A stretch of DNA of 64,000 nt, taken from Flavobacteriales bacterium. GTDB taxonomy: Bacteria > Bacteroidota > Bacteroidia > NS11-12g > UBA955. Shown here one piece after another: positions 1 through 64,000 of this stretch. The position numbers and the translations under genes were made by a program. The DNA lies in the NCBI GenBank assembly GCA_947496375.1, contig CANMCY010000006.1, positions 1-64,000 of the forward strand, given 5' to 3'. The notes beneath the pieces were generated by a model that saw nothing but the letters and a program-made list of their open reading frames with translations, ran no database searches and was not told the DNA's origin. Numbering within the stretch: position 1 is the stretch's first letter; each line of letters begins with the position of its first letter.

Positions 1-92
1 ATACAATCCTCTGCATACAAATCAGCTAAACGCTCATAATCGTAAAGGTTAAAGAATTCAACCCACTTTTGTAAAATTTCTTTTGGTCTCAT
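1..92 (-). CDS. SnoaL-like / nuclear transport factor 2 family protein (5' end only)
   Basis: Only the first 30 codons are in the window, reading leftward from an ATG at 92-90. The peptide starts MRPKEILQKWVEFFNLYD and continues into YERLADLYAEDC. A leading helix followed by 'D...LA.LYAEDC' is typical of the SnoaL/NTF2-like fold, a small alpha+beta barrel found in polyketide cyclases, ketosteroid isomerases and many uncharacterised proteins. Nothing about substrate can be said from this fragment. It sits beyond the terminator of the neighbouring tRNA-Asn, so it is probably a separate transcription unit. Confidence 0.55.
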   Translation of the reverse strand, partial: MRPKEILQKWVEFFNLYDYERLADLYAEDC

Positions 93-100
93 AAAACATA

Positions 101-133
101 AAAAAGGTTACACTATAAAAGTATAACCTTTTT
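101..133 (-). terminator. intrinsic terminator downstream of tRNA-Asn
   Basis: Read leftward, a stem of AAAAAGGTTA paired with TAACCTTTTT (with an inner ACT/AGT extension after one mismatch) ends in a run of T. It lies 10 bases past the 3' end of tRNA-Asn. The stem is nearly symmetric, so some termination in the other direction is possible. Confidence 0.7.
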
Positions 134-143
134 ATCATTATTG

Positions 144-217
144 CTCCCTGAGTTGGACTCGAACCAACGACCTAGCGGTTAACAGCCGCTCGCTCTAACC
201 AGCTGAGCTATCAAGGA
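144..217 (-). tRNA. tRNA-Asn (GTT)
   Basis: The 74-nt leftward gene has a 7-bp acceptor stem (TCCTTGA with TCAGGGA), a D arm containing AGCTCAGCTGGTTAGAGC, an anticodon loop CTGTTAA with anticodon GTT, and a T loop GTTCGAGTC. The discriminator base is G. CCA is not encoded. A TAnnTTTG promoter lies 45 bases upstream and an intrinsic terminator just downstream, so it is a single-gene transcript. Confidence 0.97.
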
Positions 218-262
218 GTTTACCTTTTTCTTGAAACAACCAGTGTTTCTTGAACCGGAGTG

Positions 263-293
263 CAAAAATAATGGGTTAAACGTTTTTTTTCAA
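263..293 (-). promoter_or_regulatory. promoter of tRNA-Asn
   Basis: On the minus strand TATTTTTG (263-270) matches the Bacteroidota -7 consensus TAnnTTTG. A TTG (291-293) lies 20 bases upstream as the -33 element. Confidence 0.65.
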
Positions 294-327
294 GCAGTTT
301 TGTGGTTTTTTTGCAAAAAAATATTTC

Positions 328-1239
328 ATGAGTCTTCTTATCATCGGTTCCGTGGCATTCGATGCCATTGATACACCCTTCGGCAGCACCGGAAAAATCG
401 TGGGTGGCGCCGCCTCCTTCATCAGTCTCTCATCTTCACTGCTTTATAACAACGTGGGCCTGGTGGCCGTGGTAGGCGATGATTTCGATTTCAATTTTAT
501 TGAAACCCTCAAATCCCGTGGGGTGGACACCTCCGGCTTGCAAATAAAACAGGGCGAAAAATCCTTCTTCTGGCACGGCAAATATCACATGGATATGAAC
601 AGCCGCGATACCCTGGTTACCGAGCTGAATGTGCTGGGCAATTTCGATCCCATCATTCCGGAAGCATGGCAGCAACCCGATTATGTGATGCTGGGCAACC
701 TTACCCCGCAGGTGCAGCTCACCACGCTGAATCGCCTTACACGCCGCCCCAAACTGGTGGTGATGGATACCATGAACTTCTGGATGGACATTGCCATGGA
801 TGATTTGCGCGAGGTGCTGAAAAAAGTGGATGTGCTCGCCATCAATGATGAAGAAGCCCGGCAGCTGAGCGGTGAACATAGTTTGGTGAAAGCCGCCAAG
901 AAGATTCAGGCCATGGGTCCTTCTACCCTAATCATTAAGAAAGGCGAACACGGTGCCCTGTTGTTTGGCGAAGATCAGATTTTCTTCTGTCCGGCCCTGC
1001 CACTGGAAGATGTTTTCGACCCCACCGGGGCGGGTGACACCTTTGCAGGTGGATTTATCGGCTACATGGCCCGCACAGGAAGCAATCGCTTTGAAGACAT
1101 GAAGAAAGCCCTGCTGTATGCCAGTTGTATGGCCAGTTTCTGCGTAGAAAAATTTGGTACCGAACGCCTGCAGGAAATCAGTATGGACGATGTGAATGAG
1201 CGCCTGGAAGCGTTTAACCGCCTTATCCGCATCGATTAA
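328..1239 (+). CDS. PfkB-family carbohydrate/nucleoside kinase
   Basis: The 303-aa protein is a ribokinase-fold (PfkB) kinase that phosphorylates a sugar or nucleoside hydroxyl with ATP in the cytosol. The N-terminus LLIIGSVAFDAIDTPFG and the GG of IVGGAASF form the substrate-binding start of the fold. The C-terminal PfkB signature 2, DPTGAGDTFAGGF, carries the catalytic base at about D237 and the GAGD anion hole. Length is usual for the family. The substrate cannot be decided; Bacteroidota carry several such paralogues, often annotated as ribokinase or adenosine kinase. The ATG is in a TTTCATGAG context with no Shine-Dalgarno. Its stop overlaps the end of the convergent FAH hydrolase by 4 bases. 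Confidence 0.9.
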   Translation: MSLLIIGSVAFDAIDTPFGSTGKIVGGAASFISLSSSLLYNNVGLVAVVGDDFDFNFIETLKSRGVDTSGLQIKQGEKSFFWHGKYHMDMNSRDTLVTELNVLGNFDPIIPEAWQQPDYVMLGNLTPQVQLTTLNRLTRRPKLVVMDTMNFWMDIAMDDLREVLKKVDVLAINDEEARQLSGEHSLVKAAKKIQAMGPSTLIIKKGEHGALLFGEDQIFFCPALPLEDVFDPTGAGDTFAGGFIGYMARTGSNRFEDMKKALLYASCMASFCVEKFGTERLQEISMDDVNERLEAFNRLIRID

Positions 1240-1844
1240 CGCACAGCGCAACGAAACAGCTGGGTATCGCCCAGGAATCCTTTTAATTCATCACCGAAGG
1301 CCACCGGGCCTACCCCTTCAGGGGTTCCCGTGAATATTAAATCGCCGGTTTTTAGCATAAAGTACTGTGACACGTGTGCTATCACCTCATCTACAGAATG
1401 CATCATCATTTCCGTATTGCCTTGCTGCACAACATCTCCATTTTTGGTGAGGTGAAAGTCCAGTTGGTGTATGTTTAGCCCTGCTTTGGGTATGAATTTT
1501 CCAATAACGGCCGAATGATCAAATCCTTTGGCCTTTTCCCAGGGCAGCCCTTTTTCTTTGAGTTTGCTTTGAAGATCGCGGGCAGTAAAGTCAATGCCTA
1601 CCGTAATTTCATCGTAGTAATCGGCGGCAAACTGCACCGGGATGGATTTCCCATTCTTTTTTATTTTCACCACCACTTCTATTTCATGGTGCACATCCTG
1701 CGTGAATTCCGGAATAAAAAAGGGGGCATTGTTTCGCAGCACGGCAGAATCGGGCTTGATAAAAATAACCGGTTCATCGGGCATGGCATTATTCAGCTCC
1801 CGCACATGGGCGGCATAATTGCGGCCTATGCAAACGATTTTCAT
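1236..1844 (-). CDS. fumarylacetoacetate hydrolase family protein
   Basis: This 202-aa cytosolic protein belongs to the FAH superfamily of short FAHD1/YcgM-type enzymes, Mg-dependent hydrolases or decarboxylases of acylpyruvates and oxaloacetate-like keto acids. It begins MKIVCIGRNYAAHVRELNN, has the acidic metal site in VHHEIEVVVKI, and ends with the fold signature LIFTGTPEGVGPV. Only the catalytic domain is present. The ATG overlaps the purA stop as ATGA, so it is translated as the last gene of the fur-purA operon. No link between purine synthesis and this enzyme is known to me; co-transcription looks like convenience. The substrate is unknown. Confidence 0.88.
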   Translation of the reverse strand: MKIVCIGRNYAAHVRELNNAMPDEPVIFIKPDSAVLRNNAPFFIPEFTQDVHHEIEVVVKIKKNGKSIPVQFAADYYDEITVGIDFTARDLQSKLKEKGLPWEKAKGFDHSAVIGKFIPKAGLNIHQLDFHLTKNGDVVQQGNTEMMMHSVDEVIAHVSQYFMLKTGDLIFTGTPEGVGPVAFGDELKGFLGDTQLFRCAVR

Positions 1845-3112
1845 TTGTTGCGAACGATGGTTTTGTCTCTTTCAGGTCCCAGTGAAATTACACGAATGGG
1901 TGTATTCAGGTTTTCTTCAATAAAAGCAATGTAGTCCTTGAAAGCATCAGGCAATGCTTCAAAACCTCCGCTGTGGTCGAGATGGGGGCCAAAGCCGGCA
2001 AAAGTTCGGTAATTGGGTAGAACTTCAGTGCTGCATAGGTTGGCCGGCACCTGCTGGGTTTCCTCTCCGTGGATGGTGTAGGAGGTGGCTGCTTTTACTT
2101 CGGGAATATCACACATCACATCCGATTTCATCATGATGAGCTCGTCTACACCGTTCAGCATGCACGTATATTTCAGGGCTACCATGTCCAGCCATCCGGT
2201 TCTGCGTGGCCTACCGGTGGTGGCGCCGAATTCATGTCCTTTTTTACGCAGCAGTTCCCCCATGTCATCATTCAGTTCTGTAGGGAAAGGACCGCCGCCC
2301 ACACGGGTGCAGTAGGCCTTGAAAATGCCATACACCTTGCGGATGTGCTTGGGTGCAACGCCCAGTCCACTGCATACGCCGCCGGCCAGGGTGGTGCTGG
2401 AGGTAACGAAGGGATAGGAGCCAAACTCCACATCAAGCATGGAACCCTGGGCGCCTTCTGCCAGTATTTTCTTGCCTTGCTGTATCGCTTCGTTAATCAG
2501 GTATTCAGAGTTTACCAGCTGTAGTTTTTTCAGTGCTTCCAATGCACTAAAGAAGGCAGTCTCTTCTTCCTGCAGGTTGAATTGGGTATAGCCGAGAGAG
2601 GCGATCTGTGTAAGATGCATTTCCACGGTTTGGCGGTAACGCTCCATGAAATCTTTTTCCAATGCATCGCCAATGCGAAGTCCGCTACGTCCGGTTTTGT
2701 CGCGGTAGGTGGGCCCTATCCCACGCAGGGTACTCCCGATTTTAGCATCGCCTTTGGCGGCCTCAGAGGCGGCATCCAGAATGCGGTGCGTGGGCAAAAT
2801 CAGGTGTGCCTTTTTTGAAACCAGCAATCTATCTGCGTAGTCGGGGCACTCGTCTTTGATACGGTCAATTTCGGCCTGAAGGCGAATGGGATCCACCACC
2901 ACGCCGTTTCCTATCACATTCAGTATTCCTTTTCGGAAAATACCGGAAGGAATGGTATTCAGTACAAACTTTTTGCCTTCAAATTCCAAGCTGTGGCCGG
3001 CGTTGGGCCCCCCTTGAAAACGGGCGACAATGTCGTATTGCGGGGTTAAAAAATCGGCGATTTTGCCTTTGCCTTCGTCGCCCCATTGAAGGCCTAAAAT
3101 TACATCAACCAT
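1841..3112 (-). CDS. purA: adenylosuccinate synthetase
   Basis: The 423-aa PurA joins IMP and aspartate with GTP to give adenylosuccinate, the committed step to AMP. The N-terminal GTP/IMP loop QWGDEGKGKI is intact, as are GGPNAGHS and the later signature GATTGRPRRTGWLD. Length is normal. It is the middle gene of a three-gene leftward operon: its start overlaps the end of the fur-family gene by 8 bases and its stop overlaps the next ATG by 4. Expression is therefore likely driven from the promoter in front of the regulator gene. Confidence 0.97.
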   Translation of the reverse strand: MVDVILGLQWGDEGKGKIADFLTPQYDIVARFQGGPNAGHSLEFEGKKFVLNTIPSGIFRKGILNVIGNGVVVDPIRLQAEIDRIKDECPDYADRLLVSKKAHLILPTHRILDAASEAAKGDAKIGSTLRGIGPTYRDKTGRSGLRIGDALEKDFMERYRQTVEMHLTQIASLGYTQFNLQEEETAFFSALEALKKLQLVNSEYLINEAIQQGKKILAEGAQGSMLDVEFGSYPFVTSSTTLAGGVCSGLGVAPKHIRKVYGIFKAYCTRVGGGPFPTELNDDMGELLRKKGHEFGATTGRPRRTGWLDMVALKYTCMLNGVDELIMMKSDVMCDIPEVKAATSYTIHGEETQQVPANLCSTEVLPNYRTFAGFGPHLDHSGGFEALPDAFKDYIAFIEENLNTPIRVISLGPERDKTIVRNK

Positions 3113-3626
3113 TCGGGTTTATATTATCAGTGTTGGAGAGATTTTTACCACAGTGCATGCAGTCGCCATTTAAAATTTGCGGCTGTGCATAGAGATGCAG
3201 GGAGTGGTGTGTTACATCGAACTTTAGCAGGTTGCCCATGGTGGTATTGATCTGCTGTACCCTGGGATCGCAGAACTCTACCACTTTTTTGCAGGTAACG
3301 CAGATGAGGTGATCATGCTGCTTGAAACCGAAGGCCTGCTCAAAATGGGAGGTGTTTTCGCCAAACTGGTGTTTTTTGACCAACCCTGAATCTACCAGCA
3401 AATCTAGTGTATTGTATACCGTGGCGCGGCTAACATGGTAGTTGCGGTTTTTCATTTTCAGGTACAGTGTATCTACGTCAAAATGTTCTTTGTGGGTGTA
3501 GATTTCATCCAGAATGGCGTATCGTTCGGGGGTTTTGCGCTGTTTTTTCTTTTCCAGGTATGCCGTAAAGATTTCGCGTACTTCCTCTTTAATTTTCAGG
3601 GTTTTGCTATCGAGTTTACCGGGCAT
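3105..3626 (-). CDS. Fur-family metal-responsive repressor
   Basis: The 173-aa protein has the Fur/Zur/PerR layout: a winged-helix DNA-binding half (YHVSRATVYNTLDLLVDSGL is the recognition region), then a metal-binding half starting around FEQAFGFKQHDHLICVTC. Two CxxC pairs, in CVTCKK and CMHCGK, form the structural zinc site. Which metal it senses cannot be read from the sequence. It is the first gene of the fur-purA-FAH operon. The only other metal-related locus in the window is the TonB cluster at 17.7-21.2 kb, an obvious but unproven target. A TAAATTTG box lies 18 bases before the start. Confidence 0.92.
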   Translation of the reverse strand: MPGKLDSKTLKIKEEVREIFTAYLEKKKQRKTPERYAILDEIYTHKEHFDVDTLYLKMKNRNYHVSRATVYNTLDLLVDSGLVKKHQFGENTSHFEQAFGFKQHDHLICVTCKKVVEFCDPRVQQINTTMGNLLKFDVTHHSLHLYAQPQILNGDCMHCGKNLSNTDNINPNG

Positions 3627-3644
3627 CTGTTTTTAGCGAAAGCG

Positions 3645-3652
3645 CAAATTTA
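3645..3652 (-). promoter_or_regulatory. -7 element of fur-purA-FAH operon
   Basis: TAAATTTG on the minus strand fits TAnnTTTG and ends 18 bases before the fur-family ATG. No clear -33 TTG is seen. Confidence 0.5.
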
Positions 3653-3677
3653 TTGAACATGGCGAATTAAACCACAC

Positions 3678-4064
3678 TTATTTTGCAGTCCGCCTTATAA
3701 TGTCTGAAATGCGTGTGGCGCTGCTGAATTTTCGGCGTATTTCCACCAATGCTGCATCGGCGTCATCCGAAAGGGTAAACTGGCCCACGTAAACTTTAAA
3801 ATTCGGCTCATCGTAAATGACAGTAACCCCATATTTGCCGCCGAACGGCTCCTGCGCCTGCTCTTTCAGGGCTTCTGCTTCGGCACGTGTAGAAAAAAAA
3901 CCGATGAGAATGCGATAACCGCGCACTTTGTCTGAGTTGGCTTTTCGGCGTGCAGTTCGTGTTTCTTCCATTTCTTTCACGGAAGGTTCTACCTCCACTA
4001 CTACCTGCCCCCGGGCGAATCCGGCCAGCAGTAACATGCCTGCCAAAATACAGAATCTGCGCAT
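3678..4064 (-). CDS. secreted SPOR-domain protein
   Basis: The 128-aa product starts MRRFCILAGMLLLAGFARG, a clean signal peptide, followed by a short polar linker and a SPOR domain (YRILIGFFSTRAEAEALKEQ, later FKVYVGQFTLSDDADAALVE). SPOR domains bind denuded peptidoglycan, usually at the division septum, so a periplasmic wall-associated role is likely. An upstream in-frame ATG at 4109 would add 15 residues. I prefer 4064 because it gives a standard signal peptide, but the TAGGTTTG box at 4118-4125 is only 8 bases from the upstream ATG, so the longer form is possible. It is divergent from gpmI. Confidence 0.75.
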   Translation of the reverse strand: MRRFCILAGMLLLAGFARGQVVVEVEPSVKEMEETRTARRKANSDKVRGYRILIGFFSTRAEAEALKEQAQEPFGGKYGVTVIYDEPNFKVYVGQFTLSDDADAALVEIRRKFSSATRISDIIRRTAK

Positions 4065-4117
4065 GGTTGTATTGAGTGCAAAAAGTGTGCTAAACCGCAT
4101 GGAGCTCATTGATGATA

Positions 4118-4125
4118 CAAACCTA
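4118..4125 (-). promoter_or_regulatory. -7 element of the SPOR gene
   Basis: TAGGTTTG on the minus strand fits TAnnTTTG. It lies 53 bases before the preferred ATG (4064) and 8 before the alternative ATG (4109). Confidence 0.45.
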
Positions 4126-4179
4126 CAATGATTGGCGCTGAAATGAAAGAAAAGTTATCCCTTGGCCGCGGGGATGATG

Positions 4180-4187
4180 TAACTTTG
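4180..4187 (+). promoter_or_regulatory. -7 element of the gpmI operon, leaderless spacing
   Basis: TAACTTTG, exact match to TAnnTTTG, followed by four bases and then the gpmI ATG at 4192. A TTG at 4162-4164 is a possible -33 element. The predicted transcript start falls on the start codon. Confidence 0.65.
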
Positions 4188-4191
4188 CAGC

Positions 4192-5691
4192 ATGTCGGAA
4201 AAAGCAGCACTCGTGATTCTGGATGGCTGGGGCATAGGAAGGCATGACCGCAGCGATGCTATTTGGAATGCCAAAACCCCTTTCACCGATATGCTGTGGG
4301 ATACTTTTCCTCATGCTTCGCTGAGAACTGATGGCGAACATGTGGGTTTGCCGGAAGGGCAAATGGGAAACAGTGAAGTGGGCCACATGAACATTGGTGC
4401 CGGGCGGATTGTCTGGCAAATGCTTGTGCGCATCAACAAAGCATTCTCTGATGGCAGCATTTCCGAAAACACCATGCTGCAAAAGGTTTTTGCCTGCAAA
4501 GGCAAATTGCACCTCATGGGTCTGGTGAGTGACGGTGGTGTGCATTCTCACATTGATCATGCCATTGCGTTAGGCAAAATGGCCGCAGAAGCAGGCGTGA
4601 AAGATGTATTTATACATGCTTTTCTGGATGGCAGGGATACCGATCCCAAAAGTGGATTAAACTTTATTAAACGCCTTCAGGACGAGTTAAATGGAACTGG
4701 GGTAAATCTTAGTACCGCTGTGGGTAGATATTACGCCATGGACCGCGACAAGCGCTGGGAACGCGTAAAAAAGGCCTATGACCTGATGGTAAATGGCGTA
4801 GGAGAATATGTAGCGTCTGCCGAAGCCGGTATTGCTGCCCAATACGAAGCCGGCATCACCGATGAATTCATGGAGCCCCTGCGCTTTTTGCCGGGTTCCG
4901 AGGGGCTGATATGTGAGGGTGATACGGTGTTGTGTTTTAATTTTCGCACCGACCGCGGACGGCAAATAACAAGGGCGCTCACACAGGAAAACTTCCCCGA
5001 TCAGGGAATGCGTGCCCTGATTCTGGATTATTATACCCTCACCGAATACGATGAGACTTTCAAAATAGCGGGCGTAATTTTTGAAAATCAGAACCTGACC
5101 GATACGCTGGGCGATGTGCTTTCGGCTGCCGGCAAAACGCAGTTGCGTGCCGCTGAAACTGAAAAATATCCCCACGTTACCTTTTTCTTCTCAGGCGGCA
5201 GGGAAGAGCCCTTCTTAGGCGAGGAGCGCATCATGGCCGCTTCGCCGAAAGTGGCCACTTACGATTTGCAACCGGAAATGAGTGCGCACGAGCTTACCCA
5301 AAATGCCATCGCTTTTCTCGAGGAGAAACAACCCGATTTTATTTGTCTCAATTTTGCCAATCCGGATATGGTAGGCCATACCGGTGTTTTTAATGCCATT
5401 GTGAAGGCCTGTGAAACGGTAGACGACTGCCTGAGAAGACTAGTGGAAGTAGGTTTGAAGCACCAATACCACTTTCTTATCATTGCCGATCATGGCAATG
5501 CAGATATGGCCGTGAATGAAGATGGATCGCCTAATACCGCGCATACCACAAATCCTGTTCCCTGCTGGCTCGTAAGCCAAACAATCAATCCGCACCTGCA
5601 CAATGGGATACTGGCTGATGTGGCACCCACCATTCTGAAAATGATGCAACTTCCACAACCTACGGCCATGACGGGGAGGGCGCTGTTTTGA
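4192..5691 (+). CDS. gpmI: 2,3-bisphosphoglycerate-independent phosphoglycerate mutase
   Basis: The 499-aa enzyme interconverts 3- and 2-phosphoglycerate in glycolysis with two Mn ions. The alkaline-phosphatase-like metal site begins at D11 in VILDGWGIG. The phosphorylated nucleophile is S61 in QMGNSEVGH, and the phosphotransfer domain carries HIDHAIALG and FLDGRDTDP. Late metal ligands appear in NPDMVGHTG and ADHGNAD. Length is standard. It heads a four-gene rightward operon with the lipoprotein, aldehyde dehydrogenase and thiL. No ribosome binding site is seen; its promoter box ends only four bases before the ATG. Confidence 0.97.
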   Translation: MSEKAALVILDGWGIGRHDRSDAIWNAKTPFTDMLWDTFPHASLRTDGEHVGLPEGQMGNSEVGHMNIGAGRIVWQMLVRINKAFSDGSISENTMLQKVFACKGKLHLMGLVSDGGVHSHIDHAIALGKMAAEAGVKDVFIHAFLDGRDTDPKSGLNFIKRLQDELNGTGVNLSTAVGRYYAMDRDKRWERVKKAYDLMVNGVGEYVASAEAGIAAQYEAGITDEFMEPLRFLPGSEGLICEGDTVLCFNFRTDRGRQITRALTQENFPDQGMRALILDYYTLTEYDETFKIAGVIFENQNLTDTLGDVLSAAGKTQLRAAETEKYPHVTFFFSGGREEPFLGEERIMAASPKVATYDLQPEMSAHELTQNAIAFLEEKQPDFICLNFANPDMVGHTGVFNAIVKACETVDDCLRRLVEVGLKHQYHFLIIADHGNADMAVNEDGSPNTAHTTNPVPCWLVSQTINPHLHNGILADVAPTILKMMQLPQPTAMTGRALF

Positions 5692-6239
5692 GGTTCCTGT
5701 TAGTTACCCCGTTGGTTGTGTTGTTGGCATGCAATAGCAATTCCGGCAAGGTCCGTCTGCAATCCGGATTGCCTGATATTAAAGTGTATTTTCAGGAAGA
5801 AATTAAAAAATTGTCAGCAGATCAGCCCGGCCTGGATAAAACAATTTCTATGGGGGATGAGATTGCTGCATTCAGCGAGGATTCCCTGGATTGGGCTACT
5901 GAATTACTTCCTTTTACTGCCCTGGATATGATGTCTGCCTCCTACTCGCAGGCTTTCAATGTGACTGCCGACAGCAATGAGCGACTGAGCATCACCCGTT
6001 TCAGTGCCAAAGACACTGCACTGGAAATTCAGGAAATCAGTCTCACGCGCCGCAATTATAACCTGGAAATGATGGAGATTAAAACCCGCAAACGCAGTAT
6101 GTGGGTAGACCGGGATCAGGTGCTAAGTTATTTGCCCGGAAAGGGTTATAATATTATGATAACAGAAGATTACATTTGGTCTTCACCTAAGCGAACTGAA
6201 ATAATGGGTACTTTTAAACGACAGCAATTCAAACCATGA
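5688..6239 (+). CDS. predicted lipoprotein of unknown function
   Basis: The 183-aa protein is not recognised. It starts with TTG overlapping the gpmI stop (TTGA). This start is chosen because it gives a full lipoprotein signal, RFLLVTPLVVLLAC, with lipobox LLAC and Cys at residue 15; the next in-frame ATG would remove it. The mature part is mixed alpha/beta and charged, with an Arg/Lys-rich stretch (LTRRNYNLEMMEIKTRKR) near residue 130. A membrane-anchored envelope role is inferred. It overlaps the next ATG by 4 bases, so translation is coupled in the gpmI operon. Confidence 0.75.
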   Translation: MRFLLVTPLVVLLACNSNSGKVRLQSGLPDIKVYFQEEIKKLSADQPGLDKTISMGDEIAAFSEDSLDWATELLPFTALDMMSASYSQAFNVTADSNERLSITRFSAKDTALEIQEISLTRRNYNLEMMEIKTRKRSMWVDRDQVLSYLPGKGYNIMITEDYIWSSPKRTEIMGTFKRQQFKP

Positions 6240-7672
6240 TCAGCATAAACCATTTTATCAACGGCGAATTTGTTGCGCCCACCGGCGGCGAATACCTGGA
6301 TAATTTTAATCCTGCCACCGGAGAGGTTTTTGCAAAAATTGCAAACGGTACAAGCCATGATGTGCAAAAAGCCGTAGATGCAGCTAAAATCGCATTCCCT
6401 GCATGGAAAGCCATGCCGTCCGAAGATCGTTTTCGCATCCTGAATGCCATTGCAGAAGGGATTGAAGCCAACCTGGAGGAATTGGCCGCGGCTGAAAGCC
6501 GTGATCAGGGAAAGCCCCTTTGGTTGTCAAAATCTGAGATGCTGCGTGCATCGCAGAATTTCAGGTTTTTTGCTACTGCAGCGGTTCAATTTGCCTCAGA
6601 AAGCCATCAGACCGATACCCGTGCCATTAATTATACGCTCAGACAACCGGTGGGAATTGTGGGATGTATAAGTCCCTGGAATCTGCCCCTGTATCTTTTC
6701 ACTTGGAAAATAGCACCCGCACTGGCTGCCGGAAACTGCGTAATCGCCAAACCCAGTGAGTTTACTCCCCTCACAGCCCATTTATTCTGTGAGATCGCGA
6801 AAAAGGCCGGTTTGCCTCCCGGGGTACTGAATGTGGTTCATGGTTTAGGTAGTACCTGTGGTCAGGCGATTGTGGAGCATCCTGAAATCAAGGCCATTTC
6901 CTTCACCGGGGGAACATCCACCGGCAAACATATTGCCGCTGTGGCCGCACCCATGTTTAAAAAACTTAGTCTGGAACTGGGAGGTAAAAATCCCAATATC
7001 ATATTTGATGACGCAGATCTGAACGAGGCGGTGAAGACCAGCGTGCGTTCTTCATTCCTCAACCAGGGTGAAATATGCCTTTGCGGATCCAGAGTATTCG
7101 TACATACCCGTGTGTATGGTGCTTTCAAAGCCGCACTGTTGCAGGAAGTGGCCAAAATGCAGGTGGGAGACCCGTTTGATGAAAAAACCCGGGTTGGTGC
7201 CATTGTTTCAAAGCCCCATTTTGATAAGGTTTTGTCATATATCGAACTTGCCAAACAGGAGGGAGGTACGATTTTATGCGGTGGAGAATCCGTAAAACCT
7301 GCCGGATTAGAAAGTGGTTGGTTTATTGCACCCACCATCATAGAGGGTCTGAATGCCACCTGCCGCACCAATACGGAAGAGATTTTTGGTCCGGTGATTT
7401 CTTTGATTCCATTCGATACGGAAGAGGAAGTGTTGGAGATGGCCAACGGAACCGCCTACGGACTGGCTTCTACTTTGTGGACCAATGACTTGAAAAGAGC
7501 CCACCGGATGGCGGAGGCACTTCATTCGGGCATTGTATGGGTGAATTGCTGGTTGCTGCGCGACCTCCGCACCCCGTTTGGCGGCGTAAAACAAAGTGGC
7601 GTAGGGAGAGAGGGCGGATGGGAGGCCATGCGATTCTTTACTGAACCTAAAAATGTGTGCATAGCTTATTAA
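6236..7672 (+). CDS. NAD-dependent aldehyde dehydrogenase (2-aminomuconate/hydroxymuconate semialdehyde type)
   Basis: The 478-aa enzyme oxidises an aldehyde to the acid. It has the Rossmann part (SPWNLPLYLFTWKIAPALAA), the catalytic Glu in KLSLELGGKNP and the catalytic Cys at C281 in NQGEICLCGSR, with the C-terminal EIFGPVISL and PFGGVKQSG. The GEICLC active-site context resembles ALDH8-type 2-aminomuconic and 2-hydroxymuconic semialdehyde dehydrogenases of the kynurenine or catechol meta-cleavage pathways. This is a family-level inference. A RidA protein resembling 2-aminomuconate deaminase is at 45.4 kb. Its start overlaps the upstream lipoprotein by 4 bases. Confidence 0.88.
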   Translation: MISINHFINGEFVAPTGGEYLDNFNPATGEVFAKIANGTSHDVQKAVDAAKIAFPAWKAMPSEDRFRILNAIAEGIEANLEELAAAESRDQGKPLWLSKSEMLRASQNFRFFATAAVQFASESHQTDTRAINYTLRQPVGIVGCISPWNLPLYLFTWKIAPALAAGNCVIAKPSEFTPLTAHLFCEIAKKAGLPPGVLNVVHGLGSTCGQAIVEHPEIKAISFTGGTSTGKHIAAVAAPMFKKLSLELGGKNPNIIFDDADLNEAVKTSVRSSFLNQGEICLCGSRVFVHTRVYGAFKAALLQEVAKMQVGDPFDEKTRVGAIVSKPHFDKVLSYIELAKQEGGTILCGGESVKPAGLESGWFIAPTIIEGLNATCRTNTEEIFGPVISLIPFDTEEEVLEMANGTAYGLASTLWTNDLKRAHRMAEALHSGIVWVNCWLLRDLRTPFGGVKQSGVGREGGWEAMRFFTEPKNVCIAY

Positions 7673-7675
7673 AAT

Positions 7676-8719
7676 ATGTTTGAAAACAACGACAGAACGG
7701 AACTGAGCGACCTGGGTGAATTTGGACTGATTAACCACCTGGCCTCTTTTTTTGAAAATAAAAACCCCTCTACAGTATTGGGTATTGGCGATGATGCAGC
7801 CGTGATTGATTCCGGCGGCACTGAGTATGGACTGCTGACGGTTGATGCCATGTTTGAAGGCATCCATTTTGATTTGTCATTTCATCCGCTGAAACACCTT
7901 GGTTACAAAGCTGTAGCCACCGCTGTGAGTGATATATGTGCCATGAATGGCATACCCTCGCAAATTTTAGTTTCTTTGGGACTGAGCAACCGGTTTTCGC
8001 TGGAAGCCGTGGAGGAACTTTATGCCGGCATTAAGCTGGCCTGCGAGAAATACAACGTAGACCTCGCAGGTGGCGATACAACTGCATCTCCGCGTGGTCT
8101 TTCCCTAACCGTTACGGTGTATGGTCATGTGGCTAAAGATAAGCTGTGCAAGCGTTCAGGGGCTTCGGAAAATGATTTACTGGTGGTATCAGGGGATCTG
8201 GGAGCTGCCTATATGGGATTGCAGATTCTGGAGCGTGAGAAAAAGGTATTTATGGACCATCCCGGCATGCAGCCGGACCTTGCAGGCCATGAGTATATTG
8301 TGGGTAGGCAATTGCGTCCCGATGCCCGTATGGATGTTGTACAAACCCTATCACAGCTTGGAATAGTGCCCGGTAGTATGATTGATATCAGTGATGGTCT
8401 GGCCAGTGAAATTCATCATTTAGGGATGCACTCGGGTTGTGGCTTTGATATTTATGATGAAAAATTACCCATCGACCCTCAGGCAGTAACACAGGCCCTG
8501 CATTTTGATTTGAATCCAACGGTGGTGGCATTAAACGGAGGTGAAGATTACGAATTACTGTTTACGGTTGCTCAGGAACACTACGAAAAGTTGAAGAGTC
8601 ACCCCGATTTTACCATTATAGGTCATGCTACTGCGAACAAAGGGACTTACCGCCTCATAGGTAAATCCGGGGCAAGTTTTGATATCAAAGCCCAGGGCTG
8701 GCAGCATTTTAAAGGCTGA
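7676..8719 (+). CDS. thiL: thiamine-monophosphate kinase
   Basis: The 347-aa ThiL phosphorylates thiamine monophosphate to thiamine diphosphate with ATP. Characteristic stretches are GIGDDAAVID (N-terminal Mg/ATP loop), AVSDICAMNG, the GGDTTASPRGLSLTVTVYG core and DISDGLASEIHHLG. It is slightly longer than the usual 320-330 residues. It is the last gene of the gpmI operon, 3 bases after the aldehyde dehydrogenase stop. No other thiamine gene and no TPP riboswitch is visible nearby. Confidence 0.95.
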   Translation: MFENNDRTELSDLGEFGLINHLASFFENKNPSTVLGIGDDAAVIDSGGTEYGLLTVDAMFEGIHFDLSFHPLKHLGYKAVATAVSDICAMNGIPSQILVSLGLSNRFSLEAVEELYAGIKLACEKYNVDLAGGDTTASPRGLSLTVTVYGHVAKDKLCKRSGASENDLLVVSGDLGAAYMGLQILEREKKVFMDHPGMQPDLAGHEYIVGRQLRPDARMDVVQTLSQLGIVPGSMIDISDGLASEIHHLGMHSGCGFDIYDEKLPIDPQAVTQALHFDLNPTVVALNGGEDYELLFTVAQEHYEKLKSHPDFTIIGHATANKGTYRLIGKSGASFDIKAQGWQHFKG

Positions 8720-8769
8720 TTTTTCGCGTTTTATACCGGAAATCCTGCGCTCGTAACTGGCTTTTCCTG

Positions 8770-8777
8770 TAATTTCG
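8770..8777 (+). promoter_or_regulatory. -7 element of aspS, leaderless spacing
   Basis: TAATTTCG, one mismatch to TAnnTTTG, is followed by four bases and then the aspS ATG at 8782. Confidence 0.45.
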
Positions 8778-8781
8778 CGGT

Positions 8782-10530
8782 ATGTACCGATCGCACACTT
8801 GTGGAGAATTGAAATTGGCCGATGCCGGTAAGGTAGTGACCCTTGCCGGTTGGGCTGCACGCATCCGAACCATGGGAGGTATGGCCTTTATCGATATCCG
8901 TGACCGCTATGGAATTACCCAGCTGGCATTTAATGAGGGATATGATGCAGGCATTCTTGAGCAGGCATCGCAAATAGGTCGTGAGTTTGTAATTCAGGTC
9001 ACCGGAAAGGTGGCAGAGCGGGAAAGTAAGAACCCTCAGATACCTACCGGTGATGTGGAGGTAATTGTTACAGAATTCAAAATACTGAATCCTGCCAAAA
9101 CTCCGCCATTTCTGATTGAAAATGAAACTGACGGTGGTGATGACCTCCGCATGCAATATCGTTACCTGGATTTACGCCGCGAGGTAGTTCGCGCAAATAT
9201 GGTACTGCGGCACAAAATGGCCCAGGAAGTTCGACGCTACCTCAGCGACTCGGATTTTATTGAGGTAGAAACTCCGGTGCTTATTAAAAGTACCCCGGAG
9301 GGAGCCCGAGATTTTGTGGTTCCCAGTCGTCTCAATCCCGGACAGTTTTACGCGCTGCCACAAAGTCCGCAGACCTTTAAGCAATTGCTTATGGTGAGCG
9401 GTTTTGACCGATACTTTCAGATTGTGAAGTGCTTCCGCGATGAGGATTTGCGTGCCGACCGACAGCCCGAGTTTACACAGATAGACTGCGAAATGAGTTT
9501 TGTGGAGCGTGAAGATATTCTGCATGTATTTGAGGGGCTTACCCGTCATTTGTTTCAAAAAGTGAAAGGTATTGACCTTCCTGAAGTCCCGATGATGTCA
9601 TACGCGGATGCCATGCAATTCTATGGTTGTGATAAACCTGATTTGCGATTTGATATGCGCTTTGCGGATTTAAATGACATGGCTAAAGGCAAAGGATTCG
9701 GGGTTTTTGACAATAGTGAAGCTGTGATTGGTATTTGTGCACCGGGTGCTGCGTCCTATACGAGAAAGCAACTGGATGAATTGACAGATTTTGTAAAACG
9801 CCCTCAGATTGGTGCAACCGGTCTCATTTATTGTAGGGTAGAAGCTGATGGAACATTCAAATCGTCGGTAGATAAGTTTTTTGATCAAAACGCGCTTTCC
9901 GGCTGGGCTGCTGCGTGTGGTGCCAACCCCGGTGATTTGATATTGGTTTTGGCCGGTCCTCTCAATAAAGTACGCAAGCAGATGAATGAATTGCGTTTGG
10001 AAATGGGTACCCGATTGGGGCTGCGCGATCCATTCAATTATAAGCCGTTGTGGGTGATTGATTTTCCCCTGCTGGAGCAGGATGAGGAAAGTGGCCGATG
10101 GCATGCAATGCATCACCCCTTTACCAGTCCGCTACCCGAGGATATTCACCTAATGCAATCCGATCCGGGAGCAGTTCGTGCCAACGCCTATGACCTGGTA
10201 ATCAATGGTGTGGAAGTGGGCGGTGGAAGCATTCGCATACACAATCGCAGTTTGCAGGAACGCATGTTTGAATTGCTGGGTTTCACCCCAGAACAGGCCC
10301 GTGCCCAGTTTGGCTTCCTCATGGATGCTTTCGAATACGGGGCGCCTCCACATGGAGGAATTGCCTTTGGCTTCGATCGGCTGTGTAGCTTATTCGGTGG
10401 CAGTGAAACCATCCGCGACTATATTGCATTCCCCAAAAACAATGCAGGCCGCGATGTAATGATAGATGCTCCTTCTGCCCTGGATCAGGAACAACTTGAT
10501 GAACTTTCGGTATCAGTAAAACAGCGCTGA
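8782..10530 (+). CDS. aspS: aspartyl-tRNA synthetase
   Basis: The 582-aa class II synthetase charges tRNA-Asp (possibly also tRNA-Asn; none of the Gln/Asn amidotransferase genes is in view). The N-terminal OB anticodon-binding domain covers roughly residues 1-110 ([17 protein letters not shown] onward). Class II motif 2 reads [19 protein letters not shown] bacterial GAD insertion domain occupies roughly 280-420, and motif 3 is [15 protein letters not shown] near the C-terminus. Length is typical of bacterial AspRS. It is monocistronic, and its end overlaps the convergent dgkA by 18 bases. Confidence 0.97.
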
Positions 10531-10878
10531 TATTCTTACGTAGAAAATCCAGAAACCGGCAATAGCACTGCAGACTGAAGCCAGCAGAACCGCTGCCGCT
10601 GCAATGTCTTTGGCTTTGCCAATGGCCTCATCTCTTTCAGGGTGGATTTTATCCAGTAAAACTTCTATGGCGGAATTTACCAGTTCCAGCCCCATAACCA
10701 GCCCTATGCAGACAAACAGGATGGCCCATTCCATACGTGTGATTTTCAGCCAGATGCCCAGGGAAATGGTGAGTACGGCTACCACCGACTGAATGCGCAG
10801 GTTTCGCTGTTCGTAAAAAGCAGCTTTCAGTCCGTTCAGGGCGTTTTTCAATGAAGATTTGAAATGGATGTTAGGCAT
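10513..10878 (-). CDS. dgkA: diacylglycerol/undecaprenol kinase family protein
   Basis: The 121-aa integral membrane kinase has three hydrophobic segments and the DgkA signature [12 protein letters not shown] followed by [10 protein letters not shown]. The Gram-positive-type relatives of this length phosphorylate undecaprenol as well as diacylglycerol, so a role in lipid carrier recycling is likely. The N-terminus [21 protein letters not shown] is the usual amphipathic start, supporting the ATG at 10878. That ATG directly follows the T-tract of the terminator behind dnaA. The gene therefore depends on read-through or on an unseen promoter inside dnaA. Confidence 0.93.
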
Positions 10879-10903
10879 AAAAAATCCCGCCGTAGCGGGA
10901 TTT
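10879..10903 (-). terminator. intrinsic terminator of dnaA
   Basis: Read leftward, AATCCCGC, a four-base CTAC... type loop and GCGGGATT form an 8-bp GC-rich stem that runs into six T. It begins 6 bases after the dnaA stop and ends at the base before the dgkA ATG. Confidence 0.85.
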
Positions 10904-10908
10904 AAGGG

Positions 10909-12366
10909 TTAGAATGTGTTGATTTTAATTCGCTTTTCTATTTCCTCCACATCGTGGCGGAATTTTTTATCGGTTTCCATAAGGTCGTTAACGGTCTGGC
11001 AAGCGTGAATCACGGTGCTGTGGTCACGTCCACCGAAGAACATACCGATATTTTTAAGAGAAGCTTTGGTCAGATCTTTGGTAAAATACATGGCAATTTG
11101 GCGTGCCTGAACAATTTCGCGTTTGCGGGTTTTGGATTTTACTGCCTCCACCGGAATGTTGTAAAAATCGCAAACCAATTTTTGTATGTATTCAATGCTG
11201 ATTTCGCGGGTGCTGTTTTTCACAAAATTTTTCACCACTTGCTTGGCCAGGTTCAGGTCAATTTGCTTTCGGGTGAGAGAAGACTGCGCCAACAATGAAA
11301 TGAGGGCACCTTCCAGTTCGCGAATGTTGTTATCTATGTTATGTGCCAGGTACTCCACGATATCGCGGTGCAGGCTGATGCCGTCCTGATACATTTTATT
11401 TTCCAATATGGCCACACGGGTTTCGAAATCGGGCGTTCCCAAATCTGCGCTGAGGCCCCATTTGAATCGGCTGAGCAGTCGCTCATCCATGTTTTTCAAA
11501 TCTTTGGGCGGACGGTCGCAGGTAAGGATTATTTGTTTACCATTCTGGTGAAGGTGGTTGAAAATCTGAAAGAAGATTTCCTGGGTTCTTTCTTTTTTGG
11601 AGAAGAACTGAACATCGTCCACAATCAGCACGTCCAGATATTGATAGAAGTTGATGAACTGATTGTTGTTACCCTGTTTGGCAGAATCAATAAACTGATT
11701 GATAAATTTTTCAGCACTCACAAACACTACCACTTTTTGTTTGTGATTTTGCTTAATCAAATTACCGATGGCGTGAGCTAGGTGGGTTTTACCCAATCCG
11801 CAGCCGCCAAATACCATGAGCGGGTTGAACGCAGTTCCTCCGGGTTTGCTGGCAATGGCCAGACCTGCATTGCGGGCCAGTTTGTTGCACTCACCTTCCA
11901 CAAAATTATCAAATGTGTAGCGTGGATTCAGCTGGCTGTCGATATTCATCTTTTTCAATCCGGGAATGATGAAAGGATTTTTTATCGGCGTATCCAGATT
12001 CACGGGCATACCCAGCTCGTTTTGGGCGGGTTTGCTGCTATTACCGGTAGGGAGGTTAATGGTGTAGGGCATTTGATCGTGCCCGGCAGTTTCAATGATA
12101 ATGTTATACTCAAGTTTGGCTGTTGGCCCAATCACTTTTTTGAGGGTCTTATGCAACAGCTGAACATAGTGTTCTTCCAGCCACTCATAAAAAAACTGGC
12201 TGGGAACCTGTATGGTCAATACTTTATTTTGCAATTTGATAGCCTTGATGGGTTCAAACCACGTTTTATAACTCTGTGGATTGACGTTGTCTTTAATAAT
12301 TTTTAGACATTCCAGCCAGGCTAGTTCATGGCTCTTGTTTTCAGTGGTAGATTTTCCCGGAGTCAT
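10909..12366 (-). CDS. dnaA: chromosomal replication initiator DnaA
   Basis: The 485-aa AAA+ protein binds DnaA boxes and melts the origin. Domain I is at residues 1-90 (LECLKIIKDNVNPQSYKTWFEPI). A short linker follows, then the ATPase domain with Walker A GGCGLGKTH near residue 190 and Walker B VLIVDDVQFF. Domain IV is the C-terminal DNA-binding helix-turn-helix with the family signature GGRDHSTVIHACQTV. The Cys in Walker A (usually Val) is a minor variation. It is followed by a strong terminator. Its 158-bp upstream region holds a 12-bp palindrome, but no recognisable DnaA boxes. Confidence 0.97.
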   Translation of the reverse strand: MTPGKSTTENKSHELAWLECLKIIKDNVNPQSYKTWFEPIKAIKLQNKVLTIQVPSQFFYEWLEEHYVQLLHKTLKKVIGPTAKLEYNIIIETAGHDQMPYTINLPTGNSSKPAQNELGMPVNLDTPIKNPFIIPGLKKMNIDSQLNPRYTFDNFVEGECNKLARNAGLAIASKPGGTAFNPLMVFGGCGLGKTHLAHAIGNLIKQNHKQKVVVFVSAEKFINQFIDSAKQGNNNQFINFYQYLDVLIVDDVQFFSKKERTQEIFFQIFNHLHQNGKQIILTCDRPPKDLKNMDERLLSRFKWGLSADLGTPDFETRVAILENKMYQDGISLHRDIVEYLAHNIDNNIRELEGALISLLAQSSLTRKQIDLNLAKQVVKNFVKNSTREISIEYIQKLVCDFYNIPVEAVKSKTRKREIVQARQIAMYFTKDLTKASLKNIGMFFGGRDHSTVIHACQTVNDLMETDKKFRHDVEEIEKRIKINTF

Positions 12367-12416
12367 TTCTTCATTGAGTGCTATTATGGTTGATTAAGTG
12401 ATTGGTTGTCAGATCA

Positions 12417-12428
12417 TCGTATATACGA
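12417..12428. promoter_or_regulatory. 12-bp perfect palindrome upstream of dnaA
   Basis: TCGTATATACGA is a perfect dyad 50 bases upstream of the dnaA ATG, within an otherwise AT-rich 158-bp spacer (12367-12524). A regulator binding site is possible. I see no TAnnTTTG match in this spacer. Confidence 0.3.
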
Positions 12429-12524
12429 CGAAATATTCTGCTAATAAATAACAAAAATTCACAATGTGCTAACTTTTTTTGCTTGTCTAAAAACTTTTTT
12501 TACAGTAATATATAAGCGCAACGC

Positions 12525-14069
12525 TCAAGCTTTGTATTCTCCGAATTCTTGTCGAAGTACGTCGGCAATTTCGCCTAAAGTAGCATAGCTTTCTACCGCA
12601 GTTAAGATATTAGGCATGAGGTTGTTTCCGTTTCTGGCGGCCTCCGAAAGTTGGGCTAAATTCGCTTGCACCTGACTTTGATTCCTGTCGGATTTTAACT
12701 GCTGCAGTTTTTGGGTCTGCGTGTGTCTGATATTGTCGTCTATTTTCAAAATAGGCGGTGCGGTCTGCTGCTGATCGGAATTGAAAGCATTCACTCCGAC
12801 TATAACTTTCTTACCGTTATCTATATCTTTTTGATAGTTATAGCTGCTTCTGGCAATTTCATCCTGCATCCAGCCCTGTTCCACGGCAGTCACAGCCCCA
12901 CCCATATCGTCGATTAGGGCAATCAGGTTGCGAGCTTCTTTCTCCATCTGATCGGTAAGGTTTTCAATAAAGTAGCTACCTCCCAGCGGGTCTACGGTAT
13001 CTGTGATGCCGCTCTCATGCGCTACTACCTGCTGAGTGCGCAGTGCAATCCGCGCAGCATCCTGTGTGGGCAGGCCCAGGGCTTCATCAAAACCATTGGT
13101 GTGTAAACTTTGTGTGCCACCCAGCACTGCAGCCATAGATTGTATAGCCACACGAACAATGTTTACATCCGGTTGCTGTGCTGTGAGTGTTGAGCCCCCG
13201 GTTTGGGTGTGAAATCGAAGCATCATGGCTTCGGGTGCTGTTGCCCCCATCTCTTTCATCATGGAAGCCCATATTCTTCGGGCAGCGCGAAATTTGGCTA
13301 CTTCCTCAAATAGGTGGTTATGGGCATTGAAAAAGAAGGACAATCGCTTTCCAAACACATCAATGTCAAGGCCTTGCTCCAGGGCGGCTTTAACGTAAGC
13401 TTTGCCGTTAGCGAGGGTAAAAGCAAGCTCTTGCACAGCGGTGCTGCCGGCCTCCCGAATATGGTATCCGCTAATTGAAATGGTATTCCACTTGGGCAAC
13501 TCCCGGCTGCACCAGGCGAAAATATCAGTAATGATGCGCATGCTGGGCCTAACAGGATAAATATAAGTGCCCCTTGCAGCGTATTCCTTTAAAATATCAT
13601 TTTGTATGGTTCCTGAAATTTTGCTTAAATCGGCTCCTTGTTTTTTGGCAAGTGCCACATACATAGCCAGCAGGGTAGAGGCGGTGGCATTGATGGTCAT
13701 GCTGCTGGTAATATTTTGCAGGGTAATGCCCTTGAAAAGGGTTTCCATATCAGCCAGCGAATCAATGGCAACACCCACTTTGCCCACTTCACCCTCACTC
13801 ATGGCGTGGTCACTGTCATAACCAATCTGGGTGGGCAAATCAAATGCTACAGACAGGCCTGTGGTTCCCTGCGAAAGCAGGTAATGATAGCGTTCATTGC
13901 TTTCTTCTGCGGTACTAAAACCCGCATATTGGCGCATCGTCCAAAGACGGCCCCGATACATATCTTTGCGAATGCCGCGGGTAAATGGATATTCTCCGGG
14001 CAACTCTTTCATTCCTGAAGGTTGGCTGTATACCTCTTCAATAGGTATTCCTGAATCTGTTTTCTTCAT
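12525..14069 (-). CDS. methylmalonyl-CoA mutase family protein, substrate-binding subunit without B12 domain
   Basis: The 514-aa protein is the TIM-barrel half of an acyl-CoA mutase. The N-terminal region [15 protein letters not shown] holds the Tyr typical of methylmalonyl-CoA mutases, and [11 protein letters not shown] holds the matching Arg; isobutyryl-CoA mutases use Phe and Gln there. Further signatures are [28 protein letters not shown] and [10 protein letters not shown]. The C-terminal cobalamin-binding domain (DxHxxG) of full-length mutases is missing, so a separate B12 subunit must exist elsewhere. It follows a small membrane protein by 2 bases on the same strand. Exact substrate is inferred from only two positions. 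Confidence 0.88.
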
Positions 14070-14071
14070 GG

Positions 14072-14611
14072 TTATGGTTGACCAAACATAAGTCCAACTT
14101 CGGCCTTGATAAACTGAATTGCTTTATCTGTGGGTTGTTCGCCGTGATTTTTAAGGTATTCAACAATCATGTTGCTTAGATCATTGGCACTTGCCTGCTC
14201 GGGCATGCCCGAAGATGCCTCAGTGATGAGGCCTATCACCTGCTCTTTTACTACTTTGATAAGATTCCATGCCTGCGGGCTCATGTAAATCTGCTGTGAT
14301 AAATTGTAGTTATACTCATTTTGAACGGTAGTAATAAGGATGTGTCTGAGTGCTTTTCCGCTCATGTCTGGCTGATTGTGCGTTTGCAGCAGCTGAATGG
14401 GACTGATTCTCTCCAGAAACAGGGTCATTCTTTCATAGGCCTGCAGTTTAATGGGGGTTAGCACATGCTGATTTTGTTTTAATACCTCAAGCCGCAATCT
14501 TGACAGTTGTGATTCCCCCTGATTTTTGAGCACAAAATAGGCTGTAAAGAACACCATGATGGCTGGTAGGATGAACTTTAGAACTTCAATAAAGACTTCG
14601 ACGTTGTTCAT
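14072..14611 (-). CDS. membrane-anchored protein of unknown function (DUF7935-like)
   Basis: The 179-aa protein begins [20 protein letters not shown], one N-terminal transmembrane helix, then a soluble, helical, charged domain ([20 protein letters not shown] onward). The start at 14611 is chosen because upstream codons read through the divergent promoter region. It resembles a Bacteroidota-only family I know as DUF7935; function is unknown. It is 2 bases upstream of the mutase gene and presumably co-transcribed. I see no residues that suggest an enzyme. Confidence 0.7.
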
Positions 14612-14691
14612 TTTTTGGGTTCTGCAAATATAATTATAATGAGTGCGATTATTGCCATGGGTAGGTGGAAACGATTCGTGTGAAAAACTGT

Positions 14692-14699
14692 TAACTTTG
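14692..14699 (+). promoter_or_regulatory. -7 element of the A-type Fe-S carrier gene
   Basis: TAACTTTG, exact match to TAnnTTTG, ending 12 bases before the ATG at 14712. Predicted leader about 8 bases. Confidence 0.55.
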
Positions 14700-14711
14700 C
14701 ATATTATACTC

Positions 14712-15068
14712 ATGGAAACAACGAATGTTCATGTAGAGGCCCCACCGGTTCAATTTACCCAATCTGCCATCACAGAATTGCATCGCCTGAAGAGTGAACT
14801 GGCCGGTGCTGAAGAATCGTATCTCAGAATTGGAGTTAAAGGTGGCGGCTGTTCCGGATTGAGCTATCTGCTTGCTTTTGATAAAAAGGAGGATGGCGAC
14901 AGAGAGTATGCAGTTGAGGGTATTTCAGTGGTCATGAACAAAGCGCATGTAATGTATGTATTGGGTATGGTAGTAGATTGGGAAAATGGCTTGAATAACC
15001 GGGGATTTACGTTCAATAATCCCAATGCAAAGGAAACCTGTGGCTGCGGTCAGAGTTTCAATGCTTAA
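14712..15068 (+). CDS. A-type iron-sulfur cluster carrier (HesB/IscA/ErpA family)
   Basis: The 118-aa protein carries or inserts Fe-S clusters. The three conserved cysteines are present: C47 in GGGCSGLSY and C110/C112 in the C-terminal ETCGCGQSF. Length and spacing are normal for the family. Which client pathway (Suf or Isc) it serves cannot be told; no suf or isc genes are adjacent. The ATG at 14712 is chosen over an upstream codon because it follows the promoter box. Mrp and NifU, two more Fe-S factors, are at 58-59 kb. Confidence 0.93.
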   Translation: METTNVHVEAPPVQFTQSAITELHRLKSELAGAEESYLRIGVKGGGCSGLSYLLAFDKKEDGDREYAVEGISVVMNKAHVMYVLGMVVDWENGLNNRGFTFNNPNAKETCGCGQSFNA

Positions 15069-15097
15069 GGACCGGTACTTCCTCAATCACATGCTAT

Positions 15098-16324
15098 ATG
15101 CGCATTAAAGAAAATATCAGGCAGGGGCTGGAGGCGGTGAAAACCAACTTGCTGAGGACCGTAATTACGTGCTTGATTATTGCCATTGGTATTGCTGCCC
15201 TGGTGGGAATTCTTACTTCGATAGATGCCATGAACAGCGCAATCACCAAGACATTCTCACGAATGGGGTCCCAAAGTTTTAACATCAGAAACAGTCAGGG
15301 ATTTCAAAGACATGGTGCACCGGGAAGTACTATCGCTGAACCTATATCCTGGATTCAGGCAAGCAGTTTCAAAAAATCGTTTGCCTTTCCTGCCGAAGTA
15401 TCGATTAGCAGAAATGCTGATATGACGGCAAAAGTCCGCTATAAAAACAAGGAAACCAATCCCAATGCCAGGGTTATTGGGGTGGATGAGAACTATCTTA
15501 AAACAGCCAGCTACGAACTGGAACAAGGCCGTAATTTCACATCGAATGATGTGGATCTGGCATTGCCCCTTGCCATCATTGGGAAAGAGATTGCAAATTC
15601 ATTGCTCGGTAAGTCAGGCCTGGGTGAAATCATCAAAGTAAACGGCAAAACTTTTCGTGTGGCAGGAATTTTGGCCGAAAAGGGTTCCAGTATGGGTATG
15701 TCAGGCGGAGATAGGGTTGTGTTTATTCCGGTGAGTCGGTCAAGGATGGATTTTAATAATGGCAAGGAAAATTATTTTATCAATGTCGCTGTAACAAAGA
15801 TTGAACAACTCGATCCGGCCATGGATGAGGCCTATTTGCTCATGCGAAGGGTTCGCGGTCTGGGTAGTGCAAAACCCGATGATTTTGGCCTAACTAAAAG
15901 TGATGCGATTGCCAAGGATGCGATTGACAATTTAAAAATGGTCACCCTGGTAGGAACCATCATTGCCATCATTACCCTGATCGGGGCGGCAGTGAGTCTA
16001 ATGAATATTATGCTGGTATCGGTAACGGAAAGAACCCGTGAGATAGGAGTAAGGAAAGCATTGGGAGCTTCAGCGGCTGTAATTCGAAATCAGTTTTTAA
16101 CGGAGGCCGTTGTGATATGTCAACTCGGCGGACTTGGAGGTATTGTGCTGGGTATACTGCTTGGCAATCTGGTTGGTTTGGGCCTGGGTACCGGTTTCAT
16201 TATTCCTTGGAAATGGATGCTGATGTCGGTACTGGTTTGTATGGTAGTAGGGCTTGTGGCCGGTATTTACCCGGCTACCCGGGCGGCACGCCTCAATCCC
16301 ATCGATGCACTGCGTTTTGAATAA
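15098..16324 (+). CDS. ABC transporter permease, MacB/FtsX type
   Basis: The 408-aa permease has an N-terminal transmembrane helix (LLRTVITCLIIAIGIAALVG), a large periplasmic MacB core domain of about 240 residues, and three C-terminal helices with the FtsX signature ERTREIGVRKALGASAAVI. Such permeases pair with a MacB/LolD-type ATPase and move lipoproteins, peptides or drugs or act as mechanotransmitters. No ATPase gene is adjacent, so the partner is elsewhere. It follows the Fe-S carrier by 29 bases on the same strand and its stop overlaps the next small ORF. Confidence 0.9.
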   Translation: MRIKENIRQGLEAVKTNLLRTVITCLIIAIGIAALVGILTSIDAMNSAITKTFSRMGSQSFNIRNSQGFQRHGAPGSTIAEPISWIQASSFKKSFAFPAEVSISRNADMTAKVRYKNKETNPNARVIGVDENYLKTASYELEQGRNFTSNDVDLALPLAIIGKEIANSLLGKSGLGEIIKVNGKTFRVAGILAEKGSSMGMSGGDRVVFIPVSRSRMDFNNGKENYFINVAVTKIEQLDPAMDEAYLLMRRVRGLGSAKPDDFGLTKSDAIAKDAIDNLKMVTLVGTIIAIITLIGAAVSLMNIMLVSVTERTREIGVRKALGASAAVIRNQFLTEAVVICQLGGLGGIVLGILLGNLVGLGLGTGFIIPWKWMLMSVLVCMVVGLVAGIYPATRAARLNPIDALRFE

Positions 16325-16530
16325 TGGTGCAGTCTGATGTTTTTAATAGCTGGCAAAGCTGGTGCGAACAAAAGTTGAATTGCGAAATCCGATATCTGGA
16401 TAACCGATGTGAGATAAAATTAATGATTTCGCCGATTATCCATCTGGATATTAACCATCAGACCCTCAACGCATCAGGGAAAGCCATTCCGTTTCGGAAT
16501 GTGCTGTCAATAAAGCCGCTGAACCCTTGA
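16324..16530 (+). CDS. small hypothetical protein coupled to the permease gene
   Basis: A 68-aa frame starts at the last base of the permease stop (TAATG) and ends two bases before the convergent gcvT stop. The product has no membrane segment or signal. It contains three cysteines and alternating hydrophobic residues (IIHLDINHQTLNASGKAI) suggestive of beta strands. I do not recognise it. The coupled start and the exact fill of the gap favour a real gene, but its size alone would also fit a chance frame. Confidence 0.45.
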   Translation: MVQSDVFNSWQSWCEQKLNCEIRYLDNRCEIKLMISPIIHLDINHQTLNASGKAIPFRNVLSIKPLNP

Positions 16531-16532
16531 GT

Positions 16533-17633
16533 TTAAAAGAATGGAAGCTTACAGACCTCGCCTTTGAGGAGTTTGCCGCGAACTTCAATAAAAATGGAGC
16601 TTCCCGCCGTGGAGAGCGATGAAGGTACATAAGCCAGGCCAATAGCTTCATTCAGTGTCGGCGACATAGTGCCGCTGGTAACTTCCCCAATGGGGTTGCC
16701 GTTTTCATCGCAAACGGGGTAATGCTGACGTGGAATGCCCTTGTCAATCAGCTTGAAGCCCACCAGTTTTTTAGAGGGCTTATTTTCTTTGAGCTGTTTA
16801 TGATAATCGCTGTTGATGAATGGGTGATTAAATTTGGTAATCCAGCCCAGACCTGCTTCAATGGGTGAGGTGGTATCGTCAATATCATTGCCGTACAGGC
16901 AGAATCCTTTTTCCAGTCGCAAAGTGTCTCTGGCACCCAATCCAATGGGTTTTATACCGGCATCTGCACCTGCAGTAAAAATAGCATCCCACATGGCTCT
17001 GGCATCTGCATTTTTAATATAAATTTCAAAACCACCCGCACCTGTGTAACCGGTATTGCTTATGATTACATCATTAATGCCGGCCATTTCACCAATGGTG
17101 AAATGATAGTATGGTATTTCCGAAAGATTGACGGAAGTGAGCTTTTGCAAAGTGGCTGTTGCCTTAGGCCCCTGCACTGCCAGCAAGCTGTATTGGTCGC
17201 TATGGTTACTTAAGGTAGCCCCAAATTTTTCATTGTGTTTGGAAATCCAGGCAAAGTCCTTGTCAATATTGCCTGCATTGACCACTAGCAGGTATTTTTC
17301 TGCATTCACACGGTATACCAGCAAATCATCCACAATACCTCCATTTTCGTTTGGTAGGCATGAGTACTGCACACGGCCGTCGCTCAAGGTTGATACATCA
17401 TTGCTTGTTACATATTCTACCAGATCGTATGCTTTGGGGCCTTCTACATAGAATTCTCCCATGTGGCTCACGTCAAAAACACCCACTTCGTTGCGAACAG
17501 TATGGTGCTCCTGAATGAGATTTGTATACAATACAGGCATATTGAAGCCCGCGAAAGGAACCATTTTAGCACCCAGTGAGATGTGAAGATCCGACAGGGC
17601 GGTACTTTTTAGATTGGCTGTTTCTGATGACAT
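16533..17633 (-). CDS. gcvT: aminomethyltransferase (glycine cleavage T protein)
   Basis: The 366-aa T protein takes the aminomethyl group from lipoylated GcvH and passes it to tetrahydrofolate, releasing ammonia. Typical regions are [45 protein letters not shown] (folate and catalytic Asp region) and [12 protein letters not shown]. Length is normal. The ATG at 17633 ([10 protein letters not shown]) is chosen because a TAATTTTG box lies 6 bases upstream; an in-frame ATG 24 bases further up would start before that box. gcvH and gcvP are not in the window. Confidence 0.96.
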
Positions 17634-17639
17634 TGAGTG

Positions 17640-17647
17640 CAAAATTA
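17640..17647 (-). promoter_or_regulatory. -7 element of gcvT
   Basis: TAATTTTG on the minus strand, exact TAnnTTTG match, ending 6 bases before the gcvT ATG. This decides between two in-frame ATGs. Confidence 0.6.
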
Positions 17648-17695
17648 CAGCATTCATTCCATCAAAGCTTCAATATGCCTGCAATAAATGATGTT

Positions 17696-18214
17696 TTACC
17701 GGATGGATAAGGGGAAGGTCACATCCACATCAGTTTCCCCTTTATCGCAGGTTCCATCCTTGCTTTTGGGCTGGTGTTTGAGGATGATTCTTACCATACC
17801 GCCCGATTTTTTAGCTGGTTTCCATTCCGTAGATAAACCAATGGCAAATTTCCCGTCACTGTCTGTGGCTTTGATATCAAGTACATCTGAAGTCGGACCA
17901 CTGTAGCAAACAAAATGTTCTGAACCTTCATTTCTGATTTCAGTGGTGATGTCTTCATCTCCATTGAAAAACTGTATTTCTCCATTGTAATTTTCTGTTG
18001 AATCGCAAACAATGGTATCCGCCTGTTTAGGAGCATTTCCACCAATGCCGTCGGGGTCGCTCCAGACAAAAGTTTTGGCGGTTCCGCCCAATTTTGGGGT
18101 TAGCGTCAACTTAACCGTGGTGATGTTTTCTCCTTCGTCGTGTTTATGACAGGATGAGAGATTCAACAGCGCTGTTGTGGCTGCCATTAAGACAAGTAAA
18201 TTTGTTTTTTTCAT
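17696..18214 (-). CDS. lipoprotein of the 'type 1 periplasmic binding fold' family, metal locus
   Basis: The 172-aa lipoprotein has a lipobox ending LNLSSC at Cys 22, followed by a metal-binding-like HKHDEGEN. The mature domain has the family pattern I know from proteins annotated 'type 1 periplasmic binding fold superfamily': FVWSDPDGIGG, NYNGEIQFFN, TEIRNEGSEHFVCY and a C-terminal RIILKHQP...GETDVDVTF. These are regularly found beside TonB receptors; function is unproven. It lies 20 bases after the TonB receptor gene, as last gene of the cluster. A periplasm-facing metal-binding role is inferred from the His/Asp/Glu start and the context. Confidence 0.75.
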   Translation of the reverse strand: MKKTNLLVLMAATTALLNLSSCHKHDEGENITTVKLTLTPKLGGTAKTFVWSDPDGIGGNAPKQADTIVCDSTENYNGEIQFFNGDEDITTEIRNEGSEHFVCYSGPTSDVLDIKATDSDGKFAIGLSTEWKPAKKSGGMVRIILKHQPKSKDGTCDKGETDVDVTFPLSIR

Positions 18215-18233
18215 GTTTTTTTCTTATATTAGG

Positions 18234-20510
18234 TTAAAGGTGTTTTTTGTGATGATGGTGTAGGGGTTTGATGATGACTATGCGGATGTTTCGACCCGGC
18301 ATGTCCATAAAATACCTGAATCGATCCATATAGCTGCGATAGCCTCGGTTAAGCAAGTTGTTTATTTCAACATGCCATCGCCATGAATTTTGTTTTTCCT
18401 GTGTTGATTTTACCATTAGGTGAAACAAGTGGTAGGCGGGGGGAGGAGGCAGGAAATCACTGCCCTTGTTATACAGGTTTTGCCTGCCTATATATTCATG
18501 ATGCAGCTTGTATGTCAGTCTTTTAAATTTCCAAGATAGTCTGTTTTGAATTCTGAACGGGGGTAAAAATGCCGGATATCGATTGTCTTGTATGTATTTC
18601 CCATGTACGTATTGAAGGTCATTCTGTATTTCCAACCGATTGAAAAGCATCGTTTTGATTTGCAGGTCACCTCCAACGTAACGCGCGTTGCCCTGCAGGT
18701 ATTCAAATCCGGGGAATGCGCCGCGCACTGTTTGAACTGCATCCCGCATGGGGGTGAGGTTGATGAATCCCGGCATGTAATTAAAAAAAGGGGATAGGTA
18801 TACTGTGAATTTTTGGTTGGGATGATATTCCCATTCCATTTCGGCACGGTAACTTCTTTCAATTCCGAGATTGCGGTTACCCTGCTCAAATGAAGCAGCC
18901 CCATGATGCACGCCTGCAGCATAAAGCTCATTTACCCAAGGCGCCCTCCACATGCTCGATAAATGCCATTGAAAAAAATGTTTTTCGGTTTGGATTAAAC
19001 CCGTGTAGGCAGCGCTGTAATGGATAAAAAATCGTGATTGCTGCTGCCAGGTGCCGTTAATCCGCTCTCGGGCCGAAATTTGTTTTTCATCCAAACGCAG
19101 ACTCAAAGTATGAGCGGTCTTTTCCCTATGTTTATGCAGAATGGCATAGGTACCGTTGCTAAAGCCCTGAAAATCCGGCAGAAAATAGAATCCGCCAAAA
19201 CGATGTAAATAACCTGTGACCTGATTGCCCCATTCCCACTGGGTTTCTGCTCCGGTTTTTATCACCTGTCTGTAAATAACTGACGGCGAAAGCAGGATTA
19301 AATCCAGTTGTGGAAAGTGGTTGTTGCTATTGCGGTGGAAATCAAACTCCCTACGCTGGTCATACTGAAATGCGTAGTGCCATTCCCGCTTTCCGTTGGC
19401 TGTGGCAATAATATTGGATCCCTGCAGCGTACCATGAATGGCAACCTGTCTGGGTTGTGCTATCCGGTATGTGAATTGATTGTCTGTTACAGGATCATCG
19501 CGATTGATGGCTTTGAGTAGATCTTCTGTACTTCCTGTGCGGGTTCCCCTGAAAATTCCACTTTCAAAACGGTAAAATTCCCCGTCCCAGCGGATTTCAC
19601 GGCTGTTTTTTTGTAGCGAATAGCCCCCTGAAACCGAAATTTCCGTCAGTGCGGTGTTTTCCAGCCACAGATCCGGAGTGCGGTAATTTCCTGATTTTCT
19701 CAATGCGGCATTGGCGAAAACAACCGGTGCTGCACTATCTGCCTTCTGAATAAATCGCAATGCATATCCTCCCTGATGTCCGTTGCTGTTGTAGGACACT
19801 GCCTGGTCAAGGTTTTGTTCTCCTTCATGCGCGTGGGTCTGTCGCTCCAGCCGGAGAGCTCCTCCAATCGCATCATGACCATATTTTAGGAGGTTGGCGT
19901 CTTTTATCCAAGCGATTTCATCAAATCCGCGGGCATCGGCCTCCGGATTATGGTCGTTTCCCCAGGTCTGCCCTTCCAGTCTGAATTGCCGGCTGATAAT
20001 GGGAAATCTGAGTCCATACATCCCATGCGCTATCGGTTTGCTTTGGTTTCTACCACCCTGCAGGATTTGAATACCGGGCAATGATGCACTGATGGTGCTG
20101 AGGTCACGGTCGTTCTCCTCCATAATTTTTTGACCATTCAAGGCCATTGCCGCCGATTTTTCTTTTTCGGCATGAATGGTAATGGTATCAGACCACGCAC
20201 TCACTGTAGACAAGTAAATTACAATCTGGGTATCGCTGTAAACGTATAATTCCTGATGCAGATGTTGAAATCCTTGTCTGTCTACTTCTATTAAAACAGG
20301 CCCCTGACACAGTCCGTTAAGCGAGAAAAAACCTTCTTTACTGCTTTGTGAATGCAGATGACCTGTTTCTACAAACACTTCAGCAAAGGGAACAGGAAGA
20401 CTGTCGTGAACATTTCGTATTTGTCCACGAACTACTGCATTGCATTTGTTTTGGGCCATGAGTGACCCAAAGGCAAGCAGGATGACACATCCCAGTGATA
20501 TACGTTTCAT
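18234..20510 (-). CDS. TonB-dependent outer-membrane receptor with His-rich C-terminus
   Basis: The 758-aa protein has a signal peptide (MKRISLGCVILLAFGSLMAQ), a carboxypeptidase-like N-terminal beta domain (VVRGQIRNVHDSLPVPFAEV), a plug domain (DLSTISASLPGIQILQGGRN) and a beta barrel. It ends PLHHHHKKHL. Many His residues also appear in plug and loops (THAHEGEQN, NDHNPEAD, NNHFPQ). Size is small for the phylum and close to metal or siderophore receptors such as ZnuD/CirA. Zinc or another transition metal as cargo is an inference from His content and the metal-like neighbours. It follows the His/Cys protein gene by 55 bases that contain two hairpins. Confidence 0.85.
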   Translation of the reverse strand: MKRISLGCVILLAFGSLMAQNKCNAVVRGQIRNVHDSLPVPFAEVFVETGHLHSQSSKEGFFSLNGLCQGPVLIEVDRQGFQHLHQELYVYSDTQIVIYLSTVSAWSDTITIHAEKEKSAAMALNGQKIMEENDRDLSTISASLPGIQILQGGRNQSKPIAHGMYGLRFPIISRQFRLEGQTWGNDHNPEADARGFDEIAWIKDANLLKYGHDAIGGALRLERQTHAHEGEQNLDQAVSYNSNGHQGGYALRFIQKADSAAPVVFANAALRKSGNYRTPDLWLENTALTEISVSGGYSLQKNSREIRWDGEFYRFESGIFRGTRTGSTEDLLKAINRDDPVTDNQFTYRIAQPRQVAIHGTLQGSNIIATANGKREWHYAFQYDQRREFDFHRNSNNHFPQLDLILLSPSVIYRQVIKTGAETQWEWGNQVTGYLHRFGGFYFLPDFQGFSNGTYAILHKHREKTAHTLSLRLDEKQISARERINGTWQQQSRFFIHYSAAYTGLIQTEKHFFQWHLSSMWRAPWVNELYAAGVHHGAASFEQGNRNLGIERSYRAEMEWEYHPNQKFTVYLSPFFNYMPGFINLTPMRDAVQTVRGAFPGFEYLQGNARYVGGDLQIKTMLFNRLEIQNDLQYVHGKYIQDNRYPAFLPPFRIQNRLSWKFKRLTYKLHHEYIGRQNLYNKGSDFLPPPPAYHLFHLMVKSTQEKQNSWRWHVEINNLLNRGYRSYMDRFRYFMDMPGRNIRIVIIKPLHHHHKKHL

Positions 20511-20523
20511 TTTTTTCCTGTAT

Positions 20524-20549
20524 TGATACCTTTCTGAGGCGAGGTATCA
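20524..20549 (-). promoter_or_regulatory. hairpin in the leader of the TonB receptor gene
   Basis: TGATACCT and AGGTATCA form a perfect 8-bp stem around a 10-base loop, 14 bases upstream of the TonB receptor ATG. No T-tract follows, so it is not a terminator. Possible mRNA processing or translation control element. Confidence 0.4.
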
Positions 20550-20551
20550 GC

Positions 20552-20575
20552 GCCCTGTTTACGGATTAACAGGGC
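20552..20575 (-). promoter_or_regulatory. second hairpin, spanning the stop codon of the His/Cys protein gene
   Basis: GCCCTGTT and AACAGGGC form a perfect 8-bp stem with an 8-base loop. The TAA stop (20568-20566) of the upstream gene lies at its stem-loop junction. Only two bases separate it from the next hairpin. No T-tract follows. Confidence 0.4.
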
Positions 20576-20874
20576 AAAACAGGCGGGGCTTTGTTTTGAT
20601 TAAGGCCACCGGTAATATAGGGAACGGGTGTTTCGCAGAACGGATAGGAAATGTATCGGTAACTGAAGTAATAGCGTACTTCCGGACTGCCAATATCATC
20701 GCTCAGCAGAGCGGACTGATTGCAAATGTCACAATCTTCTTCCAAGGAGGATTGTGCATGGTTGTATGTGCTGAATTCAGTATCATGGCAATCATGCAGC
20801 CAAGACCGGGGTGTTTGCACTAGCAGCGTGCAGAATAGAAAGAAAAGCGCGATATATTTACGCAGAATCTGCAT
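20566..20874 (-). CDS. small secreted His/Cys-motif protein of the metal locus
   Basis: The 102-aa protein starts with a hydrophobic signal segment (ALFFLFCTLLVQT). It then has a dense Cys/His/Asp region: WLHDCHDTE, a lone His, and DCDICNQS, giving a likely metal site. The end, NKAPPVLPC, resembles the 'GPP/APP' tails of small Bacteroidota proteins that sit next to TonB receptors. I know no biochemical function. Its ATG overlaps the stop of the upstream 108-aa gene (TAATG), and the TonB receptor follows. It may hand metal to or sense metal for the receptor; this is inference. Confidence 0.7.
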   Translation of the reverse strand: MQILRKYIALFFLFCTLLVQTPRSWLHDCHDTEFSTYNHAQSSLEEDCDICNQSALLSDDIGSPEVRYYFSYRYISYPFCETPVPYITGGLNQNKAPPVLPC

Positions 20875-21200
20875 TAGGCCATGGCCTGAAGCATATTGGT
20901 CATTTCCCGGATTTCATCCCTGTTGTAGGTGTTTTCCGATTTGATGGCCAGAGAAATCAGGTAGTTGAAGTTTTCTTCGGTGGATTCCCCATCCTCAAGA
21001 TAGGTAAGATCAAATCCATCATTGCTTTCCAGATGCTGCCAGCACAGTCTCAGTGCACGTGTTAGCAAAGGGTCTTCTTCTTTGAGAGCATATTCCCGGG
21101 CCTGCTGAAGGAGGGGAACGATTTTATCGGGCTGAATTCCGTTTTTTTCTACCTGCTTCAATATTTTATCCAGGATTGTATTGGCTTCTGCGGTGCGCAT
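20874..21200 (-). CDS. acidic 108-aa hypothetical protein, first gene of the metal locus
   Basis: I do not recognise this 108-aa protein. It is cytosolic by sequence, helical and acidic, starting MRTAEANTILDKILKQVEKNG and containing LQQAREYALKEEDPLLTRAL and YLEDGESTEENFNYL. No enzyme motif, CxxC pair or His cluster is seen. The ATG at 21200 is chosen because the TATATTTG promoter box lies upstream of it and any earlier start would precede that box. Its stop overlaps the next ATG by one base, tying it to the His/Cys protein and TonB receptor, but that may be operon convenience. Confidence 0.6.
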   Translation of the reverse strand: MRTAEANTILDKILKQVEKNGIQPDKIVPLLQQAREYALKEEDPLLTRALRLCWQHLESNDGFDLTYLEDGESTEENFNYLISLAIKSENTYNRDEIREMTNMLQAMA

Positions 21201-21221
21201 GTCTTTTCGTGAATTGGAATG

Positions 21222-21229
21222 CAAATATA
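21222..21229 (-). promoter_or_regulatory. -7 element of the metal-locus operon
   Basis: TATATTTG on the minus strand, exact TAnnTTTG match, ending 21 bases before the ATG of the 108-aa gene. An imperfect dyad (TGAATTGGAATGCA, 21210-21223) overlaps its edge and the expected transcript start. Confidence 0.5.
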
Positions 21230-21246
21230 ATAAAGGTGAAGTAAAA

Positions 21247-22146
21247 TTATCCTTTCTTGGCACTCAGACTCATTTTTAGCGGATATTTACCACTCACCAG
21301 CCAAACTCCGGTAATAATCATAAGCGCATACATCACTTTTTCAACAGAAATTTCATCCCTCCCCAGCAATACAGCAATTGCGGTAGCCAGCAGTGGTTGC
21401 AGGTATATGTATATGCCTACCAAAGATCCGGAAGCATGTTTGATGCCGTACATGTTGAGCAAATATACTAAAAAACTGGTAAAAAACAAAATATATCCGA
21501 TTTTCAGCCAGATATCACCCGGAATGGCGGTGAAATTGGTGTTCCATAGTGGAATGGCACCCAATGGGGCAATATAAATAAGTCCCATACCAAACATAAC
21601 CCTGTTCACTGTAATGGCGTGGTACTTATTGGCCAGTTTTTTGGCTAAAACCAGGTAAATGGCATAGAATAAGGCATTCACGGATACCCAGATATCGCCC
21701 ACCAGGGTTTCGGAAGTAAAATGAGCACCCTTTCCCCACATGAGCAACCATGCTCCAAGGGCCCCGATACCAATTCCGGCAGTCATGCCGGGCGATGGTT
21801 TCTTCTTTTGAACCCCATGTTCAATCAACGCCACAAAGAGCGGTGTTACCAGCATTAGTACCGCTCCATTAATGGGTTTGGTCATACTCAGTCCTTTAAA
21901 AAACATGAACATGTTGGCGGCAGTTCCAAAAAATGCGCACACGGCAAATCGCGTAAAATCTGAGCGCCAATCAATGGCCCTGTCGCGGATAAAAAGTGAG
22001 CAAATACAGAAAAGGGTAAAGGCAGTGAGTATTCTGAGCCAAACAAAGCTTTCTGCGGAAAGGTGCAACGGCATAATTTCACCTGCCCACGAAAAGAGAA
22101 TGGCATACAGGAATGATACCATAAATAGGGATAAGTGAACCTTCAA
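21247..22146 (-). CDS. EamA/DMT-superfamily transporter
   Basis: The 299-aa protein has about ten hydrophobic helices arranged as two EamA repeats, with SWAGEIMPLHLSAESFVWLR at the start of the first and a conserved KPINGAVLMLVTPLF in the middle. Members of this drug/metabolite transporter family export amino acids, metabolites or nucleotide sugars; the substrate is not predictable. Its ATG overlaps the end of the DjlA-like gene by 4 bases (ATGA), making it the third gene of a leftward operon with DUF4340. Confidence 0.9.
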   Translation of the reverse strand: MKVHLSLFMVSFLYAILFSWAGEIMPLHLSAESFVWLRILTAFTLFCICSLFIRDRAIDWRSDFTRFAVCAFFGTAANMFMFFKGLSMTKPINGAVLMLVTPLFVALIEHGVQKKKPSPGMTAGIGIGALGAWLLMWGKGAHFTSETLVGDIWVSVNALFYAIYLVLAKKLANKYHAITVNRVMFGMGLIYIAPLGAIPLWNTNFTAIPGDIWLKIGYILFFTSFLVYLLNMYGIKHASGSLVGIYIYLQPLLATAIAVLLGRDEISVEKVMYALMIITGVWLVSGKYPLKMSLSAKKG

Positions 22147-22877
22147 TTCCAGCCCCGCTTTCTTTTTATATTTTCATAGGCTTTTTGCACCGATAAAAAC
22201 TTTGCTTCGGCAGCTTTTTTTTCATTTTCTGTCAAACCAATTAACCTGTCGGGGTGGAATCGCATGGCCATTTTACGGTAGGACTTCTTTACTTCATCTT
22301 CCCCTGCATCGGGGTTCACATCCAATATTTTATAATCCGAATCGGGTGAAGTCACAAACATGGCCCTTAATGACAGAAAATCCGGGGTTGTAATGCCCAT
22401 TTGTGTGGCAATGTGCTGAAGTAACTGCAACTCAGATGGATTAATGTCGGAGTCTGCCCGGGAAATTCGAAACAAAACATGCAGTAATTCCAGTCGCTGA
22501 CTGTAGGCCATTTCACCACGTATTTGTCTGCATACAAATGTCACATCCTGCTTTTCTTTGAGCATTTCTCGCAGAATCAGCAGCAGGTGAGAAGCCCTTT
22601 GCTCTCCATAGGTGCGAACAAGCATGCGTTTTACCAGGTCAAGTTCACTGCGCATGGCCGATCCGTCAGCATTCATGATGGCGGCAATGAGTACTAGTAA
22701 ATGTCGGGTGAAGTCGGTGGGTGGTGCTTCGCGGTATGTTTCCCGCGTTTCCTGTCGGTTTCCTTCACTTCCGGCGTACTCTATGTACATTCCAATTAAA
22801 AATCCCACGATGGCACCAATCGGTCCCCCGGAAATTAAGCCAATGATGGCACCAATGATGGCAATGGAAATTTTCAA
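22143..22877 (-). CDS. TerB and DnaJ domain membrane protein (DjlA-like co-chaperone)
   Basis: The 244-aa protein has the DjlA layout: an N-terminal glycine-rich membrane helix (AIIGAIIGLISGGPIGAIVG), a TerB-like acidic domain (residues about 60-170) and a C-terminal J domain with HPD in MRFHPDRL. The J domain should stimulate a DnaK ATPase at the inner membrane. E. coli DjlA acts in envelope stress signalling; whether that applies here is unknown. It lies between DUF4340 (18 bases upstream) and EamA (4-base overlap). Confidence 0.9.
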   Translation of the reverse strand: MKISIAIIGAIIGLISGGPIGAIVGFLIGMYIEYAGSEGNRQETRETYREAPPTDFTRHLLVLIAAIMNADGSAMRSELDLVKRMLVRTYGEQRASHLLLILREMLKEKQDVTFVCRQIRGEMAYSQRLELLHVLFRISRADSDINPSELQLLQHIATQMGITTPDFLSLRAMFVTSPDSDYKILDVNPDAGEDEVKKSYRKMAMRFHPDRLIGLTENEKKAAEAKFLSVQKAYENIKRKRGWN

Positions 22878-22895
22878 GTCTGGTAAAAGCGGTTT

Positions 22896-23927
22896 TTATT
22901 GGGGTGCAATATCCTGTAAAGTTTTCATTCGGCTGTTCATGATGGCGCCTTGAATGACCCAGAGCTCCGGTTTACCTGCCACCTGCACCCAGTAAGTATC
23001 TGTTTCGAAATTGGGTACACTTCCGTCTCTTCTGTCGGGTGCGTAGGTTTCAACACTGGTTTTCATTCGAAACATGCGAATGCCCTGCTTCTTCCCGTTA
23101 ACATCGGTAATGTTGATAGAGAAGAAATGTCCGCCCCCAATAACGCTGTCACGCAAAACCTTCTTTCGATTGATACCTGCAGTTTCGCCATATTCGCGGG
23201 CAATGTTTTGAAACCTTTCAAGAAATGACAATAGACGGGTGTTGCTGATATTCTTTACTACAGCCCCTGAAACATTTCGCAACACAAGGGCATTGTTTTC
23301 CCTGCTGATGCTAAATCCTTTATCCGGCGTTTCCGGCCATGAAATTTCTACTTTTTGGATTTGCTCTGCGGGCACATCTATTATAATAGGAGATCTCCAG
23401 GCATCCATGTCTAGGGTGAAATAGGGGGTAAGGTATCCTTTGAAACCGGTAATTTCCACAATGCATGGTCGTTCCATGTCGGGATGATACATATAGGTGG
23501 CCTCCTGATTCGGCGTAGGATTACCGGCATAAAAGGAATTTACTTCAGTTCCACCACTGTAGAAAACTGCTTTTACTCCATTGAGCGCAATTTCGCGCGT
23601 TACGGGTTCTTTTTCTGCATCAGATACCGGTGACTTGATCTGGGCTTTTCGCAGAACCCAGTGCAGCAGCTCACGAATACTATGGGTGTCGGCGGGTTCT
23701 GTTAGCTTATTGTTTTTTACGAACCAACGGTCATTCTCCTTATATATAAGGATGTAATCAAGTTTGGTGTTGTTGGGTGAGAGTAAGATCTTATCAATTT
23801 TATCAGGGTTTTCCAGTCGAAAAGATTGGGAATCCATGGAATGTGTCTGATTTATGTTCCTTTTAAAGAGGAAAAAAGCCACGATTAGAAAAACAATGAT
23901 GGCGATGAGGGTTCCGATTTTTTTCAT
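22896..23927 (-). CDS. DUF4340 domain membrane-anchored protein
   Basis: The 343-aa product starts MKKIGTLIAIIVFLIVAFFLF, a single N-terminal membrane helix, followed by a long periplasmic domain with repeated beta-rich DUF4340 modules (DKILLSPNNTKLDYILIYKE, later QKVEISWPETPDKGFSI). DUF4340 proteins often accompany gliding/ABC-2 type transport genes (GldF/GldG); neither is adjacent here. The ATG at 23927 is chosen because a TAACTTTG box lies 8 bases upstream and the membrane helix starts there. First gene of the leftward DUF4340-DjlA-EamA operon. Confidence 0.8.
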   Translation of the reverse strand: MKKIGTLIAIIVFLIVAFFLFKRNINQTHSMDSQSFRLENPDKIDKILLSPNNTKLDYILIYKENDRWFVKNNKLTEPADTHSIRELLHWVLRKAQIKSPVSDAEKEPVTREIALNGVKAVFYSGGTEVNSFYAGNPTPNQEATYMYHPDMERPCIVEITGFKGYLTPYFTLDMDAWRSPIIIDVPAEQIQKVEISWPETPDKGFSISRENNALVLRNVSGAVVKNISNTRLLSFLERFQNIAREYGETAGINRKKVLRDSVIGGGHFFSINITDVNGKKQGIRMFRMKTSVETYAPDRRDGSVPNFETDTYWVQVAGKPELWVIQGAIMNSRMKTLQDIAPQ

Positions 23928-23935
23928 GGAAACCG

Positions 23936-23943
23936 CAAAGTTA
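23936..23943 (-). promoter_or_regulatory. -7 element of the DUF4340 operon
   Basis: TAACTTTG on the minus strand, exact TAnnTTTG match, 8 bases before the ATG at 23927. Confidence 0.55.
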
Positions 23944-24030
23944 AGAATGAAATTGAATGTGCGGATTGTGGGCTGAAAAAGTTGACATTGGGGTGTGGAA
24001 ACACCCTGTAAGAAAAAAGTGTGAATAAGG

Positions 24031-24073
24031 TTTTGAAAAATCAAAAAAAAGGACTATTTTTGCAGTCCTTTTT
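24031..24073 (+). promoter_or_regulatory. promoter of the tRNA-tuf-rpo unit with overlapping dyad
   Basis: TTTTG (24031-24035), 19 bases, then TATTTTTG (24055-24062): the best match to the Bacteroidota consensus on the plus strand. A perfect 10-bp inverted repeat, AAAAAGGACT (24046-24055) and AGTCCTTTTT (24064-24073), surrounds the -7 box so that the box forms the loop. First gene is tRNA-Thr at 24109. Confidence 0.75.
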
Positions 24074-24108
24074 ACGGCCCATGTACAATGAGCCGCGTTC
24101 TTTAACAT

Positions 24109-24181
<73 letters not shown>

Positions 24182-24205
24182 CAAAGCATTTAAAGGCAAG
24201 ACTCA

Positions 24206-24288
24206 GGGGAAATACCAGAGTGGCCAAATGGGGCAGACTGTAAATCTGCTGTCTTACGACTTCGGAGGTTCGAATCCTTCTTTCCCCA
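24206..24288 (+). tRNA. tRNA-Tyr (GTA)
   Basis: 83 nt with acceptor stem GGGGAAA/TTTCCCC, a long variable arm (class II) containing CTGTCTTACGACTTCGG, anticodon loop CTGTAAA (anticodon GTA) and T loop GTTCGAATC. Discriminator A; CCA not encoded. Confidence 0.96.
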
Positions 24289-24309
24289 CTAAACACCTTT
24301 AAATGCAAT

Positions 24310-24382
24310 GCGGGAGTAGCTCAGTTGGTAGAGCGACAGCCTTCCAAGCTGTAGGTCGCGGGTTCGAGCCTCGTCTCCCGCT
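24310..24382 (+). tRNA. tRNA-Gly (TCC)
   Basis: 73 nt with acceptor stem GCGGGAG/CTCCCGC, anticodon loop CTTCCAA (anticodon TCC) and T loop GTTCGAGCC. Discriminator T; CCA not encoded. Confidence 0.97.
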
Positions 24383-24460
24383 CCGGTTGAAGCAAACCGG
24401 GGCACTGATTTGCTTCAAAACGGTTATCGAAAGATGACCGGGTTCCGCAAGGTACCAAAA

Positions 24461-24535
<75 letters not shown>

Positions 24536-24567
24536 GAAACAGAAACAGACAAACTAAAAAAAAAAAT

Positions 24568-25752
24568 ATGGCAAAAGAAACATTTGACCGCTCCAAACCA
24601 CACGTAAACATTGGTACCATCGGTCACGTCGATCATGGTAAGACTACTCTTACCGCTGCAATTACCACCGTACTGGCTGACGCCGGACTTTCTGAAAAGA
24701 GATCTTTCGATTCTATCGATTCAGCTCCTGAAGAAAAAGAACGCGGTATCACCATCAACACAGCTCACGTTGAGTATCAGACAGGCAACCGTCACTATGC
24801 TCACGTTGACTGTCCAGGTCACGCTGACTATGTAAAAAACATGGTTACAGGTGCTGCCCAGATGGACGGTGCTATCCTAGTGGTAGCTTCTACAGACGGC
24901 CCCATGCCTCAGACTCGCGAGCACATTCTGCTTGCTCGTCAGGTAGGTGTTCCTCGTCTGGTGGTTTTCATGAACAAAGTAGACATGGTAGACGACGAAG
25001 AACTGCTTGACCTGGTTGAGCTTGAAATTCGTGACCTGCTGAAGTTCTATGAATTTGACGCTGATAATACTCCTATCATCCGTGGTTCTGCCTTGGGTGG
25101 TTTGAATGGTGATGCCAAATGGGTAGGTACCATCCGTCAGCTCATGGATGCAGTTGATAACTGGATTCCCGTTCCTCCCCGTCTGGTAGACCAGCCCTTC
25201 TTGATGCCTGTGGAAGACGTATTCTCAATCACAGGTCGTGGTACCGTTGCTACAGGTCGTATCGAGCGCGGTGTAATCAAAATTGGTGAGTCAGTTGATA
25301 TCATCGGTTTCGGTGCTCACATGACCTCTACCTGCACAGGTGTGGAAATGTTCCGCAAACTGTTGGATCGCGGTGAAGCTGGTGACAACGCCGGTATCCT
25401 GCTGCGTGGTATCGAAAAAACCGATATCCGCCGTGGTATGGTTATCTGCGCTCCTAAGTCAGTTTCTCCCCACAAGAAGTTCAAAGCTGAGATTTATGTA
25501 CTGAGCAAAGAAGAAGGTGGTCGTCATACCCCATTCTTCAACAAGTACCGCCCTCAGTTCTACTTCCGTACTACGGACGTAACAGGTGAAATTATGTTGC
25601 CTGAAGGAACTGAAATGGTTATGCCCGGTGATAACATTTCAATTACAGTTGAACTGATTCAGCCAATCGCTATGGAAAAAGGTCTTCGCTTCGCGATACG
25701 TGAAGGTGGCCGTACCGTAGGTGCTGGTCAGGTGACTGAAATCATCGAATAA
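24568..25752 (+). CDS. tuf: elongation factor Tu
   Basis: The 394-aa GTPase delivers aminoacyl-tRNA to the ribosome. G1 is [11 protein letters not shown]2 includes [10 protein letters not shown]3 DCPGHADY and G4 NKVDMVDD. Domains 2 and 3 follow ([21 protein letters not shown]-type end reading [14 protein letters not shown]). The ATG at 24568 ([10 protein letters not shown]) is the standard start; an upstream frame overlaps tRNA-Thr and is excluded. Codon use is very even and frequent-codon biased, as expected for a highly expressed gene. It is co-transcribed with four upstream tRNAs and followed by a hairpin and tRNA-Trp. Confidence 0.99.
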
Positions 25753-25764
25753 TTTTTGACCTAG

Positions 25765-25788
25765 AGAGGGCGGTTATCCGCCCTCTTT
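25765..25788 (+). terminator. hairpin between tuf and tRNA-Trp
   Basis: AGAGGGCGG, loop TTAT, CCGCCCTCT: a perfect 9-bp GC-rich stem followed by a short T stretch (TTTAT). It looks like a partial terminator or processing site that could lower expression of secE and downstream genes relative to tuf. Confidence 0.65.
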
Positions 25789-25790
25789 AT

Positions 25791-25861
25791 ACGGGCATAG
25801 TTCAATGGTAGAATAGAGGTCTCCAAAACCTTTGATCTGGGTTCGAATCCTGGTGCCCGTG
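25791..25861 (+). tRNA. tRNA-Trp (CCA)
   Basis: 71 nt with perfect acceptor stem ACGGGCA/TGCCCGT, anticodon loop CTCCAAA (anticodon CCA), T loop GTTCGAATC and discriminator G as usual for Trp. Lies between tuf and secE, 14 bases before secE. Confidence 0.96.
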
Positions 25862-25875
25862 CTAATAGAAGCGCA

Positions 25876-26070
25876 ATGTTTGAAAGAATAGGTAATTATT
25901 TCCGCGAAACTCGTGATGAACTCCTTAACAAGGTGTCATGGCCCTCGTGGAATGAACTCACGGAAAGTACCTGGATTGTTCTGGTAGCTTCCGTACTTTT
26001 TGCCCTGATCATTTGGTCTATGGATCAGGTGCTGGGTCTTGCCCTCACCAATTTTTACAAACTTTTCTGA
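25876..26070 (+). CDS. secE: preprotein translocase subunit SecE
   Basis: The 64-aa single-span SecE has the cytosolic amphipathic helix (FRETRDELLNKVSWPSWNEL) with the family SWP motif, then one membrane helix (TWIVLVASVLFALIIWSMDQ). It clamps SecY in the SecYEG channel. The length is typical of short bacterial SecE. It is placed between tRNA-Trp and nusG as in most bacteria. Confidence 0.95.
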   Translation: MFERIGNYFRETRDELLNKVSWPSWNELTESTWIVLVASVLFALIIWSMDQVLGLALTNFYKLF

Positions 26071-26072
26071 AA

Positions 26073-26624
26073 ATGACGACTGCTGAAGAAAAACATAAAT
26101 GGTACGTTGTTCGTGCAATCACCGGTCAGGAAAAAAAGGTGAAGCACAACATCGAGGTTGAGCTCGAAAGAGCCCGCAAGCAGTCTTTTGTGCCCGAAAT
26201 TTTGATTCCAACAGAAAAGGTTTACCAAATTAAAAATGGCAAAAAAATTGCCAAAGAAAGAAATGCTTTCCCGGGATACATCCTTGTTAATGCTGATTTC
26301 TCAGACCCTGAGGTAATTCCGTTGATTAAATCTGTATCTGGTGTGGTGGGCTTTTTGGGCAGCAAGGATACACCCGTGGCTCTCAGACCGGCAGAATTGG
26401 GAAGAATTTTGGGTACAGCCGACGAACTCAGCGAGTCTGCTGCATCTTCTGAGGAACATTACATGGTGGGAGAGGCCGTTAAGGTAATCGACGGTCCTTT
26501 CAACGACTTTGATGGTGTGATAGAAGAAATAAACGACGAAAAGAAAAAGCTGAAAGTGATGGTGAAAATATTTGGTCGCCGCACTCCGCTCGAACTTAAT
26601 TATAATCAAGTACAGAAATTGTAA
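26073..26624 (+). CDS. nusG: transcription termination/antitermination factor NusG
   Basis: The 183-aa factor binds the RNA polymerase clamp helices and couples to Rho or ribosomal protein S10. The NGN domain begins [16 protein letters not shown] and contains [14 protein letters not shown]. The C-terminal KOW domain has [20 protein letters not shown]. The ATG at 26073 is chosen, two bases after the secE stop; an upstream in-frame ATG would overlap secE by 58 bases. Length matches the family. Confidence 0.97.
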
Positions 26625-26629
26625 CAGTA

Positions 26630-27067
26630 ATGGCAAAACAAATATCAGGCTTCGTAAAACTCCAGGTGAAAGGCGGTCAGGCAAACCCTGCTCCCCCCAT
26701 TGGTCCGGCTCTCGGTTCCAAAGGTGTTAACATCATGGATTTTTGCAAGCAATTCAATGCGCGCACTCAAGAAAAAATGGGCAAGGTATTGCCTGTGGTA
26801 ATCACGGTTTACGCCGACAAATCCTTTGATTTCATTATCAAAACCCCACCGGTGGCTGTTCAGCTGCTCGAAGCAACTAAACTGCAAAAGGGTTCTGCCG
26901 AACCTAACCGCAAAAAAGTGGGTTCTGTGAACTGGGATCAAGTGAAAACAATTGCTACTGAAAAAATGCCCGATTTAAACTGTTTTACAGTAGAATCGGC
27001 CATGAAATTGGTAGCAGGAACGGCCAGAAGCATGGGAATCACCATTTCTGGTGATGCGCCTTTTTAA
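26630..27067 (+). CDS. rplK: 50S ribosomal protein L11
   Basis: The 145-aa L11 binds the GTPase-associated region of 23S rRNA together with L10/L12. Signatures are [20 protein letters not shown] at the N-terminus and [20 protein letters not shown] at the C-terminus. It lies 5 bases after nusG. It is also the conventional partner of RelA in the stringent response. Confidence 0.98.
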
Positions 27068-27087
27068 TCCTTTAAAGAAGCAAGAAA

Positions 27088-27783
27088 ATGAAAGTTGGTA
27101 AAAAAAGAAAAGAAGCACTCAGTAAGTATGATAACACGAAGTCATACACGCTGAAGGAAGCTTGCGAAATCGTAAAGAAAATTACGAACACCAAATTCGA
27201 CGCATCCGTTGATATTGATGTTCGTTTGGGTGTAGATCCACGTCAGGCAAACCAAATGGTGCGCGGTGTGGCCAGTCTGCCTCATGGTTTGGGTAAAACC
27301 ATTCGCGTTCTTGTTCTGTGCACGCCTGACAAAGAGCAGGAAGCCAAAGACGCAGGTGCTGATCATGTGGGTCTTGATGACTACATTGAAAAAATCGCGG
27401 GCGGCTGGACAGATATAGACATTATCATTGCACTTCCCAGTGTGATGGCAAAATTGGGTCGTTTGGGTAAGGTACTGGGTCCTAGAAATCTTATGCCTAA
27501 CCCCAAAAGTGGTACTGTTACCACTGAGGTAGGTAAAGCCGTTACTGAGGTAAAGGCCGGTAAAATTGACTTTAAAGTTGACAAAACTGGAATTATCCAC
27601 ACTTCAGTTGGTAAGGCCTCTTTCGATGCAGATAAGTTGAGTGAGAATGCGCTTGAATTGGTTCAGGTTCTCAATAAGTTGAAGCCATCTGCCGCCAAAG
27701 GTACCTACTTCAAAAGTATCTCTATGAGCAGCACCATGAGCCCCGGTGTAAGTATTGATGTTAAATCCATTCCTGGAATCTGA
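27088..27783 (+). CDS. rplA: 50S ribosomal protein L1
   Basis: The 231-aa L1 forms the mobile L1 stalk near the E site. The family stretch [20 protein letters not shown] and [14 protein letters not shown] are intact. In E. coli L1 represses its own operon by binding the leader upstream of rplK. No comparable L1 site could be assigned here by eye. Confidence 0.98.
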
Positions 27784-27785
27784 TT

Positions 27786-28310
27786 ATGAACAAAGAACAA
27801 AAACAAGCGGTGGTTGCCGAATTAACGGAAACCTTTAAAAATAGCGATGTGGTGTATCTGGCAGATACAACCGGTCTTAGTGCCAATGCAACCAATGCTT
27901 TTCGTCGTGCATTATTCAACAGTGGTGTTAGTATGCGTATGGCTAAGAACACCCTGATCAATATCGCCATGGAAAACTGCGGTAAGGATTTTGGTGATCT
28001 CAAGACTGCACTTGTAGGATCCACCTGTGTAATGATTTCTGAAAACATGAAGGCACCTGCTAATGCCATCAAAACTTTCCGCGACAAGGATGGCTTGCCC
28101 ATACTGAAAGGTGCATGGATAGACAGCAGTGTGTTTCTGGGTGATCAATCACTGGAAGAAATTATTCAACTCAAAACTAAAAATGAACTTATCGGTGAAG
28201 TTATTGGTCTGTTGCAATCACCTGCCCGCAATGTTATCAGCGCGCTGCAAGGCAATGCAGGTCAAAAAATCGCCGGTCTTGTAAAGGCAGTAGCCGAAAC
28301 TAAAGCATAA
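27786..28310 (+). CDS. rplJ: 50S ribosomal protein L10
   Basis: The 174-aa L10 anchors L7/L12 dimers on the ribosomal stalk. It starts MNKEQKQAVVAELTETFKNS, has the conserved RRALFNSGVSMRMAKNTL, and ends with the helix that binds L12. It begins two bases after rplA. L10/L12 usually autoregulate translation of this pair. Confidence 0.97.
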   Translation: MNKEQKQAVVAELTETFKNSDVVYLADTTGLSANATNAFRRALFNSGVSMRMAKNTLINIAMENCGKDFGDLKTALVGSTCVMISENMKAPANAIKTFRDKDGLPILKGAWIDSSVFLGDQSLEEIIQLKTKNELIGEVIGLLQSPARNVISALQGNAGQKIAGLVKAVAETKA

Positions 28311-28346
28311 TTAACTAACAAAAAAAACTCAAAAAACAATAAAACA

Positions 28347-28727
28347 ATGGTAGATCTGAAAGAATTCGCGAATCAGTTGGTAAATCTCACTGTAAAAGAG
28401 GTAAATGAACTTGCTCAAATCCTGAAGGAAGAGCACGGTATTGAGCCTGCTGCTGCTGCAGTGGCTGTAGCCGCACCCGCAGCGGGTGGTGGTGGAGCCG
28501 CCGCCGCCGAGGAACAAACCGAGTTTGATGTAATCCTCAAAAATGCTGGCGCTAACAAATTGAATGTGGTTAAAATCGTAAAAGATTTGACCGGACTCGG
28601 TTTGAAAGAAGCCAAAGATCTCGTAGACGCCGCCCCCAAAGCTGTTAAAGAAAAAGTTTCGAAAGCCGAAGCCGAAGATCTTGCAGCTAAACTTAAAGAA
28701 GCGGGCGCTGAAGTTGAGGTCAAGTAA
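28347..28727 (+). CDS. rplL: 50S ribosomal protein L7/L12
   Basis: The 126-aa stalk protein has an N-terminal dimer domain ([20 protein letters not shown]), an Ala/Gly-rich hinge ([19 protein letters not shown]) and the conserved C-terminal factor-binding domain ([20 protein letters not shown]). It recruits translational GTPases. It is followed by a 102-base spacer with a hairpin before rpoB. Confidence 0.98.
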
Positions 28728-28751
28728 TCTCCAACAAACACAACCCCAAAT

Positions 28752-28776
28752 GGCCCCGGAATACCGCGGGCCTTTT
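28752..28776 (+). terminator. rplL-rpoB intergenic hairpin (attenuator-like)
   Basis: GGCCCCGG, loop AATA and CCGCGGGCC pair as eight base pairs with one bulged C, followed by TTTT. It probably lets part of the polymerases through so that rpoBC are expressed below rplJL, as at the equivalent E. coli position. Confidence 0.65.
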
Positions 28777-28829
28777 GGGCGTTTATTGAGTTAAACATCC
28801 ATTGTCGTACCAAAAAAAAACAAAACAAA

Positions 28830-31800
28830 TTGAGCACACTACAAAACAATAGGGTTTCTTTTGGCAAAGTAAAACACGCCATTGAATACCCCGACTTCCT
28901 CGATGTGCAGCTGCAATCGTTCCAGGAATTTTTTCAGCTTGACACACCCGCCGATAAACGCGAAGGCGAAGGACTTTTCATGGTTTTCCGTGAAAACTTC
29001 CCCATTACAGATACCAGAAATATATTCGTTCTGGAATTTTTGGACTATTTTGTAGATCCACCCAGATATACCATTCAGGAGTGCATTGAGCGTGGCCTTA
29101 CCTATGCTGTTCCCCTGAAGGCAAAATTGAAATTGAGTTGTAACGATCCCGAGCACGAAGATTTTAAAACCATCGTGCAGGACGTATATCTTGGAACCAT
29201 ACCTTATATGACGCCTAATGGTACATTTATCATTAATGGCGCTGAACGGGTAATCGTAAGCCAGTTGCACCGCTCTCCGGGCGTTTTCTTCGGACAAAGC
29301 ATTCACTCCAACGGAACCAAGCTTTACTCAGCCAGGGTAATCCCTTTCAAAGGTTCTTGGATTGAATTTGCCACCGATGTGAATGCCGTAATGTATGCAT
29401 ACATTGATCGTAAAAAGAAATTCCCGGTGACTACCTTGCTCCGAGCCATTGGATTCGAGAGCGACAAGGATATTCTTGACATTTTTGGACTTAGTGAAGA
29501 GGTAAAGGTTAGTAAAACCGGTCTTAAAAAAGTAATTGGCCGCAAACTTGCCGCAAGGGTGCTGCGCACATGGATTGAAGACTTCGTTGATGAAGATACC
29601 GGTGAGGTAGTTTCTATTGAAAGGAATGAAGTTATTCTGGAGCGTGATACTATTCTGGCAGACGAACATATTGATGTTATAGTAGACGCCGGCGTAAAAA
29701 CCGTAATTCTGAATACTGAAAACACCGGCAACATCGATTTTGATATAATTTATAACACGCTTCAGAAAGATACATCCAACAATGGTAAAGAAGCGTTGGA
29801 AGTAATTTATCGTCAGTTGAGGAATGCAGATCCACCCGATGAAGAGACTGCGCGTGGTATTATTGAGCGTTTGTTTTTCTCAGACAAGCGCTATGACCTT
29901 GGTGATGTAGGCCGTTACCGTATCAACCAGAAGTTGAATATGAATACGCCAATGGATGTGAAGGTACTAACCAAGGATGATATCATTAGCATCATTAAGT
30001 TTCTTATTCATCTTTATAACGGACAAGAAGCGCTTGATGATATTGACCACTTAAGTAACCGCCGTGTGCGTACTGTGGGTGAACAGCTGTATGCCCAGTT
30101 TGGCGTCGGCCTTGCCCGTATGGCGCGTACCATCCGCGAAAAAATGAATATTCGCGACAATGAAGTATTCACACCTCAGGATCTGGTAAATGCCAGAACC
30201 CTGAGCAGCGTTATAAACTCATTTTTCGGAACCAACCAGCTATCTCAGTTCCTGGATCAGATTAATCCCCTGGCGGAAATTACGCATAAGCGCCGTCTGT
30301 CAGCACTGGGTCCGGGTGGTTTGAGCCGCGAAAGAGCCGGCTTCGAAGTACGTGACGTGCATTACACTCACTACGGCCGTCTTTGTACCATTGAAACTCC
30401 GGAAGGACCTAACATCGGTTTGATTTCTTCGCTTTGTGTTCATGCCAAAATCAACAACATGGGCTTCATAGAAACCCCTTATCGTAAGGTGGTTGAAGGC
30501 AAGATAGAGGAAGGTATTACTTACCTCAGTGCTGAAGAAGAAGATGGAAAAACCATTGCACAGGCCAATGCCGAAGTGGATGCCAAAGGCAATTTTAAAA
30601 CAGCTTTGGTAAAAAGCCGTAAGGAAGGTGACTTCCCGTTGGTAGATCCGTCCAAACTGGATTATATGGATGTGGCCCCCAACCAGATTGTATCTATTGC
30701 AGCTTCGCTGATTCCCTTTTTGGAACACGATGATGCTAACCGTGCACTGATGGGATCAAACATGCAGCGTCAGGCTGTGCCTCTGGTTAAGCCTGAAGCT
30801 CCTATAGTGGGTACCGGCCTGGAAGAAAAAGTGGCTCGTGACAGCCGTTCTCTCATCAATGCAGAAGGCGATGGGGTTGTTGAATACGTGGATGCCCGCG
30901 AGATTAGAATTCGTTATCAGCATAATTCTGATGACGATCTGGTAAGCTTCACCGGAAATACCAAAACCTATCAGTTAACCAAATTCCGCAGAACCAACCA
31001 GAATTCCTGCATCAATCTGCACCCCATCGTGAAGAAGGGTGATAAGGTTGCTAAGGGTCAGGTTATTTGCGAAGGATACGCTACCCAAGGTGGAGAACTC
31101 GCTCTTGGTCGTAACCTGAAAGTGGCATTCATGCCTTGGCAGGGTTATAACTTCGAGGATGCGATCGTAATCTCAGAAAAAGTAGTAAAAGACGATTGGT
31201 ACACCACCGTTTACATTACCGAGTTTGAGTTGGAAGTTCGTGATACCAAGCGCGGTGAAGAGGAATTGACCAACGATATCCCGAATGTAAGTGACGAGAT
31301 GACCCGTAACCTGGACGAGAATGGTCTGATACGCATAGGTGCTGAGGTTAAAGAAGGGGATATCCTTATTGGTAAGATTACACCCAAAGGTGAAACTGAG
31401 CCATCACCCGAAGAGAAACTGCTTAGGGCCATTTTCGGCGATAAAGCCGGTGATGTAAAAGATGCATCATTGAAAGCGCCTCCCGGTACAGACGGTGTTG
31501 TTATCGAAAAGAAATTGTTCAGCAAGAGCAAAAAAGATAAAACCATTCGCGCCAGCGACAAAGGAAGGTTGCAAAAACTGGAAGATGACCACAAGCGCGA
31601 AATGGCTGAGTTCAAAGACGAACTGGTTAAAAAATTATTCCAGATTGTGAATGGTAAAACCAGCCAGGGTGTTTTCAATATGTACAGTGAAGAGCTGATC
31701 AGCAAGGGTACCAAGTTTACCCAGAAAAATCTGATGAGCATAGATTACAGTAATGTAAACTACCACAACTGGACCGCTGATGCAGACAAAAATGAACTCA

Positions 31801-32633
31801 TCGTACGTGCATTGACCAATTACATCAATGTTTACAACGATAAAGTGACTAACTTCAAGCGTGAGCATTATGCCATCAGTGTAGGTGATGAATTGCCTAC
31901 CGGAATTTTGCAAATGGCAAAAGTTTATGTGGCCACCAAGCGTAAGCTGAAAGTGGGTGATAAGATGGCCGGTCGTCACGGTAACAAGGGTATTGTTGCA
32001 AGAATTGTCCGTGAAGAAGACATGCCATTCCTGGATGACGGAACACCTGTGGACATTGTTCTGAATCCTCTGGGTGTACCTTCCCGTATGAACCTGGGTC
32101 AGATTTATGAAACCGTTCTGGGATGGGCCGGAAAAGAGTTGGGTGTGAAATTTGCAACCCCTATCTTCGATGGAGCCAGCAATGCCGAAATTGAAGATTG
32201 GACCAATAAGGCAGGAATACCTAAGAATGGACTGGTTTATCTGAATGACGGTTTGTCAGGTCAGAAATTTGACCAGCCCACAACGGTAGGTATCATTTAT
32301 ATGCTGAAACTGGGACACATGGTTGATGATAAGATGCACGCCCGTTCTATCGGTCCGTACAGTCTTATTACCCAGCAGCCGTTGGGTGGTAAAGCACAGT
32401 TCGGTGGTCAGCGTTTCGGTGAAATGGAAGTTTGGGCACTGGAAGCATTCGGTGCATCTAACATTCTGCGTGAAATCCTAACTGTTAAGTCGGACGACAT
32501 CACCGGAAGGGCCAAGGCATACGAAGCCATCGTGAAAGGTGAAAACCTGAGTAATATCGGAACCCCCGAATCATTTAATGTACTTGTACATGAATTGAGA
32601 GGTCTGGGTCTGGAAGTTTCATTTATAGAATAA
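28830..32633 (+). CDS. rpoB: DNA-directed RNA polymerase subunit beta
   Basis: The 1267-aa beta subunit starts at a TTG ([20 protein letters not shown]). No in-frame ATG exists upstream of the conserved [18 protein letters not shown], so TTG is very likely real. The rifampicin region ([40 protein letters not shown]) is of the sensitive type by inspection. Later signatures include [15 protein letters not shown] and [15 protein letters not shown]. Part of the tuf-to-rpoC unit; rpoC follows 19 bases later. Confidence 0.99.
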
Positions 32634-32652
32634 ATCTGAGAGAATCAGTAAC

Positions 32653-35600
32653 ATGCAAACACAAAAGAAAGTTCAAAAAATCGGAAGCAACTTCAGCAAG
32701 ATCAGAATCTCGCTGGCTTCACCTGAAAACATACTTCGCCGTAGTTTTGGGGAGGTTACCAAGCCTGAAACCATCAACTACCGCAGCTACAAGCCCGAAA
32801 TGGGCGGACTCTTCTGCGAACGCATTTTTGGTCCCATCAAGGATTACGAATGCCACTGTGGAAAATACAAACGTATTCGCTACAAAGGCATCGTTTGTGA
32901 TCGTTGCGGTGTAGAGGTAACAGAGAAAAAAGTACGTCGTGAGCGTATGGGCCACATCAATCTGGTGGTGCCTGTTGCACATATTTGGTACTTCCGTTCT
33001 CTGCCCAACAAAATTGGTTACCTGCTGGGTCTTCCTACCAAAAAGCTCGATATGGTTATCTATTACGAGCGTTATGTGGTAATACAGCCCGGTGCGGCTT
33101 CAAACAGCAATTATCTGGATCTTCTCACCGAGGAAGAATACCTGGATATTACAGATTCTCTGCCAAAGGAAAACCAGTTGCTGGATGACAATGATCCGAA
33201 CAAGTTTATCGCCCGCATGGGTGCAGATGCCTTGAACGATTTGCTGAGCCGTATTAACCTGGATAAACTGAGCTATGATCTGAGAAACCAGGCGGCAACA
33301 GAAACCAGCCAGCAGCGTAAGCAGGAAGCCCTGAAACGTTTGAAGGTAATAGAAGGTTTCCGCAGCGCCCAGCGTACCGGTGAAAATCGCCCTGAGTGGA
33401 TGGTGATGAAGATGTTGCCCGTAATTCCACCCGAATTGCGTCCTCTGGTTCCCCTGGAGGGAGGCCGTTTTGCCACCTCAGATTTGAATGATCTGTACCG
33501 CAGGGTTATTATACGTAATAACCGTCTCAAGCGTCTTATTGAAATAAAAGCACCCGAAGTTATTTTACGTAACGAGAAGCGCATGCTTCAGGAAGCCGTA
33601 GACTCACTTTTGGATAATACCCGCCGTGCCAGTGCGGTTAAGAGTGAAGGCAACCGTCCATTGAAGTCTCTCAGCGATATGCTGAAAGGCAAGCAGGGTC
33701 GTTTCCGTCAAAACTTGCTGGGTAAACGTGTAGATTATTCAGGTCGTTCCGTTATCGTGGTAGGTCCTACCCTGAAACTGAATGAGTGCGGTCTTCCCAA
33801 GAATATGGCTGCCGAGCTTTTCAAGCCTTTTATCATTCGTAAACTGATTGAAAGGGGCATTGTGAAGACGGTTAAAACCGCCAAGAAAATTGTAGAAAAG
33901 AAAGATCCTGTTATCTGGGACATTCTGGAAAACATACTGAAAGGTCATCCCGTTCTGCTTAACCGTGCACCTACACTTCACAGACTCGGTATTCAGGCAT
34001 TCCAGCCCAAACTGGTTGAGGGTAAAGCCATTCAGCTGCATCCCCTGGTTTGTACCGGTTTTAACGCTGACTTTGATGGTGACCAGATGGCTGTGCACGT
34101 TCCGCTTGGCAATGCAGCCGTTGCAGAAGCACAATTGCTTATGCTGGCCTCGCACAATATTCTTAACCCTGCAAATGGTTCTCCGGTAACTGTTCCTTCT
34201 CAGGATATGATTTTGGGATTGTACTACATTACCAAAGATCGTGTAGGAACCAAAGCCCACCCTGTTAAAGGTGAAGGCCTGACTTTCTACGCCGCTGAGG
34301 AAGCTATTATCGCATACAATGAGGGAAGAGTAGACCTTCATGCCAAGGTTAAGTGCCGCGTTCGCGTGAAAGAAAATGATGAGTTCGTTTGGAAGGTCAT
34401 TGACACATCCATGGGAAGAATCCTGTTTAACCAGGTTGTACCCGAGGAATACGGATACATTAATGAACTTCTCAAGAAGAAAAATCTCCGTGATATCATT
34501 TCAGGAATGATTCGTGTGGCCGGGGTTGCCAAAGCAGCCAACTTCCTCGATGCTATCAAAGGTCTTGGATTCCACTATGCATTCCGCGGTGGTCTCAGCT
34601 TTAACATGAGCTATGTGAAGATTCCTGATGAAAAAGATCAACTGGTGAACAAAGCTTACGAAGAGGTACAAGAAATCCAGTCGAATGCTGACATGGGCTT
34701 CATTACCAACAACGAAAGATATAACCAGGTAATTGACCTTTGGACTCGCGTAAACAATCAGCTGGCTCGTGTTCTTATTAAGGAACTGAGCTCGGATGAT
34801 CAGGGCTTTAACCCTATTTACATGATGCTTGACTCAGGTGCACGTGGTTCAAACGAGCAGATTCGTCAGCTGGGTGGTATGCGTGGTCTGATGGCCAAGC
34901 CACAAAAGAGCAGTGGAGGCGGAACCGGTGATACCATCGAAAACCCCATTATTTCAAACTTTAAAGAAGGTTTGAACGTATTGGAATACTTCATCTCTAC
35001 GCACGGTGCCCGTAAGGGTCTTGCGGATACAGCGTTAAAAACAGCGGATGCAGGTTACCTCACACGTCGTTTGCACGATGTAGCCCAGGATGTGGTTATC
35101 ACAGAGCAAGATTGCGGAACCCTCAGGGGTATCGCTATGTCCGCCATCATCAACAACGATGAAGTGGCAGAAACCTTGAATGAAAGAATTCTGGGTCGCT
35201 GTCTGGTGGATGATGTGATTGATAATGCCACCGGAGAAATACTGGGTAAAGGCGGACAGGAAGTAACTGAAAAGATGGCCGCTGCTATTGATGCTGCTGG
35301 TATAGAAGAAGTTGAGATTCGCAGCGTTCTGACTTGCGAAACACTGAGTGGTGTTTGCGCAAGATGCTATGGCAGAAACCTGGCTACAGGACGTATGGTT
35401 CAAATCGGTGAAGCGGTGGGTGTAATTGCTGCCCAGTCTATCGGTGAACCCGGTACACAGCTTACCCTACGTACGTTCCACACCGGTGGTGCCGCGATGA
35501 ACATTGCCGCTGAAAACACCCTTGAAACCAAATATGAAGGGTTAATCAACTTTGATAGCATGCGCACAGTAACCAAGGAAGTGGTAGATGATGAGTCTGG

Positions 35601-36960
35601 TAAAAAGAAAAAGGTTGAAATCGTGTTGGGCAGAAGCGGAGAAATCCGGATTCTGGATTCGCGCAGCAACAACGTCATTACCAGCTATAACGTTCCTTAT
35701 GGCGCACAACTCATGGTAAAAGAGGGTGCTACCGTTAAAAAGGGCGACAAACTTTGTACCTGGGATCCATTTAATACCCTGATTATTTCTGATATTGACG
35801 GAACGGTTCAGTATGATAACATTATTGAAGGCGTTAACATGCGTGAAGAAGGGGATGAGCAGACGGGTCTCAGCGAACTGGTGATTGTGGAAAGTAAGGA
35901 CAAAACCAAAGTTCCTGTAATTGCAGTGCAAGGGAAGGCAGATCTGAATAAGCATTTTAACATGCCCGTAGGTTCTATTCTGGTTGCCAAGGCCGGTGCC
36001 GGTGTTAAGGCCGGTGACATTCTGGCAAAAATTCCCAGAAGTGCTACCCGTACCCGCGACATTACCGGTGGTCTGCCCCGCGTTACAGAATTGTTTGAAG
36101 CACGTAATCCATCTAACCCTGCCGTTGTGAGTGAGATTGATGGTGTGGTAGAATATGGTGTGAGTAAGCGTGGTAATCAGGAGATTATCGTTACGAGCAA
36201 GGATGCTGAGAAGAAACATTATCAGGTTGCTTTGAGTAAGCACATATTGGTTCACGACGGTGATTTTGTTCGCGCAGGTCAGCCATTAAGTGATGGTGCC
36301 ATCACACCTCAGGATATTCTCCGTATTGAAGGTCCCGGTGCTGTTCAGCGTTATGTACTGAATGGTATTCAGGAAGTATACCGTCTGCAGGGTGTAAAAA
36401 TCAACGATAAGCACATTGAAACCATTGTAAGGCAGATGATGCAGAAGATGGAAATCAATGATCCGGGCGACACCCGTTTCCTTGAAGGTGAAATTACAGA
36501 TCGCTGGAATCTTCAGTCTGAGAATGACTGGATTTGGGACAAAAAGGTGGTAACTGATGCCGGAGAAAGTGAACAGATGCACCCCGGACAGATTGTAAGC
36601 CTGAAAGACCTAAGACAGGAAAACAGCGGACTTCGCCGTCAGGATAAGAAGCTGGTGGAATACCGTGACGCTGTATCAGCAACGGCACAGCCGGTGCTGA
36701 TGGGTATTACCAAGGCATCACTGGGAACTCAGAGCTTTATGAGTGCTGCATCCTTCCAGGAAACTACCAAGGTGCTTAATGAAGCAGCTATTTCCGGCAA
36801 GGTTGACGAACTGAAAGGTCTCAAGGAAAATGTAATTGTAGGTCATCTCATTCCTGCCGGTACCGGTATGCGTAACTGGGATAATGTGGTTACAGGTTCC
36901 AAAGAAGAGTACGATCGGTTGATGGCTTCCAAGATGGAAGCGGAGACCGAGGAAGCTTAA
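32653..36960 (+). CDS. rpoC: DNA-directed RNA polymerase subunit beta'
   Basis: The 1435-aa subunit holds the catalytic Mg site NADFDGD at residues 471-477. The N-terminal zinc ribbon is [19 protein letters not shown], and a second zinc site is in the C-terminal half ([13 protein letters not shown]). The bridge-helix and trigger-loop regions ([39 protein letters not shown]) are intact. Length is usual for Bacteroidota. It ends the unit, with a strong terminator directly after. Confidence 0.99.
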
Positions 36961-36977
36961 AATTATCGAATATTCAG

Positions 36978-37009
36978 AAAAGCCGGCCTGCAATAGGTCG
37001 GCTTTTTTT
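36978..37009. terminator. bidirectional terminator between rpoC and the ABC exporter gene
   Basis: AAAAGCCGGCCT and AGGTCGGCTTTT form a 12-bp stem (one G-T pair) around a 5-base loop, with T runs readable on both strands. It begins 17 bases after the rpoC stop; the convergent exporter gene stops at its other edge. Confidence 0.85.
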
Positions 37010-38768
37010 ATTCCATCATATTGACCCCGGATAGTTGCTGCGCCTTATACATGGAGGCGTACATGCCATCGAGTTTCATCAACTCGGCATGCGTTCCCTC
37101 TTCACATTTTTCTCCTGATTTCATGTATAGAATTCTGCTGGAATGCCTGATTGTGCTGAGTCTGTGAGCAATAACGACAGCGGTGCGGTTGTGCAATAGC
37201 TGAAATATGGCTTTTTGAATGAGTACTTCTGTCTCACTGTCAATATTGCTGGTGGCTTCATCCAAAATGATAATTCCGGGTTTGCATGCGAGCGCCCTGA
37301 TAAAGCTGATGAGCTGACGTTGTCCTAAACTCAAGGACATGCCCCTTTCCATTACATTAAAATCAAATTGGCCGGGCAGATGATGAATAAAGTCGTATGC
37401 ACCAATCATTCTTGCGGCTTCTGCGATTTCCTCATCCGTAATTTCTTGATTTTTCAGACGAATGTTATCTGCAATGCTGCCGCTGAAAAGAAATACATCC
37501 TGCAGCACAGATACAATTCGTTTTCTTAGAAAATCCAGCTTGTAGGATTCTATTTTAATGCCATCAACATAAATATTACCACGCTGATGCTGATAAAATC
37601 GGGCAATGAGACCTATGATGGTTGTTTTACCGCTGCCGGTATGGCCAACAATGGCAAAAGTTTCTCCGGGTTTTACCGTAAACGACAGGTTTTTTAGTAC
37701 CCAGTTTTCACCTTCATAGGCAAACCATACATTTTCAAATCGAATTTCCCCACGGAATTCCTCTGGAATGATTGTTCCGGAAATTTCAGTATTTTCTGTG
37801 TTATCCAGCAGTTCAAAAATCCTTTCAGCAGCCACCATGCCCATCTGAATATTGTTAAACCGATCTGCAATGGCCCTTACCGGGCGGAAAAACAGGTTGA
37901 CAAACATGATAAATGCAGTTAATTCACCCGGTTGTAAAGTGTTTTGCATCATTCCGCCTGTTCCATACAGAATGATGATGGCCAGCGTAGCTGCAACCAG
38001 AAATTCTACGATGGGAAAGAAAACAGCATAGTAAAATATACCGCGAATGTGGGCGTCTCTGTGAGAGGCATTAATGGTTGTGAATTTGTTGTATTCTTTC
38101 TCTTGCCGATTAAATAGCTGCACAATGTGCATGCCGGTTATGTGCTCCTGAAGAAATGAATTGAGTCTGGAAACCTCATTTCTGACCTGCTGAAAACTAT
38201 CTCTTACGCCTTTTCTGAAAAAATTGGCGGCCCATAACAAAAAGGGGAGAACCAGGAGGGTCAAAAGGGTCAATTTCCAGCTGATAAAGAACATACATAC
38301 CAGTATGATAATGATCTGGAAAGCATCGCCGGCTATGGTGATGAGCCCTGCGGAGAAAAGTTCGGTTACGGTCTCAATATCACTGATAGTTCTGGTAACC
38401 GATGTGCCAACTGGTGTCTTATCAAAAAAGGTTTGTCGTAGATTTATTAGGTGTTTGTAGGTGTAATTCCGCATTCTAAGAATTACATCCTGACCAATGG
38501 TTTCTGATAAATAGCTATTTAGAAAACCCAGCAAAGTCTGTACAATCAGTACGGCTAAAATCAGTAAGCACCAAAAACCCAAGCCTTCATATGCACCCTT
38601 CAGAATATAATAATCAATGGCATGGCTATAAAAATTGGGTTGGATGGCGGATAAACAACTTTGCAGAATGGTAAGAAAAATGGCACTGTAGAAACCCGCT
38701 CTCTTTGGGAGTGCAAGTTTCATTATGCGTCCAAGGAGGCCAGGATTAAACTTAAAAGGACTTTTCAC
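37008..38768 (-). CDS. ABC exporter, fused membrane and ATPase domains (MsbA-like)
   Basis: The 586-aa half-transporter has six membrane helices in its first 320 residues (AGFYSAIFLTILQSCLSAIQ onward) and a C-terminal ATPase with Walker A GHTGSGKTT, signature LSLGQRQL and Walker B IIILDEATS. Such proteins work as homo- or heterodimers in lipid, peptide or drug export. The start is GTG at 38768 (V/MKSPFKFNPG), chosen because a TACCTTTG box lies 12 bases upstream; longer upstream frames would run through that box into the divergent kinase promoter. Confidence 0.92.
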   Translation of the reverse strand: MKSPFKFNPGLLGRIMKLALPKRAGFYSAIFLTILQSCLSAIQPNFYSHAIDYYILKGAYEGLGFWCLLILAVLIVQTLLGFLNSYLSETIGQDVILRMRNYTYKHLINLRQTFFDKTPVGTSVTRTISDIETVTELFSAGLITIAGDAFQIIIILVCMFFISWKLTLLTLLVLPFLLWAANFFRKGVRDSFQQVRNEVSRLNSFLQEHITGMHIVQLFNRQEKEYNKFTTINASHRDAHIRGIFYYAVFFPIVEFLVAATLAIIILYGTGGMMQNTLQPGELTAFIMFVNLFFRPVRAIADRFNNIQMGMVAAERIFELLDNTENTEISGTIIPEEFRGEIRFENVWFAYEGENWVLKNLSFTVKPGETFAIVGHTGSGKTTIIGLIARFYQHQRGNIYVDGIKIESYKLDFLRKRIVSVLQDVFLFSGSIADNIRLKNQEITDEEIAEAARMIGAYDFIHHLPGQFDFNVMERGMSLSLGQRQLISFIRALACKPGIIILDEATSNIDSETEVLIQKAIFQLLHNRTAVVIAHRLSTIRHSSRILYMKSGEKCEEGTHAELMKLDGMYASMYKAQQLSGVNMME

Positions 38769-38780
38769 GGATTGGAAATG

Positions 38781-38788
38781 CAAAGGTA
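38781..38788 (-). promoter_or_regulatory. -7 element of the ABC exporter gene
   Basis: TACCTTTG on the minus strand, exact TAnnTTTG match, 12 bases before the GTG start at 38768. Confidence 0.55.
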
Positions 38789-38852
38789 GGGTACGCCGAT
38801 TTGTGTAAAACTTTATTTCGCAAACCACTTGCACACCTTTTTTAAGCCATAG

Positions 38853-38860
38853 TAATATTG
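38853..38860 (+). promoter_or_regulatory. -7 element of the deoxynucleoside kinase gene, leaderless spacing
   Basis: TAATATTG, one mismatch to TAnnTTTG, followed by four bases and the ATG at 38865. Confidence 0.45.
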
Positions 38861-38864
38861 CACT

Positions 38865-39482
38865 ATGGCCATGCACATTGCAATTGCAGGAAACATAGGG
38901 GCTGGAAAGACAACGCTGACCCATTTACTTGCCAAAAATTACGACTGGGAAATGCAGTTGGAGGATATGGATGACAATCCTTACATATCTGATTTCTATG
39001 AAGACATGCAAAGATGGAGTTTTAACCTTCAGGTATATTTTTTAAATACCCGATGGAAACACATCCAGAATATCAGAAAGGGGAGCAGGGCTGTTATTCA
39101 GGACAGAACCATTTATGAGGATGCTTACATCTTCGCTCCCAATCTTCATGCAATGGGGCTAATGAGCACCCGTGATTTTGAAAATTACAATGCGCTGTTT
39201 GAAAATATCAGCCAGCAGATAACACCGCCCGATCTTTTGATTTATCTCAGAGCGGGAATTCCTAAGCTGGTTCACCAGATACAAATGCGTGGACGTGATT
39301 ATGAGGATGCCATAAGACTTGATTATCTCAAAAGACTAAATGAACGCTATGAGGCCTGGATTAGTGAATACAAGGGTAAGTTACTGGTATTTAATGTAGA
39401 TGATATAGACTTTTCGGATAACCCTGACCATGCATCGCTCATAGTTCAGCAGGTAGAGAGTACCTTAAACGGGCTCTTCTAA
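38865..39482 (+). CDS. deoxynucleoside kinase (deoxyadenosine/deoxyguanosine kinase family)
   Basis: The 205-aa kinase phosphorylates purine or pyrimidine deoxynucleosides for salvage. P-loop AIAGNIGAGKTTLT is at the N-terminus, the ERS-like substrate motif reads QDRTIYEDAYIF, and the LID region has QMRGRDYEDAIRLDYLKRLN. It belongs to the dCK/dGK-like superfamily, different from the tdk-type thymidine kinase at 60.1 kb. Its stop overlaps the ATG of the thioesterase (TAATG). Exact nucleoside preference is not predictable. Confidence 0.92.
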   Translation: MAMHIAIAGNIGAGKTTLTHLLAKNYDWEMQLEDMDDNPYISDFYEDMQRWSFNLQVYFLNTRWKHIQNIRKGSRAVIQDRTIYEDAYIFAPNLHAMGLMSTRDFENYNALFENISQQITPPDLLIYLRAGIPKLVHQIQMRGRDYEDAIRLDYLKRLNERYEAWISEYKGKLLVFNVDDIDFSDNPDHASLIVQQVESTLNGLF

Positions 39483-39916
39483 TGCCCCTTAACACCCGGG
39501 TTCATACCACGTTGCTGCAGGTAAGGCCGGATGATATTGATTTATTTGGCCATGTGCACAGCAGCCGCTACATGGATTATGTATTTGCCGCCAGACTGGA
39601 ACAAATGGAGAGGTGCTATGGTATGCCTTTGCAGGAATTTATGCAGCATAATCTGGGCTGGTATTTGTCTGCAACTGAAATGCGTTACCTGAAGCCATTA
39701 AAATTGGGAGACAGTATGAAGGTGCAAACAGCAATTGTAAGTATGGGGACTGCCTCTGTTAGGGTGGAATTTGCCATTCTGAGGGATGCTGATGATGTTC
39801 TTTGCTGTAAAGGATGGGCAGAATATGTCATGGTGGATTTAAAAACCGGCCGTCCAAGACCCATTCCTGAATGGATCATTAATCGTTATTCGCTTCCCGA
39901 CGATTCAATTTCGTAA
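39482..39916 (+). CDS. acyl-CoA thioesterase (4HBT hotdog family)
   Basis: The 144-aa single hotdog-fold protein hydrolyses an acyl-CoA thioester. The motif VRPDDIDLFGHVHSSRYMDY is the 4-hydroxybenzoyl-CoA thioesterase/YbgC signature with the catalytic Asp and His-containing helix start. The substrate is unknown. It is translationally coupled to the upstream kinase by a one-base overlap. The TAA stop codon is itself the beginning of the promoter box of the next gene. Confidence 0.88.
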   Translation: MPLNTRVHTTLLQVRPDDIDLFGHVHSSRYMDYVFAARLEQMERCYGMPLQEFMQHNLGWYLSATEMRYLKPLKLGDSMKVQTAIVSMGTASVRVEFAILRDADDVLCCKGWAEYVMVDLKTGRPRPIPEWIINRYSLPDDSIS

Positions 39917-39921
39917 CTTTG
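39914..39921 (+). promoter_or_regulatory. -7 element of the BatA-domain gene, overlapping a stop codon, leaderless spacing
   Basis: TAACTTTG, exact TAnnTTTG match. Its first three bases are the TAA stop of the thioesterase. Four bases separate it from the ATG at 39926. Confidence 0.65.
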
Positions 39922-39925
39922 CGGT

Positions 39926-41956
39926 ATGTCCTTTTTGTACCCGGTGTTTTTGTCAGCACTTGCCGTATTGCTGATTCCATTGTTGGTACATCTTTTCAGG
40001 TTTAGAAAGTATCAAACTGTTCGATTTACCCGGGTAAGGTTACTGAATGAAGTTGAAATTGAAACAAAAAATCAAAATCGACTTAAACACCTGATAACCC
40101 TATTGTGCAGAATACTTGCCTTTACCTTCCTGGTTATGGCTTTTGCCATTCCGGGTTGTAACAACAATTCCACGCAAACTACCGGCAAAACCCGGGTAAG
40201 TATTTTTATTGATAATTCTTTCAGTATGGATAACCGCCGGGACGGACAGATTCTGCTGGAAACTGCCAAGCAGCATGCAAGAGAGATTGTCAGGTCTTAT
40301 GGAGTTAACGGGGAATTCCAAATAAGGACCTCCCAGATTTCAGGGCCTTCCTCGCAATTCGTGTCATCAGCCGAAGCCGTTTCTTACATTGATGCCATTA
40401 AAATTCAGCCGGGTTCTCTTGTTTTAGAGACTTTGCTGAAAAGTATGGCTAATGATTTAAAAGAGGCCGGTAATGCCCACGCCGGATTCGTGATTTCAGA
40501 TTTTCAGTTAGGTTTTGTTGGAAAGCCCTCAAATGTTAGCGAACTCAAAGGAATTCCGGTAAAGCTGGTGAAAATAACTTCAAGCCCAAGAGAAAATATT
40601 GGTATTGACTCCGCATGGCTTGCAAAACCCTTTCTCATTCCGGGAGAAAAAAATAGCATTCAGTTCCGAGTGGCTAATTACACTAAGGAACCGCTGCAAG
40701 ACTTTCCCGTGAAATTATATGCTGAAAGCGGGTTGCTGGGTACAGGCCGTGTTTCAGTGATGCCCGGAACGTCAGATATTGGATCGATAGATTTTACAGC
40801 AGAAAATAAACGATATAATCCCGGCAGACTGCAAATTGATGAGCCGGGTGCATCATTTGATAATGTGTTGTACGTCAATCTTAGCGCTCAAACCTCACGA
40901 AATATTAACATAAGCAGTTCCAATAGGTTTGTGAATCAGGTGATTGAAACCCAGCCATTCTTAAAAATAACACCCGCTGTAAATCCCTTTTCCGGTCAGG
41001 CGGCAACCGCAAATGATGTTTACATTTGGGTTGGGCCCGGAAATTTTTCAAAAACACAGGCGGAAAATGTAAAAGATTGGCTTTCTGCTTCCGGAGCTAC
41101 GTGCATCGTTGCTGCTGATATCAACACGCCAAATGATGCGATGGTGAATGTGGTAGGGTTTCCTGATTCGAAATCGGAGAATACAACCCTTCGTATTTCG
41201 GAGAAGGGTTTTACCCATCCATTTTTTGAAGGTGTTTTCAGGCAAATACCTAAAAATATGGCTGTGCCTGAAATTAAGAAATATAGAAGTACTTCAGGAT
41301 TAAACGGTGCAGGAGAAGCCATTTTAACCTTGGAAAATGGGGATCCATTTTTATTGAGGTTTAAGGTAGGTAAAGGTACACTGTATTTTTTCACATCTCC
41401 TTTTCAGGAAGATGCGGGAAATTTTGTGAAAAGCCCATTATTCCTTCCATTGCTTACACACGCCATGATTGCAGAAAACGCAAACCCGCAGTTGTACGGA
41501 ATTTGCCTTTCAAAAACCGTATTGCCTTTGCAAAATGCGTTGAAATACAATGATAAACCACCTGTGTTAAAATTGAATAACTGGGAGTCGGTGGCAGAAA
41601 TGAGCATGACGCCCAATGGACAAGGTTTATATCTGGGTACCCAGCCCGAAAATGCAGGTAATTATACATTATTGGAAAGTGGTTCTGCAAAAATTTTGGG
41701 ATCCGTATCAGTGAATGACAGTCGTCTTGAGAGCAATCCCAATATGGTATTGGAATCTTCATTAAAGCCCTGGATGGAAGCCAATGGTATACAATGGACA
41801 TCCGGAGACAATGCCGTGGCTGCTTATCAGGCCAAAATATCAGACACTTCCTTGTGGCGCTTGTTTATTTGGCTTGCTGCTGTTTTTTTCGCATTGGAAG
41901 TTCTGGTTCTGGTATTTTGGGATTATCGATTTATTAAAAAAAGAAAAAGCGAATAG
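39926..41956 (+). CDS. BatA-domain and vWA membrane protein
   Basis: The 676-aa protein begins with the Bacteroidota BatA N-terminal domain: two membrane helices (FLSALAVLLIPLLVHLFRFR and LCRILAFTFLVMAFAIPGC) around a short loop. A von Willebrand A domain follows with MIDAS DNSFS and the second strand FVISDFQLG. A long beta-rich periplasmic part comes next, and a C-terminal helix (LFIWLAAVFFALEVLVLVF) brings the end back to the membrane with a basic tail KKRKSE. BatA proteins act with MoxR ATPases in envelope or aerotolerance functions; no moxR is adjacent. The next gene starts two bases later. Confidence 0.85.
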   Translation: MSFLYPVFLSALAVLLIPLLVHLFRFRKYQTVRFTRVRLLNEVEIETKNQNRLKHLITLLCRILAFTFLVMAFAIPGCNNNSTQTTGKTRVSIFIDNSFSMDNRRDGQILLETAKQHAREIVRSYGVNGEFQIRTSQISGPSSQFVSSAEAVSYIDAIKIQPGSLVLETLLKSMANDLKEAGNAHAGFVISDFQLGFVGKPSNVSELKGIPVKLVKITSSPRENIGIDSAWLAKPFLIPGEKNSIQFRVANYTKEPLQDFPVKLYAESGLLGTGRVSVMPGTSDIGSIDFTAENKRYNPGRLQIDEPGASFDNVLYVNLSAQTSRNINISSSNRFVNQVIETQPFLKITPAVNPFSGQAATANDVYIWVGPGNFSKTQAENVKDWLSASGATCIVAADINTPNDAMVNVVGFPDSKSENTTLRISEKGFTHPFFEGVFRQIPKNMAVPEIKKYRSTSGLNGAGEAILTLENGDPFLLRFKVGKGTLYFFTSPFQEDAGNFVKSPLFLPLLTHAMIAENANPQLYGICLSKTVLPLQNALKYNDKPPVLKLNNWESVAEMSMTPNGQGLYLGTQPENAGNYTLLESGSAKILGSVSVNDSRLESNPNMVLESSLKPWMEANGIQWTSGDNAVAAYQAKISDTSLWRLFIWLAAVFFALEVLVLVFWDYRFIKKRKSE

Positions 41957-41957
41957 G

Positions 41958-43241
41958 ATGACTACAATACTTATCAAATCTGCTCAGGTCATTGACATTG
42001 AGTCAGCCCATCACGGAAAGCAAACGGACATCTATATCAAGGATGGCATGATAGAAGCCATGGGCACCGATCTGGAGGTGCAGGCCGATAAAGAACTGAA
42101 TGCCAGTGGGCTGGTGGCCAATACCGGTTGGCTTGATATTCTGTCGTATTGCGGTGAACCCGGAGAGGAGTGGAAAGAAGATTTGAACAGTCTTTCCAGG
42201 GCAGCCCAGTCAGGTGGATTTACGCATGTGGCTGTGCTGGCGGGAAATCATCCGCATCCGGACCATGCAGCCGCCATTTCAGCTTTGCAAAAAGCGGGTG
42301 AAGATTTGCCCGTTCATATTTTACCTCTTGGGAATATCACACAACAGGCCCAGGGTAAGGATATGACAGAGTTTCATGATATGGCCAAAGCGGGTGCTGT
42401 TGGATTTAGCGACGGGGATCATCCTATTTCTGATACCGGATTGATTTCCAGAATCATGGAGTATAATGCGGGTTTAAAGTTACCGGTGTTGTTCTTTCCG
42501 TTCGACAGAAAACTGGCACCCGGTGGCAGAATGCATGAAGGTGTACAAAGTGCCTCTTTAGGTCTTAAAGGTATTCCGGCTGTGAGTGAAAGTGCAGCGC
42601 TGGAGCAAATATTGCAGATAGCTTCATGGTTGAAAGTACCTGTAAGAATTATTAGGATAAGCAGTGCTGAATCTGTGGATCTTCTGAGAAAAGCCAAGGC
42701 CGCAGGAATCGATGTCAAGGCCGCAGTTCCTGCGTTTAATCTATTGTTTACAGACGAAAATCTTGCTTCGTTTGATGAAAATTACAAGGTTTTGCCGCCT
42801 TATAGATCTGAAAGAGACCGCATGGCACTATGGCAGGGCCTGACCGATGGCACTATCGATGCAGTAATGAGCAATCATCATGCCCAGGATATTGAAAATA
42901 AGGCCGTAGAATTTGAATATGCCGGATGGGGTGCCTCGGCTGTACAAACCGTACTTCAGGCCGTTACAGGCGGGGGAAAACCCGATTTGAATCTGATTGC
43001 CGCCACGCTTTCTTCCGGTCCCAGGAAACTGATGGGTCTGCCCAGGGTGAGTCTCAATCCGGGGCAACCGGCAGATATTACCCTGTTCAGTCCTACCACA
43101 GAATGGATTTTTGAGCCGTCATTCAATTACAGCAAGGGCGTAAATCAGCCATTGCTCGGGAAAACGCTAAAAGGTTTTGTTACCGGCACGGTAAAGGCAG
43201 GTACCTGGTACGCTAATCCGATGTCGGTTAAAAATGCCTGA
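41958..43241 (+). CDS. dihydroorotase homologue lacking catalytic metal ligands
   Basis: The 427-aa protein has full dihydroorotase architecture, including EPGEEWKEDLNSLSRAAQSG and the C-terminal YSKGVNQPLLGKTLKGFVTG. The metal site is missing: where active enzymes have DxHxHxRxPG this has D60-I-L62-S-Y64-C-G66-E-P-G, so both His and the substrate Arg are replaced. Later His ligands are also gone (ISSAESV replaces the usual His-x-His region). It should not hydrolyse dihydroorotate. Non-catalytic PyrC-like proteins in other bacteria pair with aspartate transcarbamoylase; that is the best guess. ATG at 41958 follows the upstream stop. Confidence 0.85.
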   Translation: MTTILIKSAQVIDIESAHHGKQTDIYIKDGMIEAMGTDLEVQADKELNASGLVANTGWLDILSYCGEPGEEWKEDLNSLSRAAQSGGFTHVAVLAGNHPHPDHAAAISALQKAGEDLPVHILPLGNITQQAQGKDMTEFHDMAKAGAVGFSDGDHPISDTGLISRIMEYNAGLKLPVLFFPFDRKLAPGGRMHEGVQSASLGLKGIPAVSESAALEQILQIASWLKVPVRIIRISSAESVDLLRKAKAAGIDVKAAVPAFNLLFTDENLASFDENYKVLPPYRSERDRMALWQGLTDGTIDAVMSNHHAQDIENKAVEFEYAGWGASAVQTVLQAVTGGGKPDLNLIAATLSSGPRKLMGLPRVSLNPGQPADITLFSPTTEWIFEPSFNYSKGVNQPLLGKTLKGFVTGTVKAGTWYANPMSVKNA

Positions 43242-43255
43242 ACAGCCATTACCCC

Positions 43256-44068
43256 ATGAAGCACATTAGCAGTCTGCAAAATCCTTTGGTCAAGGAAACC
43301 TTGCAGCTGCTTGAAAAAAGTCGATTGCGAAAAACCAGCGGGCTCTTTGTGGCCGAAGGTCTGAATGAATTAAAGATGTGCCTTAAAGAGGGTTTCACCT
43401 TTAAAAGACTATTTTTTTGTGAAAAAGATATTTCCCAGGAGGAACTTAGTGCATGGTTTCATCCACTTAAGCCAGATGTAGAGTTGTTATCGGTTTCCGG
43501 GGAAATCATGGATAAACTGGCATACCGATCCGGTGTAAAAAATGCAGTAGCAGTTGTTGAGGCAAAAAAAACAACGCAAATTTCGCTTACTCAACGGGCC
43601 AATCCTTTTTATGTGATTGCCGAATCCGTTGAAAAACCCGGCAATTTAGGGGCGCTGCTGAGAAGCGCGGATGCTTCAGGCACTACTGCGGTTATTTTGT
43701 GTGATCCTGCAGTAGATATTTATAATCCCAATGTCATAAGAAGTAGCGTGGGGTGTGTTTTTAGCGTTCCGGTGCTTGTAATGAAACCGGATGAGGCCCT
43801 GCATTTTTTAAGAGAACAAAAAGTTTCGGTGTATACCACGTTTATGGATAATTCGGTTAGTATCTGGGATCAGGATTTAACCCGCCCTTCAGCGGTGGTT
43901 GTGGGGACGGAGAGTACCGGCCTGAGTGATTTCTGGAGGTCTGCAGGTATCAATGTGAACATTCCTATGTATGGCAGCGTTGACAGTCTGAATGTATCAA
44001 CCGCCGCAGCACTGATGATGTTTGAAATGGCAAGACAGCGCCAAAAGGCCGGAGGTTCCAATGAATAG
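43256..44068 (+). CDS. TrmH/SpoU-family RNA 2'-O-methyltransferase
   Basis: The 270-aa SPOUT enzyme transfers methyl from SAM to a ribose 2'-OH in rRNA or tRNA. An N-terminal substrate-binding domain (residues 1-100) precedes the knotted SPOUT domain: motif 1 SVEKPGNLGALLRSADASG, NPNVIRSSVGCVFSVPV, motif 2 VVGTESTGLS, and motif 3 IPMYGSVDSLNVSTAAAL. The target nucleotide is unknown. Its end overlaps the saccharopine-dehydrogenase-like gene by 8 bases. Confidence 0.92.
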   Translation: MKHISSLQNPLVKETLQLLEKSRLRKTSGLFVAEGLNELKMCLKEGFTFKRLFFCEKDISQEELSAWFHPLKPDVELLSVSGEIMDKLAYRSGVKNAVAVVEAKKTTQISLTQRANPFYVIAESVEKPGNLGALLRSADASGTTAVILCDPAVDIYNPNVIRSSVGCVFSVPVLVMKPDEALHFLREQKVSVYTTFMDNSVSIWDQDLTRPSAVVVGTESTGLSDFWRSAGINVNIPMYGSVDSLNVSTAAALMMFEMARQRQKAGGSNE

Positions 44069-45395
44069 TGGGATTTTAGTGCTCGGTGCAGGCAGAAGTT
44101 CTCGTTTTCTTTTGATGCAACTGACTGAATTTTGCCATAAAACTGACCGGTCTCTCACGGTGTGTGATTCCAGCCAAAAGGAACTGGATAAACACACTTT
44201 TGATTTGCAGCTTGAGCGTAAAATAATAAACGCCTCAGATCCGGATGCACTTGAGTTGCTGATTGCAGGCAAAGAAATGGTGGTTTCATTGCTTCCGCCC
44301 CCCATGCATCCTACAGTGGCAGCCATGTGTTTGAAATACAAGAGCCATTTTGCCTCTGCTTCTTATGTGGGTGAAGCCATGCGTGATATGGATGAAGCCG
44401 CCGGAAATGCCGGATTGGTTTTCTTGAATGAACTGGGCCTGGATCCGGGCATTGATCACTTAAGTGCCATGAAGGCCATGGATGAGATTCGGGCAGATGG
44501 TGGTGAAATTACCTCCTTTGAGAGTTATTGCGGGGGGCTGATAGCTGAAAAATACTGTACTGACAATCCCTGGAAATATAAATTCAGCTGGAATCCCCGC
44601 AACGTAGTGTTGTCAGGGCAGGGCGGCAACAGTATTTATAGGCAGCAAAAGCAGTTGAGAAGTATTCCATGGCACCGCCTTTTTGCCGAGGCAAAAAACC
44701 TTTCCATTCCGGGACTGGGTGAATTTGATGCCTATGCAAACCGCGACAGTCTAACTTATCAATCGTTATATAAGCTGGATGACACGGATACAATTTTTCG
44801 GGGGACGCTTAGACGTGGGAATTTCTGCAAAAACTGGCAGGTCTTGGTTTCTCTGGGTTTCACAGATGCGCTGTCACTACTTCCACAAAACATAAATTCT
44901 GTTAATGATTTATGCTGTGCCCTTACCGGTAAAAAATCACAACAGCAACTATCAGACTGGTTGCTAAAAAATCGATGGATCAGTGAAGAACAGGCCATTT
45001 GGTTTGATTATTTGAATCTGGAAAGCACCCGGCCCTTTGATTCCAAAGTTAATAATGCCGCTGAAGTGCTGGAAGCTGTGTTGCTTGAAAAGTGGAAGCT
45101 GATGCCCGAAGATTGTGATGAGGTTGTGATGTATCACAGTATCGGATTTGTAAAAGATGGCCGAAAACAGAAATTTCATTCCATGCTGTGTGTGAGGGGT
45201 GAGGACGATATGCATACAGCCATGGCAAAAACCGTGGGTCTGCCGCTCGCTCTGGGTGTTGAACTGGTGTTGTCCGGAAATTGTTCTGAATGTGGTGTGG
45301 TGATTCCTGTAAGTGATTACTGGTATAAGCAGATTTTACCCCGTCTGGAAGAAATGGGAATTTCCTTTACAGAGCAAATAGAAATTTGCGATTGA
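44061..45395 (+). CDS. saccharopine dehydrogenase-like reductase
   Basis: The 444-aa NAD(P)-dependent protein has an N-terminal Rossmann domain (ILVLGAGRSSRFLLMQLTEF, last Gly of the motif replaced) and a C-terminal saccharopine dehydrogenase domain with NELGLDPGIDHLSAMKAMDE and SYCGGLIAEKY. These match the saccharopine-forming-glutamate branch (LYS9/AASS C-terminal type), so a role in lysine degradation or a related amino-acid reduction is likely. ATG at 44061 (MNSGILVLG) is chosen; it overlaps TrmH. Followed after 51 bases by RidA. Confidence 0.85.
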   Translation: MNSGILVLGAGRSSRFLLMQLTEFCHKTDRSLTVCDSSQKELDKHTFDLQLERKIINASDPDALELLIAGKEMVVSLLPPPMHPTVAAMCLKYKSHFASASYVGEAMRDMDEAAGNAGLVFLNELGLDPGIDHLSAMKAMDEIRADGGEITSFESYCGGLIAEKYCTDNPWKYKFSWNPRNVVLSGQGGNSIYRQQKQLRSIPWHRLFAEAKNLSIPGLGEFDAYANRDSLTYQSLYKLDDTDTIFRGTLRRGNFCKNWQVLVSLGFTDALSLLPQNINSVNDLCCALTGKKSQQQLSDWLLKNRWISEEQAIWFDYLNLESTRPFDSKVNNAAEVLEAVLLEKWKLMPEDCDEVVMYHSIGFVKDGRKQKFHSMLCVRGEDDMHTAMAKTVGLPLALGVELVLSGNCSECGVVIPVSDYWYKQILPRLEEMGISFTEQIEICD

Positions 45396-45423
45396 AATGC
45401 AACGCAAAATCTTACGCCGATTG

Positions 45424-45431
45424 TAACTTCG
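45424..45431 (+). promoter_or_regulatory. possible -7 element of the RidA gene
   Basis: TAACTTCG, one mismatch to TAnnTTTG, 15 bases before the ATG at 45447. Confidence 0.35.
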
Positions 45432-45446
45432 TGACCTGAAATTATC

Positions 45447-45863
45447 ATGAATGACATTATCAATTCAGGCAAAGCTCCCGAGCCCGTAGGGCTTTACCCG
45501 CATGCGAGGCGTGTTGGCAATCTTTTATATTTAAGCGGTGTAGGTCCCCGTGAAAAAGGCACCAAGAAGATTCCGGGGGTAGAACTGGACGAAAATGGAA
45601 ACATCGTTTCTTATGATATAGAAACACAATGCAGGAGCGTTTTTCAGAATGTGCGCTGGATACTGGAAGATGCAGGCACTAAGTGGGAAAATATCATTGA
45701 TGTAACCGTTTTTCTTACCAATATGAAGGATGATTTTAAAACCTACAATCGCTTGTGGGCAGAGTATTTTGCCAATAATCCGCCTTGCAGAACCACCCTG
45801 GAAATCAATTGTCTGCCCACACCCATAGCCATAGAGCTAAAGGTGCTGGCTACCATAGATTAA
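45447..45863 (+). CDS. RidA-family deaminase (2-aminomuconate deaminase-like)
   Basis: The 138-aa trimeric-type RidA protein deaminates reactive enamines or imines. It keeps the active-site Arg (CRTTLEINCLP) and Glu (IAIELKVLATID). The N-terminus APEPVGLYPHARRVGNLLYL and GVGPREKGTKKIPGV resemble the 2-aminomuconate deaminase branch (kynurenine degradation) rather than housekeeping RidA. This is a similarity judgement made by eye. The aldehyde dehydrogenase at 6.2 kb could be its pathway neighbour. Convergent with hpf, overlapping by 4 bases. Confidence 0.8.
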   Translation: MNDIINSGKAPEPVGLYPHARRVGNLLYLSGVGPREKGTKKIPGVELDENGNIVSYDIETQCRSVFQNVRWILEDAGTKWENIIDVTVFLTNMKDDFKTYNRLWAEYFANNPPCRTTLEINCLPTPIAIELKVLATID

Positions 45864-46159
45864 TGATCCTGTAACTTTCCCTTTAGGCGGGATATCTGCT
45901 GTTTTAAGGCATTCACTGCCCCGTCTGCGGCATTTTCAAATGAGGTATCCTGTTGCATAACAAACAGCTCTTTTTCAGGTACTTTTACACGGATTTCCAG
46001 CGTTTTGTTCCGCTTGGTGTCTGATTTTTCTTCCTTTAGAATCACCTTTACTTCCTGCATGCGCTGATACATGCGGTTTAATCTTTCCAGCTTACCGGAG
46101 ATTACATCCATAATCTTCGGTTCTGCTTTTAGGCCAATGGTTTGAAAATGAATATTCAT
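45860..46159 (-). CDS. hpf: ribosome hibernation promoting factor (short HPF/RaiA family)
   Basis: The 99-aa protein has the single HPF domain with MNIHFQTIGLKAEPKIMDVI, basic KLERLNRMYQRM and the C-terminal FENAADGAVNALKQQISRLK helix. It binds the decoding site of idle ribosomes. It lacks the C-terminal dimerisation domain of long HPF. It follows xerC after 128 bases on the same strand. In many Bacteroidota I recall xerC-hpf standing directly before tRNAs and tuf; here tuf is about 20 kb away. Confidence 0.9.
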   Translation of the reverse strand: MNIHFQTIGLKAEPKIMDVISGKLERLNRMYQRMQEVKVILKEEKSDTKRNKTLEIRVKVPEKELFVMQQDTSFENAADGAVNALKQQISRLKGKLQDH

Positions 46160-46287
46160 GGTGTTACGTATTATCGATTTTGTTGTATTGCCGAAAACAA
46201 TACAAACAACAATTTACTTAAAGACAACGCTGAATTTGATGATTTGTGTCAGTCTGTAGACGAATATGCCTGAAAATCCGACTGATT

Positions 46288-47148
46288 TTAGTTTCTTGGG
46301 TGCAAAGCGTGAATTTTCTTCAGCTTTTCAAAACTGTTTTTGGTGTAGACCTGTGTTGCGGCCAGACTGGCATGACCAAGAATTTCTTTGATGGCCATAA
46401 GTTGAGCGCCATTATTTAACATGTGCGTTGCAAATGAATGTCGAAGCACATGCGGACTTGTCTTTAGGGCATCACTAAACAGTTTTAAGTATTGGTTTAC
46501 CAGCCGGTATATATACATTCGGTACATGGGCTTGCCGTTTTCCAGTGCAAAAAGCAATCCTTTTCGGCCTTGCATCCATGCTCTCAGTCCTTCCATAATT
46601 TCATCGTGCAATGGAATCAATCTTTGTTTGTTCCGCTTCCCTGTTACCTGTACCGTTTTACGGTTAAGGTCTACATCGCCGCAATGTATGGCAGCAAGCT
46701 CACTCAGACGCATTCCGGTGGAATAAAACAATAGTAACAGCAATCGGTCACGCTGTCCGGTTTCCTGTTCTTCCCATGGGAAATGGGTAAACATATTTTG
46801 CAAATCCCTCGCAGGTATATCCTGTACAATGCGTTTGGGCATTTTAGGCAGACTGATTTTGGAAAGCGGATCGCTTTTGAGGATACCCTGCTTGCGGAGA
46901 TATCGGGTAAAAGAGCGAAGAACTGAAATTTTTCGATGCACAGTTCTTGCCTGCAATCCCGATTGCATGAGTTCGGCCATCCAGCCCCTGACGGTCATCG
47001 CGTTGAGTCCGGTTAGTAAGGTTAATCCCTCTTTTTGACAAATGGTTTCAAACTGCTGCAAGTCGTTTTCATAGGCAGCAACCGTATGAACTGACATACG
47101 CCGGTTCAGTGCCAGATAATCCAGAAAATCCACAGCAGATGCATGCAT
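46288..47148 (-). CDS. xerC: tyrosine recombinase XerC/XerD
   Basis: The 286-aa recombinase has an N-terminal SAM-like core-binding domain (residues 1-90) and a catalytic domain with the R-K-H-R-H-Y set: TGMRLSEL, KRNKQRL, HVLRHSFATHML and LGHASLAATQVYT. Length fits host XerC/XerD that resolve chromosome dimers at dif. No integrase-type extension and no att-like repeats are around it. In this phylum the gene next to hpf is usually the housekeeping copy. Confidence 0.9.
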   Translation of the reverse strand: MHASAVDFLDYLALNRRMSVHTVAAYENDLQQFETICQKEGLTLLTGLNAMTVRGWMAELMQSGLQARTVHRKISVLRSFTRYLRKQGILKSDPLSKISLPKMPKRIVQDIPARDLQNMFTHFPWEEQETGQRDRLLLLLFYSTGMRLSELAAIHCGDVDLNRKTVQVTGKRNKQRLIPLHDEIMEGLRAWMQGRKGLLFALENGKPMYRMYIYRLVNQYLKLFSDALKTSPHVLRHSFATHMLNNGAQLMAIKEILGHASLAATQVYTKNSFEKLKKIHALHPRN

Positions 47149-47248
47149 TAATACAAATCAAACGGTGCCAAGCTTTTTTTATTGCAATTATTTATGAACC
47201 CATGTGCATAAACCCCAGTGCAAGACGGGTAAATCTGGAAAAAACAAA

Positions 47249-47256
47249 TAACTTCG
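47249..47256 (+). promoter_or_regulatory. possible -7 element of the glycosylasparaginase gene
   Basis: TAACTTCG, one mismatch to TAnnTTTG, five bases before the ATG at 47262. The short spacing also supports this start over longer upstream frames. Confidence 0.4.
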
Positions 47257-47261
47257 TCCGC

Positions 47262-48233
47262 ATGCTGTCCAGAAAAGACTTTTTAAAGCTAACCGGTGCG
47301 GTTTCATTAGCCGGTATGCTGGGTGAAGCCCGGTCTCAGGGTAAATTAAAAACCAAAGCTCCGGTGGTGGTATCTACCTGGGATTTTGGCTTGGAAGCCA
47401 ATGCTGCGGCATGGGAGCTGTTGGTCAAAGGTGGGTATTCTTTGGATGCTGTTGTGGCAGGTGTTGCGATTCCGGAAAAAGATCCAGCCATCAATACGGT
47501 GGGTTTGGGTGGTTTCCCAGACAGAGACGGAAGAGTGACGCTGGATGCATGCGTCATGGATGAGCAGCTGAATTGCGGTTCAGTGGCATGTCTTGAGCAT
47601 ATCATGCACCCTGCGGCTGTGGCAAAGCAGGTTATGGAAAAAACACCGCATGTTATGCTCACAGGAGAGGGAGCGCTGAAGTTTGCGCTGGAGCAAGGTT
47701 TTAAAAAAGAGAATTTACTCACAGCCCAGGCCGAGGCCGCCTGGAAGGAATGGCTCAAGAAATCTGAATATTCGCCGTCTCCAAATTGGGAGCTAAATCA
47801 TGATACCATTGGAATGCTGGCCCTTGACAGGCAAAATCGCCTTTCGGGGGTTTGTACCACCAGTGGAATGGCCTGGAAAATGCATGGCAGGGTAGGAGAT
47901 TCACCCATTATCGGTGCGGGGCTGTATGTGGACGGGGAGGTTGGCGGAGCCACCTGTTCCGGACTGGGAGAAGAGATGATTCGTATAGCGGCTTCTCACA
48001 GTGTGGTGGAGGCCATGCGCAGCGGTAAGAGTGCGCAGTCTGCCTGCGAGGCAGTCATTAAGCGTTATTATCGTAGGCGTGGTGAGGCCGCCAAAGGGAA
48101 ACAGGTTTGCCTGCTGGCCATGGATAAAAACGGTAATGTAGGGGCTTACAGTCTGATGCCGGGTTTTGTGTATGCTTTAACCTGCAATGGTGTTCATGAA
48201 ATTCGCAAAGCAGCATACCTGTTGGATGCATAA
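47262..48233 (+). CDS. N4-(beta-N-acetylglucosaminyl)-L-asparaginase family Ntn hydrolase
   Basis: The 323-aa protein is a glycosylasparaginase-type hydrolase that cleaves itself before a catalytic Thr; HDTIGMLALD marks the site (Thr as new N-terminus of the beta chain). Substrate-side motifs GLGGFPDRDGRVTLDA and GRVGDSPIIGAGLYVDG plus GGATCSGLGEEMI are typical. The N-terminus SRKDFLKLTGAVSLAGML is a Tat-like signal with RK instead of RR, so a periplasmic location is probable. It would remove sugar from Asn-linked glycans. Terminator follows; divergent from xerC. Confidence 0.9.
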   Translation: MLSRKDFLKLTGAVSLAGMLGEARSQGKLKTKAPVVVSTWDFGLEANAAAWELLVKGGYSLDAVVAGVAIPEKDPAINTVGLGGFPDRDGRVTLDACVMDEQLNCGSVACLEHIMHPAAVAKQVMEKTPHVMLTGEGALKFALEQGFKKENLLTAQAEAAWKEWLKKSEYSPSPNWELNHDTIGMLALDRQNRLSGVCTTSGMAWKMHGRVGDSPIIGAGLYVDGEVGGATCSGLGEEMIRIAASHSVVEAMRSGKSAQSACEAVIKRYYRRRGEAAKGKQVCLLAMDKNGNVGAYSLMPGFVYALTCNGVHEIRKAAYLLDA

Positions 48234-48258
48234 AAAAAGCCGCTATAAGCGGCTTTTT
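48234..48258. terminator. bidirectional terminator between glycosylasparaginase gene and rpsU
   Basis: AAAAAGCCGCT, loop ATA and AGCGGCTTTTT give an 11-bp perfect stem with T5 on both strands, immediately after the glycosylasparaginase stop and 20 bases past the rpsU stop. Confidence 0.88.
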
Positions 48259-48277
48259 AATTTGTATAACTAAATAT

Positions 48278-48475
48278 TTAAGGTTCCATTTCCTGGCGCT
48301 GCATCTGCTGACGATACGCAGCACGAATCTTTTGCATGCGCTTGGTGATGCAGGGCTTCTCAAAAGATTGACGAGCCCGAAGTTCTTTTACTACGCCGGT
48401 CTTCTCGAACTTCTTTTTGAATTTCTTCAGCGCTTTGTCTAGCGAATCGCTTTCTTTTACGTTGATAAGTATCAT
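48278..48475 (-). CDS. rpsU: 30S ribosomal protein S21
   Basis: The 65-aa basic protein MILINVKESDSLDKALKKFK...RARQSFEKPCITKRMQK is bS21. In Bacteroidota bS21 helps hold the 3' end of 16S rRNA so that most mRNAs do not use Shine-Dalgarno pairing. Its own leader is unusual here: AGGTAGGA ends 8 bases before the ATG, one of the few plausible ribosome-binding sites in the window. It is monocistronic with a consensus promoter and a terminator. Confidence 0.96.
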   Translation of the reverse strand: MILINVKESDSLDKALKKFKKKFEKTGVVKELRARQSFEKPCITKRMQKIRAAYRQQMQRQEMEP

Positions 48476-48509
48476 GTTTTTTTCCTACCTACTTTCTTTT
48501 TTGGGAGTG

Positions 48510-48541
48510 CAAATATAACAAAAAATATTCAAATTTCAAAA
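48510..48541 (-). promoter_or_regulatory. rpsU promoter
   Basis: On the minus strand TTTTG (48541-48537), 19 bases, then TATATTTG (48517-48510). Both elements and spacing match the Bacteroidota consensus. The ATG is 34 bases after the -7 box, one of the longer leaders here. Confidence 0.75.
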
Positions 48542-48544
48542 TAT

Positions 48545-49687
48545 TTACGACTTCAAAACTGCTCTGCTTATAACCAGTTTTTGAATCTCGCTGGTACCTT
48601 CACCGATGGTGCATAGCTTGCAGTCACGATAAAATTTTTCTACAGGGAAATCCTTGGTATATCCGTATCCGCCGAAGATTTGAACGGCCTCATTGCTGCA
48701 AAAAACACTGACTTCGCTGGCATAATACTTGGCCATGGCGCTCTCTTTATTGATACTTTTTCCTTTGTTTTTAAGATTGGCGGCCTGGTGTGTGAGGAGA
48801 TCTGCAGCTTCGATCCGGGTGGCCATATCGGCCAGTTTGAAGCCAATGGCCTGGAAATTTGCGATGGGTTGACCAAATTGCTGACGCTCTTTACTGTATT
48901 TAACGCTGGCCTCATAGGCGCCTTTGGCGATGCCCAGTGACAATGCTGCTATGGAAATTCGGCCACCGTCCAAAATCTTCATGGCCTGAATAAATCCATC
49001 ACCTACATTGCCCAGGCGGTTGGCATCAGGAATCCGGCAATCTTCAAAGATGAGCTCAGCAGTTTCACTGGCGCGCATACCCAGCTTATTCTCTTTTTTA
49101 CCCCCCTTGAAACCCGGAGTGCCTCTTTCTACAACAAAAGCCGTTATGCCATGGCTATCCAGTAAATCGCCGGTTCGGGCGAGTACGACGGCTATATTGC
49201 CTGTAATTCCGTGGGTTATCCAGTTTTTGGTTCCATTCAGAATCCAGTCATTGCCGTCTTTTTTTGCCACGCACTGCATCCTTAATGCATCGGAGCCGGT
49301 ATTGGCCTCTGTGAGTCCCCATGCCCCTATCCATTCTCCTGTTGCCAGTTTTGGCAACCAGTTCTTTTTTTGTTCTTCATTGCCAAACATCATGATATGG
49401 CCTGTGCACAAACTGTTGTGTGCGGCCATGCTCAATCCGATGCTGCCGCAAACCTTGGCTAGTTCTTCAATGGCAGCCACATACTCATGGTAGCCCAGCC
49501 CCGATCCGCCGTACTCTTCAGGTACCAGAACGCCCATCAGACCGAGTTCTCCCAACGCTTTGAAAATGTGTACAGGAAATTCCTGACTTTCATCCCATTC
49601 CATAAAATGGGGTTTAATATTTTTTTCGGCAAAGTCCCTTACGGTCTGCCTAATCATTGTCACATTTTCATCTGAAGTAAATTCCAT
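48545..49687 (-). CDS. acyl-CoA dehydrogenase
   Basis: The 380-aa FAD enzyme introduces the alpha-beta double bond in acyl-CoA. Typical stretches: GLTEANTGSDA (substrate/FAD loop), NGTKNWITHG, RQQFGQPIANFQ, and the C-terminal QIFGGYGYTKDFPVEKFYRD with GEGTSEIQ(K). By pattern it is closest to short-chain/isovaleryl-type dehydrogenases. ATG at 49687 is chosen because a TAATTTTG box lies 9 bases upstream. No electron-transfer flavoprotein genes are adjacent. An enoyl-CoA hydratase fragment at the window end could serve the same fatty or branched-chain pathway. Confidence 0.93.
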   Translation of the reverse strand: MEFTSDENVTMIRQTVRDFAEKNIKPHFMEWDESQEFPVHIFKALGELGLMGVLVPEEYGGSGLGYHEYVAAIEELAKVCGSIGLSMAAHNSLCTGHIMMFGNEEQKKNWLPKLATGEWIGAWGLTEANTGSDALRMQCVAKKDGNDWILNGTKNWITHGITGNIAVVLARTGDLLDSHGITAFVVERGTPGFKGGKKENKLGMRASETAELIFEDCRIPDANRLGNVGDGFIQAMKILDGGRISIAALSLGIAKGAYEASVKYSKERQQFGQPIANFQAIGFKLADMATRIEAADLLTHQAANLKNKGKSINKESAMAKYYASEVSVFCSNEAVQIFGGYGYTKDFPVEKFYRDCKLCTIGEGTSEIQKLVISRAVLKS

Positions 49688-49696
49688 ATAATTCTG

Positions 49697-49704
49697 CAAA
49701 ATTA
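49697..49704 (-). promoter_or_regulatory. -7 element of the acyl-CoA dehydrogenase gene
   Basis: TAATTTTG on the minus strand, exact TAnnTTTG match, 9 bases before the ATG at 49687. Confidence 0.55.
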
Positions 49705-49760
49705 CGTATCTGTGTTACATGTATGTGTACACAAAATCACATTTGGGTAAACAATTTAGA

Positions 49761-50591
49761 TTATTCGTTGAAATCCAGGTAAGGTAGCAGTCTCGTCAGT
49801 TCAGCATCGGAAATGATTTTAATTTCTTTGAGATGCTGTTCGGTTAATCGACCGTGTTGATTGCGAAATGCAATGATTATCCGCGCCTGTTTTTCGCTTA
49901 GGTATGGATGTTTCTTCAGCAGTTCGAGACCGGCTGACTGCATGGGGATTTTACGCAGTAAGGTCGTATTGATTCGTAAATATGGTAGCAGTTGTTGCAG
50001 CACAGCGGTATCTGTAAAGCGTGTTTCCAGGATTTGTTCTTTTTGGTAAAAGCCACCCAGTGCATCGCGAAAACGGATAATTCTGGCAGCGGTTTTGCTA
50101 CCTATACCCGGCAATGCAATCAGGTCTGAAGTATCGCAGCCATTCAATTCAACAATTCTGAGTTCTTTGGTTTTGTTGCTACGATATGAGGGATTGGCAA
50201 TAGCGTTTTTCAGAACAGTTGTGTCAATGCCTGTTTCCTTACTGAGTTCCGAAAGCGATGCGAATTGATACCCAAATCTGATTTTTTGATACACCCGGTT
50301 TGCCTCATCCGCAGATAATCCCATATTTTCCAGGTCTTCCTGTTTTAGTCGTTTCCAGGGGGTGACTCTTGTTCTTTTCTTTTTAAAAAACGAATCTGTA
50401 GCAGCCATGTGTCTTGAAATAAGCACTGCCCGTTGCAGACTATCTGTTTGATAAAGAATGGAATCCTGCTTTTCAGAGCCCAGCAGGGCAGGGATAAGGG
50501 CCAGAACAATGGCTATAATCAGCATAAAAAAAGCCCCGGCATATTCGCTCCTGGTTAGAGACAGCCACTTGCCGGGGCCTTGATTTTGCAT
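49761..50591 (-). CDS. ComEA-like helix-hairpin-helix membrane protein
   Basis: The 276-aa protein has a short cytosolic N-terminus (GKWLSLTRSEYAG), one membrane helix (AFFMLIIAIVLALIPALLG) and a C-terminal region with three HhH DNA-binding motifs, of which DLIALPGIGSKTAARIIRFR is the clearest and LLKKHPYLSEKQARIIIAFR another. It resembles Bacteroidota ComEA-type proteins that bind incoming DNA in the periplasm, and ComEC is at 61.5 kb. Residues WLSLTRSEYAG match the usual pre-membrane segment, which supports the ATG at 50591. A terminator-like hairpin lies within codons 5-22. It follows the synthase by 6 bases. Confidence 0.85.
   Translation of the reverse strand: MQNQGPGKWLSLTRSEYAGAFFMLIIAIVLALIPALLGSEKQDSILYQTDSLQRAVLISRHMAATDSFFKKKRTRVTPWKRLKQEDLENMGLSADEANRVYQKIRFGYQFASLSELSKETGIDTTVLKNAIANPSYRSNKTKELRIVELNGCDTSDLIALPGIGSKTAARIIRFRDALGGFYQKEQILETRFTDTAVLQQLLPYLRINTTLLRKIPMQSAGLELLKKHPYLSEKQARIIIAFRNQHGRLTEQHLKEIKIISDAELTRLLPYLDFNE
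50526..50578 (-). terminator. terminator-like hairpin inside the ComEA-like coding region
   Basis: Read leftward, GCCCCGGCA (50578-50570) pairs perfectly with TGCCGGGGC (50541-50533), 9 bp with a 28-base loop, followed by T7 (50532-50526) and an in-frame ATG (codon 23). It lies 20 bases after the upstream synthase stop. Confidence 0.6.
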
Positions 50592-50597
50592 AGCGTA

Positions 50598-51851
50598 TTA
50601 ATTTTTTGCCGTAGCGAGTTTTTCCTGACGGTATTGTCCGCTGTCCAGCTTGTGCTTAATGGCTTTGAATGCGCTTATGGTTTCTTCTACGTCTTCAAGG
50701 GTGTGAACCGCTGTAGGAATAAGACGAAGCATGATAACGCCCTTAGGAACCACGGGATAAACTACGATGCTGCAGAAAATATCGAAATTCTCACGCAGAT
50801 CAAAAGTCATGTGGGTTGCCTCGGGTATGGTGCCGTTGAGCAGAACAGGGGTAACAGGGGTTGTAGTAATGCCAATATTGAAACCGGCCTCACGCAGGCC
50901 GCCCTGCAGCGCATTTACAATTTTCCAAAGATTATCTTTTAACTCAGGACGTGTACGAATCAGTTCCAGGCGCTTGATGGAACCCACAGTCATAGGCATG
51001 GGCAGGGCCTTGGCATAAATCTGACTGCGCATGTTGTAGCGCAGGTACTTTATAATTTGTGCTTCGGCACCAATGAAGGCGCCAATGCCGGCCATACTTT
51101 TGGCAAATGTGCTGAAATATACATCAATACCGTCCATGCAGTTTTGCTCTTCACCTGTGCCGGCGCCGGTTTTGCCCATTGTGCCAAAACCGTGTGCATC
51201 GTCTACAAACAAACGGAAATTGAACTTTTCTTTGAGTGCAACAATTTCTTTGAGTTTGCCCTGAGAGCCGCTCATACCAAAAACCCCCTCTGTTATCACC
51301 ATGATACCACCACCGGTTTTTTCGGCCAGCTTTGTGGCATGATTGAGTTGTTTCTCCAGACTTTCAATATTGTTGTGCTGAAACATAAACCGTTTACCGA
51401 TGTGCAAACGCATACCATCGATAATACAGGCATGAGATTCGGCATCGTACACAATAATATCGTGACGGTCCACCAGGGCGTCAATGGCTGAAACCACCCC
51501 CTGATATCCGAAATTGAGCAGAATTACATCGGGTTTGCCAATAAAATCTGCCAGGTCTTTTTCCAATTGTTCGTGGTAATTGCTGTTGCCGCTCATCATG
51601 CGAGCACCCATGGGATAAGCCATTCCGAACTGTGCAGCCGCATCGGCATCTGCTTTTATTACCTCAGGGTGATTTGCCAACCCGAGATAGTTGTTTAAGC
51701 TCCAGTTCAACTTCATTTTTCCGTTGAACATCATGCGAGGACCGATAGGACCCTCCAGTTTTGGAAAGGTGAAATAACCGTGGGCGTCGTCAGCATGCTC
51801 GCCCAGAGGGCCCATGCGGTTTACTACTTTTTTGAAGATATCGTTTACCAT
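50598..51851 (-). CDS. alpha-oxoamine synthase family PLP enzyme (KBL/serine palmitoyltransferase type)
   Basis: The 417-aa fold-type I PLP enzyme condenses an amino acid with an acyl-CoA. The PLP Lys is in STFAKSMAGIGAF, the cofactor Asp/His in FVDDAHGFGTMG, and the N-terminal half has NNYLGLANHPEV and GARMMSGNSNYHEQLE. Relatives include 2-amino-3-ketobutyrate CoA ligase, serine palmitoyltransferase and the cysteate acyltransferase of sulfonolipid synthesis; in this phylum a role in sphingo- or sulfonolipid synthesis is plausible but not decided by sequence. TACCTTTG lies 23 bases upstream. The ComEA-like gene follows after 6 bases. Confidence 0.85.
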   Translation of the reverse strand: MVNDIFKKVVNRMGPLGEHADDAHGYFTFPKLEGPIGPRMMFNGKMKLNWSLNNYLGLANHPEVIKADADAAAQFGMAYPMGARMMSGNSNYHEQLEKDLADFIGKPDVILLNFGYQGVVSAIDALVDRHDIIVYDAESHACIIDGMRLHIGKRFMFQHNNIESLEKQLNHATKLAEKTGGGIMVITEGVFGMSGSQGKLKEIVALKEKFNFRLFVDDAHGFGTMGKTGAGTGEEQNCMDGIDVYFSTFAKSMAGIGAFIGAEAQIIKYLRYNMRSQIYAKALPMPMTVGSIKRLELIRTRPELKDNLWKIVNALQGGLREAGFNIGITTTPVTPVLLNGTIPEATHMTFDLRENFDIFCSIVVYPVVPKGVIMLRLIPTAVHTLEDVEETISAFKAIKHKLDSGQYRQEKLATAKN

Positions 51852-51874
51852 GAAATGATATAGGTTTTTCGCAA

Positions 51875-51882
51875 CAAAGGTA
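51875..51882 (-). promoter_or_regulatory. -7 element of the alpha-oxoamine synthase gene
   Basis: TACCTTTG on the minus strand, exact TAnnTTTG match, 23 bases before the ATG at 51851. Confidence 0.5.
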
Positions 51883-51906
51883 CAATGATTTCGGAATTAA
51901 ATGACG

Positions 51907-52638
51907 CTATCTCCCGACAAGGAAAATGCAGGGTTTTTTCCCTAATGTGACTTTGGATGCTTTCCATGCAGCTACGGTCTGTGTTTTGATAAATCCGTCA
52001 GTTTCATGCAGATTGCAGGCAATGCATATTTTTAAGGAATCATTCAGGATGCCCAACAAATGTATCAGTAACCGGTCTGATCGGTAGGGTGCCTCTATCA
52101 GCGCCTGTGTGTAGTCGGTTTTTTCGCAATCTTTCCCCAATTTCCCTACAAAAGTTCGCAGTTCTTCTTCCTTAACCGGTGCATACCCATGAAAGCAGAA
52201 TTGCTGTCCGTTAAGCCCGCTTCCACTAAGTGCCAGCAGCAAGCTGGACGGACCGGTAACCGAGATTACGGGAATGTCCTGCCCGTGCGCCCAGGAGGCA
52301 ATCTCAGCTCCGGGATCTGCCATGCCCGGCACCCCTGCTTCACTGGCCACCCCAATGTTGCCATTTCGTATGTTGTCATTCAAAAATTGAATCAGGGAAA
52401 TTTTATCATAATCCCTGTATAATTCAAAAATGTTGAGTTTTTCAATATCTATGGAAAGCTTAAGTGACGAAACAAAGCGCCTGAAAGTGCGCGCATTTTC
52501 TACAACCCAGCAATGAATTTCGGTGATGTGAGATTCGAATTCACGATGAAACATGCTGTCTGCAGACATGCTGCCCAGAGGCATTGGCATCATGACCAAA
52601 GTGGCTTTTTTTTGACTTTTAATTGGAATATTTTCCAT
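51907..52638 (-). CDS. SAM-dependent methyltransferase, RsmI-like tetrapyrrole-methylase fold
   Basis: The 243-aa protein has the RsmI/tetrapyrrole methylase core: NIGVASEAGVPGMADPGAEI (SAM loop), ISVTGPSSLLLALSGSGL and FCFHGYAPVKEEE. RsmI 2'-O-methylates C1402 of 16S rRNA. This shorter form with a divergent N-terminus is common in Bacteroidota beside true RsmI, so the exact target is uncertain. The ATG at 52638 is divergent from the C25 peptidase ATG with only 11 bases between them. Confidence 0.85.
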   Translation of the reverse strand: MENIPIKSQKKATLVMMPMPLGSMSADSMFHREFESHITEIHCWVVENARTFRRFVSSLKLSIDIEKLNIFELYRDYDKISLIQFLNDNIRNGNIGVASEAGVPGMADPGAEIASWAHGQDIPVISVTGPSSLLLALSGSGLNGQQFCFHGYAPVKEEELRTFVGKLGKDCEKTDYTQALIEAPYRSDRLLIHLLGILNDSLKICIACNLHETDGFIKTQTVAAWKASKVTLGKKPCIFLVGR

Positions 52639-52645
52639 AATTTTG
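52638..52645 (+). promoter_or_regulatory. -7 element of the C25 peptidase gene, leaderless spacing
   Basis: TAATTTTG, exact TAnnTTTG match, four bases before the ATG at 52650. Its first base is the first base (on the other strand) of the divergent methyltransferase start codon, so the rest of this promoter lies inside that gene. Confidence 0.65.
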
Positions 52646-52649
52646 TAGT

Positions 52650-55600
52650 ATGAAATCTCGGTTCAGAAAGTTTGCCCTGTTAATTTCATTGGCTCTTTCC
52701 GGTTTACCGAATTGCTTCTCGCAAACCTACGGCAATGAGTGGATAGATTGGACACAGTTCCATGGCAAAATCAAAATCTGGAAGGATAATGTCTATCGGC
52801 TGGGTTATTTTTCTATTGAACCCTGGTTTACTTCAAGGGGCTTGTTTCTCAATAATATTCCTATCTCAGACTTTGCCATGTACAATATGGGCAGGCAAAT
52901 TCCGGTGTATATCTATGATCAGAATTCAAATAACCGGCTGGATGCATTTGATTACATAGAGTTTGTGGGTCATCCTGCAAGCGGAGAAATAGATCAGGGT
53001 TTGTATGATAAGCCCGAACATCAGCGGCATCAGTTAAAAAACATGATGTCAGACACCAATGTATATTTCTTTACCCTCAGGCCGGGAAGAAAAAACCTGA
53101 GATTCACGGCATTCAATGGTGTTTCCTCGATGCCTGCACGCAATTACCACATCAGCAGGTTTGTATATGCCCCGGACATTAATTATTGTGAGGGCGATTA
53201 TATGGCTTTGGGCAGTCATGCGGTTTTTTACAGTGAATACATGGCAGGTGAGGGCTTTGTAGGCGATTATTTCTGGGCACCAAGCCAGTATTCAGTCATA
53301 TTAAAGCATCCCGATTTGAGTTCTCAGGGCCCAATGGCGACACTGGAGGCCGGTTTGACGGCCCATACGCCTCCTCCCGCGGGCAGTACTTTGCCCAATA
53401 ACCGATTCACCATGCAAATTAGCGTGGATGGCAACGGTAAGAAGCTGCTTTCGGATACGACATTTCTGGGAGTAATGCCAATAACACAGCGGATAAGCAT
53501 TAATACATCAGACATGGGGCAGGACCAGTCGTTTCTGCTGTTCAACCCTCAGCTGGTGAACGGTGCCAAAAGCAGCATGTATGGTCATTCTCATACCATT
53601 CTTGACTACCCGCGAAAAAATGATTTCAAAGACTCATCCCGATACTTTTTCTACGAGGATACCGCCTTTGCCGCCCATCAGGAAGTTTGGAATAACTATG
53701 GAAAGGCAAGTCAGAATGCGCCGGTTTTCTATGATGAAGTTAATGCACTCCGCTATACAGGCAATGTTGATGCGACTACCCGCAGTCTGAGTGTGGTTGT
53801 GCCGCCTATGCCTCTGAGGGGCCGCATTTCCCTGATTGATGAAAGCCGTGTGGAGATGTTGCCATTTTTCAGGATGGATACAGTATCTCAAATTAATTAT
53901 AATTTTCACGTAGGTAATTGTGAGTTTTTGATGGTCTCCAGTCGGTCATTGGTTAGTCCCAAAGGCGAACTCAATGATTACAAGGCGCTGCGTGAAAACC
54001 GATACAGTGTGCAGTTGAACCTGGTGCAAAATCTGTATGATTATTTTAGTTTTGGATTACCCCACCCACTGGCCATCCGAAATTACTGTAAGTTTCTGAT
54101 TGAAAAGAGCAGCCCTTCATCACAGCCCAGGTTTTTACTAGTGATTGGGCGAGGATATGATAATGCCTACAACCGGGGCAACGGATTTAATCAGTTACGC
54201 CCACTCCAGAAATTTAATCATGTACCCACCATTGGTCATCCTGTCAGTGACTGGATGTTTACCTCAGGATTGGGAAATGCCAAGCCCATGGAGCCGGCCA
54301 TTGCTACCGGGCGCATTCCTGCGGACAGTGCAAAGGATATCAGTATTTATCTGGATAAACTAAAAGGATATATCCGGCCGGAAAACAATTATCAGGAATG
54401 GCAAAAACAGGTGCTTCACTTAAGCGGTGGCTCCAATGCCAACGAAACCAGTATCATCAAAAATATAGTAGATGGCCTTCGCGTATATCCTGAAGGGGAC
54501 CCCTTTGCCGGTGTGGTTACCCAGTTTTCAAAGTCCTCGGTAGGGATTGTGGATCCTAATTTTAAAGATAAAATTGTAAGCCGCATCAACAGCGGAACCA
54601 GTCTGATTTCATTCCTGGGGCATGGCAGTCTTTCCGTTACTGACATTGACATGGGCACTCCGGAAAAATACCTGAACGAGGGTAAATATCCCATTTGTTA
54701 TTTCAATGGATGTCAGGTAGGGAATCCTGCTTTGCCTACTACACAAAAGGGTTTGGGTGAGCGTATTTTTCGTGGGGAGAAGAAAGGTGCTATTGCCTTT
54801 ATGGGTCAGGTTTCGCTCAGTGAATTGTATACCATCAGTTCACAAATGCGATATTTTTATGAAATTTATTTTGATTCAACCCCTAATAAAACCCTGGGTG
54901 GTGTGCTCAAAACCATGTTGGCCAGGTGGCAAAACCCCTCGTCTTCGCTGAATAAAATTCACGCCAGACAATTGTTTTTACAGGGAGATCCTGCGGTTGC
55001 CGTATACACCCCGCAGCTTCCTGATTTGAGTATTGGCAGTGAGAGCATTTTTCTGAAACCTGAGAATGCATTTGCACTGATGGATAGTTTTGATGTGGGT
55101 GTGGTGCTACGCAATTACGGACGGGGTATTAAAGACAGTTTTTCCGTAAACCTTCAGTGGACATACCCTGATGGAGTGACCAAAAGATATTACGGTACCC
55201 GTGCCACCCAGCGCGGTTTTGAAGATACTCTTTTCATACGGGTGGCATCAAAAGATGTTCAGGTAAAGGGCGAAAACTTCTTTAATGTGACCATCAATAA
55301 GGAAAAAAATCCTGACGAATATACCTACCTCAACAACGCAGCTACCCTAAAGCGCTACATACCCGGCAATGGGGTAAATCTGGTTTCACCGAAGAATTTT
55401 GCCATTTGGGGCAGAGATACTGTGACGCTGGTTGCGCAGGCAGGGGATGTGTTTAAGCAAAATGAAGATTATTATTTTGAAATTGACACCACCCCGCGAT
55501 TTAACAGTCCCTTACTTATTTCCCTTGAAAAGCAGGGAAAGCCGTTGAATCGACCCATAATGGCTCAATGGTCAGTGAAATTGCCGCTGCTGAAAGATAC

Positions 55601-57734
55601 CCTTCCTTACTACTGGAGGGCCCGTATCAGTGCTTCCGTAAATGAGGGAGGGGGCTGGCAGACCGGTTCGTTTACCTACATTAAAGGCCACCAGGAGGGA
55701 TGGATGCAAAATGTGCACTGGCAATATGTGAAACCGGTTTCCGAAAATGTACTCTCCGGACTAACGGTTGATTCAGCCACAAAAAGTTTGAGATTTAAGA
55801 AGGTTCTCAAGAAAATTTATATTGACTGTCAGTACATGTACCATCCCAATAAAGGGGTAAAGGAGGGTGGATTTGGCGGACAGGATATGAACTGGGGTGT
55901 TTGTAAGGAAGGATTGGTAGCCATACCTTGGAACGGGAAAAAATTATTGCGTGAAGCGGTTGATCCCTCCAAAGTCTGGCCGGATTGCTGGCCCGGAGCC
56001 CTGTGGAGCACCTTGGGGCATAATATCGATGAACAGCTATACTATGCTTTTCAAATGAATCTGGAGTCTGAACAGGATAAGTTTATCAATTTTATCAATG
56101 CGCTGCCGGATAGCAACTATGTAACCATATTCAGCAGAAGGCAAAATTTTGCCAATACCTGGAAGCCCGAAGTAATGGAAGCACTCAATGAAATTGGCAG
56201 CAATATATTTGACAGTGCTCAATACCGCACCGCTGACGCCATGTGGGTATGTCTGGGTAAGAAAGGCAGTAAACCCGGCACCGCGCAGGAAAAACATACG
56301 TTTGGGTCAGTTGCTGCCTATGTGGGAGTGGAAGGAGATATGCTGGGAGATGCCAATACCGGCTACATGAAGAGTGAACGAATCGGGCCTGTTGACCGTT
56401 TTGGATCAATGTATTCAAGACCGATACTGACCCGGATACCCAAGGCGGAGAGCGATAAGTTTGATATTTCGGTGTATAGCGTCGATACCGGAGGAAATGA
56501 GCAGCCGCTGCTGGTATCGGATTCAGTGCTTACCCAACACGATTTTTCTGCTGTCAATACCCAAAAATTCAAGTATATTTATTTAAAGGGGCAGTTTACG
56601 GATCTGGCCGGCAATACAGCCCCCAATCTGCTGCACTGGCGCGTTACCCATGCCCCCGTTCCCGAAGGTACGCTTTACCCGGCTCCCCTTGCAGGATATA
56701 AGTTTTACAACGATACGCTGTATGAAGGCGATACTTTCCGCATTGTGTTGCCATTTAAAAACATCAGTAAGGTAAGTTTCAGGGACAGTATTGACATGGA
56801 ATTCAAGATGTTTCACAAGGTTACCCGTACGGAAATTAAAGCAGGAAAAATGCGGTTTGCAGCCCTGCAGCCGGACTCGATATTGGTTTTCAGGGAAACA
56901 CTCCCCACCCTGGGTTTGAGCGGCCCCTATGCCCTCCAAATTGCGTTTAATGCCGGTTTTAAACAGCCGGAGTTAACCATGGCTAACAATGCGGCCCTTC
57001 TTAATTTTTATGTACAGAAAGATGTTATCAATCCGCTGTTGGATGTAACATTTGACGGGAAACACATCATGAATGGTGAAATTGTGAGCCCGTCACCGTT
57101 CATTTTGGTGAGCAGCAAAGATGAAAATCAGCATTTGTTGCAGTCTGATTCACAAAAGATGATGCTGTTTATCAAGAAGCCGGGCTCCGGTAGCTTTGAG
57201 CAGGTAAGTGGCCAGGAGCTGGTTTATTCCCCTGCGAATAGTAGGCAAAACCGCGCAAGCATGGAATATAGACCTTTAGATCTGGCCGACGGAAATTACA
57301 TACTTAAGGTGCAGAGCTGGGATTATTCGGGTAATCAGGCGGGACGCAACGATTATGAAATAAGTTTCAATGTAGTGAGAGAAAAGACGGTAACACGGTT
57401 CTATCCATATCCCAATCCGTTTACCAGTAAAATGCGCTTTGTGTTTACCCTCACGGGAACGCGCATACCCGAAGAGATTCGTGTGAAAATCATGAATGTT
57501 GAGGGCCGCGTAGTGAAAGAGGTGAGCAAAGAGGAACTCGGAAATCTGCGTATTGGTAATAATATCACGGACTGGACATGGGACGGGACCGACCAGTTTG
57601 GAGACAGACTGGCGAATGGTACCTATTTTTATAAAGTTACCGTTAAAGACGGTGGCGAAGAGCTGAAGCTGCGAGCCACCAAAGGTGATGCTTCTTTTAA
57701 AGAGCAGGTAGGGGTAATTTACCTGATGCGTTAA
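52650..57734 (+). CDS. porU2: C25-family cysteine peptidase, putative type IX secretion sortase PorU2
   Basis: The 1694-aa exported protein has a signal peptide (KFALLISLALSGLPNCFS), an N-terminal beta-rich region, and a gingipain-like C25 peptidase domain at roughly residues 470-790. The catalytic His is H658 in FLGHGSLS and the Cys is C688 in FNGCQVGNP, spaced as in gingipains, so it looks active. Long Ig-like and beta modules follow. The end (FYPYPNPFTSKMRFVFTL, WDGTDQFGDRLANGTYFYKV) resembles a FlgD-like/type A sorting region. The size and order match proteins named PorU2; PorU itself is near 1100-1300 aa. It would process or anchor type IX cargo at the cell surface. Confidence 0.8.
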   Translation: MKSRFRKFALLISLALSGLPNCFSQTYGNEWIDWTQFHGKIKIWKDNVYRLGYFSIEPWFTSRGLFLNNIPISDFAMYNMGRQIPVYIYDQNSNNRLDAFDYIEFVGHPASGEIDQGLYDKPEHQRHQLKNMMSDTNVYFFTLRPGRKNLRFTAFNGVSSMPARNYHISRFVYAPDINYCEGDYMALGSHAVFYSEYMAGEGFVGDYFWAPSQYSVILKHPDLSSQGPMATLEAGLTAHTPPPAGSTLPNNRFTMQISVDGNGKKLLSDTTFLGVMPITQRISINTSDMGQDQSFLLFNPQLVNGAKSSMYGHSHTILDYPRKNDFKDSSRYFFYEDTAFAAHQEVWNNYGKASQNAPVFYDEVNALRYTGNVDATTRSLSVVVPPMPLRGRISLIDESRVEMLPFFRMDTVSQINYNFHVGNCEFLMVSSRSLVSPKGELNDYKALRENRYSVQLNLVQNLYDYFSFGLPHPLAIRNYCKFLIEKSSPSSQPRFLLVIGRGYDNAYNRGNGFNQLRPLQKFNHVPTIGHPVSDWMFTSGLGNAKPMEPAIATGRIPADSAKDISIYLDKLKGYIRPENNYQEWQKQVLHLSGGSNANETSIIKNIVDGLRVYPEGDPFAGVVTQFSKSSVGIVDPNFKDKIVSRINSGTSLISFLGHGSLSVTDIDMGTPEKYLNEGKYPICYFNGCQVGNPALPTTQKGLGERIFRGEKKGAIAFMGQVSLSELYTISSQMRYFYEIYFDSTPNKTLGGVLKTMLARWQNPSSSLNKIHARQLFLQGDPAVAVYTPQLPDLSIGSESIFLKPENAFALMDSFDVGVVLRNYGRGIKDSFSVNLQWTYPDGVTKRYYGTRATQRGFEDTLFIRVASKDVQVKGENFFNVTINKEKNPDEYTYLNNAATLKRYIPGNGVNLVSPKNFAIWGRDTVTLVAQAGDVFKQNEDYYFEIDTTPRFNSPLLISLEKQGKPLNRPIMAQWSVKLPLLKDTLPYYWRARISASVNEGGGWQTGSFTYIKGHQEGWMQNVHWQYVKPVSENVLSGLTVDSATKSLRFKKVLKKIYIDCQYMYHPNKGVKEGGFGGQDMNWGVCKEGLVAIPWNGKKLLREAVDPSKVWPDCWPGALWSTLGHNIDEQLYYAFQMNLESEQDKFINFINALPDSNYVTIFSRRQNFANTWKPEVMEALNEIGSNIFDSAQYRTADAMWVCLGKKGSKPGTAQEKHTFGSVAAYVGVEGDMLGDANTGYMKSERIGPVDRFGSMYSRPILTRIPKAESDKFDISVYSVDTGGNEQPLLVSDSVLTQHDFSAVNTQKFKYIYLKGQFTDLAGNTAPNLLHWRVTHAPVPEGTLYPAPLAGYKFYNDTLYEGDTFRIVLPFKNISKVSFRDSIDMEFKMFHKVTRTEIKAGKMRFAALQPDSILVFRETLPTLGLSGPYALQIAFNAGFKQPELTMANNAALLNFYVQKDVINPLLDVTFDGKHIMNGEIVSPSPFILVSSKDENQHLLQSDSQKMMLFIKKPGSGSFEQVSGQELVYSPANSRQNRASMEYRPLDLADGNYILKVQSWDYSGNQAGRNDYEISFNVVREKTVTRFYPYPNPFTSKMRFVFTLTGTRIPEEIRVKIMNVEGRVVKEVSKEELGNLRIGNNITDWTWDGTDQFGDRLANGTYFYKVTVKDGGEELKLRATKGDASFKEQVGVIYLMR

Positions 57735-57755
57735 GGTCAACCCGTAAATAAAGAT

Positions 57756-57763
57756 TACCTTTG
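57756..57763 (+). promoter_or_regulatory. -7 element of the DUF6787/mrp unit, leaderless spacing
   Basis: TACCTTTG, exact TAnnTTTG match, four bases before the GTG at 57768. Confidence 0.6.
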
Positions 57764-57767
57764 CTCC

Positions 57768-58070
57768 GTGTCCTGGATTGATAACCTGAAGCGGCGCTGG
57801 AATGTAGAATCAGCCGGAAAAGTATGGATAATTTTGTGTGTTTTTGCCCTCACAGGTACCACCATCATGTTTCTTAGGCGCTTTCTTAAAGCAGAATTTG
57901 ACTGGGCCAATGAGAAATGGTTTACGTATTCTTACTATTGGTTAATTCTGCCCATTTATAACGCAGTATTGTTGTTGTATGGTGCACTGTTTGGTCAGTT
58001 TCGGTTTTTTTGGGAATTTGAAAAACGTTTTTTTGGCAGATTGGTTAGTGTTTTCAAAAGAAAATCATGA
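57768..58070 (+). CDS. small two-span membrane protein (DUF6787-like)
   Basis: The 100-aa protein starts at GTG (M/VSWIDNLKRRWNVESAGKVW). It has two membrane helices, VWIILCVFALTGTTIMFLRR and YYWLILPIYNAVLLLYGALF, and a basic aromatic C-terminus (FFWEFEKRFFGRLVSVFKRK). I associate it with a Bacteroidota family called DUF6787 without known function. The GTG is supported by the promoter box four bases upstream and by the mrp ATG overlapping its stop (ATGA), which couples the two genes. Confidence 0.7.
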   Translation: MSWIDNLKRRWNVESAGKVWIILCVFALTGTTIMFLRRFLKAEFDWANEKWFTYSYYWLILPIYNAVLLLYGALFGQFRFFWEFEKRFFGRLVSVFKRKS

Positions 58071-59119
58071 TTACTGAAGAAAAAGTACTGGCTGCACTAA
58101 GCCATGTGGATGACCCGGATTTAAAAAAAGATCTGGTTACACTGGGCATGATACAGCAGTTAAGCATTACTGACAAAATTGCGTTTGATCTGGTACTTAC
58201 TACGCCTGCATGTCCGATGAAAGACATGATGGTAAATGCCTGTAAAACAGCCATTCGCATGATGGTAGATTCGGCAATTCCGGTAGAAATAAACGTTACC
58301 AGCCGGGTAAGCAGCACCCGGGCGGCAGATGCTGTATTGCCGGGTGTGAAAAACGTAATCGCGGTGGGAAGTGGTAAGGGGGGCGTTGGAAAGAGCTCCG
58401 TAGCCGTTTCGCTGGCACTGGCGCTCCGTCATTCCGGGGCTACGGTTGGGTTGCTTGATGCAGATATCTATGGTCCTTCCATTCCTACCATGTTTGGAGT
58501 GAAAGAAGCCCCCCCTATGATTGAGCGGGAGGGGAAGCAGTGGATAGTGCCTATTGAAAAACAAGGTATTAAGTTACTGAGTATCGGATTTATGGCTGCT
58601 CCCGATCAGGCCATTGTTTGGCGCGGTCCTATGATTAGCAGTGCATTCAGGCAGTTTATCAACGACACGGAATGGGGAAATCTGGATTATCTGATTATTG
58701 ATTTGCCCCCCGGAACAGGAGATGTACAGATTACCCTGAGCCAGATGGTGCCCTTAACCGGACTGGTACTGGTTACCACTCCGCAGGAGGTGGCAATGGC
58801 AGATGCCAGGCGTGCCGTATCGATGTTTAAAATGCCTTCTATTGCCAAGCCCATATTGGGGGTGGTAGAGAATATGTCGTATTTTGTGCCTGATGATATG
58901 CCCGAAAAAAAGTATTACATCTTCGGGCAAGGCGGTGGAAGGCGGCTGGCAGAAGAGACTGGAATTGACTTTTTGGGAGAATTGCCACTGGTGCAGGATT
59001 ACAGGGCTATGGCAGATGAAGGGCGCATCAATGAAACTGCAGCGGTGTTTAAACCCTATTTAACGTTGGCCGCTGAAGTAGCACGCAGGGTAAGTATTGT
59101 GAATTCAAGCGCCGGTTAA
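58067..59119 (+). CDS. Mrp/ApbC-type Fe-S cluster carrier ATPase
   Basis: The 350-aa protein has an N-terminal MIP18/DUF59 domain (KVLAALSHVDDPDLKKDLVT, with ACPMKDMM) and a deviant Walker A P-loop GKGGVGKSS near residue 105, followed by LLDADIYGPSIP and DYLIIDLPPGTGDVQ. Mrp/ApbC proteins hold and transfer 4Fe-4S clusters. The C-terminal CxxC usual in Mrp is not evident in the NMSYFVPDDMPEKKYYIFGQ region, where bacterial homologues often have CPHC; loss or lineage variation. The NifU gene follows after 20 bases, with its own promoter box. Confidence 0.92.
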   Translation: MITEEKVLAALSHVDDPDLKKDLVTLGMIQQLSITDKIAFDLVLTTPACPMKDMMVNACKTAIRMMVDSAIPVEINVTSRVSSTRAADAVLPGVKNVIAVGSGKGGVGKSSVAVSLALALRHSGATVGLLDADIYGPSIPTMFGVKEAPPMIEREGKQWIVPIEKQGIKLLSIGFMAAPDQAIVWRGPMISSAFRQFINDTEWGNLDYLIIDLPPGTGDVQITLSQMVPLTGLVLVTTPQEVAMADARRAVSMFKMPSIAKPILGVVENMSYFVPDDMPEKKYYIFGQGGGRRLAEETGIDFLGELPLVQDYRAMADEGRINETAAVFKPYLTLAAEVARRVSIVNSSAG

Positions 59120-59127
59120 TATCTTTG
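59120..59127 (+). promoter_or_regulatory. -7 element of the NifU-domain gene
   Basis: TATCTTTG, exact TAnnTTTG match, 12 bases before the ATG at 59140. It starts immediately after the mrp stop. Confidence 0.45.
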
Positions 59128-59139
59128 TACATCATCGCT

Positions 59140-59385
59140 ATGGCAGAAAACCAGACATTGAACCTTCGCATAGAAGAAGCACTCAATAGCATTAGGCCAT
59201 ATCTGCAGGCAGATGGTGGCGATGTAGAGCTGGTGGAGGTTAAGGAAGAAGGTGATGTTGTGTTGCGGCTTACCGGTGCCTGCAGCCATTGTGAAATGAG
59301 TGAAATGACCATGACTGCCGGTATCGAAGAAACACTCCGCAGGGCCATTCCAGGTTTAGGTTCCATTGTTGCCCTTAAAAATTAA
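59140..59385 (+). CDS. NifU C-terminal domain Fe-S scaffold (Nfu-type)
   Basis: The 81-aa protein is a single Nfu domain: RIEEALNSIRPYLQADGGDVELVEV and a CxxC in GACSHCEMSEMTM that binds a cluster between two subunits. It lacks the IscU-like and ferredoxin parts of full NifU. Placed directly behind the Mrp carrier, it forms a small Fe-S delivery pair. ATG at 59140 (MAENQTLNLR) is preferred to an upstream TTG because it fits the promoter box. Its last 20 bases overlap the proposed start of the next gene. Confidence 0.93.
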   Translation: MAENQTLNLRIEEALNSIRPYLQADGGDVELVEVKEEGDVVLRLTGACSHCEMSEMTMTAGIEETLRRAIPGLGSIVALKN

Positions 59386-60139
59386 CTATTTGTTTTTCTA
59401 TCCCAAAACCGAGCTGGTCGGTGTTTTTGTTACCGCCTGGGCAGTATCGATTTGTTATGCACTTGTGCAGCAGCCGGATTTGAATTGCGGTTTGTTATTT
59501 TTTGCCACACTGGGGTATTATAGCATCGATCATTTTTTTGACCTGAGAAGGATTAAACAGGCAAACCTCACTGTGTTTACCGGATGGTATTTGGCATTGA
59601 TTGTGATTTCCGCACTGGCCTTTGCAGGTTTGATGGTTTTACACGGATTTGCTTCTTCCTTTAATGGTTTTATGCACAAGTTCTGGCCTACCACTTTGAT
59701 TGGGGCTATTTATTTTGCACTGCGTTTTTGGGGCAATAGCCTGTTTGCCGCCATAATGAAATGGTTACTCATTTCACTGTCGGTCGGTTTTGCCATCAAT
59801 TTCCCTGCAGCTGACCTGAAAACTGCGATGCCGGTGCTGGTTTGCCTGTGTAATGTAATGGCATTTTCTTTTTTAGAGCGCAAAAAGGACGAAGGGCTGG
59901 GTAATGTCAATTTGTTTAATGCCGGATTGAAAAAGGGAGTGATTATTTCATTTTTACTGATGGTGTCCGGTGCAGGAATAATAATGGCCTGGTTTTATAA
60001 TGTTCCAAGGGGCTGGGGTGCTGCCGTGTATGGTGTGCTTGTGCTGCTGATATGCAGTTTGGAAACAAAATTCAGGCAAAACACCTATCGATGGTGGCTG
60101 GATGCACTGTTGCCAATGGCGTTTTTACCATTCGGGTAG
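59366..60139 (+). CDS. polytopic membrane protein, possibly UbiA-like
   Basis: The 257-aa product has seven to eight hydrophobic segments (VGVFVTAWAVSICYALV, LALIVISALAFAGLMVL, AAVYGVLVLLICSLE among others). The acidic stretch SIDHFFDLRRI between helices resembles a weak prenyltransferase DxxD-type motif, but the full NDxxDxxxD of UbiA is absent. I do not identify it with confidence. The start is uncertain: a TTG at 59366 overlaps the NifU-domain gene by 20 bases and gives MLPLKINYLFFYPKTEL. The 3' end overlaps the convergent tdk by 15 bases. Confidence 0.7.
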   Translation: MLPLKINYLFFYPKTELVGVFVTAWAVSICYALVQQPDLNCGLLFFATLGYYSIDHFFDLRRIKQANLTVFTGWYLALIVISALAFAGLMVLHGFASSFNGFMHKFWPTTLIGAIYFALRFWGNSLFAAIMKWLLISLSVGFAINFPAADLKTAMPVLVCLCNVMAFSFLERKKDEGLGNVNLFNAGLKKGVIISFLLMVSGAGIIMAWFYNVPRGWGAAVYGVLVLLICSLETKFRQNTYRWWLDALLPMAFLPFG

Positions 60140-60685
60140 GGGTTGTCCCATTCCCTCTTCCCAATGGGCTTTGCAGCGAGATTCATACATGTCTGTATGT
60201 CCTACAAGTACCAAATCTTCGTTGCCTGCGGTGCGATAAGTGTAGTGTGCCGCTTTGCCACAAACAAAACATTTTGCCTGCAATTGAATTTTATTGTTGG
60301 CCATTCGCATGAGCCGGGGCATTTCGCCAAAGGGCCTTCCCAGATAATCGCGGTCCAGGCCGGAAGCTACCACTTTAATGCCCTGCATTAAAATCCCTAA
60401 TACCACATCAGGTATGGTTTTTCCCAGAAACTGTATTTCGTCGATGTAGACTTCTTTGATAGAATCTGTACAAATAGGATAAATCTCTTCGGCTTTGGAA
60501 ACCCTGTGCCCGGGCAGTTGCAGTCCGCCATGGCTGCTGATTCGGTGCGCTGCATATCGATTGTCCAGCAAGGGTTTTATGGCAATTTTTTCCGTATCCG
60601 GAAGTGCACTGTGGTTGTATTCCTCTATTAGTCGGGTGGTTTTTCCCGAAAACATACTGCCATAGATTATCGTAAAATCACTCAT
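60125..60685 (-). CDS. tdk: thymidine kinase (TK1 type)
   Basis: The 186-aa enzyme phosphorylates thymidine in salvage. P-loop GSMFSGKTTRLIEE, Mg/substrate Asp/Glu region YIDEIQFLG, lasso and zinc site with CFVCGKAAHYTYRT and later SRCKAHW, the usual four zinc ligands. Length is standard. Divergent from the acidic protein gene with 39 bases between starts; no exact TAnnTTTG match is present there. Confidence 0.96.
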   Translation of the reverse strand: MSDFTIIYGSMFSGKTTRLIEEYNHSALPDTEKIAIKPLLDNRYAAHRISSHGGLQLPGHRVSKAEEIYPICTDSIKEVYIDEIQFLGKTIPDVVLGILMQGIKVVASGLDRDYLGRPFGEMPRLMRMANNKIQLQAKCFVCGKAAHYTYRTAGNEDLVLVGHTDMYESRCKAHWEEGMGQPLPEW

Positions 60686-60724
60686 ACAATCGCTCTGTTT
60701 GTTGTAAATTGCTGCCGCTTCTAT

Positions 60725-61507
60725 ATGGAAAACAAAGTTTCAGAAAAAATCCGGTTAATTCTTAATGAATTGGCAATATTAAACCAACCCGAACAAAAGG
60801 AAAACAAAATCTTTTACAGACTTGAAGATTTAATTAAAATTCGCTCACTGGCGGCTGAATTATACCTCAATGGTGATATGGCAGTACAAACAGGTGAGGT
60901 TTATCAAACATCAATTCCCGTATTTGAAACGCAATCTGATGAGGTATCTGTCCATGTTGATGAAGCTGAAGAGATTGTCGAACCGGAAATTACAGCGCCG
61001 GAAGTAACCCGGCCGGAAGAAGAAATTATTTCCACACCGATTTTCGAGGAGCCGTTAAAGGAAGAGACATTACCCGAATTACAGGCCGAACCGCCTGCAG
61101 AACCTGTATTGGCAGAAGAAGAAATAGTAGAGATCCCTACAGCAACAGAGCCGGTCATTGCAGAAGTGGCTGAAGAAGAGCCGATACAAACTGAATTACC
61201 GCTGGATGCTCAGATTGATACCCATGAGCCATCTGAGCAGTTACAGGAGCAGCATGATTTTAAGCCGCCTCGCATTACTTCTGAACAGATTGCATCCCAG
61301 ATCTCTTTCACCCGCCGTTTTGAGTACATTAATCAGCTGTTTGGTGGTAATACTGAGCTGTTTATGGAATTTCTCGATGAAATGGGCTACAGTCGCGATA
61401 CCGTGCATGCCATGGAGATTTTTGACAAACATTACTATGAAAAAAACTGGCAGCGCAAACAGGAGTCAGCTGCTGAATTTAAGCGTCTGCTACAGCGCTC
61501 CTGCTAA
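60725..61507 (+). CDS. acidic Glu/Pro-rich protein with conserved ends, unknown function
   Basis: The 260-aa protein is not recognised. It has an ordered N-terminus (ENKVSEKIRLILNELAILNQ with FYRLEDLIKIRSLAAELYLN), a disordered middle of about 120 residues dominated by Glu, Pro, Val and Thr (for example EEIVEPEITAPEVTRPEEE), and an ordered C-terminus (QISFTRRFEYINQLFGGNTE, then DTVHAMEIFDKHYYEKNW). The two end domains joined by an acidic linker suggest an adaptor or scaffold. No signal peptide, so cytosolic. comEC follows 13 bases later, possibly co-transcribed. Confidence 0.65.
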   Translation: MENKVSEKIRLILNELAILNQPEQKENKIFYRLEDLIKIRSLAAELYLNGDMAVQTGEVYQTSIPVFETQSDEVSVHVDEAEEIVEPEITAPEVTRPEEEIISTPIFEEPLKEETLPELQAEPPAEPVLAEEEIVEIPTATEPVIAEVAEEEPIQTELPLDAQIDTHEPSEQLQEQHDFKPPRITSEQIASQISFTRRFEYINQLFGGNTELFMEFLDEMGYSRDTVHAMEIFDKHYYEKNWQRKQESAAEFKRLLQRSC

Positions 61508-61520
61508 TCAATCTTAATGT

Positions 61521-63551
61521 ATGAACCCGGGCGCATTTCCTTTCTTCAGGTTGCTGCTGCCATTGGGATTGGGAATCGGATTGGGTTTGTCCTATCCCGA
61601 CATGGGTTTATTAACGCCCTTATTGATACTGCTGCTATCGCTTGCGGTGGCAGCAGCTTTTCTCCTGATAATCAAACAGCAAACCCGGTTACAGCACTTG
61701 CGACTTCCGCTCTTGCTGATGTTGAATCTGCTTTTTGGCTATCTAATTACCCTTAGCCGTACACACAGTTTCATGAAACAAAATATCGGTAATGCGAAAA
61801 ATACATCTACCCGATATTTGCACGTCCGAATTGCAGAGCCCTTACAGCAAAGAGCGACTTCACAGCGTGCCATGGCAGAAGTGTTACAGGTTACCGACAG
61901 TGCCGGAGAAACCCGGTCTGCCGGGGGGCGGGTTATGCTCTACTGGCCCCGCGCCAGCTATCCTTCCGGGGCTACATTGCATTATGGAGATGTGATCCTG
62001 ATTCCCAATTTACTCACGCCCATACCGGATGAGATTTTCCCGGAGGCATTCTCATTTCGTAAAGTATTAAGGCCACAGCAGGTTGCTTTTCAGGCATATC
62101 TTACACAGGGAAGCTATCAAAAAGTAGATGCATCTCCCCATTTTTTGATTAATGCATCCCATGCCGGAGTTACTGCTATTAACCGGATTTTACAACAGCA
62201 ATTTACCCCAGACAAGGCCGCCCTGATGTCGTCGCTGCTGTTGGGCTACAAAGCGGATATTACGGAGGAGGATTTAAAAGCATTCAGCATCACAGGAACC
62301 ATTCATGTACTGGCCGTTTCAGGCATGCATGTAGGGCTGATATACATGGCGCTTTTGTTTTTGTTTACAGGTTCCCTCAGGCCCGGACGACTCAAACTCT
62401 GGCAGGGTGCGAGCATACTACTTTTTCTATGGGCTTATGCGGTGCTCACGGGATTGTCGGCCTCGGTGGTTCGTGCCACTCTTATGTTCAGCATCATGGA
62501 GGCAGGGCGGACTTTCCTCGATGCCAGGGGAAACACCTACAACTCACTGTTTGCAGCTGCCTATATTCAGTTGCTTATTTCGCCGCACGATTTACTGGAT
62601 GTAGGATTTCAGCTATCGTATCTCGCCGTGCTGGGTATCCTGTTTTTCTATCCGTTGCTCAGTGCAAAGTATGAGCCCCAAAACCGCTTGATGAGGGGTG
62701 TATGGCAATTGGCCCTTGTTAGTATTTCTGCCACTTTGGGTACACTGCCGGTCACCCTGTTCGTATTTAAAAGTTTCCCGCTGCTATTTATTCCGGCCAA
62801 TATATTGATAGTGCCCCTGAGCACGGTGGTGATTTTTATGGGGATTGGCGTGGTGATGTTCAGTTGGGTGCCTTATTTGGGTACACTGTTTGCCTGGCTT
62901 ACTTCTATGGCCTTGGATGTGCTCATGGTGCCGACGCGTTTCATGGCTAAAATTCCCGGGGCTTCCTATACCGGATTTGGATTTGATTCATGGGATATGG
63001 CACTGGTATTTGTGGTGGTGATGGTACTGGGTTATGCGCTATACATGGGTTTCACTGCGCGAAACGCACTCTGGTTGGCAATGGCGTTATGCGCTTATTT
63101 TGGTAAACGAACAATGGTTTGGGCCATGGAAAGGAATAACGGGGAATTGATTGTGTTTGAAAATAGGGGACTGATGGCGGCAGTGTTAAGAACAGGGCAA
63201 CGGCTGGATGTGCTGTCACCGCCAATTTCCGTGGGCAGGGCCGATACGCTGAGGCAAGCCATGCGCAACTATGAAAATGCCCATGGGATTCACCATCTGC
63301 ACTGGCATTTTTTTGTGCCCGGAGATTCAGTAGTGTTGCCCGGTGGCAGGATTTGGCGACATGCATTAGGCAGCAGCTGCCTGTATGACAGACAAGAGAT
63401 TCGGGTGAACCTGCTGTGGTTGCCTGATACTGCAACCCTGATTAAAGGGCAAAACATATCCCGGCAGTCTTACCTGCGTTATTTTGAAGGAAAGAATGTG
63501 ATTTTACTGAAAAACAATTTTATAAGGCCTGAGCTTGATGCAGGCCTGTAG
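61521..63551 (+). CDS. comEC: ComEC/Rec2 competence channel, short form
   Basis: The 676-aa protein forms the inner-membrane channel for transforming DNA. It has N-terminal membrane helices, the DUF4131 periplasmic part (ARIAEPLQQRATSQRAMAEV), and the competence core with GTIHVLAVSGMHVGLIYMAL and GLSASVVRATLMFSIMEAGR. The C-terminal metallo-beta-lactamase domain of longer ComEC proteins is absent: no HxHxDH motif occurs after residue 530. Such short forms are common in Bacteroidota. The nuclease activity would have to come from another protein. A ComEA-like protein is encoded at 49.8 kb. Confidence 0.92.
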   Translation: MNPGAFPFFRLLLPLGLGIGLGLSYPDMGLLTPLLILLLSLAVAAAFLLIIKQQTRLQHLRLPLLLMLNLLFGYLITLSRTHSFMKQNIGNAKNTSTRYLHVRIAEPLQQRATSQRAMAEVLQVTDSAGETRSAGGRVMLYWPRASYPSGATLHYGDVILIPNLLTPIPDEIFPEAFSFRKVLRPQQVAFQAYLTQGSYQKVDASPHFLINASHAGVTAINRILQQQFTPDKAALMSSLLLGYKADITEEDLKAFSITGTIHVLAVSGMHVGLIYMALLFLFTGSLRPGRLKLWQGASILLFLWAYAVLTGLSASVVRATLMFSIMEAGRTFLDARGNTYNSLFAAAYIQLLISPHDLLDVGFQLSYLAVLGILFFYPLLSAKYEPQNRLMRGVWQLALVSISATLGTLPVTLFVFKSFPLLFIPANILIVPLSTVVIFMGIGVVMFSWVPYLGTLFAWLTSMALDVLMVPTRFMAKIPGASYTGFGFDSWDMALVFVVVMVLGYALYMGFTARNALWLAMALCAYFGKRTMVWAMERNNGELIVFENRGLMAAVLRTGQRLDVLSPPISVGRADTLRQAMRNYENAHGIHHLHWHFFVPGDSVVLPGGRIWRHALGSSCLYDRQEIRVNLLWLPDTATLIKGQNISRQSYLRYFEGKNVILLKNNFIRPELDAGL

Positions 63552-63571
63552 CTGAATAAGGCGGGGTTAAC

Positions 63572-63579
63572 TACCTTTG
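63572..63579 (+). promoter_or_regulatory. -7 element of the enoyl-CoA hydratase gene, leaderless spacing
   Basis: TACCTTTG, exact TAnnTTTG match, four bases before the GTG at 63584. Confidence 0.6.
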
Positions 63580-63583
63580 TGCT

Positions 63584-64000
63584 GTGGAACTGGTTATAAC
63601 AGAAATTAAAAACCGTGTAGGGTATGTGGTGCTGAACCGCCCTGAAAAGCGCAACGCGCTGAGTCCTCAGCTGGTGAGTGAACTAACGGCAGCCATACAG
63701 GATTTTTTATACGATGAGACCGTGAAGGTAATTGTCTTAAAATCGGCGGATAAGCCCTTTTGTGCCGGGGCTGATCTGGCATATTTACAGGAACTCAGGC
63801 ATTTCAGCCGCGAGGAAAACCTCGCAGATTCGAGGCGTTTGCGTGATTTGTTTGATCTGATACATCGCGGCAACAAGGTTTTTATTTCGCAGGTTGAGGG
63901 TCCCGCGCTTGCAGGTGGATGTGGACTGGCCACGCTCTGTGATTTCTGCTATGCAAGTCCCGAGGCCACATTTGGCTATACCGAAAGTAAAATTGGATTT
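63584..64000 (+). CDS. enoyl-CoA hydratase/isomerase family protein (3' end outside window)
   Basis: The first 139 codons of a crotonase-fold enzyme are present, starting at GTG (V/MELVITEIKNRVGYVVLNRP). KRNALSPQLV, the oxyanion loop KPFCAGADLAYL and the second oxyanion motif GPALAGGCGLATLCDFCYA are typical of enoyl-CoA and methylglutaconyl-CoA hydratases. The catalytic Glu appears in FGYTESKIGF at the window edge. The GTG is supported by the promoter box four bases upstream and by the conserved N-terminus. It could work with the acyl-CoA dehydrogenase at 48.5 kb in acyl-CoA breakdown. Confidence 0.9.
   Translation, partial: MELVITEIKNRVGYVVLNRPEKRNALSPQLVSELTAAIQDFLYDETVKVIVLKSADKPFCAGADLAYLQELRHFSREENLADSRRLRDLFDLIHRGNKVFISQVEGPALAGGCGLATLCDFCYASPEATFGYTESKIGF

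What the first reader, a model, noticed from the sequence alone, without database searches (positions are those of the whole stretch)
4180..63586. Recurrent TAnnTTTG box exactly four bases before start codons: predicted leaderless mRNAs
Seen directly: exact TAnnTTTG boxes end four bases before the start codons at 4192, 39926, 52650, 57768 (GTG) and 63584 (GTG). One-mismatch boxes have the same four-base gap at 8782 and 38865, and a five-base gap at 47262. An exact 8-mer with two free positions is expected about once in 4096 sites, so five matches at one fixed spacing among about 60 genes is far above chance. In Bacteroidota this box is the -7 promoter element, which would put the transcript start on or within a base or two of the ATG/GTG. 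Other genes here have the box at 6-34 bases, so leaderless starts look like a distinct class. The leaderless genes include gpmI, aspS and the C25 peptidase.
Basis: partly seen in the sequence, partly recalled or inferred. Interest (0 to 1): 0.75.

Follow-up and report, generated by a model that had tools for sequence, protein, structure and literature searches.

The report
Promoter boxes abutting start codons
In this lake bacterium many genes carry the promoter box so close to the start codon that their messenger RNA should begin at, or within a few letters of, the first codon, which suggests that translation without a leader is common in this branch of the Bacteroidota.

Summary
In detail: five exact TAnnTTTG boxes end four bases before the named starts (P about 2e-9). 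In a sample of the same genome (670 called genes) TAnnTTYG stands at gap 4 in 37 against 0.6 expected, with almost nothing below gap 3. Two corrections. Box plus gap is 12 bases, so TAA/TAG boxes at gap 4 are in-frame stops, which sharpens the peak in gene calls; stop-free boxes give a plateau at gaps 4-7 here, while a family relative keeps a true spike at 4 (20 against 6, 6, 6). And leaderless genes grade into leaders of 1-8 nt, together 58% of the box excess. Spacing is conserved: gpmI gap 4 in 22 of 30 loci; DUF6787 in 16 of 30, 14 with GTG. The aspS box stands at gap 4-5 in near relatives and at 19-26 in 46 of 79 loci. Published mapping puts the start point 4-5 nt after this box, so leaderless or nearly leaderless mRNA is likely. 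Such mRNA is a known minority class in Bacteroidota; its high share in this lineage is the new part. No RNA data were available.

The parts
4180..4187 (+). TAACTTTG box, gap 4 before gpmI ATG 4192 (gene 4192-5691)
   Evidence: Pfam iPGM; gap 4 in 22 of 30 loci
8770..8777 (+). TAATTTCG variant box, gap 4 before aspS ATG 8782 (gene 8782-10530)
   Evidence: Pfam; orthologues
38853..38860 (+). TAATATTG one-mismatch box, gap 4 before deoxynucleoside kinase ATG 38865; weakest of the set, that variant is not enriched at gap 4
   Evidence: variant TAnnATTG gap 4 count 1 in this genome
39914..39921 (+). TAACTTTG box, gap 4 before BatA-domain gene ATG 39926 (39926-41956); its TAA is the stop of the ORF 39482-39916
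   Evidence: orthologues
47249..47256 (+). TAACTTCG variant box, gap 5 before asparaginase-family ATG 47262
52638..52645 (+). TAATTTTG box, gap 4 before C25 peptidase ATG 52650 (52650-57734)
57756..57763 (+). TACCTTTG box, gap 4 before DUF6787 GTG 57768 (57768-58070)
   Evidence: gap 4 in 16 of 30 loci, 14 with GTG
63572..63579 (+). TACCTTTG box, gap 4 before enoyl-CoA hydratase family GTG 63584 (gene runs off the window)

Best explanation
The boxes are -7 elements of the Bacteroidota housekeeping promoter. RNA polymerase starts 4-5 nt after the box: on the first base of ATG or GTG at gap 4, or one to a few nt before it at gaps 5-8. These mRNAs are leaderless or almost so, and ribosomes must start on a 5'-terminal or near-terminal codon without a Shine-Dalgarno sequence. 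In this genome and in G172 such short spacing is the commonest arrangement among genes with a recognisable box. Shown by sequence: position, lower edge, conservation, need for room upstream. Inferred: transcript 5' ends, sigma factor, mode of ribosome binding.
For: Gap histogram with an edge: TAnnTTYG counts at gaps 0-8 are 2, 0, 1, 5, 37, 20, 9, 20, 11, background 0.60. Stop-free boxes at gaps 3-8: 4, 16, 13, 5, 10, 5 here and 1, 20, 6, 6, 6, 2 in G172. Altered control 8-mers stay at 0-1 at gap 4 in both genomes. Conserved spacing in gpmI, with TAC/TAT boxes in 13 of the 22 gap-4 loci, and in DUF6787 with GTG. Gap-4 box found in 1 of 142 and 0 of 119 genes lying under 9 nt behind a codirectional gene, against 36 of 528 and 25 of 268 elsewhere. 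Exact-box gap-4 starts: ATG 22, GTG 7, TTG 0 here; ATG 20, GTG 2, TTG 0 in G172. Published: 4 or 5 nt between -7 element and start point in F. johnsoniae (PMC6847099, passages); box at -12 to -5 in F. psychrophilum (PMC9723704, passages).
Against: No transcript data. No -33 TTG beside gap-4 boxes (1 of 29 here, 4 of 22 in G172, internal boxes 23 of 175 and 3 of 37). In this genome raw ATG counts for stop-free exact boxes show no peak at 4 (12, 13, 11, 13, 14 at gaps 3-7, background 6.6, background maximum 14). The gap-4 rate does not fall in close codirectional pairs as a whole (11 of 213 under 30 nt, 26 of 457 others, P 0.86; in G172 4 of 163 and 21 of 224, P 0.006). G171 and G159 of the same family have more leadered boxes than short ones.
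Confidence: 0.85

Rival explanations
1. Ascertainment artefact: box (8) plus gap (4) is 12, so TAA/TAG boxes are in-frame stops, and gene callers or readers then take the next ATG as the start.
For: Five of eight window sites carry TAA in frame. TAG boxes appear at gap 4 (4) and hardly elsewhere. Stop-free boxes lose the lone spike in this genome.
Against: Stop-free boxes still give 16 at gap 4 against 0.34, and 20 against 0.12 in G172; TAA-led control 8-mers give 0-1 at gap 4. The raw ATG count for G172 stop-free boxes is 23 at gap 4 against 2.7. gpmI orthologues align from residue 1 or a few residues in and keep the gap with TAC/TAT boxes.
Confidence: 0.04
2. The box is an mRNA signal for ribosome binding at a fixed distance from the start codon, not a promoter.
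For: Fixed spacing; in this genome the same gap-4 rate in close codirectional genes and the rest.
Against: Nearly absent where genes overlap or lie under 9 nt apart (1 of 142, 0 of 119), though there the box would also have to fit inside the upstream coding sequence. The same box with the same following pyrimidine lies 13-60 nt before other genes, and the aspS box stands at gap 19-26 in other Bacteroidota. It is the published sigma box.
Confidence: 0.04
3. The boxes are promoters but the true start codons lie downstream, so the mRNAs are leadered.
For: GTG or TTG codons follow within 30 codons at several sites; my caller placed the BatA start at 40136.
Against: gpmI, DUF6787 and BatA orthologues align from or close to residue 1; GTG at gap 4 is kept in 14 DUF6787 loci; the abrupt lower edge follows the called starts.
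Confidence: 0.06

Closest known systems
Bacteroidota -7 element promoters (sigma-ABfr; F. johnsoniae PMC6847099, F. psychrophilum PMC9723704, B. thetaiotaomicron PMC7366714; passages)
   Same: Same box, avoidance of G in the two free positions at gaps 5-12 (0% and 1% here, 3% and 0% in G172), pyrimidine after the box, no clear -33 element as in F. johnsoniae.
   Different: There leaders dominate: 87% over 10 nt in F. johnsoniae, 5.5% leaderless in F. psychrophilum, about 3.7% of 5' UTRs under 10 nt in B. thetaiotaomicron. Here gaps 3-5 hold 30% and gaps up to 12 hold 58% of the box excess.
Leaderless ('TA-led') genes of Zheng et al. 2011 (PMC3160421, passages)
   Same: Promoter box about 10-12 nt before the start codon taken as a sign of leaderless mRNA.
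   Different: They used Pribnow-like boxes and found such genes in 1 of 37 Bacteroidetes/Chlorobi genomes, naming other promoter types as a limit of the method.
Non-SD starts of the FCB group (StartLink, PMC9581028, passages; Nakagawa 2017, PMC5397173, passages)
   Same: No Shine-Dalgarno use: core motif before 13 of 670 starts, 9 in the control stretch. [quoted passage not shown]
   Different: StartLink assigns FCB genomes to leadered, AT-rich non-canonical sites; Nakagawa infers from base composition, not from a named box at a fixed gap.

Membership tests
Bacteroidota -7 element promoter | TAnnTTTG (TAHHTTTG) box at a position set by the transcription start | tested here: met
   Position-specific excess with a lower edge; TAnnTTCG also works (8 at gap 4, background 0.11), twelve other altered boxes give 0-2 at gap 4 here and 0-4 in G172
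Bacteroidota -7 element promoter | Start point 4-5 nt after the box | not testable with these tools
   No RNA data; the sharp drop below gap 3-4 is what it predicts
Bacteroidota -7 element promoter | -33 TTG/TTTG element (reported for B. fragilis and B. thetaiotaomicron; little evident in F. johnsoniae, so not taken as defining) | tested here: not met
   TTG at spacers 17-22 in 1 of 29 gap-4 boxes, 23 of 100 boxes at 13-60, 23 of 175 internal boxes
Leaderless mRNA | Transcript 5' end on the start codon | not testable with these tools
   Inferred from box spacing only
Leaderless mRNA | Start codon able to act as purine start point (ATG, GTG) | tested here: met
   Exact-box gap 4: ATG 22, GTG 7, TTG 0 here; ATG 20, GTG 2, TTG 0 in G172; one TTG among 16 gap-4 DUF6787 loci
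Leaderless mRNA | No Shine-Dalgarno | tested here: met
   13 of 670 with a core motif, control stretch 9; G172 13 of 387, control 5

The most novel reading that the evidence does not exclude
In this family of lake Bacteroidota, leaderless or nearly leaderless (0-8 nt) mRNAs are the main output of housekeeping promoters, so that starting on a 5'-terminal codon, including a conserved GTG, is the default for first genes of transcripts. It arose by sliding the -7 box toward the start codon (aspS is the worked example), and a more distant lineage of the phylum (family f23) did the same independently.
Probability: 0.4. Interest if true: 0.68.

Novelty: new member of a known kind. Interest (0 to 1): 0.5.

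Why it matters
Bacteroidota make little use of Shine-Dalgarno signals, and how they choose start codons is an open question; in model species leaderless mRNA was judged too rare to be the answer (PMC6847099). This lineage would be a natural case where it is common, with matched genes such as aspS that are leadered in relatives. Gene finders could also use the box to fix start codons.

Tried and rejected
Rejected: a separate class at exactly gap 4 in this genome, because stop-free boxes are spread over 4-7. The internal in-frame ATG control was set aside, because in-frame TAA/TAG boxes cannot occur there; altered 8-mers and raw ATG counts replaced it. The search tool's backwards-pattern control was replaced by gaps 100-106 of the same pattern. 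One search missed reverse-strand loci (12 and 15 of 30 placed) and was redone. A 16S rRNA search of the genome found nothing, so the anti-Shine-Dalgarno could not be read. I suspected that the gap-7 genes hid a start codon one codon upstream; only 1 of 18 has one there (GTG). An odd base composition of the own-genome sample (G+C 0.42) came from 72 kb that read N; without them the 20-kb blocks lie at 0.42-0.50. Of 119 other-class genomes I turned 24 into ratios, picked by hand to include all eight of f23.

Paper searches used: nine of ten. None of their listings showed me a study of a Bacteroidota lineage with prevalent leaderless mRNA; most subscription papers are not held.

Full report
Observation. 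The box as a string is not over-represented in the window (50 found, 52.9 expected), so the point is position. At the measured background of 0.0008 per gene, five or more of 60 genes at gap 4 has P = 1.7e-9.

Genome sample. 670 genes were called by coding score and start codon alone, blind to upstream motifs. TAnnTTYG counts at gaps 0-8 are 2, 0, 1, 5, 37, 20, 9, 20, 11, background 0.60 per gap. C in the seventh place is a working variant: TAnnTTCG has 8 at gap 4 against 0.11; twelve other altered boxes have 0-2 at gap 4 here and 0-4 in G172. Raw counts over the first 464 kb, which need no gene calls, give 23 ATG at gap 4 against 7-9. Over the whole genome the exact pattern with ATG occurs 85 times at gap 4 against 39.1 per gap at 100-106; gaps 19-25 show no excess (264 against 274). 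With GTG it is 38 against a backwards control of 32, a weak excess.

A bias found. Eight box letters plus four make 12, so a TAA or TAG box at gap 4 is an in-frame stop and pushes start calling to that ATG; five of the eight window sites are of this sort. With stop-free boxes (TAC, TAT) this genome has 4, 16, 13, 5, 10, 5 at gaps 3-8 (background 0.34): a plateau with a hard lower edge, not a lone spike. Raw ATG counts for stop-free exact boxes are flat over gaps 3-7 (12, 13, 11, 13, 14, background 6.6). The lower edge is what a start point 4-5 nt after the box predicts, since a start codon upstream of it cannot be translated.

Size of the class. Of the excess of boxes at gaps 3-60, gaps 3-5 hold 30% (bootstrap 24-36%) and gaps up to 12 hold 58% (51-66%) here; G172 has 39% (28-51%) and 72% (61-85%). 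With stop-free boxes: 30% and 53% here, 43% and 74% in G172. G154, G012 and G041, of the same class but other families, together have 7 stop-free boxes at gaps 3-12 and 35 at 13-60, against 108 and 89 for this genome plus G172 (P = 6e-6). These comparators are small (47-100 genes each). G172, G041, G115 and G144 were sampled because their pattern counts were high. Short gaps are not confined to this family: shares at gaps 3-5 and up to 12 are 34% and 37% in G115 (same class), 42% and 51% in G144 (another class) and 26% and 57% in G186 (same order, 71 genes). Nor does all of the family agree: G171 has 3 stop-free boxes at gaps 3-12 and 11 at 13-60, and G159 of the same genus (65 genes) has 6 exact boxes at 3-12 and 12 at 13-60.

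Conservation. gpmI: of the 30 best-scoring loci in family and order (own included), 22 have the box at gap 4, 7 at gap 5-12 and 1 has none, down to about 56% protein identity; in 13 of the 22 the box begins TAC or TAT. DUF6787: gap 4 in 16 of 30 (14 GTG, 1 ATG, 1 TTG), 10 at gap 5-12, 1 at 13-52, 3 none. BatA: of 30 loci two had no aligned N-terminus; of 28, 8 at gap 4 (six of them the same genus), 1 at gap 3, 12 at 5-12, 5 at 13-52, 2 none. aspS: of 79 loci placed (80 fetched), exact boxes stand at gap 4 in 5, and by my reading of the rows at gap 5 in 7, at 19-26 in 46 and at 36 in 1; 20 have no exact box, two of which (L051, L061) carry TAATTTCG at gap 4. The loci closest in protein (L051-L062) are short; Mucilaginibacter and Pontibacter with a box are long; but L063, L066 and L067, at 71% identity, are also at gap 4. 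So one gene has two architectures.

Promoter or ribosome signal. Gap-4 boxes occur in 1 of 142 (here) and 0 of 119 (G172) genes that overlap or lie under 9 nt behind a codirectional gene, against 36 of 528 and 25 of 268 elsewhere; in such tight pairs the box would also have to fit inside coding sequence, so the test is suggestive only. Taking all pairs under 30 nt, the rate does not fall here (11 of 213 against 26 of 457) but does in G172 (4 of 163 against 21 of 224, P = 0.006). The same box with the same pyrimidine after it lies 13-60 nt before other genes. Exact-box gap-4 starts are ATG or GTG, never TTG, in both samples; GTG is over-represented here (7 of 29 against 54 of 641, P = 0.01) but not in G172 (2 of 22 against 28 of 365). 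C at -1 is enriched (19 of 29 against 218 of 641, P = 0.001; G172 16 of 22 against 148 of 365, P = 0.004). No -33 TTG is seen. Shine-Dalgarno cores: 13 of 670, control 9; G172 13 of 387, control 5.

Wider survey. Exact box with ATG, gap 4 against one-seventh of gaps 100-106. Order: 68 genomes, median 1.62-fold, 39 with z above 3; genus g96 7.1-fold (2 genomes), this genus 2.4-fold (5), g95 1.3-fold (2), g101 of the sister family 1.3-fold (16). Same class: 38 genomes, median 1.39-fold, range 0.94-5.96, 12 with z above 3. Excess per genome at gap 4 and mean excess per position of gaps 19-25: this genus 49 and -0.5; g95 17 and 16.4; f5 17 and 13.4; f4 38 and 18.8. Of 119 other-class genomes I turned 24 into ratios: f23 (8 genomes) has 3.4-fold at gap 4 and no excess at 19-25; f19 (2 genomes, 12 matches in all) 1.8-fold; the other families 0.89-1.13-fold. 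So a gap-4 excess is widespread, and parts of this family lie at its high end.

Known background, passages only. F. johnsoniae: 4 or 5 nt between box and start point, 87% of leaders over 10 nt (PMC6847099). F. psychrophilum: box at -12 to -5, 5.5% leaderless (PMC9723704). B. thetaiotaomicron: about 3.7% of 5' UTRs under 10 nt (PMC7366714). Zheng 2011: 1 of 37 Bacteroidetes/Chlorobi genomes with leaderless genes, other promoter types named as a limit (PMC3160421). Nakagawa 2017 reads base composition in Bacteroidetes as possibly leaderless and says that the phylum was reported to hold a high fraction of such mRNAs (PMC5397173), which lowers the novelty. StartLink assigns the FCB group to AT-rich non-canonical sites (PMC9581028).

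Organism.

Verdict. The kind is known. Its high share and its conservation in this lineage did not appear in the papers that nine searches listed and I looked into.

Noticed in passing
39914-39921: The TAA of the box is the stop codon of the upstream ORF 39482-39916, so stop codon and promoter share letters. Three more such gap-4 boxes, all with 9 nt between the genes, were found in the own-genome sample.
   Followed up: partly
8770-8777; L051-L130: The aspS promoter box slides from gap 4-5 in near relatives to gap 19-26 in Mucilaginibacter, Pontibacter and others.
   Followed up: partly
57768; L205-L234: A GTG start is kept at gap 4 in 14 of 30 DUF6787 loci, though ATG is the usual start codon in this genome (568 of 670 called genes).
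   Followed up: partly
genomes G027, G059, G086, G101, G105, G113, G136, G144 (family f23, another class of the phylum): 3.4-fold gap-4 excess with no excess at gaps 19-25; a 200-kb sample of G144 also shows it. Unnamed lineage.
   Followed up: partly
own-genome sample, gap 7: A second rise at gap 7 (20 TAnnTTYG boxes against 9 and 11 at gaps 6 and 8), not explained by a hidden start codon; TAA boxes there are in-frame stops too.
   Followed up: partly
G000: No 16S rRNA match in an assembly rated 99.99% complete, probably an assembly gap.
   Followed up: no
52650-57734: The C25 peptidase ends in a FlgD-like domain with weak matches, below the curated cut-offs, to type IX secretion sorting domains.
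   Followed up: no

Follow-up and report, generated by a model that had tools for sequence, protein, structure and literature searches.

The question raised by this locus is what a small exported His/Cys protein does directly ahead of a TonB-dependent receptor in a compact group of genes. The window, meaning the whole 64,000-nucleotide stretch of Flavobacteriales DNA that was analysed, had been proposed in a first-pass annotation to carry here a metal-acquisition operon of four genes in leftward order. All four ORFs were present and collinear:

17696..18214, minus strand: lipoprotein, 172 aa, with CHKHDEGEN at the lipobox and C-terminal of it
18234..20510, minus strand: ZnuD-type TonB-dependent receptor, 758 aa, ending HHHHKKHL
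20566..20874, minus strand: exported His/Cys protein of 102 aa, encoded by the receptor's uORF and predicted to be a CruR-like translation-arrest peptide that senses a metal
20874..21200, minus strand: A108, acidic cytosolic 108-aa protein, first gene of the likely transcript

A TAATG overlap joins the 108-aa gene and the 102-aa ORF. In a neighbourhood survey of the gene set the same order recurred across numerous genomes from this taxonomic family, so it is not due to chance. We consider it fairly likely that the locus is a zinc-type uptake unit, made of a ZnuD-like receptor and a lipoprotein, under a nascent-peptide metal sensor.

The TonB receptor is of the ZnuD type. When its profile was run against the PDB, ZnuD ranked first (5e-36), and the structural model, too, matched ZnuD best in both Foldseek and VIA-align (Z 38.7, 578 residues at 2.4 A), with OprC second among the folds. 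The zinc ligands of ZnuD are D99, H100, E340 and H499 (PMC4557270). Residues D/E186, H187, E388 and H535 are conserved in 32/32 receptors, and against the Neisseria protein D99, H100 and H499 are matched and E340 probably so:

19950..19955, minus strand: D186-H187 codons, plug, matching the ZnuD zinc ligands D99-H100
19347..19349, minus strand: E388 codon, candidate equivalent of ZnuD E340
18906..18908, minus strand: H535 codon, equivalent of ZnuD H499

D/E186 is likely the equivalent of D99, and we infer that E388 is that of E340, in a region that the sequence alignment does not span. The two proteins differ in that identity is 15-17% and the window receptor has an extra N-terminal carboxypeptidase-regulatory-like domain and a paired lipoprotein; the NCBIfam ZnuD model NF038289 gave 50 bits, below its cut-off of 950. 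From sequence and model, the receptor probably functions in metal uptake, with zinc as the metal. The earlier proposal of metal (perhaps zinc) uptake is thus supported for the receptor, by its closest structure in sequence and fold and by the ligand residues conserved, but not by the signals invoked for it. The HHHHKKH tail of the receptor and the HKHDEGE stretch of the lipoprotein are confined to close relatives, and a zinc assignment from these two was dropped because neither is conserved. What survives of the reported His/Cys enrichment in homologous loci is in the 102-aa protein, where H27, C48 and C51 are invariant. The other conserved His residues are ones that the annotation had not listed, H187 and H535 in the receptor and H100 and H147 in the lipoprotein.

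The lipoprotein gene adjoins the receptor gene in most loci and the pairing spans Bacteroidota, with genes side by side as in BtuB-BtuG-type pairs; unlike those, the window lipoprotein belongs to a family without a Pfam match or a confident PDB fold match. Searches with it found nothing in Pfam or among PDB sequences and no fold match of significance (best Foldseek E 1.8e-3), and a plasmid search returned one hypothetical protein. The model is a beta-sandwich with weak beta-sandwich matches only, CopC/PcoC among them. Residues E29, D53, H100, D120, H147 and D162 are invariant.

The 102-aa protein has an export signal (judged by eye), a His cluster, a CxxC and a C-terminal [KR][AGSD]PP motif, here KAPP, four residues ahead of the stop and 43 residues from the CxxC:

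20722..20733, minus strand: C48-x-x-C51 codons, motif at which the nascent chain is predicted to bind metal
20581..20592, minus strand: K95-A96-P97-P98 codons, predicted RAPP-like ribosome-arrest motif

In the alignment (A3) H27, C48xxC51 and P97P98 are invariant, and outside the invariant residues, the motif and the spacing the protein is hardly conserved. A uORF with such a C-terminal motif, 2-9 residues from the stop, lies upstream of 47/104 homologous receptors; among 4010 other ORFs only two have the motif, and neither has a CxxC. The CxxC is present at 43 uORF loci, and in all 43 it stands 43-47 residues from the motif (mean 44.0, sd 1.3), whereas the length before it varies more (sd 7.8). 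Further loci agree with this pattern. RAPP or RGPP is found in 28/47 family members and a Lys variant in 19/47. The RAPP-like motifs tested in the arrest-peptide papers examined begin with R, Q or H and the Lys variant is not mentioned there; the window motif KAPP falls outside that set, which counts against an arrest reading.

The secreted protein with CHD and DCDIC motifs had been taken as a component of metal uptake. We think that it is better explained as a metal-sensing arrest peptide, and that it is probably CruR-like and not a metal carrier. A periplasmic chaperone or surface binder that passes zinc to the receptor or the lipoprotein seems unlikely: the export signal, the 1-9 His within the 30 residues before the CxxC and the co-location with the receptor gene would suit it, but a carrier gives no reason why a poorly conserved protein should keep [KR]xPP and its distance from the CxxC constant, and the uORF is absent from over half of the loci with a receptor.

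The known system that comes closest is CruR (DUF2946) of the cruR-crtA/bfrG operon of Bordetella pertussis, with a CxxC, a C-terminal RAPP at 45 residues' spacing and a TonB receptor downstream (PMC9426467). Arrest at RAPP has been reported (PMC12992588, PMC9426467), for CruR as ribosome arrest demonstrated in vitro (PMC12992588). The two share a small exported uORF before a TonB receptor, the CxxC, a RAPP-like motif near the stop and a near-constant spacing (45 in CruR against 43 in the window protein and 43-47 in its relatives). They differ in that the window protein has a His cluster, that its family carries Lys or Arg in the motif, and that it did not match Pfam DUF2946 (best of 15 relatives, E 0.2). 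The CruR operon has a PepSY_TM protein where the window has the lipoprotein, and the window receptor is ZnuD-type. The window uORF directly precedes the TonB receptor, but in this lineage the 108-aa gene comes first. Proteome mining has found TonB-related RAPP/RGPP uORFs across Gram-negative phyla, without naming a zinc role (PMC12992588); they are of the same general class as the window uORF, and KxPP members like it would have escaped that survey because only RAPP/RGPP were used.

Since known CruR senses copper and shares this architecture (PMC9426467), the locus could be the Bacteroidota counterpart of CruR-CrtA, taking up copper and responding to it, and OprC as second-ranked fold and the weak CopC/PcoC match of the lipoprotein point the same way. 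This is nevertheless improbable: the receptor keeps the zinc ligands of ZnuD, the regulator adjoining related loci is Zur-like, no copper gene was recognised in the Pfam-sampled neighbourhoods, and some groups, Bacteroidota among them, are reported to lack Cu-related RAPP uORFs (PMC12992588). That the uORF senses export (Sec or lipoprotein secretion status) in the manner of SecM or VemP is very unlikely, although export monitoring is the role for which RAPP-type arrest peptides are best known (PMC10987492), given the His cluster and CxxC at a fixed distance from the motif, the receptor and lipoprotein genes downstream in place of sec genes, and a signal peptide that is dispensable in CruR (PMC9426467).

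The gap of 55 bp between the 102-aa ORF and the receptor gene is occupied by two conserved hairpins:

20553..20574, minus strand: hairpin 1, CCCTGTT/AACAGGG, 5' arm overlapping the last codons of the 102-aa ORF
20524..20549, minus strand: hairpin 2, TGATACC/GGTATCA, directly ahead of the receptor gene

The 7 pairs of hairpin 1 do not vary among 6 genomes and thus offer nothing on which covariation could be tested. Hairpin 2 is fully paired in the 6 genomes, with two-sided changes at two pairs, and has one site per genome, at this locus only. In 44 gaps, folding 3' of the motif was more stable than in control stretches within the receptor gene, which is only suggestive since coding and intergenic composition differ. 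An Rfam search of the region gave a single sub-threshold chance match. Switching of receptor-start accessibility by hairpin 1 was also considered; accessibility computed with and without the hairpin showed no consistent direction. As the gap is shorter than the 162 bp that follow CruR in B. pertussis, Rho-dependent termination is doubtful here.

We infer stalling on KAPP, zinc as the effector, and the direction and mode of control as follows. Transcription would be driven by a promoter that precedes the 108-aa gene. Under zinc scarcity, the ribosome translating the uORF would stall at KAPP, and a stall 43 residues past the CxxC would place the CxxC just beyond the exit tunnel. The stalled ribosome would occupy the 5' arm of hairpin 1, and expression of receptor and lipoprotein would continue. 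Metal binding to the nascent His/CxxC segment would relieve the stall, and upon departure of the ribosome the hairpins could form and downstream expression would fall.

Unlike CruR, the window-type uORFs are complementary to Zur in their distribution. Fur-family genes neighbouring related loci are Zur-like (top PDB matches E. coli Zur and M. tuberculosis FurB) with an invariant Cys at Zur C88, and the uORF is found at 0/14 receptor loci with such an adjoining gene. Zur is encoded in 29/29 searched genomes lacking the uORF and in 10/21 bearing it (Fisher 9e-6, without phylogenetic correction), these ten carrying both; the uORF is commonest in related bacteria where Zur is missing. No Zur was found in the window genome: the Fur-family gene noted before at 3.1 kb is there (3105-3626) and is the only one, but it is Fur-like, without the Zur site-B Cys, and no link with the operon was found, so it was rejected as its regulator. 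The genome has one ZIP transporter; an ABC-3 (ZnuB-type) permease was not found in it.

The chances seem to us evenly balanced that, throughout Bacteroidota, zinc-sensing arrest peptides control ZnuD-type receptors, replacing or supplementing Zur, including those with Lys-type motifs (KAPP/KGPP/KSPP/KDPP) and, in this genus, with a stall-coupled two-hairpin RNA switch. To our knowledge, the zinc control described so far acts on transcription, through Zur, AdcR or ZntR. In the arrest-peptide papers examined, copper is the signal of the metal-sensing peptide that has been characterised. Should zinc prove to be what the Bacteroidota peptides sense, its control would have a second route that is independent of Zur, runs through nascent chains and is used across a large phylum. 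The mechanism lends itself to direct tests through the constant spacing of metal site and arrest motif, the K/R variation found in nature and the uORF-or-Zur distribution. The case also cautions against the annotation of small His/Cys ORFs of this kind as metal carriers.

The 108-aa gene, first proposed as part of the metal-acquisition operon, is not specific to it. Its product, with weak Pfam and NCBIfam matches only, is a general Bacteroidota protein whose relatives adjoin prfB/cinA in other lineages and which is present without receptor genes at loci L085 (context gcvT-EamA) and L104; these contexts ruled it out as a specific metal gene. It is probably a housekeeping gene whose promoter serves the unit, with a likely -7 element about 22 bp upstream of the 108-aa gene:

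21222..21229, minus strand: likely promoter -7 element TATATTTG, conserved in the same-genus upstream-region alignment

The Bacteroidota promoter -7 consensus is of the TAnnTTTG type, and TATATTTG is presumably such an element.

The four-gene operon proposed in the first-pass annotation is real, its collinear genes following an order shared by many members of the taxonomic family, including genomes in which the flanking genes are different:

20874-21200, - strand: 108-aa acidic protein
20566-20874, - strand: 102-aa exported His/Cys protein, its start codon overlapping the stop of the 108-aa gene
18234-20510, - strand: 758-aa TonB receptor
17696-18214, - strand: 172-aa lipoprotein

The unit is flanked upstream by an EamA transporter and a TerB-DnaJ protein and downstream by gcvT, and most of the 58 related genomes encode the receptor and lipoprotein. 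Because a TAnnTTTG element that is kept within the genus (upstream-region alignment) precedes the 108-aa gene, the transcript probably starts at this gene. Elsewhere in the window (14072-14713), genes for a methylmalonyl-CoA mutase subunit and an IscA-like protein flank a DUF7935 protein that is conserved there throughout the family. A different family in this order has the 108-aa gene apart from the receptor and lipoprotein, which remain paired; among the loci fetched, relatives of the 108-aa gene there adjoin prfB in three (L101, L102, and L106) and cinA in three (L098, L101, and L102). In the related genome G034 it lies between gcvT and EamA without the receptor and lipoprotein, which occupy a separate site with a Zur-like gene (L084, L085). 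Since it occurs without them in other lineages, the 108-aa protein is a general Bacteroidota protein, not a metal-specific part, and is incidental to the metal unit. The prfB adjacency is a hint that its family has a translation-linked or housekeeping function.

The first-pass reading of a metal unit, probably for zinc, stands, but the point of interest moves to the His/Cys ORF, for which sequence comparison makes a CruR-like metal-sensing arrest peptide the most likely identity. Fifteen relatives share the start Met, H27, C48, C51, P97, and P98, and nothing more; the proline pair is part of a [KR][AGSD]PP motif near the C-terminus. An ORF with this motif lies directly upstream of the receptor or lipoprotein-receptor pair in 47 of 104 non-redundant receptor loci (RGPP 16, RAPP 12, KAPP 8, KGPP 7, KSPP 2, KDPP 2), with 2-9 residues between motif and stop. 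The CxxC-to-motif distance is 43-47 residues in 43/43 CxxC-bearing ORFs (exactly 43 in 22), while the stretch ahead of CxxC is anywhere between 38 and 79 residues long, and its last 30 residues always hold 1-9 His. Loci fetched later gave the same pattern. Of 4010 other ORFs in a comparable size range, only 2 have the motif at their end, neither with CxxC, and the His/Cys ORF alone combines both features in the whole 64-kb window. CxxC is absent from four uORFs with a C-terminal RxPP/KxPP motif (L126, L144, L153, L183); three carry HxHC instead, 46-50 residues from the motif, possibly a different metal site. On the opposite strand of one Olivibacter locus, a second receptor of the group has an RGPP uORF to itself (L159:9808-12645).

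In the CruR system of Bordetella pertussis, receptor expression requires RAPP and copper control requires CxxC (PMC9426467). Arrest at RAPP was demonstrated in vitro, and RAPP/RGPP uORFs precede TonB receptors across Gram-negative bacteria (PMC12992588). The unit would be a variation on this known type of system, on support that is comparative throughout; our literature search found no description of a zinc-sensing case or of Lys motif variants. Two hairpins span the 55-bp gap before the receptor gene and the last uORF codons (-24.1 kcal/mol, z -4.3). All pairs are kept across six genomes, two of those in hairpin 2 with changes on both sides, which is modest support for the structure given the few sequences. 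In the window's genome and in five others of its genus, the hairpin 2 pattern occurs at one site per genome, always the receptor locus. If a ribosome stalled on P97-P98, it would sit over the beginning of the hairpin 1 5' arm. Calculated accessibility of the receptor start showed no consistent direction.

Against Pfam, the receptor gave a weak plug and an N-terminal carboxypeptidase-regulatory-like domain and nothing else. A PDB profile search with 23 relatives placed ZnuD first (5e-36; OprC 4e-25), and ZnuD was also the best fold match (Foldseek 4.5e-33; VIA-align Z 38.7, 2.4 A over 578 residues; OprC Z 35) of an AlphaFold2 model built from 32 sequences (mean pLDDT 85.8). The zinc ligands of ZnuD are D99, H100, E340, and H499 (PMC4557270). 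D99-H100 align with D186-H187 (D or E at 186, H187 invariant) and H499 with the invariant H535; the invariant E388 is likely the equivalent of E340. The HHHHKKH receptor tail, earlier taken as a metal signal, is present only among near relatives.

A Fur-family gene adjoins the receptor or lipoprotein in 14 loci. A single profile built from 13 of these genes placed E. coli Zur and M. tuberculosis FurB first in the PDB. The genes share an invariant Cys at the position of Zur C88, the site-B residue with the highest conservation in the Zur subfamily (PMC4219657). The uORF is found in 0/14 of these loci versus 47/90 others (Fisher 1e-4), and among 50 genomes traced via named contigs Zur is present in 29/29 without the uORF versus 10/21 with it (Fisher 9e-6), both tests ignoring phylogeny. 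Some of the 58 relatives lack Zur and uORF alike, and at least two carry both. The single Fur-family gene of the window's genome lacks the C88 equivalent, and one ZIP transporter and no ABC-3 permease were found there. Taken together, these results make zinc the probable metal of the unit and copper, the metal sensed by CruR, a less likely one.

The lipoprotein family has no Pfam match, and its predicted structure, a confident beta-sandwich (mean pLDDT 89.7), matched no PDB structure below E 0.001. E29, D53, H100, D120, H147, and D162 are invariant; the HKHDEGE stretch, also proposed as a metal signal, is not conserved. Divergent second copies, without a receptor, occur in L080, L090, L107, and L108 (about 5300-7200 each) alongside further small genes coding for 185-187 aa. 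In genome G042 a carbonic anhydrase (Pro_CA) gene, a possible zinc-linked neighbour, directly follows the lipoprotein (L091:8074-8649).
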